Below are positions 1 to 34,612 of a stretch of DNA of 34,612 nt, piece by piece. The stretch comes from Desulfosporosinus sp. (GTDB taxonomy: Bacteria > Campylobacterota > Campylobacteria > Campylobacterales > Arcobacteraceae), in contig DYPS01000007.1 in NCBI GenBank assembly GCA_020719775.1, positions 13,920-48,531 on the forward strand. The letters are read 5' to 3'. A program made the position numbers and the translations under genes. The notes beneath the pieces are model-generated. The model saw nothing but the letters and a program-made list of their open reading frames with translations, did no database searches and was not told the DNA's origin. The number at the start of each line of letters is the position of its first letter. Position 1 is the stretch's first letter.

Positions 1-846
1 CTATATTTCATCACTATTATTCTATTTCAATAACTATTCAATATTCGTATTTATCCTATAATAAACTTAGTTTTGTTTTGGAAAAAATATCATCAATTTT
101 GAATTCATTGCTGTTCAATCATTTTTTAAAAAAATTAAAAAAAAGGAAAATATTAAAAATTTCATTCCTATACAAAAATATTTTCAATTAATAAATTGTA
201 TTTGAACTATAAACCATCCAAAAAGTTGTAAATTAGCCTAAATAGAAATATGATCAAACATTTGCTTTTATTTTCGGATTATTACCTTTTTTGAATTAAA
301 TAAAAAATTTAGAATTTACTAATATAATTCTATAAATATTAAAGATTACAACAGATTGTAATTGCCGCAAGCTTATTAAATTTAATTTCCATCTTAAATA
401 TAATAATTATGCTGCAATTTGACATTTTCATAAAGAATAATCTTCCGATTAAAAAATACAGTTTCTATTGTTTAGCAATCAATATTTACGTTTGCCCAAA
501 TAATTCTAAATTAAATTGAATTAAATAAAAAGAGTATTTAAAATATATAAATAAAAGCTAATAGCAGAGATTCTACTTTGATCACATTCGAACCCAAATA
601 TATTCCCTGATTTACCTGTTTATTTCGCACACACCGTAAATATTATTCTTTTATGAGTAACCTTATAATGAGTTCCAAACAACAGTTTCAAAAAGGAATA
701 GTTTTAAAAATTATAAAAATAAGGCTCTATCTTTTAATTGTAATTTCGATGTTGATAATTTATCAAAATGAAAAAGAATATAAACATATTTATCTAAAAA
801 TATTTGGCAATAAGCAAAGTCCCTTTAATTAATTTTTATAATATAA
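1..846. other. AT-rich non-coding stretch upstream of first gene
   Basis: No convincing gene. The composition is extremely AT-rich with long A and T runs. A 66-codon frame (653-850) ends inside the start codon of the next gene, but with TGA as the only stop such frames are expected by chance. I see no RNA gene or repeat here. Confidence 0.5.
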
Positions 847-2408
847 ATGAAAAAAAGAAGAAATTTTACAATCGTAAATCATAAAGAACATAAAAAATTG
901 ACCTTAGAAAGGCCCAACGATAAAAAATAAAACATCGGTATTCCATTTCAGGAGAAAGAAAAGATAAAAATAAAAACATAAAATATTTAGATCAAACAAT
1001 CTAAAGACAATATCGACACGAGAACATCCAGCAAATTGCAAAATATACTGCAAAATGTTAGTTAAAACAAAAGAAGGACAAGTTTTTCATAAAGATTTGC
1101 AAATCCAAATCCAAAAAATATACATAGATAATAAACCAAACGCTCTAGCTTCTCCATTCATTTACTTAAATAAAGCACTTCCCTTCATTTAAAACAAATT
1201 AATAATCATTAAATATCATAGGCGGCAAGTAATTTATCAGAAAACAATCACGCTGATAGGTCCATAAGATAATTTACCATGTATTTGATCAGTAAAATGT
1301 ATCTCTTTCGATTAAGCCCATCTTCTTACGAAATCAGCCAAGAACAATTTCAGAATTTAGTCAAATCATTAGTTTTACTTTCACTTAGAGGCACAAACAA
1401 ATAATCCTCTATATTTGCAGATAGTGATGAGAATTAGCATTAAATCAAGAAAAAGTTGAGATTAATTGTTCAGTAGGAGAAAACAAAACAGTTAAAACTA
1501 AAAACAGCAGCAGTTATCTTTCAGTATAGTGCTTTAAATTTTAATGCGGATAAATAAACATAAAAAATGAAATTATGCAAACTAATAAGTGAGAAAGAAC
1601 AGCTAAACATTCGAATAAATAATCTAAAATAAGTTGAAGTATAAATAAATAAGAGAGTAAAAATTCTTTAAACCTAATTAACCAATAAAAAAAATATATT
1701 CTTTTAACTTTAGAAAAGTAATAATCTAAAAACTTAAAAATTGTGTTAGTTACAAAGCAAAGTCATCAAAATGTAACAATAATTATTGACCATTAAAGAA
1801 AGAGAACAATAAATTTACAGTTTCGTTCAAAAGCAAGAAACTAAAATTTTGCTGAAATAAATTAGTTAAGAATTCAAAGATATATAAGCATAAATTTACG
1901 ATTATGCAGCTTATTTACAGGCCAACTAAATGGCCACAAATCCTTTGTATTAGCCGCACCCTTTTTAATAAATGTAAAAACTTCTAAATTTATAACTGAA
2001 AGCTGTAAACTAGTCAATTATGCATAGCAATGAATTAAAAGTAGATCATAAAATAATGAGAGATATGATATCTAAAACAACGAATTTTTATCACAAAAAG
2101 GTAAGTAAAATACTATTTAGGATTTGTAAATGTCGAAGCTGATCTAATTTAAAACCAAATGTATTTGCTAATTCGTAAAAAAAATGAAAAAATGGCTAAA
2201 GAATTGGGAGTTCAAACAATAATTTTTAGCTAATCTTCGAAGTTAATTTGCATACGATTCAAAAGTATTATTTTAAAAATTCGATTAATTGACTTATAAA
2301 TAATTGTGCTTTGATTGTGGAAAGCAAATTCGTTAGTAAATAAAAGTTCTTGGTGTTGGTTTAACAAAAATATAAGAAAATTACAAAATGGGCAACTTTT
2401 TTTATTGA
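847..2408 (+). CDS. Coiled-coil protein, tandem paralogue copy 1
   Basis: Spliced product of 513 aa, not recognised. One frame with TAA/TAG as Gln runs from the ATG at 847; one 20-nt intron (2101-2120, phase 0) is needed to avoid a TGA just downstream. The N-terminal third is basic and Asn/Gln/Ser-rich. The middle (about residues 190-350) is Lys/Gln/Glu-rich and probably coiled coil. The C-terminal part is the best conserved relative to the downstream copy: a YLQxNQMAxNP motif, an HPF motif, KKMKKWLxNWE and the terminal block IQENYKMGNxFY. A CxxC pair (CFDCGKQ) lies near the end. The start is chosen because MKK(x)5-8NHxEHxKL at the N-terminus aligns with the second copy. A structural or cytoskeletal role would be a guess. 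Confidence 0.8.
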
Positions 2409-3055
2409 ATGATTCAATCATTAATTTATTTTAAGTACATAGACTGAACAACATTAATTAATTGTATTTAATTAAATAATCAATATTTATTCAGCAAGAG
2501 TGCAACTTTGCATATTTTTAATTCATTGCTTATTCTAGCAAAAATTGTAAACTCTAACGATGGAAGAATTTATATTTTGAACAAAAATAAAAATAATAAA
2601 CTCATCGTGAGAATGACTTTGCCTGTATTAGTGAAATCATTATGATAAATATCATTGATTAGTTTTAATCTTTAAAATAGTAACAAATATAATTCATAAA
2701 GACGAAACAAATATAGAAAAATATTGGCTAACACAATATTAAGCAAGATTTCGACAATTTTAAGCAGACAGGCTACAGTAATATTCTTGTCAGATCTGAA
2801 AAAAAACAATTGCAACAATCATAGTTCAAAGCACAGTTTTTTATTTTTTTGAACTTAGATAAATTACTTCTCCAATTAATAATAAACCTAATCGTTTTCA
2901 ATTTAAATTATGGGTAATTGCTCAGTTATATCAGCAAATGCTTTAATTTGCATTTATCGTCTAACTTCAGTTCGTAGTGACTATTTATATGATATTAATG
3001 CTTCAAATATTTATATTCATCCTGTCAATTCATATAATAAAAAAGGAAGAAATTT
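2409..3055. other. Spacer between the tandem paralogues
   Basis: 647 bp of AT-rich DNA between the two paralogues. A 50-codon open frame (2910-3059) ends in the start codon of the next gene and is probably fortuitous. I find no RNA gene, repeat or mobile element. Confidence 0.5.
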
Positions 3056-4647
3056 ATGAAGAAGGGTAACAATTTGATTATTCAAAATCATAACGAACAT
3101 AGAAAACTAGTCTTAGTGAGACTCAATTAAAAATAACCCAGTAAAAAGATAGAAGAATATTGCAAAAATACTTTAATATTGGGAAAAGTGCAAAATAAAT
3201 AGGACTAAAATAAAAAATAAACCATTGAAGAAAAAATATAAGAAAGAATGGGCAAAAATATAATCAAAAAAATCATTAGAAGAAAATCAAGTTTAGATTT
3301 GCGTATTTTAACCTAAAATAATTAAAAAAATAAAATAATATTTGCAAAGAATTCAATAAGAACTAACTCACTTCAAAAAGACACATAGCATTCAATGTCG
3401 CCAATCAATAACATGGCGAAATCCTTTATTGGTTCATTATTTGATTTTACAACATCACACAGCTGCAATGAGATCTAAGAATTGATAAAGGAGTTAATTA
3501 AGCAGATGATTCAGCAAATGTTTCTATATCAGTCAAGTTCGGTCACATACATTATTAAAAAGGAAAGGTTTCATTAAATTATTAAATATTTGATATAAAC
3601 CTCTTATTCATAAAAAAAATGGGAAGGCAAAAATAAAGCATAAAATAAAGATAGGATAATGGATGTGATGAGTAAAATTAGTAAATTTGGCAGTAATTGT
3701 CGATTTAAGGACAAATCTAATAGATTGGTGTATTAAGCGAAAACAGTGTCGATTCAATACAGTTCTCAGCAATTTAATAAATAAAAAATAAATAATACGA
3801 AATAGTACTAATAAATGTTAAAAAGCAAAGGATAAATATAAAAGTAAATAATGAAATTGACCTAAATACGAAACAGCATAAAGTCATAATACAATTATCT
3901 TCAATAAAGCAAAGTAGAAGAAGAACGAAAATCATGTGAGTTGTAACAAAGCAACAAAAGATAAACTTAAAAATACAATAAGCTAATAAAAGATATCAAT
4001 AAGTTAGAAATGGAAATGCAGACAATAACAAAAAAGAAATAGGAAATCATGAACTTTGTCTGCAAACAGTAGAGTAAACAAATATTAAAATAAGTCAGCA
4101 GATAGTATAAAAATATTTAATCTGATTTATTCTAATATGCGGTCTACCTACAATCCAATTAAATGGCCAACAACCCCAATTTCGAACTACATCCCTTCCT
4201 TTAAATGGAAAAACAATTGCTATAATAAATCAAAACCACCAATAAAAACATCATACAAAATTAATCTCTATCCTTACAAATCAAATAAAAATAGATGAGA
4301 GATATTATTATCAAAATTGTTGATTTTTACAAAAAAAAAGTATGACATATGTGATGTAGGATTCAGATATGATAACCCTTATGAATTTTAAAACTAAGTA
4401 CATACGATAATATGTCGAAAAAATGAAAAAATGGCTCAGTAACTGGGAATTGAAACAAGAATTTTTAAATAATTTAAGGAAATAATTTGCTGCAGATACA
4501 GTAATTATGAATGAACTTTTTTAGAAATTATCAGACATCCATTTGTGTGAAAATTGCAAATAAAGCAAAGATGAAGTTGCAGATTAATTGATTTCTCATT
4601 TTTCCAAAATTTAGGAAAATTACAAAATGGGAAATTCATTTTATTGA
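3056..4647 (+). CDS. Coiled-coil protein, tandem paralogue copy 2
   Basis: Spliced product of 523 aa, a diverged duplicate of the gene at 847-2408 in the same orientation. Homology is clear at the N-terminus (MKK, then NHNEHRKL), in the coiled-coil core (KYNKLIKDINKLEMEM, then IMNFVCKQQ) and above all in the C-terminus (YLQSNQMANNPNFELHPF, KKMKKWLSNWELKQEFL, IQENYKMGNSFY). A single 20-nt intron at 4340-4359 (phase 0) sits at the same protein position as in copy 1, just after a Lys run and before Asp. Unspliced, its second codon would be TGA. A CxxC pair (LCENCKQ) lies near the C-terminus, as in copy 1. The middle is rich in Lys, Gln, Ile and Asn. Function unknown. Confidence 0.8.
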
Positions 4648-5392
4648 TCAATATTATTATTATTTTGATAAAATCTGGAGTTGGATTTAACTTTCAAATA
4701 GAATTAGAAGAGTTGATCATTTTTTAATTGAGGCAAAAGAAAAAATGAAACATTTTATTAATGAAACCTGCTATCAATGAAACAAAACTTAATAATTTGA
4801 TTTATTAATTTTACTTATATTTTTGAAATAAAGATAATTGTAATATGTTTATATTGTTTTGTTTCAACAGCAAAAGAAGTTCAATTACTTTGGAAAAAGC
4901 AGAATTATTATCAAAAACTATTTCGTTTAAGACAGTCTTGAAATTTAATTCACCTAAACAATTTCAAAGAGAATATGGAGTGAGACATAAAATTAATGCA
5001 TAAAGTCATAAATCATATTAATAGGACAATTATATTTTTAGATTTAACAAAAATAGAAAACAAAATAAAAAGTACCAATCCATTTAAAATGGTTTAAATA
5101 TTTTAATATTCTATATTATTGATAAATTAAATTAAACTAACAGCGCTTATGTAAATAATTGTAAATTATTTTTAAAACAAACAAATATCTTGAAAATATA
5201 TATATACATCAATAAATTATTGCTTATGCTAAATATAGAAACCAAATAATTTAATTCATTTTTTAAGTAAAACTTAACAAAAAACTTCAATTAGTGCTTA
5301 GCTTGATTTTATTTTATATTTGACTTTGTTTTGGCGGTTACTATGATTGAATGTCGGAAAATAGATTTATTTTGCTCAAAATCAATGCATAA
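4648..5392. other. Spacer after the tandem paralogues
   Basis: AT-rich spacer whose only content of note is the doubtful frame at 4845-5306. No RNA gene or repeat recognised. Confidence 0.4.
4845..5306 (+). CDS. Doubtful open frame, possible relic
   Basis: A 153-codon frame starting at ATG 4845 and closing with TGA at 5304. The first 80 or so residues (for example ITLEKAELLSKTISFKTVLK, then QFQREYGVRHKINAQSHKS) have a protein-like composition. The second half is Ile/Leu/Asn/Lys-rich, as expected of translated AT-rich spacer. With only TGA as stop, a frame of this length in such DNA is not improbable by chance. It could be a small gene, the eroded end of one, or nothing. Confidence 0.2.
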
Positions 5393-5764
5393 TCATTTGG
5401 CCTTGGAACTAAGATATCTTTGTCTGAGCTCAACTGCCTCTTCACCTTTCCATCTTGTTAAAATTCCTGGATTTTTCACAAGCAACTCATCCTCTTCGAC
5501 TGTCCATTCAATTCTTTCATCTTTTTGAGAGTAAATTCTGTCCAAAGCTCGCACATCTCCTGAAACTCTATCCAACTTACGGATGAGAATGGGAAGAGTG
5601 GTGTTGTACTCTTTCGCGAGGACTGAAAGTAATTCTGCGAGCTCACCGAGTGACAGGTCTTTTGAAGGAAGGTTAAGCTTTGCAGCTGGAGCTGGAGCAC
5701 TTTGAAGGTTGACTCTGCTGTTGACGGCTTAGAGCAGACTTTTGACTTCTTTTGTTAATTCCAT
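5393..5764 (-). CDS. Small conserved-looking protein, unknown
   Basis: 123 aa, intronless, with one in-frame TAA read as Gln. GC content is visibly higher than the surroundings, and codon use is like the other real genes. The N-terminal half contains a short Ala/Pro stretch followed by a Leu-rich helix (SLGELAELLSVLAKEYN). The C-terminal half is charged, with WTVEEDELLVKNPG and a final Arg/Lys-rich helix. The start is the first Met of the frame. Product not recognised; the WxxEED run faintly recalls SANT/Myb helices, but the rest of that fold is not evident. It lies downstream of the EF-hand-like gene on the same strand. Confidence 0.7.
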
Positions 5765-5962
5765 TTGTATTGCGATATTAATAACAAGGCGCACGAAATT
5801 ATTCAAAAATATCACTCAATGAACATATATACATAACGCTTATGATATTCACAAAACAAGAACAAATCTCTTGATTACATTCTAAAAATTTGATTGGATA
5901 AAGGACAATTCAAAAATATAAGAAAAGCAAACAGTGAAGAAATCACAACATAGAGGTAAACT

Positions 5963-6331
5963 TCAGTTTTTGACAACTTCTTGAGCATAAGGACAAAAGA
6001 AATAAGTTGGAGGTGAAATTTGAGTGGAATCCACTTCAATAGATGGATTATTTTTCAGCTGAGATATCAGTACTTCTCTCTCCAAAGCAAAAAATTCATC
6101 GAAATTTATGCTTTCTTTGTTGCCTAATCTCTTGCTGACCATATCTTTAACATCAGTTTTTTAAAGGCACTCCCTATATTTAGCAAGATCTATGAATCCA
6201 TTAGTCGGTTCATAACTGAGAAAAGCTTGGCGGATCATGAGGATCTGCTTCTGGTTGAGTCCTTGATTGAGATACTTCTGCATTTGGAAGTGGGGATCAG
6301 CCCTATGTGGTTAAGATTCGCTTGTGCCCAT
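5963..6331 (-). CDS. Small EF-hand-like protein, MGxxxS N-terminus
   Basis: 122 aa, intronless. The N-terminus MGTSES fits the MGxxxS pattern for N-myristoylation (inference). Residues of about 25-95 read as a paired EF-hand-type arrangement: a helix (QKQILMIRQAFLSYEP), a degenerate loop with NGFID, a second helix, then a second unit ending in INFDEFFALERE. The canonical calcium-ligand spacing DxDxDG is absent, so calcium binding is doubtful. The C-terminus ends in a short aromatic segment (PPTYFFCPYAQ). It starts 45 bp downstream of the hydrolase stop on the same strand. A calmodulin-like or ciliary adaptor role is possible; I cannot assign a family. Confidence 0.7.
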
Positions 6332-6376
6332 ATTGACCGTTGCAAAATGAATAAAAGAATGTTATATTATCATGTT

Positions 6377-7400
6377 TCAGACTTTGAAGCCTTAAGGACA
6401 CTCGAACAGCAGGTCAGGAAGTTGAGGACCCTTCTGATTGGGCTCGTAGAAACGGAACTCATGATGCATTAAAAATTAACGGAGGGGGTCAGCCAGGTCC
6501 GAATAGAAGTCAAAATTAGCGTGAGTCATTGTCTTGGGAGTTAAGACTTGGTGTTTGTTATAACATAGTTCTAAGTAATAAAATTAATACTAGCCAGTTC
6601 GAGAGAGTTTTAAAACGATATCACATCATCTTTTTGACCATGGATAAAGAACGTTGGACAACTTACTGAAAGAATATTCGTTTTATTGTCATAAGTTTAT
6701 TTAGCAAGAAAAGATCCTAAAAACCCCACAAATTAACGAGCAAGTGATTTGATACTCGCGAAGGGACTGATAAGTACTAAAGCTCCAGGATTTGCCTTTT
6801 GCATAAGTTCTAGAGCAACTCCAGTCCCTATAGATCTCCCCATTACAATAATATTTTCCTGTTTGAATCCCAATTTCTGCGCATAAGCATATACTGTTTG
6901 ACTATCTTCTTTAATGATTTCAGATGCAGTTTTCCCCTTATAAATACTATAACCTGAATACTCCATTGCTAAAACATTTACCTTTATAAGTATATATTTA
7001 CTTGATATAGATTTCTGAGAAGATCAAGAAGATTATGACTTAATTTGATATCTTCACCAGAAGCATGGAAATAAATAATTAAATATCGACTGCCTACCAT
7101 TGAATCTAAGAAGAGACAAGGAATGTGCTTATCGATTTATTCTTCATCTTCTCTTGAAGTTTATTCAGTCATTAGTTCTGACTCTAGATCAAGAGTGCCT
7201 TTTGCTTATAGAATAGCAGCATCAATAGTCAGATGTATGTCCGATGCGTTAGAAGCTTTATAACAATTGAGAAACGAAGCTAGTCCACTCTCTTATCTGA
7301 CTTTCTTTCGCATTTTGGGAATAAATACAACTTCACCCCATAAGTCAATAAAGCTATACTTGATTTTTGGAGGAGTAAAGAGAATAAAGTCTAAGTCCAT
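6377..7400 (-). CDS. ABHD17-like alpha/beta hydrolase
   Basis: Spliced product of 327 aa, a serine hydrolase of the ABHD17/FAM108 (Bem46-like) group. Members of that group remove palmitate from cysteines of membrane proteins. Visible elements in order: the strand and oxyanion region LIIYFHASGED (residues 108-117); YSGYSIYKGK, matching the family's YxGYGxSxG; the nucleophile elbow GRSIGTG with Ser183; the acid in FIHGQKDDVI (Asp251/252); and the catalytic His280 in MTHANFDFY. Two 20-nt introns (6982-7001, phase 0; 6571-6590, phase 1) must be removed to join these motifs. The family's Cys-rich palmitoylated N-terminus is not evident; instead there is about 100 aa beginning MDLDFILFTPPK. Substrate unknown. 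Confidence 0.88.
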
Positions 7401-7555
7401 CGGTTACCCAGTCCAATTTATATAAATATTATAACATAACATCATATTTCTTAACCCCAATCAAATATTCAAGATACAATATGCAAATACTGTCTAATTT
7501 TAACAAACTGGATAATGCCTATCAAATAGTAAAAATAAATGATATTAAAAATAGA

Positions 7556-8482
7556 TCATTTTTACAATAGATGCTTAAGATGAGTGCAAGTCTGAATAAG
7601 TACCGCATAATATTTCTATTTTTAATGTAAATTACTCTAATAAAGCGAAGTAGTATATAGTTATTAATCATCGAATTACTCCTATTTATTATTCCTATTA
7701 TATTTGTCATTCATATTACTCACTTACTCAGCTATAATATTGAGCCAATATAATATCGCTTATGAATTGGAGCAATCAATATCGTAATAAATTCCTTCTT
7801 TGATCATTAATTTTTACTAAAAGTCAATATCTATTTCAAAGTGTTCGTATTTGTGCTGTAATAGACTAAAAATTAGAACTATTATTAGAATATTTTAGTC
7901 ATCGATTAGTTATCCGTTTATGCTCACAGCTGTTAAACCTATTTCAATATTGAACATTGTTTGTAAAATGTTTAAATTTGCAATTCTTGCTTTTTACTTT
8001 TGTAAAGTCTTATACTATACCTCGGCATATTCAAGTTGTTCTCTATATTTAATCATTTATAGCTCCTATTTTTTTAGAACGTTTAATCCTTTTTATACGG
8101 CTAACTCTATTTCTAAAAGCTAATCTTTTATTTTTTATGTTTCTTAACTCATTTTTATTTCGATTTGTCGCAATTTTGACAATTCCTTTTCCATCTACAA
8201 GTATTCATTTTCTTCTTTAATCTCTTCCCGAGTAAATTTTAGATGTTAACAGTTCTAGTCTGTCTCTATTTAATTGCTTTTTTGACATTTATTTTTCAAA
8301 AAGTAAATATTTTGCTACAAACAGTTAATATCCACCATCATACTTCTATACTAATAAGTCTATTATTTTTCGCAAGAACAATCAACATCTTCATCCTGAT
8401 TATTTGCCAATCCTTTCGATAAATCTTACCTTTATACCTTTTCTTATTTTTTCTCTATTTTTTACAGTTCTCCCATCTCCAT
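7556..8482 (-). CDS. Coiled-coil protein, unknown
   Basis: 308 aa in one TGA-terminated frame with many TAA/TAG Gln codons. The N-terminus is Gln/Lys/Asp-rich and contains a CxC. Residues of about 100-180 form an evident coiled coil (FTREEIKEENEYLQMEKELS, then KLRQIEIKMSQETQKIKDQL). The C-terminal third is mixed and ends in ...HLKHLLQK. The hydrophobic run ILIIVLIFSLLQ in the middle is out of character and is encoded by a 24-nt stretch bounded by GT and AG; it could be an in-frame intron. The start is the first Met after an in-frame TGA. Diverges from the CIMIP2-like gene, with 154 bp between the starts, which would fit a shared ciliary promoter (inference). Confidence 0.72.
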
Positions 8483-8636
8483 TTATTATACTTAATAAAA
8501 AACTTAATATCAATCTTTTTACAACTATGAAATATAAAAACTATTCAGTGACTTAAATGATAAAATTTAACTATTTCGAAACTATCAGCAATAACTCGCA
8601 TATATATAACTTATAATTAAAAATAGAGAAAAGAGA

Positions 8637-9089
8637 ATGATCGAAGTTAAAAACAAAAAAAATCCTATAGTTGGATACATGGGCTATCAACCAGGAGTAG
8701 AATCGGCAGAAAATCAAGATGTTACTCCAACCACTATCGAATCTCATGTTCCAGGATATGTTGGATATATCCCAGCAGTCAAGTCATAAAACCTATACGC
8801 AAAAACTTATGGGAAAATAACTTAAAACTGCAACAAAGGAAATTACTATAAAGGAATTGAGCTCCCAAATGATGTTAAGTATACATCCACTACCAAATAA
8901 ACCTATGTACATCCCAACAAAATCAAATAAAATGAACTTAATGAGGGAAAAATCAGTGGTGTAAAGGTATCTACTTTCTCAAATGCTGCAAAATGGATGA
9001 TCGACACACAAGGAGTCAAAAAGGAATTCGATCCATAACCAGTCACAAAACTTAGCTATGAAGAAGCAGTTCGTAAAGCATATAAATGA
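8637..9089 (+). CDS. CIMIP2 (FAM166)-like ciliary microtubule inner protein
   Basis: 150 aa, intronless. Family signatures are short Pro-Gly-Tyr-Gly motifs: VGYMGYQPGV near residue 20 and HVPGYVGYIPAVKS near residue 45, followed by the characteristic KTYGKIT. Proteins with these repeats (FAM166/CIMIP2) sit inside the doublet microtubules of the ciliary axoneme. Length is in the usual range for small protist members. The C-terminal half (STFSNAAKWMIDTQG) is not recognised. Its stop lies 54 bp from the convergent asparagine synthetase stop. Confidence 0.78.
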
Positions 9090-9143
9090 TCGTCAATAAC
9101 CTAACAACTAACTCATTTTTAAAGAAAACAAACATTATCTACA

Positions 9144-10841
9144 TCATTCGCTAAGAGCCTAGGAGTAAACTCTCAATATACGAGCAGAGGGTTCGTTGGT
9201 GTTTGCCCAGCTTGGTAGCCAATAGTGTTGAAGAATGGAGTTGTTTTTGTTGAAGAGTCGAGAATGATATAGTCTGTAATATTGGGATTCAGCGCACACA
9301 GGTTGTAGGCCCTCGAATTTGAATTATTATTGAATTTGTTCGATTTGTTGGGTTAAATATTCTTACTTTCCAGTAATTTCTTTAAGAAGAGTTGGATAAA
9401 GAGTTGTGGAGACGTGAGATCTTACCATTTGATACCATGATTTTTATTTGGATGAAACTCCATCAGAAAAAGCCTATTTTTTTCTCCAAAGTACAGATTT
9501 AGGAAGGATATCAGGGCATACAACTTAAAATGCTTTTCTAATCAAATACTTTTCCATTCTCTCTTTAGTTGGAATGATTAACTCAGGAGCAATTTTGTAG
9601 TATAGATTAACAAAAGTCTCATCTAAGAAAGGAACTCTAGCTTCAAGACCAAAGTGAGAAATATTTCTATCAACTCTCAATCCATCATAGAGATGAATTT
9701 ACTGTACCAGTCTATCTCTATCTTTCTTAGCTTCTTCAGCATTGGGAGCCATATAGAAGTAAAGATATCCCATTTGGCATTCATCAGCTCCATCACCATT
9801 TAGTACAACTTTTACATCAGTTGTTTCGGAAATACGCTTAGCAATGAGGAATTGCCCCACTGAAGCTCTAATCGTAGTAATATCAAATGTTTCAGTGACT
9901 TCAATAACTTCATTAAGAGAGTTAAGTCCTTCTTCAGGCTCGTAAATAAACTCCGTATGATCTGAGTCAATGTGCTTGGCAACTTCTCTAGCAAATACGA
10001 TATCTGTTCCCTCTTTCATACCAATACTAAAAGTACGCAATCTTTATCCTTTCTCTTTGAGAAGTGAAGAAGCTACACTAGCCACTAAACTAGAATCTAG
10101 TCCTCCAGAAAGCAAACAACCTATTGCTCTGTCTGACATCAAACGTTCCTCAACTGCCTTCTTAAATACTCTTACGATTTCACGATACAATTCTATGTTC
10201 TCTTCAGTGTATTCGACAGATGGAATAGTGGTATATTTTTTATGAACCAAGATTTAATTTGAGTTTGTGGCTGGGGTATATCTTCCTTGTAGTAAAGTCC
10301 CTTGATCTAAACGTTTGACATTTTCATGGAAGTCAGACAATCCAGACATCAAACTACTTACTCCAAACTAATGTTAATCTGAACAATAGAATACTGGTCT
10401 GACGCTAAGTGGGTCCGTCGCCACAAAATAGTCTACAGTAGCTGTTTTGATTTCCTCACGAATCAAGAAAATTGCATATTCCCCATGAAGCTCATGGTTG
10501 AGCGCTTCAAAATTATCTCCAAGTTTCATGAAAAGAGGTAAAATCACTGCACAATCTGAGCGAGAGTCAATCTCCAATCCATGTTTCTTTCTAAGTTCGC
10601 GGTGATTGTAAATTTCTCCATTGGCGATAACAGTGTACTTATACTCTGTATTGAAGTGACAGAAAGGTTGTTCTCCCTTAGATGTAAGGTCGTTAATTGA
10701 TAGTCTATGGAAGCCTATGATGCTTGATGCGTTCAAATGAATGATAGAGTGATCTGGTCCTCTTGGTTTGACCTTTTCGAAGCTATTGAGCTTCTCAGGT
10801 GTGAGTATACATCTGTTGATGATTGCCCAAATTCCACACAT
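9144..10841 (-). CDS. ASNS: Asparagine synthetase, glutamine-hydrolysing
   Basis: 565 aa, intronless. Converts aspartate, glutamine and ATP to asparagine, glutamate, AMP and PPi in the cytosol. The N-terminal glutamine amidotransferase domain begins MCGIWAI, so Cys2 is the nucleophile after Met removal; KPRGPDHS, the HRLSI segment and NGEIYNH follow. The synthetase domain has the PPi-loop SGGLDSS, then [25 protein letters not shown], the [19 protein letters not shown] block and [17 protein letters not shown]. All expected catalytic motifs are present and the length is normal for eukaryotic or AsnB enzymes. Several Gln codons are TAA/TAG, so with the standard code it would appear as fragments. 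Confidence 0.97.
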
Positions 10842-11364
10842 CTTTGAATTCTTAATCTATAGTCTTAGAATTGGATTTTGGATTTAAACAATACATCATT
10901 ACAGTTATCAAATCTCGAATTGTTACGTGGACCGCTGGCTTTTTTAAGTATCATAACTCCTTAAAACTTCAGCCACTGCATTCATCTGCTGTCAAAACTC
11001 TAAAACTTGATGTTTAGGCAAAATTACTTTTTTAGTTAAGAATAGTCATTAAATAGATATGATATCATCTTTGTTAAAATATAAAAGAAATCATATAATT
11101 GCTGTTATGTACGACAATCTTTAATACCTATAAGTTAGCACGGAAAACAAAAATATAAAATCAAAGCAAGTGATTTGACAAGTATTCTAATGTCTTTTAT
11201 TATTCCAAAAGCCCATCTTACTCTTAAAAATCACGTGAATGAATTACCATAAAATATCACCAATATTTCAATTCTTTAACCATAATTCTAAATTGCTTTA
11301 ACCGTATTTAGTGAATAATTATGCGAATGTTGTTCAGAACTAATTATATCTAAGTTGATACTAA
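10842..11364. promoter_or_regulatory. Divergent intergenic region
   Basis: 523 bp between the starts of asparagine synthetase (minus) and the unknown membrane-anchored gene (plus). It must hold both promoters. I see no tRNA, repeat or defined element in it. Confidence 0.4.
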
Positions 11365-12314
11365 ATGAGTGACACTAAGAAATATCTCCTAATTGCTGGT
11401 GGAGCAATCGCTGTCGGTAATTATCAGCTCACACAGCTTTAGGCGCACTTTTTGTCAAAAACGTTCTTGAAGAGAAAAACCTAAAAGTGCTAAGTAAATA
11501 GTAAGTGATTCGTGTGTTGCAAATCATTCGCAAAAACAAATATATCATTTACAAGCAAATCGCTACCTTCGCTGTCAACATCGCCCAACAAACACGCAAC
11601 AACATCAACCCACAAATGATTGAGCAGTTTATTCAAGGACCATAATCTCCACTTAAACTTAATGATGAAATCGAACGCATCACTGAAGAAGCATGCACTG
11701 TTGTTGGAACCACACGTATCAATGACAATATTCAGCATTTTAATATAACACCACACTTGAAAGACTTATCAAAGATTCAGATATATCAAAGTTGTTAGAA
11801 GAAGCCGAAAGAGATTATAGAGTCAGCTTAACTGGAAAACTACCAAACTACAAAGTTAATGTTCCTGAATCTTTAACTAAAGAAAAATTCTGCTTGATCC
11901 AAAATCAAATTACCAAAAGTAAACATAACATAACTTAGAAACTTATATTCAACAAGTCGCACTTTTCCGTAAACTCAAACAACACACCGAGATTGAGCTT
12001 CAGCAAAACCCTAGTCTGTTGAAAGATATTGGAAATCCAGAACAAGAACAAGAAGAAATCTTACTTGAAGAAGGTCTAGGCAATGAAACTGATCCAGCAT
12101 TTGCCGTTTACTAAGCTGCAAGTGTTAAATTCAGAAATTCACCAGATTTCAGAGCCAATATCACTCGGATTGAGCAAGGCTACCAAAAAAGTACATACAT
12201 TTTTATTTAGTTTTGATGAAATACGCTCCTAAAATTCAAAACAAGAGCATTACTGACCGCTAACTCAATGATATGGAAGACGAAATTATCTACTTTGATC
12301 CTCAACTAGTGTGA
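11365..12314 (+). CDS. N-terminally membrane-anchored unknown protein, four introns
   Basis: Spliced product of about 289 aa, not recognised. Residues 8-24 (LLIAGGAIAVALGALFV) form one hydrophobic segment that would anchor the protein in a membrane. The rest is soluble and mainly helical: KVLSKQQVIRVLQIIRKNKY, IERITEEACTVVGTTPF, LERLIKDSDISKLLEEAERD, an acidic Glu/Gln segment near residue 210 (EQEQEEILLEEG), and a final helix before IIYFDPQLV. Four 20-nt introns (11417-11436, 11716-11735, 11919-11938, 12191-12210), all phase 1, are required; each restores the frame and removal yields one ORF. This is the most intron-dense gene in the window. The annotated start is the first Met of the frame. 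Confidence 0.82.
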
Positions 12315-12544
12315 TATTTATTCGCATGTATTTAGATACCCAAAAGATAAATAAATATTAATATATGACTGAAATTTTGGCCTCTTTCAACTTCATTAGT
12401 GTTAATATACTATAATAATTCACAAATATGTTAATTGCATTGTTTTCTATTTTGGAACAGTTTTGAATTTATTAATGAATTTGAGGATCAGGAATTTTTT
12501 GAGGTGGGGGAACAACATTTCTTCATATTTTGAAGTTAGGTATT

Positions 12545-12662
12545 GCTGTCGTCCAAACTAAGCCGAAAGCACCGGATCCCATCCGAACTCCGAAGTTAAG
12601 CGACTTCAGGCACGGTTAGTACTAAGGTGGGGGACCGCTTGGGAAGTCCGTGTGACGACAGC
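12545..12662 (+). rRNA. 5S ribosomal RNA
   Basis: About 118 nt with clear 5S sequence: the GATCCCATCCGAACTCCGAA loop B/C region, AGTTAAGCG, and GGTTAGTACTAAGGTGGGGG with GACCGCTTGGGAA in the 3' half. The 5' end GCTGTCGTC pairs perfectly with 3' GACGACAGC to form helix I. It lies alone between two protein genes, with no second copy in the window. The internal control region for Pol III transcription should be in the middle of the gene (family knowledge). Confidence 0.96.
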
Positions 12663-12666
12663 CCTC

Positions 12667-12671
12667 TTTTT
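12667..12671 (+). terminator. Pol III T-run terminator of 5S rRNA
   Basis: Five T residues begin 4 nt after the end of helix I, the usual Pol III termination signal. Confidence 0.7.
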
Positions 12672-12914
12672 AATATATATTTTTAATTATCATCAATCAT
12701 CAATCAACTCGTTCTCTCTATTTTTTTTTGTTTAATAACTCTATGTATCATCTCTAATCATTGATCTTTAATTTCTTTTTAACTATATGAATAAAGTTAT
12801 ACTCTTCGTAAACATATTAAACAATTAATTGAGTATCTTTTTATCTTCATCATAAATTGATATGCTCAAACTTCGATATATTTGAAATGAATCCTTAGCA
12901 AATACAATACTTTA

Positions 12915-13499
12915 TCAAAAATCATCTTCATTGATCTTTAAAGTTTAAATTTTGGCCCTCATTTATCCTTTCAACTCTTACTAGTTAAATAAGTCTCCCT
13001 CAATTTCATACTCTTCCCTTAATTATTCCAAAGTCGAACGCATCAACTTCATCGCAACTCCACAGGCTAACCTTCTCTTTAATTGCTCAATCTCAAGATA
13101 AGTGCTGACATTCAGCATCTCTAATACATAGCTATCTCCTTTTCCCATAACGCGCTCAATAAACTATGCATCAGCTTCTTCCATCACATTTTTCAATTGC
13201 TGATTGCTTCGAATTGGAGTAACGATTTTCAGTGTTTATTTTTATTTGTGAAGATTAAGGAATTATACAATTGATTAGACTACATCGTTGTCATAATCTT
13301 GCAAAATTATTGTGTCTTTTTTTGATGAGTCGTCAATTAGTGATCGAGCACGATATGAATGACGAGTGAGTAACTATTATCCAACTTTAAATTCAACATT
13401 GTCAGAGGAACGAAGAGTAATTATTGTATTTACTGTCTTTTCCTAGGGCTGGGGTGGTGGAGGTTGTGCTGCTACTTAAGCTTTCTTTTTGGCTCCCAT
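12915..13499 (-). CDS. Skp1-like protein (SCF ubiquitin ligase adaptor)
   Basis: 194 aa, intronless. Skp1 links F-box proteins to cullin-1 in SCF E3 ligases. After a Pro/Gln-rich leader comes the BTB/POZ-type start ITLRSSDNVEFKVG, then VQSIVQFLNLHK, a linker, and the Skp1 dimerisation region: VLEMLNVSTYLEIEQLKRRL matches the family LFELILAANYLDIKGLLD, followed by VAMKLMRSTLEQLREEYEIE (family ...GKTPEEIRKTFNI). The typical end of Skp1 (NPxEExxxRxExxWCE) is replaced by QQELKGQMRAKIQTLKINED without Trp, so F-box contacts may differ. Start at MGAKKK, the first Met. An elongin-C-like relative is less likely given the length. Confidence 0.82.
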
Positions 13500-13594
13500 T
13501 ATTATGATATTATTATTATTCATTCCCAGCATAAACCTATTATTAATAACTCAAATCTATGCAAAATGCTAAAGTATGGGAGTTAATATGAATA

Positions 13595-16500
13595 TCAAAG
13601 TTTATTAGCTTGTATGAACTTCTTGCCCACCCTCAAAAAGTCATTCTCCTGGTGAGTGGTCTCCTGTATTATATTAAAGAAAGTATTCTCAAGTATAATC
13701 TCTCCAATCTCAAGGAATTAATCATTCAAAAATAATTGTTCATGATTGCTGTAATCTTTCTTTGATTAGTAATCTCCAGAAGCAGGAATCTACATTAATA
13801 AAAAAATACCTAAGAACCGACTCCAACTGCTGGATCTTAGTCCAACATGTCAAGGAGCGGAGTATCTTCTTTTTAAAGTTTGACTAAAAGATCTTCAATA
13901 TCACTGTCATTGAGAGTACTGCTGAAAATATTCTAGAAAATGTGATCTAGCAATGATTTTTTAGGATCCAACAAAGGCAATTTAGGAATATTTTGAACTG
14001 CTTTCAACTAAATAAAATAATTATTACTGACAAAGTTGATGTTTTTTTAATACGCAAAAAGAGAGATTCTTTTTTAGCAGTCATCAGCACCTCTTTTTGA
14101 GTAAGATCGTTATCCTCAGTTGAATATTTATTACTTGCCCAAGTTATATGACATGGAATCTCTCCCTCATAAAAACTGGGACTATTTCCTGCAACAAGTG
14201 TAATTTTTAATTATATAAATTTACCAGGTTATAGCAGACCTTGAAATGGTTCAATTACAAATTTATCTCCGCATGTGAGACCCTGTCTGTTGGAGTTGAG
14301 ACTGGATTGAGTTGGAAAATCATAATTGAGACTATGCTCTTTCGACATGTTGTATAGAATTATCATCCTGTACTTTATCTATTCAGCTTGCATAGCCTAA
14401 AAATCTATTTATTCAATTGAAAAGAAAACTTTTGAACCAATTTCACTCACAGTTGTACGCTGACCTGGGATTGGTTTGGAAAGAAGACTTTTACCATTGA
14501 CCCTTGGCTACTTTATTCCTTCTCCTTCAATTCTAAGAGATAAAGTTTGAATTTCTTTATTGAAATCAAACACATGAACCAACACAGTGAAATGATAAAT
14601 CTTTCTAATAAGTGGCTTATACAAACAGTAAAGATAATGATTTTAACCAGAAAGAAGAAAATGATTCGGATTCTATATTTTGAAAACATCTTCAAATTAA
14701 CCCTAATCATATTTTATCTAAGTTTTGTAGTTTACCTTTATAGAACCAACATTGTTAAGTTCAATGGGGAAACGCAAAGGCTATATAAGACCAATTGGAG
14801 TTTCAGGTAGCAAGTAATTTATTTTTTTAACTGTCAGCAGTCCTTCATTGGGTCCAAGTGTTGTTCCCTTTAGATTGAAGACTAATGATTTACCATTTTG
14901 AATTTGGAACACTACTTTTAGGAAATGGATTTAATTACTGCTGCCACTAAGTTTTACGTTTTATAAAGAAACTGGACTGTATATTAATTCAATGTCTTTG
15001 ACTTCATTGGGCTGCAATCGACCCACTTTTGGTCTGATCTGGAAAATGTTATTTTAAAGAATTGCTCGTTCATAAGCCTACTCTTAAGTTGGTTCTCCAG
15101 GATCTGCCCATAGCTCTTATTCCACTTTGTTATCTGAAGGAAATTTAAATGCATAATCGAGTGGAGTTCCACCATAATTTTTAACAGTAATTAATACTTT
15201 TCTGGGCTTGGCTTTGTTTTTAGTTGACACATATCCAAGATTCCAATCATAATGCTTAAGATTATTTTCAAGAGTCTTCGTTTATGAAAATGTCAATGTC
15301 TCAACAGCCAAATATTTTTTTTCATTATTATCCAACTTACAACCAAGTTCATAATTAATTTTTGATATTTGAAAATTCTACCAAAGAGCAGCCACACTCA
15401 ACGTATCATTACGAATATCTATTATTTACATTAAAGGATAGTTACCCTCAGCCAACACTCGCATTTCACATTTCATTGCTGGCTCATTTCCTCTTAATTT
15501 AAAGGTAGTATTTTTTGGTATTTTTTATCGAGCAGCCACCACCAATTTTAAATCATATTTATAAACTTAGTTTGGATTAAAAAATATTCCCACAGTCAAT
15601 TCAGAGTTGCCTGGTAATGTACCCTCTTTGAAATCGAGATTAAAAACTGAGCTAATTTGTGAGTCACTTGGAGAATTATACCCTTCTTCAAAACGATTAT
15701 TTCTAAAATGCAAATCAACAAAAAACGCACAATTTGAAGTATTTTTCAAAGTAACACTCATCTTTTTCTGCTCAGTTATTTTTACAGTTTTAAAATCAAT
15801 CTCATCATGAGAAATTTTTATACTACCATCAGAACCCTACCCATTCACCTACAACATAAACACTTTTTTGGATTGTTGAGATATCCCACTACTGTTAAAA
15901 TTATCAGCTGTTCCAGAACCAGGATTATGATAGCCGATTGATAAATTTTGAGATATAATATCTTCAAGGGCCTCAATGGGCACTTGGATTTTGTATTGTC
16001 TTTTCAATTGAGGTACAAAGAAAGCACTTAGAGTATATGACTAGTTTGCCTATAGCTACTTTTCAAAAGGTTAGAAACTCAACTATTCTTGATATTTTTA
16101 AGGCACGCAAATTCGATAAGTAACTTTAGTTTTAGATACATTTTATATAGTGAAATCTTTCTTTGTGCAGACTCCAGTGAAAGTAGGAGCGAAGAATAAT
16201 CGGCCTTCATTCTATAGCCTCAACTATGGTTCGGTGCAAATACCAACTAATGATAATTTAGCTGCTGAACCTGGAAGATCATTTAGAGTGATGGATATTG
16301 TTGATTTATAATGTTTATATTATTTTGGACTGAACTATAAAGCAACAATACAGAAACCTTTTGATTCAATTAGACCAATACGTGGAAATGCTTTGAACAC
16401 TTTTTGAGGATCAAGGCCAAATTTAAAGTAAATAGGAGTATCTGATTGGTTGACCAATTCGACACTGTCATAGGCTGAATGATTTTTGAGACAAGGTTTA

Positions 16501-18212
16501 AAGGTAACTTTTGGTGGAAGAATTTTCATTATTGGCAAAAATGGTAGTGAAGAATGATTGAAAGAATGTCCTACACATCTTACCACTCCTGATAATGGTG
16601 GAAGCACCTCAGTTGATTCGATGTCTTCCCTAACTTTGGACTGAATAGTCTGTGTTAGTTTGACATTTCTAAGAAGAGTACTCTAAGGTTTCGCCTTTAA
16701 TTCCTTATATTCAAACTCTTAAAGCGTTTTCTTTGTAATTTTGATATTCTGACGAGTTGCAAAGAACTGAAGATGCTGATAGTAATAATTGTTAGCCTTC
16801 AAAGGGCGGAAAGTAATAGTGAAACGAACAGGAGTATTTGGCTTTAAAATAGCACTTTCAGGAAATATCTGAAAAACTGTCATGTACTATCCATTAAGAT
16901 TTTCTCTTCTTTGGGTAATCCAGCTGAGATTGAGTTTGCATTGTAACTTGTTTGTAACTTCAATTTATCGTTGTCCACTCAAAGTCATAACGTCGCAGAA
17001 TCCGAAATCTATGCTGTCACAATTCAAACTGATCAGCTGATTACGTTCATTATCTAAGAATAACTATTTCTGAAGAATATAGGGATGTTATCTAACCTGT
17101 ATATTCGTTTGATAAAAATTTTATTAACTTCCTCTTTCTTCTTCACTACCTCTCTTTGCCAATTTCAGCAAAATATTATTTTATATATATTTTAACTCAA
17201 TTGCAGAGATCCTGCCCTCAATCACTCTCTTCCTGAAAGTATCCACATGAACTTGCTGCAGAGGCACAGGATGAATCAACAAATCATAGCATGTACCAAT
17301 CAAATCCACATACAACAAGACATGATTACGCACAAGACAATACAATCTCTCGTAATAGGCTATTGTGTTTCTAGGTCTGAATTCAATGATTATCTTGCGG
17401 TAAGTATTGCGCGACAGAGTGCCTTTTATTTCGTTGAGGAGAAATATATTACCAGCGTCTGTGAAAAATTAGAAGTCTGTCTATAATTATGAATCGTTAG
17501 TGATTGTTAAAACCTTAGTGCAGGTGTTCTATAGTTTTACTTCTCCGAAATTTATACTGTTTGTATTGAAACTAACATTGAATCTTTTAGAGTGACCTTT
17601 GAGATTTAGACTTATTTGATTTCCACTTTCGCATTGCAAGTTGAAATTGTTTAAAGTTCGACAGTCAACAAATCCAGGGTTATAGTTCACCTTAACAGCA
17701 AAAGACATTTTCGGAGGAACTGCTCCTTTATCAGGCTGAAATGAAAAAAATTGATCGTTAAACTCTCCATCCCCATCTTTTCTTGCAATTGTAAATTCAG
17801 CCGGCACTTATGAATTATTTTTTAGCAGCAACTCCCTTCCTACAGACTTAGTTACAAGCACATTTCCAAAATCAAATTCATTTGCGTTAACTGTCAAATA
17901 AGGATATTTCCCTACTGCACTTAATTTAAAAACTCTTTGATCCTCACCCTCAACTTCGAGGACGACTGTCCCAACTGTGACTGAAGCTTGAGACGTACGG
18001 AATTAAATACGAAAGTTGGAATAAGAATTGGGCATAAGTAGACCCTTCGATGGACTGACTACGAACTCAGTGAACTTAAAGATGTAGTTGAGAGGCTTAG
18101 CGTTGGGATTGAAGATAGTAAAGGGAAACTCAGTGGTCTTGCCAACTGTGCAAAAACCTAATTCGTATGCTTCAGGTATGGATAGTTAAACTGGTTTTTT
18201 GTACTTTGACAT
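13595..18212 (-). CDS. CFAP65: CFAP65 homologue, ASH-domain axonemal protein
   Basis: Spliced product of 1525 aa (human CFAP65 is about 1900). It consists of successive ASH/MSP-type immunoglobulin-like beta domains. Typical strands recur: NEFDFGNVLVTKS, LLLKNNSQVPAEFTI, FFSFQPDKGAVPP, SINFGEVKL, ITFRPLKANNYYYQ and LVNQSDTPIYFKF. The segment IIIEFRPRNTIAYYERLYCL, then VDLIGTCYD, is particularly close to the block that identifies CFAP65 rather than HYDIN or CFAP47. Two 20-nt introns (14008-14027 and 13790-13809, both phase 0) lie near the 3' end; the C-terminal 150 aa after them are helical and acidic. CFAP65 is needed for flagellar assembly and motility. The first Met of the frame is taken as start. 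Confidence 0.88.
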
Positions 18213-18476
18213 TTCTATAACTTATGAGAATTATTATTATTGAATATATAACTAACTATCAATACACAGTCATTGATAGATTGAATCTGATTATGGATAA
18301 TATTTTGAGATAGAAAAAAACTGATTTTTATTTGAGAATACACATTTGATTAATGAAGTTAACAGAATTACGATATTAGTCAAACAAATAGAGTATCTAT
18401 AATAATAAATTTCATGTTTTTTTAATGAGTTTGTCTGTCATATTGATAGTTATTAAGGAGTTATTATCTTAAATCA

Positions 18477-21400
18477 ATGAAGACAACTTATCTTCTCTTA
18501 TTTTTGTTGGTTGTCGCAATACAAGCTTGCGGTCCATGCTACAAAGAAGAGCTCAACCAAAACTGTCACTCAGAAGAGGGAGGGCAAGAGTCCTATACAC
18601 TTCACATGTCAGTCCATCCTCATCTTGATGCCTTTTGGATTTTCAATTTCGAAAGCTATTACGATCCCAAACCAAATTAAGGCTAAGTTCGAGGATATTT
18701 CCAAGCCAATCGTTTCAATTCAGTCAAATAAATCTTCAACACTGCCCGCGATGTTCTATGGGAAAGCAAAAACTATCGTGAAAAAGAAAACAACAGCTCA
18801 CAAAAGGCACATCGCAGTTTCTTTAATAGCGAAATGGGATTTTTTAAAAGATGGTATATGGAACAAGACGAAGCCAACATATAAAAAGTAAAATAAATTC
18901 TAAAAACAAAATATTGGGAAATACTTGGTGGAGGATTTGTAGAACATGACTAAGGATGTGCTTATTATGATGATATCATTTAGAATTTTTAACTCGGACT
19001 ACACTTTCTCAAAGAATAGTTGAATTATTATCCAAGAGTGGCAGTTTCGGCTGACTCATTTGGGCACTCTCAAACTTCTCTCGCAATATTGGCTCATTTG
19101 GGAGTATAAGGATATTTCGTATAACGTTCAGATGAACATATTTTACTTCAAAATAAAACAGAATTTATTTGGAAAGCTAAGTCAGCTAATGGACTGTCTT
19201 ATGGTGCTTTACCAACCCACATTCGTTGGGCTATTCATGGATTTGAAGACCAATTCGTAGGAGGTAACATTAACTAATAATTTTGCCAAACAAAATAGGG
19301 CTATATCAACAATCTAAGAAATGAAAACAATTTTCTAAAACGTATTCTCAAGAGTCCACATATTATGAGATATTTCGGACATGACTTTCAAAAATTTGAT
19401 AATTATTCATACAGCGTCATCGAAGGCATGATGCTTAAATTTTCACTTTAGAAATGTAGTAAAGTAGTTGCAGTTTATGGCAATCCCACTGAATATTTCA
19501 TCACTCTCATGAGATAGGTTTTTGGAACAAAAGCAAAACCAATTGCTACTCGCTCTGAAGATATTTTTCCAATTTGGGATTATGACAGTGGACTATATTG
19601 GACTGGCTACTTCACAACTGATGCCTATCATAAGAAAAACTATAGAGATATGGGAAGATTCCTAAGAGCAATCAGAAAGGTCTATCTTCCACTCTATATG
19701 TCATAACCAAAATCTCTAAAAAATATTGCAAACTATCAACTACTAGAATAAACTGCATAACAAGTGAGCTATCTACAACATCATGATGGCATATCAGGCA
19801 CCAGTAAGTACGTAGTCATGGATCAACTCTAAAAAATTAATGAGGATATTTCTCACAAACTTGAAACTCATATACTTTCGGATATATTCATTTAATAATT
19901 TCCATTGGGAACATCAAATCCTATTTTCAACTGCCACTTAGGTTAAATTTGCAAAATACCAAAATAGATCAATACAGATATTTTCCTAAAAATTATCAAC
20001 ACAGACGGCAATCCCCGCAGAGATCCACTAATCGTTTAACTACAACCAAACAATTATTTTATTCCAGACTGTGAATATTAAATCAATTGTCTATGTATTT
20101 AACAAATTTGTCCTTGTAAAATTTATATCACAGCTCCTTTAGCCACATACACTGCAGTTAGGATGAAAAAAGTTGAATCATTGGATTCTTATAAAGTTAA
20201 CCGTTTGACAAATTTTGTACCCAATTAACAGTTTTCATATAATTCTTCTCATTTCAGCATAACTCTAGAAGGAAAGAAATATGCAATTGGATACAAACGA
20301 ATTGAAGCTCGTTCAACTGGACGTCAATATGATCATCTATCTCGTTATGGCGATCTTTCACCTCGTTCCTTTAGTGTCCGTCCAGGAAAGTATGCTCTCG
20401 GTAACGATCCCAACAAAATACGAGATTTCACTGAAATAAAAAAAGTGAATTGGCTCAAAAGTGACACATATACATTAATCTTAATTATATGGAAAAGATA
20501 CAAAATGACCACTTTGATTAGCATTCCCAATGTTCGTAAAAATTAATGGAAAATTGAAACAATCACAGCATCATAAAGCTATTATCTCTCAGACTTATAT
20601 TTATAAATTGCTACATCAATCGACAATAAAAATAAATTTTACACTGACTCCAATGGATGGCTCACAGTTCCAAGAGAACTATTTAAACATGAAGACTATG
20701 AAGCTTATTTCAGCAAATAAAAATACGATGATATTGATGGCAATAGTTACCCTGTAACAGCATTCGCCTATCTTCAAGACAATCAAGATAAGGTATCAGT
20801 CAATGTTGACCGTCCTCAAGGAGTTATTGCATATCAAACAGGATCTCTATGGTTCAATTTTGATAGATTAAGTTAAGACGATGGTAAATGGGTATATGAA
20901 AATGCATATCGAAGTGAATATCAAAAATATACTCATACAGTAACTGTTCAAAATAAAAATAATAATGAACGTCAAATTCAACGTCGTTATGATCAACCAC
21001 TATTAGTTCAAGGCAATTAAATTGCACCAAATGCTCGAGTATAAGACACTTCAGTTGATTTTACAAAGAGAAATGAATGGAATGCTGTAAGCAACATTGA
21101 TAATCTCAAATTTACGATTCGTCCATTCAATGATTCAACTACCATCGTAAGAGTTCATAATATGGATGATAGTTAGACTATAACTGTGGGTTTATTTGCG
21201 ACTAATCACTCTCCACTTTTGACAACTTTCTATGAACGAACTGTTAACTTTACAAGTGTTGTTGAACAGTCCTTGGGAGGTAATATGGATTATAGTGAAT
21301 TTGTAAATAGCAAATGGAACTGGCATAATGTTATTGATCTTAGTGAATAAAATAAAATATTTACAAAAACTTTTAGAGAAAATATCACCTTACGACCACT

Positions 21401-22036
21401 TTAAATACGTACATTCCTTTTCAAAGAGTTAAATTTTGCATAAAATTGTATAGAACCTTCCCAGCTGAAGTATAATCAGCTATTCATCGACTATGATTTA
21501 GATAAGCAAAAATCACAACCATCAAGAGAAGCACTGACAATCAAAATATAATAAAATGCAATACAGTTTATGCTTTAAGGCGATCATTGTAACAGTAGAG
21601 GACCCATTCTAGATTCAAAAAGTAAATTATATATAATTTAGATATTTCAACTGCGAAGTAAGATCATTCTGGAAGAGGAACCATAGTTTTTGGATCTAAA
21701 AAGGTCGAACAGGAAGTTCCAGTTGTTGTCAAAGATATAAGTGTGAAAGAACCACGAGTCCAACCTTCAAATCTGCAGCGCCCACTAACTCCAGAACAAC
21801 TTCAGCAGCCTCATCTTCCAATGTTCCCACAAAGATAACCTCAAGATATTAATATTCAAATAAATCAGCAACCTCTTCAAAATGAGCCCCAATCCCTATC
21901 TCTAACTGGATAAGCATTATTGAAAAGTATAGAGGAAAAGGTCCAAACATTAAGACCATTGACAGCGGGATAGAAGCAACTCTATTTTACTCGCAAATTA
22001 TAAATGATCCGCAGAATAAAAGCTGCTAAAATTTGA
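18477..22036 (+). CDS. GH38 alpha-mannosidase with Gln/Pro-rich C-terminal extension
   Basis: Spliced product of 1179 aa. An N-terminal signal peptide (LLLFLLVVAIQAC) indicates lysosomal or secreted alpha-mannosidase. Catalytic elements: zinc motif HPHLDAFW (residues 47-54, family HxHxDxxW), the nucleophile Asp near residue 191 in ADSFGHSQTS, GLYWTGYFTT, and QHHDGISGTSKYVV carrying another zinc ligand. The beta-sandwich follows, with GRQYD and LRPLQIRTFLF, where GH38 proteins normally end. The frame then continues for about 190 aa, crossing a 20-nt intron (21622-21641, phase 1) into a Gln/Pro-rich segment (PEQLQQPHLPMFPQ) and a basic end (RKLQMIRRIKAAKI). No TGA separates the enzyme from this tail. 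Alternatively, the tail is a separate short gene starting near 21571 on an overlapping transcript. Confidence 0.93.
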
Positions 22037-22245
22037 TATCAATTCAAATTCAAATACACTAAAACACAATTCAATAAATCAATATCAAACAACATTCAAA
22101 ATAATCACATTGTTTCATCTAACTATCTTCAAAACATACTTAAAGTTTCACATTTTACTTGTTCTTCCATCTCTGTGACTCCCATTACTGGATGAATTAT
22201 ATGAAGTGCCTCATAATGAAGTATATGATAGAAGTAAATAAAACA

Positions 22246-22491
22246 TCAAAGTATGAAAGGCAAAAGAATGCTTTCCTCTGCTTAACACTATTAGCTTCTG
22301 ATCTCATGCTATTGATTGAGTTGATGCTGCTCTAATTTATTTTGAGAAGTGTAGACTGGCTGAGGAGGAACCTGTCTTCGAAATGTTCTGCCATAGTGCT
22401 TGACATCTCTGAAAAAGACTCTCTGAATTTTACCATCAATTTTTATTTTAAGAAATGAATTAATTGGTAAATCTTTGCTGATAAATTTCAT
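22246..22491 (-). CDS. Small unknown protein
   Basis: 81 aa, intronless, ending at TGA 22246-22248. The N-terminal half (ISKDLPINSFLKIKIDGK, then IQRVFFRDVKHYGRTFRRQ) looks like a small beta-rich basic domain; the C-terminal half is Gln-rich (PVYTSQNKLEQHQLNQ). Composition and codon use resemble the real neighbours. Not recognised. It could be a single-exon gene or the first exon of a slightly longer one. It converges on the mannosidase gene. Confidence 0.55.
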
Positions 22492-22761
22492 GATACAATT
22501 GTTGTCCTTTATATTATTATTCTAATCATTCGAATGCAGAAATATCTCTATGGGCTTCACTTCAAATATGGACAAATCCAGGTTTTACCAGCAAGATTAG
22601 AACTGTTTTGACGAAATTAAAACAACATCAGTCATTAACAAAATGAATATTTAATTTTTGAAAATAAAATAAAAAATAATGCTAGTTACAATAATGAAGA
22701 AATCAAGAACAGTTTCTAAAAAATATTAGTATTTTAAGTAAATAGTGGAAAATACTAATAA

Positions 22762-24628
22762 TCAATTTATGGGCTGATCTTCGTAAAAATCGTTGAACTT
22801 TTTTCCCAACACTTTTTCAATATAATACTTCGAAGTGTTCGCTAATTGTGGTTTGAAAGAACATTCTTATAACTATTTTTATTCTAACTTTGATCGTTAT
22901 CTTTGAAGTCTACATTATTTTTGCTGCATTTCCTTCAATCCTTGCTCATATAGTTGTTCATAAACTGGAACATTGGAAGAATGTATTCTACTCAGGGCTA
23001 TTTGCTTTGATTTTTTATTGATTTCAGGAATAAAATTACTTCTCTATTATCTTTTTGGCTTTTCACTCAAAAATACACCTTTACTTGAAGGATCTGCTTC
23101 ACTCAAAAGTATTAACAAAGCCTTACGAAATTAAGTAAAATCTAATACTGCTGAAAGTTCATCAATTTATTAGAAAATAGGTTTTAGAAAAATTAACTCA
23201 TTTTTAGAAAGGAGCTCAATCGAAATGTGATCGGGAGAAATAAAACCATCCTCATCGCTGTCTAATATTTTAAAGACATCATTTACTCTTTTTTAAACTA
23301 AATTTTAGTAAAATGCATGAGAATTTTGACTGATAGTAACAGGCTGAAATTATTAAATTGACAGAAGTGGAGTTTGGCTCTTTTTTAATTTTTAATTGTA
23401 AAGGTGGTCCCAAAGACCAGATGACTCGCTATCACTGCGTATCGTACTTCTTTCTTTTGGAGGACGACCAACTTTAGGCTTGAAAGAATGTTGTGAGTCA
23501 CTGATTCCTTATTTCATCTGATTCTTACGAATCAGTGATTTTTGTAATCTTTGCTAAAATGTTTCAGTAATACACTAAGTGCTTTTCCGATTAATTTGTG
23601 GTTGAAATAACTTTTATTGATTTAAAATTGATTGAGAATTTATTTTATTTTGTTTAGTTTGAGCATGACGATAAAGAGTGACAAAATGATCATATTCATC
23701 TTGATCAGTGTGCTTGTTTTGAGCAATTAACTGACTTCTAAATAAAGAATGAAATTACACTCGATTAATTTGCGGTTTGAAAGTGCACTATTTTATTTGT
23801 GAAGCTTCTTAGCTTAATTTTTGCTGGTTAATGGCCAATTTTTTATTTTATTTTTATTTAGATTTTTCAGTCATATCTCCATTTTCTCTTCTAAATTACT
23901 ATATAATCAAATAAATACAACTATTTTCGAACTGACAGTGTTTATCTTGGGCTTAAATGTTAGTTAACTCTGCTAGAACTATTCTAGTTGATGTTTTCGC
24001 TTTTATCTCTATTCTTCAAGCATTTTTGTTTTAATCATGGCTCGAGCATATAATTAATTGCCAATGTTAGGGTTTCCCTTTTTAGGTTTTGACTATTTTT
24101 ATATTTACTTTGCTCCAGATTTTCCTTTCAAATTACTTGCTGATGGCTTTGTCTTTGTTGGTGAATTATTTATAGTTTTTCGTTGTTCTACTTTAGTTTG
24201 CTTTTAAGTAGATCGATTTGGTTTAGGATCAACTGCTGCCATCTTATTTGTTGCGATGTAGTTATTTTTTTGGATGGATCGATTGTCATTTGCCACATCT
24301 TTACGTAATTTCCCTGAGTTATTAGCATTTCTTTTTGAAAATAAGCGTTGCTATTATTTTTCTTGAGCTTCTCTTATTTTACTTTAAACTATTTCTTTCG
24401 CCAATTCATTCAACCGATGCTTTCTACAAAAAGCTGCAGCAAGTGAAGAAGGTTCATCAAAATGACTTAATAATATACAACTTACTTAATCTCAAGAAAC
24501 TAATTTTTCCCTTCAGATAGTTCAATTTCCAGATATACGGTGTACCCCATTGCTTCTTCACTGAACTCATTTGGTGGTGCAACTACCAACCCAATTTGAC
24601 TGAAGATATCGTTAGAATTCATCAGCAT
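22762..24628 (-). CDS. EF-hand protein with PFU-like N-terminus and FKPxIN repeats
   Basis: Spliced product of 608 aa. Residues of about 25-80 (VYLEIELSEGKNQFLEI, then SLAAAFCRKHRL) match a ubiquitin-like motif with FCxKHxL that recurs at the N-terminus of many protist cytoskeletal proteins. A basic Lys/Gln/Asn region follows. A short motif is repeated at least five times: FKPKIN, FKPQIN, FQPQIN, FKPKVG and FKPQLA. One canonical EF-hand near residue 440 (VFKILDSDEDGFISPDHI) has the DxDxDGxI ligands; its partner hand is not obvious. Two 20-nt introns: 24466-24485 (phase 2) and 23899-23918 (phase 0). The first Met (24628) has a second Met two codons later. Likely calcium-responsive and cytoskeletal or ciliary, by inference only. 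Confidence 0.83.
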
Positions 24629-24857
24629 CAGTTTATAATAGATAATTATGATAGTAATAATTGAAAATATAATCAAGATTTTACTGTCCTGTATTTACTT
24701 AAAATACAGCATTTGAGATATTATAGTGAATTGATTCAAAGAAATAAGATAATATTATTTGTTAACAATAAAAACTTATAAATTAATTTTTCAATTTGAG
24801 TCAAATCTTCATTATTGTAATAATAGTAATAATTTTATATATAGAATGGAGCATCAA

Positions 24858-26355
24858 TCACGAAATATTGACGTTACCATTATTGATTCCGTTGAATTCT
24901 CCAACCACGTGAGTGTCAGCATATGGAAGAATTGGCTCTTTTAAGTTGGGATTTTTCTGTTGGGCCATTCTCAACAATGTTTTCCATTTTTAGTCCATTT
25001 TGACCTTCTCTTTTCTAATCAACTTAGGATCTTGAAGAGATTGGAAAAATTTATTTGATTCTCTTTTTTCAAGAGCTTTTTAGAAAGCTTGAGGATCAAT
25101 CTCTTTCAAAATGGCTTTAAGAGCATTTAGAGATTATTGAAGAACTTTGTGCCAATGAGTTTCAGCCATATGGACAATGACAGGGACCAAAAGTGGGAAT
25201 GTATAGCTCTTATATGTCTTGAGAATATTTAAGAAGTAATCATTCTCAAAGAAGCACATTGCTCTATCGGCAACTTGAAGATGAAGCCCAGAAATGCATT
25301 TAACAAGTCTTTTGAAAACTTTTGGAATATATGGCTCAAGTTTTTGAACTTCACAGGTTTCAAGAACTTCAATTAATTCACTAATGAACATTACTTCTTT
25401 TGGAGAGTTAGCAAATGGCCAATATTTGATGAGACCGTCAAGAAGGAAGAGTCCAAGAGATGGATCTTTTGCCAAGAAAAGCATAGAACAACGCATCAAA
25501 TGCTAATGGAATAAATGACAAGTTTGCACTTTATGAAGTGGAATAATCACATTCTTAAAGAAAATGATGTGTTATTCTCTCAAAGGAACAGCAAAACCAG
25601 AAATGATGCTTGCCAAAATATCGAGCAATTCAGAAGCCCCATTGAACTTGAATGTTTAGTGAATGAGACTATAGAAACAGTCATTGATAGCTTTACGAAT
25701 CATCTTACGACGAGGGACAAGTTTTGCATAAAGTCTATGCAAAATATTTTTAAGGTATTCACGTTCTCTTGGTTCTTCAGAATCAAACAACTCTAAAAAT
25801 TCTTGAATAAATGAAGGGGTAATGTGAACCTTAAGAGCCTTTACATCTGCTCCATCATTGACAATCAACTGTAAGAAAAATTCGTAAACAGGCTGCAAGT
25901 GTGGCCAAGCAGGATCTGAAAGTGCTTCTTCCTAAGTTACCAATGTCATACCTCTTCCATACTCATACCTTCTCCCGGAAGTCCTTGTTTTTTAAGAATT
26001 GGTAGAGGACGGAAAATATTTTTCTCAATCATGTTGATGACCAAATCGAGATGGGGAATGATGACAGTACTCATACAGTTTTGGTCATTGAGATAGTCAT
26101 TGAATTCCTGTAAGTAAGTTTGTCTGTCATTTTTCTCTTTCACTTGTTTTGTTTCATCATTGAAGTCAAGTGGATTCGAACATACCTGAAGTTTGCGTAA
26201 GAATTGATCCCTTTGTTATGATTGAAATACTTGAACTCTCTTGGGAGATGTTTGGGGTCTGGGCCTTTGTTGCTTGTTCCAGTGCTCCCTGGAGTCACTT
26301 TAGCGCCGGGAGTTGGCTTGGTCGTCATTCCAGGTTTTGGCTGATTGGGCTTCAT
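24858..26355 (-). CDS. PP2A regulatory subunit B' (B56/PR61)
   Basis: Spliced product of 485 aa. B56 subunits direct protein phosphatase 2A to its substrates. After a Pro/Thr/Lys-rich leader the HEAT-like B56 domain starts with FLRKLQVCSNPLDFND (family FVQKLRQCCVLFDF). It continues through WPHLQPVYEFFLQLIV, HITPSFIQEFLELFDSEEPR, EREYLKNILHRLYAKL, LDILASIISGFAVPLRE, KYWPFANSPKEVMFISELIE and ETHWHKVLQ, all collinear with animal and yeast B56. Two 20-nt introns: 26211-26230 (phase 2) and 25932-25951 (phase 0); without them the domain breaks into three frames. Length is typical of the core subunit. Confidence 0.96.
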
Positions 26356-26586
26356 TTGATTCAAATAATCAATAAAATAATATTGAATCTTCGATAATTA
26401 TTGGAGCTTAAGGCTTGCAGAATGATTAGTACGAATTTATATGTAATAATATTGGCTTATTGTTTTTGACTTACTTTGATACACATCTTCCAAAAAAATC
26501 ACAGTTAAATAATTTATTCTTAAAATTTGATAAATGTGCTTATTTTCCTATGAATACTAATATTTTTCATATTATTGGCAAAACTA

Positions 26587-27153
26587 TCATTGTACTATTG
26601 CTTCAATTACTGTTTAATCATGTTTAACAATCAAAAGATCTCCAACTCTAAGTTTACGTCTATTGTCATAATTTATAACCACACAACCAGCTGAACATCC
26701 AGCAGCTGGAGGTACACTATCATCACCAGGTGTACAACATTGACATCCATGAACGAAGAAATCTCCTCTTCCACATACTTCTTATGGATGTTGAGGATCC
26801 AAATAAAAAGCGCAAGGGCGATCAGTAGTATCATGCATTTTATTTTTACAATATGAAAGTTTATAAAGAGAAGCTGGAAGAGGCCCAATTGAAGGTGTGC
26901 ATTGCTCATCAGGATTCAAATAACCTTTTCCTTGACCAGAATAGCCATGAGTATCAATTGCAAATGCCCCGCTACCTCCTACAAATCTGCCAGTTTTTTG
27001 ATAATAAGTGTATGTCATTGGAGTACGATCACTGAGGGTTCTGCAACAATCTGTTTCGCAATTTGATGCTTGAAAATCGTAAGATTCCAATGCATAGATC
27101 GAAGCAATAAGCACCAGCATGGCCAATAATCCACTTCTTTTTAAAATCGTCAT
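26587..27153 (-). CDS. Secreted Tlde1-like (DUF2778) cell-wall enzyme
   Basis: 188 aa, intronless. A signal peptide (SGLLAMLVLIASIYA) is followed by a Cys-rich domain resembling bacterial Tlde1/DUF2778 proteins, which have an L,D-transpeptidase-like fold and act on peptidoglycan as type VI effectors. Matching elements: THGYSGQGKGYLNPDEQ (family SGxGxxxNNPxxQ), IGPLPASLYKL (family GPIPxGxY), GRGDFFVHG with His135, and AAGCSAGCVVIN with Cys157 (family HG...SxGCI). Ten or more additional Cys suggest disulphides and extracellular or phagosomal action. The likely role is attack on bacterial walls, either digestion or defence, and the origin is probably bacterial transfer; both are inference. Divergent start, 37 bp from the next gene. 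Confidence 0.82.
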
Positions 27154-27190
27154 AATTCAACTCCTTATTATAAATTATAAATAAATTTAG
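27154..27190. promoter_or_regulatory. 37-bp divergent start-to-start spacer
   Basis: Only 37 bp separate the ATG of the Tlde1-like gene (minus) from the ATG of the basic unknown protein (plus). The spacer is almost pure A/T (ATTCAACTCCTTATTATAAA is its first part). Both 5' UTRs and any core promoter must fit here or overlap the coding sequences. Confidence 0.6.
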
Positions 27191-28657
27191 ATGAACAGCT
27201 GCTAAAGTCAAACTGATTTTTCAAACATTTACAACCTAATCTACACTCCCACTCAGAATGCAGTCACATCAACAATAGAAAGCCTGCTATAGCGCTCATG
27301 GCAAATAATCAAACGCAATCAGTATTTGATTCAAAATGTACCATAATACTGCAGTGCAAAAACTGATTTCACCATCAATGAAATCGCTCACATGTATATT
27401 AATTCTGGAGCTAAAAACATTCCAAATTAAATCGAAGAATTATAACCTAAACCACTTTTGATTGACTCGCTTCTTCCAATTTCAGCAGATATGGATCTTG
27501 ATAACCCTTACAGAAATTTAAAAGTGAACAATTTGAATATATTTGCTGAGAGCCAAGTGAAAGTAAAGCTAAAAGATAGGGAAAACAGCATAGACAAAGG
27601 ATAAAAATATCATCGATTAAATATGCCTGAGCCTGAAGAATAAGATGGGTTTCTACTTTAGCTCAGAAGAGTATAAGATTAAAACAGTAATAAACTTGAA
27701 AGATAAAGAAAAATAAAGCAGGAGAAAGAAAGACTGAATAGTTTGAAGGGGAAAAATGGTATTCAAAAAGATGCAAAGGTTAGCTATGATTACAATGGAG
27801 AAGTATTTGCGACTAAAATAGAAAATAAGCCTAACTTAATTTCAAAAATCATCAGCGGATAATTCAACAAAGAGTCAAAACTGCTTAAAATTGCAACGGA
27901 AGCAGATCCAATTTCAATAGAAAATGGTAAATCAGGCAGACAGCAGAAAAAAGATGGACAAATCAAAAGAAAAGATTAGGTTTAATTTAGCGATGTAAAA
28001 ACACTTGCTGAACATATTTCAACAAACCAAGGAATAAAATATACTCATCAAGGTAAAACTTATCAAAAAAGCAAAACTATTATTCCAGTCAATTAACTCA
28101 AAAACACAATGACGCAAAAACAAAGATTATCCAAAGATTAATTTGCAAGATTAAGAGGAGAAAGCAGTTATAAAGTAGAGAACAGCATTAAAGGTGAAAA
28201 AAGTAGCAGAGATTATCCAGAAGATTAAACAGCTAAAGAAGATATGTCCAAACAGTCAAAAAGTAAAAGAAGCTATTCATAAGCCAAATTGCCCTAATCA
28301 AGAATAACCTCAAATAGATAAAAAATTCATGTCACAAATAGCAATTTACGTTAAAAATTGCTATAAGAAGCACAAAAACAAAAAACTTAACCAAGATAAA
28401 ATCCAGCCCCACCAACCGCAGTCGATAGAGTTGGAACCATCGATCATTTCAATATGGAGTATATAAGAACTGGAGGCACCCTTCAAACTAGCACTTCTCG
28501 CTAGTTTTTCAGTCAAAAAGGAAATAATCAACTACCAAAAATAACTCATACAACTTTTTATACAAAAAATATGCCCAAAGGAAGAGAAAGACTCAAAGAA
28601 GGAAATTAAATAATAAGAGAATTACGAAAAAAGTTTGAATAAAAACTAAGAGTATGA
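27191..28657 (+). CDS. Basic Gln/Lys/Ser-rich protein, unknown
   Basis: 488 aa, intronless, many TAA/TAG Gln codons. The N-terminal 110 residues are the most protein-like (VTSTIESLLQRSWQIIKRNQ, then FTINEIAHMYINSGAKNIPN). A second ordered patch is VSYDYNGEVFATKIENKP, followed by NLISKIISGQF; the spacing GEVFATK recalls a short beta hairpin. The remainder is Lys/Gln/Ser/Arg-rich and probably disordered, ending in a basic helix (RELRKKFEQKLRV). No family recognised; short ordered motifs in a basic disordered chain would fit a ciliary or basal-body scaffold (weak inference). The stop codon abuts the stop of the convergent WD40 gene. Confidence 0.8.
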
Positions 28658-29797
28658 TCAATTAGTTTTCTTTGATTTCAGTTTTTTCTGTTTATTGGCT
28701 AACTTTTTATTTTAAATTCTCTTTTACTTTTTAATCATTTTGTTTGTTTTTTATATTTTGCCCTCATCTTTTTCAGCCCCCTTTTACTAAACAACTTCCT
28801 TTTTTGTCATAGCTGCAGCAATAGCTTATAAACTGCCGACCTCAATGCAAATAATTCTTTGCTTAGTTTGTTGCGAAGCAATAGGCTGTAAACCTTCAAG
28901 AGGATAATCCTGACTGATCGAATCAACACTTTTCAGAAATTATAGAATATCCCATTGAGAAATATCTCCATTTGAATCAGCAGTAAATAAGTAGTCAATT
29001 TCATCAAGAGAGGCCCACTTCATATCTTTGATTCTTGTTTCATGGGCCTTGAAATGTATACAATGAGTGAAATTGCCATGACTCCATATCTTTATCTCCC
29101 CTTTTTATGCTGAATTATTTATAAATTACTGGCGACAATAAGATAATCTCTGAAAATAAGCCCGCATTGTATCTTTTAAGTCAGTTCAAGTTTGGCCAGT
29201 TAAGTGTTGTTTTATGTGCTCATTTGTCTAATTGATCGATCACCCAACAAAAACAAATACTAGAAACTTTCAACCAGTAATAAATGCTCAAGCTCTAAAT
29301 GAAAACATTCTTACCAAAATCGAATTTGTAATGATACAAACTTTTCAATGTTTGAGTATTCCAAAAAATCATATCTTTACCACCAATACTCACCATTAAC
29401 AATCCCTTCGAATCAATTCGAATATCTCTTACACCCTTTTTGTGCTATCTTAAATCTTTTCTTGCAACCCAATTTTCACGATCCCAAAATCGAATTGTCC
29501 CATTCTACAAACCAACAGCACTAAGTCTATCAGTCAAGTTGCAAATACAGTTAATAACACCCAAACTTTCTTTAGATTATCTAAGTTCCTATCCACTTGT
29601 AGCACTAACCGCTCTCAATTCCTGATCATATCCTCCAACTAATAACTCATCGCCACTAATACGCATAGTTCTAATAGAGTTCTAAGTAAGATTTGAGTTA
29701 CTTATGATATTTGCTTTTGAGTGCGAAGAGAAAGTTACTAATGAGTTGCATCTAAAAGCAATATAGAACCGGAATATGTTCCTGCGTAAACTCTCAT
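28658..29797 (-). CDS. PAK1IP1/Mak11-like WD40 protein
   Basis: Spliced product of 359 aa. PAK1IP1/Mak11 helps assemble the 60S ribosomal subunit in the nucleolus. The start MRVYAGTYSGSILLLD matches the family start (MELVAGxYxxxLxGF). Later blades: TIRFWDRENWVARKDLRQHK, VRDIRIDSKGLLMVSIGGKD, MIFWNTQTL, EIKIWSHGNFTHCIHFKAHE and TRIKDMKWA, the last close to human CEFKAHENRVKDM. The Lys-rich tail (KKQKRIQNKKLANKQKKLKS) also matches the nucleolar tail of the family. Three 20-nt introns: 29682-29701 (phase 0), 29295-29314 (phase 1) and 29110-29129 (phase 1). Upstream in-frame sequence reading about 60 more residues is not family-like and is left out. Confidence 0.88.
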
Positions 29798-29934
29798 GGT
29801 AAAGTTGAAAGTATAATGAAGTTTTATTATATAATTCAAGTTTGAATGCAGGAATAAGGACAACTGATGGTCAGCAGAAATAGAGCTGCCTGCCTCAAGT
29901 CCCGTTAGACAAATATTGCAGCCATACTCAGCAC

Positions 29935-32394
29935 ATGCAAAATACCTAGTAAATTGGAAGAACTTAAAGTTATGCACTGCCCTCTTCTAACTTCTCTCGA
30001 AGTAACTCTATTTTCACAAAGGGTATCGATATTTGCAGCAATATTGTCTTACTTAATTTATCTTCAAACGCCCTAACAAATTTAATCTCTCTGCAGCATC
30101 TTCCCTTACTTAAACAGCTTGAAGTCAAAAGCAACCGTATATAATCGTTAAAAGGATTGTAAAAATTAACTCTTCTAGAAAGACTTGATGGTTCTCATAA
30201 TAAACTGACTTCATTATTGGAAGGACTTGGCGAAAATAAAGTTAAATTAGCTGTTCTTGTTTTATGTGGAAATTAATTAAAAGATCTTTCGGAAATAAAA
30301 ATATTGAAAGGACTGAGGGGGCTGAAAGAAATATGTTTTAATAAACAAAAAGCAAGTAATCCATTTTGCGAAGATCAAAATTAATATCAAAAAACATTAA
30401 AATTAACTTTTTCATTCCTAAAAGGTTCAATATAAAAAATTGATGATTGGAGCAAATAAGATACTCAAAAACTGCTAAGCCAACAATAAAAATAGATTTA
30501 ATAAAATTCATAATTGAGATAAAGTAATTCTAGATTTGCAGCAACTCACCAACAAAATATATTTCCTCCTTAAATTGATAATAAACGTGCCTTCATAAAT
30601 ACTGCTTCCAATCAATATATGAATAATTATGGACAAAATTAAAATTTAAGGTCAACCAACAATAAACTGCTAATGATGACTCAAAGACAGTCAGCACTTT
30701 AAGAAGTTTTAGCCATGAAAGAAGATATGGTTGAATAACTCAAAGGAAAAAATTCACAGCTCTAACTGACGAATGCCCAATTTTACAAAGATTCTCTTAG
30801 AAAATAAGTTGACTATGAGAGAGTGCAAGGTCAAATATCAGAATTGTCAAGATGTATTGATCAAAAAGATCAAAAGATTAATGATCTTCACAGAAGAATC
30901 GAATAGTTACTTAAGGTGAATGCGAATGTCAATACTATGGCTGATGGGAAATCTACTGAAATGTAAAAATTACGGAGATAAAATGGATAGTTTAGAATAT
31001 AAAATGCTCAGCTGAAGGCTCTTAATAAAGATCAAGATGGAAGATTGAGATAATTACAAAATAAAGCACTGAGCAATATCGAATAAAAATCAGAGAGAAT
31101 AGAAGATTTAAGAAGAAAGAACGAATAACTTATGAGAGAAAATTATGATTGTCAAAAACAGCAAGAATAATATAAAGAGAGGGTTAGAGAAATGACTCAG
31201 CTGCTTAGATAATGGGAGTATAAGTATTAGCAAAAAGTTAAAGAAATGGAGACTTATCATAACAGCTAACGAGCTGATTTGATCAGATAATTTGAGGGTA
31301 GAGAGGAGGAGACAAGTAAGAAACAGGAAGATGCTATCAGACAAATTTTTAATGAAAGTGAAGAGAGAGTTAGAGGATTGGAAGATTAGTATGGAGAAGC
31401 ACTTGAAGGAGCCTTATAAAAATATAAGCAATTGAAAAGAGCTTATGATTAAAAAAGCAATAATTAAAGTTAACTGAAGATGCTTCTCAAAACAGTGATG
31501 AACAAAAATACAGAGCAATAACATACTATTGGATAATGCCAGCAGGTGATTTTGTCAAATCGAAAAAGATTAAGCGAACTGAGCCAATAGAATGAACAAC
31601 TGTCCAGAAACAATTCATAACTTAGAGGTAAAACTCAAGGATAAATGAGGCAACTATAGGGAGAACTAGCTCGAATGAGTTTTGAAAAGAACAAATTATA
31701 AAAGGAAATAAAAGAACTACAAGCAAGCAACGATTATCTGCAGGGACATTTTGATAAATTAAATTATAGATAAAAATAGAGTCAATAATTGGAGTAAAAA
31801 GTAGAGGGATTACAAACTGCATTGGATGCCAAAAACATTATGTTGGATGATAAAAATTAAACTATTTAAAATTTGAAAAATTAACTTTAATCTTTACAAA
31901 AAGAGGGATAAGGCAAAATTGATTCGGGATAGTTTTAAAAACTACAACAAAAATATCGAAAAACTAAAGAAAAAATTAAAGAGGTCGAAGAACAACTCAT
32001 TGTAACAGCCTAGGAGAATAAGTAGTTAATTGACAAACTTGATATTTACAACAAAATGGAACAGTAATTCATCGATTTGAGAGATATACTGGCCAGACAA
32101 GAGGCATAATTAAATGAAAAAAAATAAAACATAGATGAATTAGTGTAATCTTTGAAAAAATTAAAGGAACATACCGTCATGCTCAAAGAAGAAACAGATA
32201 ATTTGAGACGAGACAAAAATAGACTGCTGACAGCTTTAGATTAAAAGGAAGCAAGATGGAGTCGACAATTTTAGGAAAAATAAATGGAATTTCAGCGAAA
32301 ATCAAGCAGCATGCAAGAATAGATGGCTAAGTATAAAGGCATCGCCATGCAACTACGGGAATTAACGAATCTTACAAGCAAACTTTCCCTGTGA
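29935..32394 (+). CDS. Leucine-rich repeat and coiled-coil protein
   Basis: 819 aa, intronless. Residues of about 30-150 are SDS22-type leucine-rich repeats (NIVLLNLSSNALTNLISLQH, LPLLKQLEVKSNRIQSLKGL, LTLLERLDGSHNKLTSL and VLVLCGNQLKDL). An Asn/Gln-rich linker follows, then about 550 residues of nearly continuous coiled coil (for example QISELSRCIDQKDQKINDLH). LRR plus long coiled coil is the layout of centrosomal and ciliary proteins such as LRRCC1 or CEP-type proteins; a specific orthologue cannot be named. The start is the first Met before the repeats. The C-terminus ends NLTSKLSL. It diverges from the WD40 gene with 137 bp between starts. Confidence 0.88.
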
Positions 32395-32598
32395 GTAAAT
32401 TAATTTAATTTGATTATAAGTTCAATCAATATATATTTGTTTTTCATCATAAACCTTCAACAATAACTAGTTACCAATATACATTGTTTCCCTCATAGAT
32501 TGTACAGCTTCAATATAATTTTTATTCAGTAATTTATAGCTGAATCAATTTGAATAAATAATCATATCTCTTTGATTATATTTAAAAGTTATCAACTA

Positions 32599-33015
32599 AT
32601 GTCCACAGCAGGCAGCGATCTCTCCATTCCCAGTAATGCCGTTCCTTTCAAAGTGTATTACCGTCACAACAGCACCCTCATTGAATTAAAATTCTAAGAC
32701 AGTCGTTTGAGAGTATAAGAAGTAATTTCAAGCTGCGTCGATCAACTCTCAGATCAATACATGATAAAACTAAACAACAACTTTCTTCACTACGCACTAT
32801 ACCCTGCAGGAAAAGGAGGAATGAAAGCAACAGACGCACTTTAAATATCCCACGGACAAAGAATAAAAGGAGTTGGAGTACGTAGATTCTACTTATAATA
32901 TCTGAACCTTTCAAAAGAGAGTATTTCAACACAGATCAATCTCTAGAAAAAATATGGCTTTTAAAAAAAGATCAAAACATAACATATGGGATGTTGCTCA
33001 ATTTTTAGCAAATGA
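32599..33015 (+). CDS. Small unknown protein, possibly beta-grasp fold
   Basis: 138 aa, intronless. VPFKVYYRHNSTLIELKFQD followed by SRLRVQEVISSCVDQL resembles the first strands and helix of a ubiquitin-like fold, and HGQRIKGVGVRRFYLQYL would supply later strands. The C-terminus is basic and ends CCSIFSK. No family recognised. It lies 204 bp after the LRR/coiled-coil gene and 62 bp before the LITAF-like gene, all on the plus strand. Confidence 0.65.
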
Positions 33016-33077
33016 CATCCCCACAATGATTTTTGACAACTACAGTTTCAATCATAATTCTATTATAATTTGAACCA

Positions 33078-33566
33078 ATGGAAAATTAAGCAAATATTCC
33101 CTATCAGCAACTACGCAATGAGCAACAACCTCCCAACTTTCCACCCACAAATAACCCATACAACAACTATCAGCAAGCAAATCAAAACAATAATCAACAA
33201 GTTCCCAACTATGGAGGAAACCCCAATCCTAACTACAACAATGTACAGCAACCATACATGCCACCACAACAACCTGTCTACAACCCTCAACCACAGATGA
33301 ATCCTTATAACAATGTGGGCTATATTCCAGCCCCTGCGAATTATATTGCTGGGAGTGGACTTATTTGTCCTTTTTGTCGTCGAGAGACAGATAGTTTTCC
33401 TAAAAAATCACCAGGAGGAGTAACTTGGATTTGGTGTTTTGCACTGTTTCTTTTCACAGGAGTATGCTGCTGCATTCCATTTTGTGTTGACAGCTGTCAA
33501 GACACTGAGTTAGTTTGTCTAACCTGCCAGCAAGTAAAAGCTAGGTCTTAAGCCAATTGTTGTTGA
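33078..33566 (+). CDS. LITAF-domain protein
   Basis: 162 aa, intronless. The N-terminal 95 residues are Gln/Asn/Pro/Tyr-rich (NPYNNYQQANQNNNQQVPNY), as in animal LITAF/SIMPLE proteins, which carry PxY motifs there. The LITAF domain follows: CPFCRRET, a central hydrophobic patch WIWCFALFLFTGVCCCIPFC, VDSCQDTELVC and LTCQQV. The paired CxxC zinc knuckles and the membrane-inserting segment are both present. Animal homologues act on late endosomes and lysosomes as monotopic membrane proteins. Some in-frame Gln are TAA. Start at the first Met of the frame. Confidence 0.92.
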
Positions 33567-33928
33567 ATGATTGATCATAGGATGATGATAATAAAATGTA
33601 TGTTTAGTAGTTTTGTTGTGAATGTATTTTGTTCTGGAATAATATATCTTAACAAATTGAGGATGGGCAATTATGATGCATGAAGGATAGATAATTGCTA
33701 AAAAATAGTTATTTCTCTTATGTAACAGAAGTTGATAAAATTAATTTAGCAAATACAGCTTAGATGATCAACTTATATTAAATCATTTTAATTTGAATAT
33801 TAAAATAATAAATCCATAATTTATAATCCAAATATCCAACAATAGTTTTATCCATTTTATTGATTTAACTTATAAAAACATACCAAACAATAATTGTATT
33901 ATCCCAAACCACAACACTTCAATTCACC
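33567..33928. other. Intergenic spacer
   Basis: 362 bp of AT-rich DNA between the LITAF-like gene and the partial LRR gene, both plus strand. Nothing recognisable beyond what a 3' end and a promoter would need. Confidence 0.5.
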
Positions 33929-34612
33929 ATGTAAAACACCCATTATTATTAACAACAAGCTATTACAAATATTTCCAAGCTAATTAAACACAGATAAATC
34001 AGATTCACAATAGACATAAACCACCTCTCCGACTCCTGCCTGCCCTCCATCGGCTACATCTACTTCAACCAAACTATAATTCTACACTTCATAAAATAAA
34101 CAAAACACTTCCAACATGTCCATAAATTAATTATAAGTCAATTTTATTATATTTAGATAGCGTCAACTTAAAGGATAGCCACGTCAAACTGATATCCAAA
34201 GCACAACTAAAATTAAAATAATTATATATGTCATATAATCAATTGACAAACCAATGCTTTCTTTTTTTAAATAAAATGAATTTGACATAAATTGTTGCGC
34301 TTTCCATCGAAGGAAATCCTATATCAACTGTCGATAATATATACTTACTCAAAATCAAAAAAATAGAACATATCAATCTTGCACATTGTCAGCTCAACAA
34401 CTCAGTTTAAAAATTGAAAAAGTGCACATGGCCCAATTTGAAGATACTCAATTTAACCGGCAACAAAATAACCAATAAAGGAATTACCGGCTTAGCCAAA
34501 TGCAACTGGCCCAATTTGTTCGAATTAGACATCAGATATAATTTAATAACAAGTGATGGAATCCAAGGGTTGGCTAAGCATCAGTGGAAGAATCTCAATG
34601 AATTGGATATGA
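33929..34612 (+). CDS. Leucine-rich repeat protein, truncated by window end
   Basis: N-terminal part only; the frame is still open at the last base. About 220 residues are visible. Repeat units such as LKQLYMSYNQLTNQC, IEHINLAHCQLNN, LKILNLTGNKITNKGITGLA and LFELDIRYNLITSDGIQGLA show the LxxLxLxxNxI pattern, with TWPNL/NWPNL joining the last units. One probable 20-nt intron at 34137-34156 (phase 1) begins GTC instead of the GTA seen in all others; without it the repeats before and after do not share a frame. Start is the first Met in the frame. Function unknown. Confidence 0.75.

Follow-up and report, generated by a model that had tools for sequence, protein, structure and literature searches.

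Near-uniform 20-nt introns with a putative 15 + 5 branch-point geometry in ciliate DNA of probable peritrich origin

Within a stretch of 34,612 nt (the window: assembly GCA_020719775.1, contig DYPS01000007.1, positions 13,920 to 48,531 of the forward strand), to which all coordinates below refer, a sequence-only reading had placed 19 introns, all of exactly 20 nt. The locus thus raises the question of whether introns in this organism truly have a single length and, if so, what holds them to it.

Origin of the DNA and its genetic code

The contigs are ciliate DNA within an assembly filed as bacterial, which is relevant to all users of that genome. Many of them are capped by telomeres with the repeat TTGGGG and are thus macronuclear. 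In peritrichs, UAA and UAG encode glutamate and UGA is the stop codon (NCBI table 30); the glutamate reading of TAA and TAG described below points to this group, and the DNA of the window is probably that of a peritrich (the group of Vorticella). No SSU rRNA gene, ciliate or bacterial, was found, and searches for U2 and U6 snRNAs were without match, as were the control searches, the ciliate genome being only partly present. Searches with B56 yielded no relative in genome_contigs or viral_contigs, and CFAP65 had no match in viral_contigs. Kinase searches covered 59 relatives at E up to 1e-20 and an overlapping set of 396 further genomes from the phylum at E up to 1e-45; among the matches listed, none with internal stop codons came from outside genome G000.

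The proposal that TAA and TAG are sense codons was borne out. When paralogues were compared, the cells opposite TAA numbered 363, of which 114 held glutamate codons, 27 lysine codons and 11 CAA; of the 127 opposite TAG, 29 held glutamate and 10 glutamine. This test decides for glutamate, with greater firmness in the case of TAA than of TAG. Two TAA codons of the B56 gene lie opposite glutamate in a human-type B56 chain, and one TAG lies opposite proline. Pfam scores favour the glutamate code overall, though not uniformly; the B56 score peaks with UAA as glutamate and UAG as glutamine (357.2). The glutamine code (table 6) was assumed at first and dropped after the paralogue test, and since TGA is the sole stop codon in both codes, the intron calls are unchanged. 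A code with UAA as lysine and UAG as glutamate, known from another oligohymenophorean (PMC10553269), has a lower score on B56 (350.8 vs 355.8) and better scores on several CFAP65 domains (142.0 vs 139.0, 140.0 vs 137.6); the paralogue counts for TAA (glutamate 114 vs lysine 27) decide against it.

Introns of the window

A 20-nt GT...AG sequence is present on one strand at all 19 positions of the sequence-only reading, and 18 of them find support as introns in frame, homology or a paralogue (Table 1); the 20-mer at 34137 is unsupported as an intron. Fifteen were recovered by a gene decoder run without the earlier list. All 19 have an adenine at position 15 (A15), vs 39% of all 3485 GT-N16-AG 20-mers. 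This adenine had no place in the earlier description of the introns.

Table 1. Introns and intron candidates of the window, with the evidence for each
Feature	Coordinates	Strand	Evidence
20-nt intron, A15	2101..2120	+	position matches 4340 in tandem paralogue, 35% identical
20-nt intron, A15	4340..4359	+	decoder, paralogue, frame scores
20-nt intron, A15, alpha/beta-hydrolase gene	6571..6590	-	joins frames; FSH1 spans junction; frame scores
20-nt intron, A15, alpha/beta-hydrolase gene	6982..7001	-	joins frames; Hydrolase_4 spans junction; frame scores
20-nt intron, A15	11417..11436	+	decoder, frame scores
20-nt intron, A15	11716..11735	+	decoder, frame scores
20-nt intron, A15	11919..11938	+	decoder, frame scores
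20-nt intron, A15	12191..12210	+	decoder, frame scores
20-nt intron, A15, CFAP65 gene 3' part	13790..13809	-	decoder, frame scores
20-nt intron, A15, CFAP65 gene 3' part	14008..14027	-	decoder, frame scores
20-nt intron, A15, GH38 alpha-mannosidase gene 3' part	21622..21641	+	decoder, frame scores
Likely 21-nt intron, A16, 5-nt tail	23738..23758	-	motif scan of coding sequence; genome-wide 21-mer excess
20-nt intron, A15	23899..23918	-	decoder, frame scores
20-nt intron, A15	24466..24485	-	decoder, frame scores
20-nt intron, A15, PP2A B56 gene	25932..25951	-	Pfam B56 alignment passes through junction
20-nt intron, A15, PP2A B56 gene	26211..26230	-	decoder, frame scores; alignment starts just upstream of junction
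20-nt intron, A15, WD40 gene	29110..29129	-	decoder, frame scores; WD40 profile residues 32-259
20-nt intron, A15, WD40 gene	29295..29314	-	decoder, frame scores, Pfam profile match
20-nt intron, A15, WD40 gene	29682..29701	-	decoder, frame scores; WDR55 profile residues 3-144
20-nt intron, A15, leucine-rich-repeat gene, absent from earlier list	30002..30021	+	decoder, frame scores only
Last intron of earlier list, not supported	34137..34156	+	GTC start; not decoded

The introns at 2101, 6571 and 6982 are absent from the final decode, and at 2101 a third frame outscores in the frame scores. In the joined hydrolase, Hydrolase_4 covers residues 128-247 (6982 junction at 153) and FSH1 residues 197-293 (6571 junction at 283); joining raised FSH1 from 24.9 to 30.3 bits, with no gain for Hydrolase_4 (33.1 to 32.7). 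Once spliced, the B56 protein reaches 439.5 bits against Pfam B56 (residues 38-451), vs 352.1 or 355.8 for the 3' exon alone. The candidate at 23738..23758 was not in the earlier list and can also be read as 7 codons, and no Pfam match crosses the junction of 30002..30021. At 34137 the spliced frame scores worse downstream, and the Pfam LRR matches stop short of the junction.

The decoder is sensitive to its settings: under the stricter penalties used first, no intron was called in the window, and the penalties were then lowered. Early decodes gave 16 nt for the intron at 2101 and 47-80 nt at several sites; most of the over-long calls had an intron of 20 or 22 nt at one edge, to which they shrank upon re-estimation, and isolated 19-nt calls of early rounds were gone in later ones.

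Length spectrum and putative branch point

Intron lengths were decoded in three ways. With a flat prior, applied to 663 kb of ciliate DNA from the same assembly, demanding only GT..AG and weighting lengths of 10-60 equally, 77 of 183 introns were 20 nt long, none 19 or 21, and 5 were 22. Twelve control dinucleotide pairs in the same decode gave 2-17 introns at length 20; the 17 belong to AT..AC, for which this is also the maximum, and may be the same introns cut one or more bases off. A second decode, which favoured GTA but otherwise required only GT/AG ends and which includes held-out contigs, placed 201 of 277 introns at 20 nt and 9 at 22; in the held-out contigs it was 21 of 41, vs 0-1 for five controls. 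The re-estimated decode, whose motif and lengths were learnt from the decoder's own calls, gave 300 of 325 at 20, 12 at 22, 2 at 21 and 2 at 23, together with 9 of odd lengths (13, 28, 29 and 53-77 nt) that are probably decoder noise. Because the decoder re-estimates itself, only the flat-prior decode and the held-out part of the second are free of circularity. All three phases are used (126, 109 and 63 of 298 introns of 20 nt).

An intron with a length divisible by three leaves the frame unchanged and escapes frame-based decoding, which makes 21-nt introns invisible to frame restoration. A motif spectrum that ignores frame counted 247 at 20 nt, 24 at 21, 8 at 19 and 10 at 22, on a background of 10.6 +- 3.3, and thus has a sharp lower edge; at 25 nt there were 9 sense and 10 antisense, and the maximum between 23 and 31 nt was 17 (at 28 nt). 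The excess at 21 nt is moderate (24 sense vs 9 antisense in one scan, 21 vs 11 in another) and corresponds to an estimated 17-28 hidden introns. The share of 20-nt introns is 92% as decoded (300/325) and approximately 86-89% once these are counted. Homology places one 21-nt intron in the gene for ATP synthase beta and 22-nt introns in the centrin and eL24 genes, and a kinase domain is crossed by introns of 20, 20, 22 and 21 nt; some 21- and 22-nt introns share a gene with 20-nt introns. Intron removal restores conserved proteins (B56, kinase, centrin, eL24 and ATP synthase beta). A narrow maximum at 20 nt, shared by the three phases, thus stands, but not a single fixed length: the view that no other length was needed anywhere fails beyond the 19, where lengths of 22 nt (12/325) and 21 nt (the excess of about 17-28) occur.

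The motif, too, is nearly constant. The donor was GTA in 76 of 77 introns of 20 nt in the flat-prior decode, which demanded only GT/AG, and A15 was present in 200 of 201 in the GTA-favoured decode, which left its position free; in that decode all 9 introns of 22 nt had A16. U2-type branch points consist of an adenosine close to the 3' end, flanked by a yUnAy-like context, and the context of A15 is T-N-A-Y (T13 in 161 of 201; T or C at position 16 in 181 of 201), with 5 nt from A15 to the intron end. When both distances were mapped, the top cell was branch position 15 with tail 5 (246 sense, 9 antisense); the runners-up, (12,8) and (11,9), likewise total 20 nt. By their ends, GTA donor, branch context and restoration of proteins, the 20-mers are, as far as sequence features can assign them, U2-type GU-AG spliceosomal introns, with a putative branch-point geometry of 15 + 5 that is nearly invariant.

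What may hold the introns at 20 nt

A constant A15 and 5-nt tail are most simply read as a fixed spliceosomal reach. We consider it likely that a peritrich-like ciliate here has GU-AG spliceosomal introns reduced to the mechanical floor of its spliceosome, with a near-rigid 15-nt loop and 5-nt tail. The branch adenosine would nearly always lie at position 15 and the intron would end 5 nt further on; both distances would be near-rigid, the loop could lengthen by a single nucleotide, giving 21-nt introns (mostly A16), or rarely 2 nt would be added in all (22-nt introns), and shortening would be impossible. The cause would be steric, the pairing at the 5' splice site and the branch-point duplex lying end to end with no slack.

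To this extent the constancy of A15 and of the tail upholds the suggestion of a spliceosome that measures distance; the idea that length would suffice as a signal is unsupported. If length itself were a signal, cryptic sites should be depleted from exons. Spliced coding sequence holds 98 GTA..A..HAG 20-mers, with 89-133 at other spacings from 14 to 29, so that depletion is unclear; a stricter motif gave 14 at 20-nt spacing vs 11-30 elsewhere, and a scored scan for 20-nt look-alikes in exons found 6 sense and 6 antisense. With no clear depletion, length and motif alone are insufficient to define an intron. That the length of an intron serves as a splice signal in its own right, read by a rigid two-distance spliceosome (15 + 5 nt) that evolved independently of that of Stentor (10 + 5), is a tentative proposal to which we give somewhat less than even weight. 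If true, Stentor and the present ciliate would share a 5-nt 3' module and differ in 5' reach alone, as two natural instruments each measuring its own length.

The sequence-only reading had also suggested that retention of a 20-nt intron always shifts the frame towards a TGA, exposing the transcript to decay, and surveillance might thereby keep the length at a non-multiple of three. Retained 20-nt introns do reach a TGA within the gene in 290 of 298 cases. The median distance to it, however, is 106.5 nt, no shorter than the 101 nt obtained when these introns are placed at random sites of equal phase, and retained introns of 19 or 22 nt would reach one sooner (65 and 68 nt). The 21-nt class (estimated at 17-28) at least equals the 22-nt class (12), unlike what selection against multiples of three would leave, and surveillance does not predict the constant A15 and tail. 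In-frame TGA within introns exceeds that in shuffled interiors (28 vs 16.5 +- 3.6), opposite in direction to the other surveillance tests, and is discounted, since shuffling destroys the T13-N-A15 motif. We regard surveillance as the cause of the length as improbable. It is very improbable that these are ordinary Paramecium-like tiny introns with a spread of lengths, peaked at 20 nt by gene prediction: the re-estimated model does take its lengths from its own calls, and multiples of three escape frame-based decoding, but the peak is present under the flat prior and recurs both in the held-out contigs and in the scan that ignores frame, in which counts at 23-31 nt reach at most 17 on the background of 10.6 +- 3.3.

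Common descent from one recently spread, introner-like 20-nt element would account for the common length and ends, and similar pairs are in slight surplus (188 vs 152 +- 19 at 9 of 11 interior letters). Against it, all 298 introns are distinct, fully matching interiors are as scarce as column shuffling would make them (1 vs 1.0), and five pairs of introns with diverged sequence share a site in paralogues 35-45% identical, so that this origin is extremely improbable. Ten same-site pairs in paralogues comprise 8 of 20/20 nt, with 8-17 of 20 letters equal, and 2 of 20/22 nt. Equally hard to credit is the view that the 20-mers are leftover internal eliminated sequences, pseudogene frameshifts or assembly errors. 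Ciliates cut short sequences out of their DNA, internal eliminated sequences have TA at both ends, and many of the 20-mers are GTA...TAG, with TA near each end; T18, however, is present in only 182 of 298, which shows that a TA at each end is no requirement, many contigs are telomere-capped and macronuclear, the GT/AG ends and T-N-A-Y context suit a spliceosome, and conserved genes, B56 among them, would be disrupted.

Among known systems, Stentor coeruleus (15 nt in 8173 of 8806 introns, 92.81%; 16 nt in 7.19%; PMC9505925) is alike in its dominant length, GUA start, fixed branch adenosine, 5-nt tail and 5' bias in genes. The introns here have the 5-nt tail after the branch adenosine but not the heterotrich length of 15/16 with the adenosine at 10/11, being 20 nt with A15 and a loop 5 nt longer, and Stentor uses the standard code whereas TAA and TAG are glutamate codons here. 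Introns of Mikrocytos mackini, a reduced rhizarian parasite, are likewise of nearly one length, but shorter (217 of 224 at 16 nt, 7 at 17; PMC10245619). Those of chlorarachniophyte nucleomorphs, relict algal nuclei, are of like size class but wider spread, mostly 18-23 nt, with 20 nt making up 35.8% in Lotharella vacuolata and 19 nt 70.3% and 49.3% in two species (PMC4035089, PMC4494063). Paramecium has an equal lower end, but its tiny introns range from 20 to 33 nt around a mode of 25 (PMC5014332, PMC2633312), a spread not found here, nearly all introns being at 20. Loxodes magnus has a similar mean (19.3 nt) but a tailed distribution that peaks at 17 and is depleted of multiples of three, and its telomeres are unidentified in that account, vs TTGGGG here (PMC11441545). 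A literature search, with preprints and most subscription papers outside its scope, returned no title or abstract opening announcing peritrich intron lengths.

Near-single-length tiny introns were thus already known from heterotrichs, a rhizarian parasite and, more loosely, nucleomorphs, the present case adding a new geometry in a further lineage. It also exposes a blind spot: where two stop codons are sense, frame-based prediction overlooks introns with a length divisible by three, and claims of 'fixed' intron lengths therefore call for a frame-free check. A different length with the same 5-nt tail in a further lineage would make minimum intron size testable by comparison, and raises the question of which spliceosomal parts moved the reach from 10 to 15 nt.

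Source of the DNA and its genetic code

The window spans bases 13920-48531 on contig 214, in a 2.85-Mb assembly that carries a prokaryote label and quality ratings of 100% completeness and 0.32% contamination. The quality score misses the ciliate DNA in this assembly, which amounts to some 0.85 Mb at the least. Many of the contigs are ciliate macronuclear chromosomes. CCCCAA/TTGGGG telomere repeats are present at the ends of many contigs, and at both ends of some (L019, L021, L050, L051 and L087). The ciliate contigs encode CFAP65, PP2A B56, WD40 and leucine-rich-repeat proteins in long reading frames that hold TAA and TAG and close at TGA, bearing out the sequence-only reading of TAA and TAG as sense codons. 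The low end of one stretch (L027, on contig C224) is a tandem repeat of ACTAAATC, and its other end is a normal telomere repeat. The bacterial part of the assembly goes, by its sequence, with Arcobacteraceae. Identity of the bacterial FtsZ to its counterparts is 84-88% in three MAGs whose titles read Arcobacter or Arcobacteraceae and 81-87% at two loci of one MAG titled Helicobacter pylori, which is probably mislabelled.

In the window and in the other ciliate stretches sampled (L010-L087), TAA and TAG encode glutamate, not glutamine (NCBI table 30). When TAA and TAG were masked in 196 pairs of paralogues and the facing codons counted, Glu stood opposite TAA in 114 of the 363 TAA cells (GAA, 89 times) and CAA in 11; the 127 TAG cells included Glu (29), Lys (15) and Gln (10). 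Two TAA codons of B56 (residues 220 and 248) are opposite Glu of a PP2A 56 kDa gamma chain, and one TAG codon (residue 271) is opposite Pro. With Glu instead of Gln, Pfam scores rose for most CFAP65 domains as well as for B56 (352.1 to 355.8) and GH38 (98.8 to 102.5); they fell for two CFAP65 domains (139.9 to 137.6 and 56.7 to 53.5) and asparagine synthase (206.1 to 205.2). UAR as glutamate is the peritrich code, described in the available text of PMC10553269 as having evolved once, which makes a peritrich the most likely source organism. A search for SSU rRNA, ciliate or bacterial, gave no match.

Coordinates of features in the window and in other ciliate stretches of the assembly
Feature	Location	Strand	Details
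Tandem gene pair	window 772-2408 and 3056-4646		proteins 35% identical over 526 columns
5S rRNA gene	window 12545-12663	+	108.6 bits
Candidate 21-nt intron	window 23738-23758		from motif scan of coding sequence
Kinase gene	L017:13976-15801		introns of 20, 20, 22 and 21 nt at residues 192.7, 257.3, 320.3 and 350
21-mer in ATP synthase beta	L037:5774-5794
Three centrin-like genes	L038, L040:9941-10441, L053		same-site introns of 20, 22 and 20 nt

Intron lengths

Introns were analysed in the window and 54 other stretches (854,111 bases in total). The sequence-only reading had listed 19 introns in the window, and a GT..AG 20-mer is present at all 19 places; position 15, the candidate branch base, is A in all 19, and in 39% of the 3485 GT-N16-AG 20-mers in all stretches sampled at that stage. 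A gene and intron decoder that was not given this list recovered 15 of the 19 in its final form and added one at window position 30002. At 19 of these 20 sites the spliced frame outscores the unspliced frame, the exception being 34137; at 2101 a third frame scores above the spliced one. The intron at 2101 occupies the same position as that at 4340 in its tandem paralogue, both proteins ending ENYKMGN(F/S)FY, and removal of those at 6571 and 6982 joins an alpha/beta-hydrolase whose profile matches cross both junctions.

With a flat length prior of 10-60 nt over 663 kb and GT..AG the sole requirement (spectrum a), 77 of 183 introns were 20 nt long, 5 were 22, none was 19 or 21, and no length other than 20 had more than 7. 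Twelve control dinucleotide pairs gave 2-17 at length 20; AT..AC peaks there (17), perhaps from inexact excision of the same introns. On contigs outside training (b), 21 of 41 introns were 20 nt, all 21 with A at position 15, and five control pairs gave 0-1. Over all stretches with GTA preferred (c), 201 of 277 were 20 nt (9 at 22, 4 at 23, 1 at 21, 0 at 19, and 1-6 at each of many lengths); with length and motif re-estimated (d), 300 of 325 (12 at 22, 2 at 21, 2 at 23, 9 others). A frame-free count of donor-acceptor motif pairs per spacing within 360 gene spans (e) gave 247 at 20, 24 at 21, 8 at 19 and 10 at 22 against a background of 10.6 ± 3.3, the next highest spacing below 32 nt being 28 nt (17 pairs); the corrected estimates are 296-300 introns of 20 nt and 17-28 of 21 nt. 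Spectrum e does not reveal the 22-nt class because it accepts an A only at one fixed distance from the intron end. The earlier proposal of a single fixed length of 20 nt holds as a dominant peak in all five spectra, but not as an absolute, since 21- and 22-nt introns exist.

Homology supports these lengths. After splicing, the B56 protein gives a Pfam B56 match of 439.5 bits (residues 38-451), and its alignment with PP2A gamma chains begins at residue 39 and crosses the junctions at residues 41.7 and 128. All four introns of the kinase gene fall within its kinase match (residues 161 to 415, profile positions 4-263 of 263, 203.7 bits), and alignments are gapless through the junctions of 22-nt introns in centrin (residue 39.3) and eL24 (residue 43.7). 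The 21-mers with the intron motif had been taken for seven codons. At spacing 21, spliced coding sequence contained 21 sense matches to the spaced motif and 11 antisense ones; sense matches numbered 1-16 at the other 18 spacings between 12 and 30 (at a stricter threshold, 13 versus 4, and 0-6 elsewhere); 25 candidates were found. That of ATP synthase beta, if translated, places seven residues within a conserved stretch, and without them the protein aligns gaplessly through the junction with a solved ATP synthase beta chain. Frame restoration, by which no other length had seemed to be needed, is blind to such introns.

As previously proposed, introns occur in all three phases (126 in phase 0, 109 in phase 1 and, more rarely, 63 in phase 2, of 298 in 360 decoded genes). 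They are biased towards the 5' end, with 61, 49 and 32 in the first three tenths of genes.

Internal geometry and sequence drift

Among 201 introns of 20 nt decoded with the interior unconstrained, position 15 is A in 200, position 13 is T in 161, position 16 is T or C in 181, and position 18 is T, C or A in all (G in 1 of 298 in the larger set). The 20 columns hold 14.8 bits in sum, and A+T is 80% in the interior versus 67% in coding sequence. When sense and antisense matches were counted for each combination of branch position and tail length (the nucleotides after the branch A), the strongest was branch 15 with tail 5 (246 sense, 9 antisense). The combinations (12,8) and (11,9), which likewise add up to 20, have counts of 71 and 57, and (16,5) has 22 versus 16. 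The branch of the 22-nt introns is not certain because, of 12 decoded, 11 have A at position 16 and 8 at position 17. Stentor introns, in the available text of PMC9505925, have A at position 10 of 15 nt, with an equal 5-nt tail and a loop 5 nt shorter than in this ciliate.

All 298 introns are distinct, and the resemblance within pairs barely exceeds that after column shuffling: 188 pairs agree at 9 of 11 interior letters (152 ± 19 in shuffles) and 1 at all 11 (1.0 in shuffles). Ten pairs share site and phase in paralogues whose proteins are 38-99% identical; eight are 20/20, with 8-17 of 20 letters equal, and two are 20/22, both from the three centrin-like genes, which lie on separate contigs and whose proteins are 98.7-99.4% identical, yet whose same-site introns diverged in sequence and length. 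Intron length persists while intron sequence drifts.

Splicing limits and relation to other tiny introns

The introns would most likely be at the minimum size that this spliceosome can splice; the final spectra have none found at 19, nearly all at 20 and few at 21 and 22. Both the 5' reach and the 3' reach would be rigid, because the A at position 15 and the tail are constant, and the cause of this rigidity may be steric. Length is not the whole splice signal, because look-alike 20-mers are about as frequent in exons as look-alikes of other spacings; the A+T-rich interior may supply the rest.

If a 20-nt intron is retained, 290 of 298 genes run into a TGA, after a median of 106.5 nt. The median is 101 nt at random same-phase sites, and would be 65 and 68 nt with lengths of 19 and 22. 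Nothing points to a choice of 20 for this effect, and the suggestion that this length favours detection by decay pathways finds no support.

In Paramecium (as far as the source consulted goes) and Tetrahymena, of the same class as peritrichs, the modes are 25 and 56, unlike 20 here. A literature search by title or abstract opening brought no paper on peritrich intron lengths to notice. As excerpted, published accounts give 217 of 224 introns at 16 nt in Mikrocytos (PMC10245619), tiny introns near one length in Stentor (PMC9505925) and, more loosely, in nucleomorphs (PMC4035089, PMC4494063). Near-single-length tiny introns are already known elsewhere, and the 20-nt form in this ciliate would be a further case.

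Follow-up and report, generated by a model that had tools for sequence, protein, structure and literature searches.

The two adjacent genes studied here, named A and B, are probably ancient tandem duplicates in a ciliate macronuclear genome, which form part of a gene family with three or more members, carry an intron older than the duplications that obeys a genome-wide 20-nt rule, and encode coiled-coil scaffold proteins. The parts of this explanation are held with different degrees of confidence, as described below.

Results

Origin of the window

The window, that is, the whole stretch of 34,612 nucleotides analysed, makes up the right-hand side of a contig of 48,531 bases (G000:C214:13920-48531). 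The assembly to which this contig belongs, of 2.85 Mb and 228 contigs, had received prokaryote ratings of 100% completeness and 0.32% contamination. The (CCCCAA)n telomere repeat was observed at the start of contig C214, and exact telomere repeats (136 + 119 in the assembly) were located on many contigs, often at both ends. When 10 contigs were translated whole or nearly whole, code 6 gave open reading frames (ORFs) of 500-1660 codons, whereas the longest ORFs under the standard code were mostly short, although contig C6 yielded one of 1440 codons with that code as well. The genes on C214 include those for CFAP65, GH38 mannosidase, PP2A-B56, asparagine synthase, and LETM1. Because of the C4A2 telomeres, the long code 6 ORFs, and CFAP65 and the other eukaryotic genes on C214, the window is assigned to a ciliate macronuclear chromosome with a telomere cap, which was placed in one bin with a bacterium; in its code, TAA and TAG stand for glutamine and TGA is the stop codon. 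The ciliate genetic code that had been read for A and B from their letters is supported as well, the frames of both genes being open under code 6.

Dozens of telomere-bearing ciliate contigs, 6 to >48 kb in length, were present in the assembly (e.g. C2, C5, C6, C8, C29, C48, C59, C76, C214, and C216); this ciliate share is a part of the ciliate genome. An MreB-like gene on contig C21, whose frame contains no stops, is consistent with the bacterial component of the assembly. Searches for SSU rRNA with a bacterial model and a universal primer, and for methanogen MCR, gave no hit. An Illumina adapter sequence, GATCGGAAGAGCACACGTCT, opens contig C2 (positions 1-20).

Homology of genes A and B

The features of the two genes are listed in Table 1.

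Table 1 Features of genes A and B, with positions counted from the first base of the window.
Feature	Position	Strand	Basis
Gene A (ATG at 847, TGA ending at 2408; 513 aa)	847..2408	+	
Gene A exon 1: 418 codons, with a motif at the N-terminus, a variable central part, and a predicted coiled coil	847..2100	+	Code 6 open frame, full-length homology to B
Gene A predicted intron GTAAGTAAAATACTATTTAG: 20 nt, phase 0, A at position 15	2101..2120	+	Frame restoration, alignment; genome-wide rule obeyed
Gene A exon 2: 95 codons + TGA; conserved C-terminal region	2121..2408	+	51% identity to B exon 2, homologous to C
Gene A CxxC motif (C481, C484)	2307..2318	+	Kept in A, B, and C
Gene B (ATG at 3056, TGA ending at 4647; 523 aa)	3056..4647	+	
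Gene B exon 1: 428 codons	3056..4339	+	Code 6 open frame, homology to A
Gene B predicted intron GTATGACATATGTGATGTAG: 20 nt, phase 0, A at position 15	4340..4359	+	Frame restoration, alignment; genome-wide rule obeyed
Gene B exon 2: 95 codons + TGA; conserved C-terminal region	4360..4647	+	Homology to A exon 2 and C
Gene B CxxC motif (C491, C494)	4546..4557	+	Kept in A, B, and C

BLASTP aligned the A and B proteins over their full length with 175/526 identities (33%; E = 1e-55), and the Smith-Waterman score of the whole proteins corresponded to Z = 46 against 500 shuffles. An earlier sequence-only reading, which had described adjacent same-strand paralogues, thus had the coordinates right, and the possibility that the shared motifs were no better than chance is answered by an alignment score well above it. 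Each region also scored above its shuffles, with Z = 10.5 over the first 30 residues, 8.0 over residues 31-240, and 11.9 over residues 100-330. The identity per 30-aa block reached 50% at the N-terminus and 43-63% over the last 180 residues, whereas most blocks in the middle had 17-33% and one had 7%; the middle therefore retains weak yet significant homology and has not diverged almost fully, as had been stated. Among the C-terminal motifs listed in that reading, KKMKKWL reads EKMKKWL in B, so that the shared form is [KE]KMKKWLxNWE. Taken together, A and B are almost certainly ancient, strongly diverged tandem duplicates that are homologous from end to end.

A third paralogue and the common intron site

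A search with a profile of A and B revealed a third paralogue, C, which the sequence-only reading had missed. It lies on the minus strand of another contig of the same assembly (C216, 46555-48035) and is subtelomeric, with its ATG ~190 nt from the telomere repeat. Gene C encodes 487 aa, with 392 codons in exon 1 and 95 codons in exon 2, and its predicted intron, GTATATTTTTCATTATTAAG, is 20 nt long and has the alignment column and phase of those in A and B. Exon 2 of C shares 35% identity with that of A (E = 7e-12). Against shuffles, the whole-protein Z was 11.7 for A-C and 8.5 for B-C, and the signal came mainly from exon 2, exon 1 alone being barely above chance in pairwise comparison with A and B (Z = 3.5 and 1.7, respectively). 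All three genes could be aligned above shuffled controls and share the intron position and phase; by these sequence comparisons, they represent a family of at least three predicted proteins of ~490-525 aa. No further copy was detected in the assembly, which contains part of the ciliate genome. Gene C adjoins a gene of the GH5 (cellulase) family in the subtelomeric region of C216.

In each of the three genes, the single predicted intron is in phase 0 and in the same alignment column, and the first conserved W of the W-x3-W pair follows 24 residues later. This confirms the previous claim of one 20-nt intron at the same codon boundary in A and B. Frame and alignment indicate that the 20-nt segments would be removed by splicing. 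Since the three paralogues have the site in common, the intron appears to be older than the duplications, and the ancestral site proposed for A and B gains support from C. As for the internal positions, it had been noted that the A and B introns mostly differ. They do differ at 8/14 free positions, but the agreement at 6/14 is exactly that between unrelated introns of the genome (mean 6.08, sd 1.9).

Genome-wide 20-nt intron rule

A gene-finding model was applied to ~260 kb of ciliate DNA, with the intron length left free between 15 and 60 but with lengths near 22 and GTA slightly favoured. It predicted 48-50 introns, 33 of which were exactly 20 nt (33/48); these had A at position 15 (A15) in 33/33 cases and a GTA start in 32/33. 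With no length or motif preference and three different penalties, 20-nt introns made up 25/53, 17/30, and 13/19 of the predictions, and A15 was present in all of them. Among the remaining lengths in these preference-free runs, several equalled 20 nt plus whole codons (35 and 41), as expected of over-extended calls. Furthermore, when the pattern GTA..A(L-5)..AG was counted without gene models, 267 occurrences were obtained at L = 20 versus 88-149 at each other L from 14 to 35; with pyrimidines required at two further positions, the counts were 138 at L = 20 versus 15-34 elsewhere. The fixed positions are GTA, A15 (without exception among the 20-nt introns called), position 13 with its bias towards pyrimidines, and AG. 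We are thus highly confident that nearly every tiny intron that can be detected here has a length of 20 nt and the pattern GTA-N11-A-N3-AG, in which A15 may be the branch point by analogy with Stentor.

Because the 20-nt length is genome-wide, its sharing by A and B is not gene-specific; it is a property of the spliceosome and not of these two genes. The pair had been put forward as a natural test that length, not sequence, is under selection. With a spike at L = 20 only, the pair adds little to such a test, and the sequence is not free of selection either, as GTA, A15, the pyrimidine bias at 13, and AG are constrained as well. What is constrained genome-wide is the length together with the fixed splice and branch positions, the rest being free; the A/B pair illustrates this rule and does not test it.

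Selection and base composition

Between A and B, pN was 0.43 and pS was 0.71. The dN/dS comparison recommended with the sequence-only reading was carried out and was informative in part. Exon 2 gave a dN/dS of ~0.18 with dS near saturation, and purifying selection is visible there. The middle was uninformative with its synonymous sites saturated; the A/B dS was ~2.2 overall and infinite in part, at which level dN/dS is no valid test of positive selection.

A GC-poor block (window 1-5300, 21-26% versus ~30-37% in most of the remainder of C214) coincides with A and B. The GC content at third codon positions (GC3) of the two genes was 0.27-0.30, which is normal for the genome (0.264, sd 0.035). 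The low GC is due to the amino-acid composition.

Features of the predicted proteins

AlphaFold2 (AF2) modelled exon 1 of B as a single long helix (residues 237-368; pLDDT ~88 over 260-330) with low confidence elsewhere, and exon 2, at low confidence, as a helix (2-61), a short turn with the CxxC, and a second helix (67-92). The mean pLDDT was 53 for exon 1 and 66 for exon 2, so the models are weak outside the central helix. A periodicity of 3.5 residues was significant in B only (p = 0.014; 0.06 in A and 0.18 in C). W-x3-W, KQ, NLR, FA.D, CxxC, KI, NYK, and G are among the elements invariant in A, B, and C.

The family had been called unrecognised, and this was borne out, as no match was found in Pfam, NCBIfam, PDB, GTDB contigs, or viral contigs. 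For the GTDB and viral contigs, an explicit degenerate DNA pattern was added to the back-translated patterns, which may miss glutamines encoded by TAA or TAG. Foldseek found nothing with E below 1 for the exon-1 model, which is of low confidence. In the zinc hook of Rad50, a CxxC lies at the turn of a helical hairpin beside a coiled coil. The CxxC of A, B, and C is likewise modelled at a helical-hairpin turn next to a predicted coiled coil, which is a likeness by analogy only; unlike Rad50, the three proteins have no ATPase and have a predicted short second helix, and they gave no Pfam match to the Rad50/SMC families, among which they are accordingly not placed. Based on the models, we tentatively suggest that A, B, and C could be dimeric coiled-coil scaffolds with a conserved C-terminal interaction region, a role that we consider possible and rather less than probable.

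Discussion

The most plausible course of events is that the intron was present before the duplications and was inherited at one site by A, B, and C. Its free positions would then have been randomised, while the geometry imposed by the spliceosome (5' splice site, branch-point A, and AG) would have preserved the length and the fixed positions. With less certainty, the central helix of ~130 residues may form a dimeric rod, the C-terminal region (a W-x3-W helix, CxxC at a turn, and a helix ending in NYK[ML]G) may bind a partner common to the family, and the fast-evolving N-terminal half may have been released to diverge between copies.

Other explanations were weighed against this one. Selection on length at this locus, by which A and B would hold their introns at 20 nt as a gene-specific or regulatory feature while the sequence drifts, agrees with two 20-nt introns at one site whose internal positions are randomised; however, unrelated genes have the same 20 nt and A15 throughout the genome, and the spike at L = 20 refutes a locus-specific origin, to which we leave hardly any probability. 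It is similarly improbable that either copy or both are pseudogenes in decay, or AT-rich germline-limited sequence that was retained, the homology being a remnant of older genes. The GC-poor block, at 24-26% where most of C214 has ~33%, might suggest this, but both frames remain open over >510 codons, GC3 lies in the normal range of the genome, and pN is lower than pS, and this candidate was rejected on those three grounds.

A less remote alternative, although still an unlikely one, is a rapidly evolving and possibly subtelomeric family engaged in an arms race or in cell recognition (e.g. mating, surface, or symbiont interaction), driven by positive selection, instead of a scaffold. The strong divergence of the N-terminal half and the tandem and subtelomeric placement of the copies would be in line with it. 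Against it, the saturated synonymous sites mean that the middle offers no test of selection, and only three copies occur within the sampled part of the genome. Tandem duplication of a putative coiled-coil scaffold gene that already had its intron remains our preferred explanation.

Nearly invariant intron lengths have been reported in other ciliates. The introns of Stentor coeruleus are 15-16 nt, and the 15-nt ones have their branch A at position 10 (PMC9505925). The present introns resemble them in the GTA start, the A located 5 nt before the intron end, the T-rich surroundings of this A, and the near-invariant length (PMC9505925), and one prevailing length (20 nt) together with an A at an invariant distance of 5 nt from the 3' end would place them in the Stentor-type length-locked class; they differ in being 20 nt instead of 15-16 nt, with 5 nt more between the 5' splice site and the putative branch A, and the genetic code is another one. 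In Chaenea vorax, 94% of the introns are 16 bp (PMC13096750). One dominant intron length and a fragmented macronuclear genome are common to both ciliates, whereas Chaenea has 16-bp introns, C4A2T telomeres, standard stops, and gene-sized chromosomes (PMC13096750), and the present ciliate has 20-nt introns, C4A2 telomeres, TAA/TAG as glutamine, and multi-gene chromosomes of 6 to >48 kb.

Introns with a spread of lengths are known from Loxodes (mode 17; PMC11441545), Nyctotherus (21-29 nt; PMC2633312), Paramecium (mode 25; PMC5014332), and P. bursaria (15-100, median 24 nt; PMC12862383). Those of Paramecium and Nyctotherus are likewise tiny GT-AG introns at conserved ancient sites (PMC5014332, PMC12862383, PMC2633312), but no single length is locked in them as it is here. 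A literature search, which covered few subscription papers, found no ciliate paper on 20-nt or 20-bp introns, and this is weak evidence of novelty.

Taken together, we lean slightly towards the view that this ciliate has a spliceosome accepting essentially one intron length (20 nt, branch A15), which would add another discrete locked length to the 15-16 nt of heterotrichs and Chaenea, with a Stentor-like 3' geometry and a span from the 5' splice site to the branch point that is 5 nt longer, and that its genome carries a possibly lineage-specific coiled-coil family with an intron site older than the duplications. An assembly rated as a 100% complete and 0.3% contaminated prokaryote can contain dozens of eukaryotic chromosomes. 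The trio of A, B, and C provides a small worked case in which a homologous intron site has survived two duplications while every free position was randomised. If the locked length differs among ciliates (15, 16, and 20) at an equal distance from the branch point to the 3' end, the span between the 5' splice site and the branch point would have to be the variable part.
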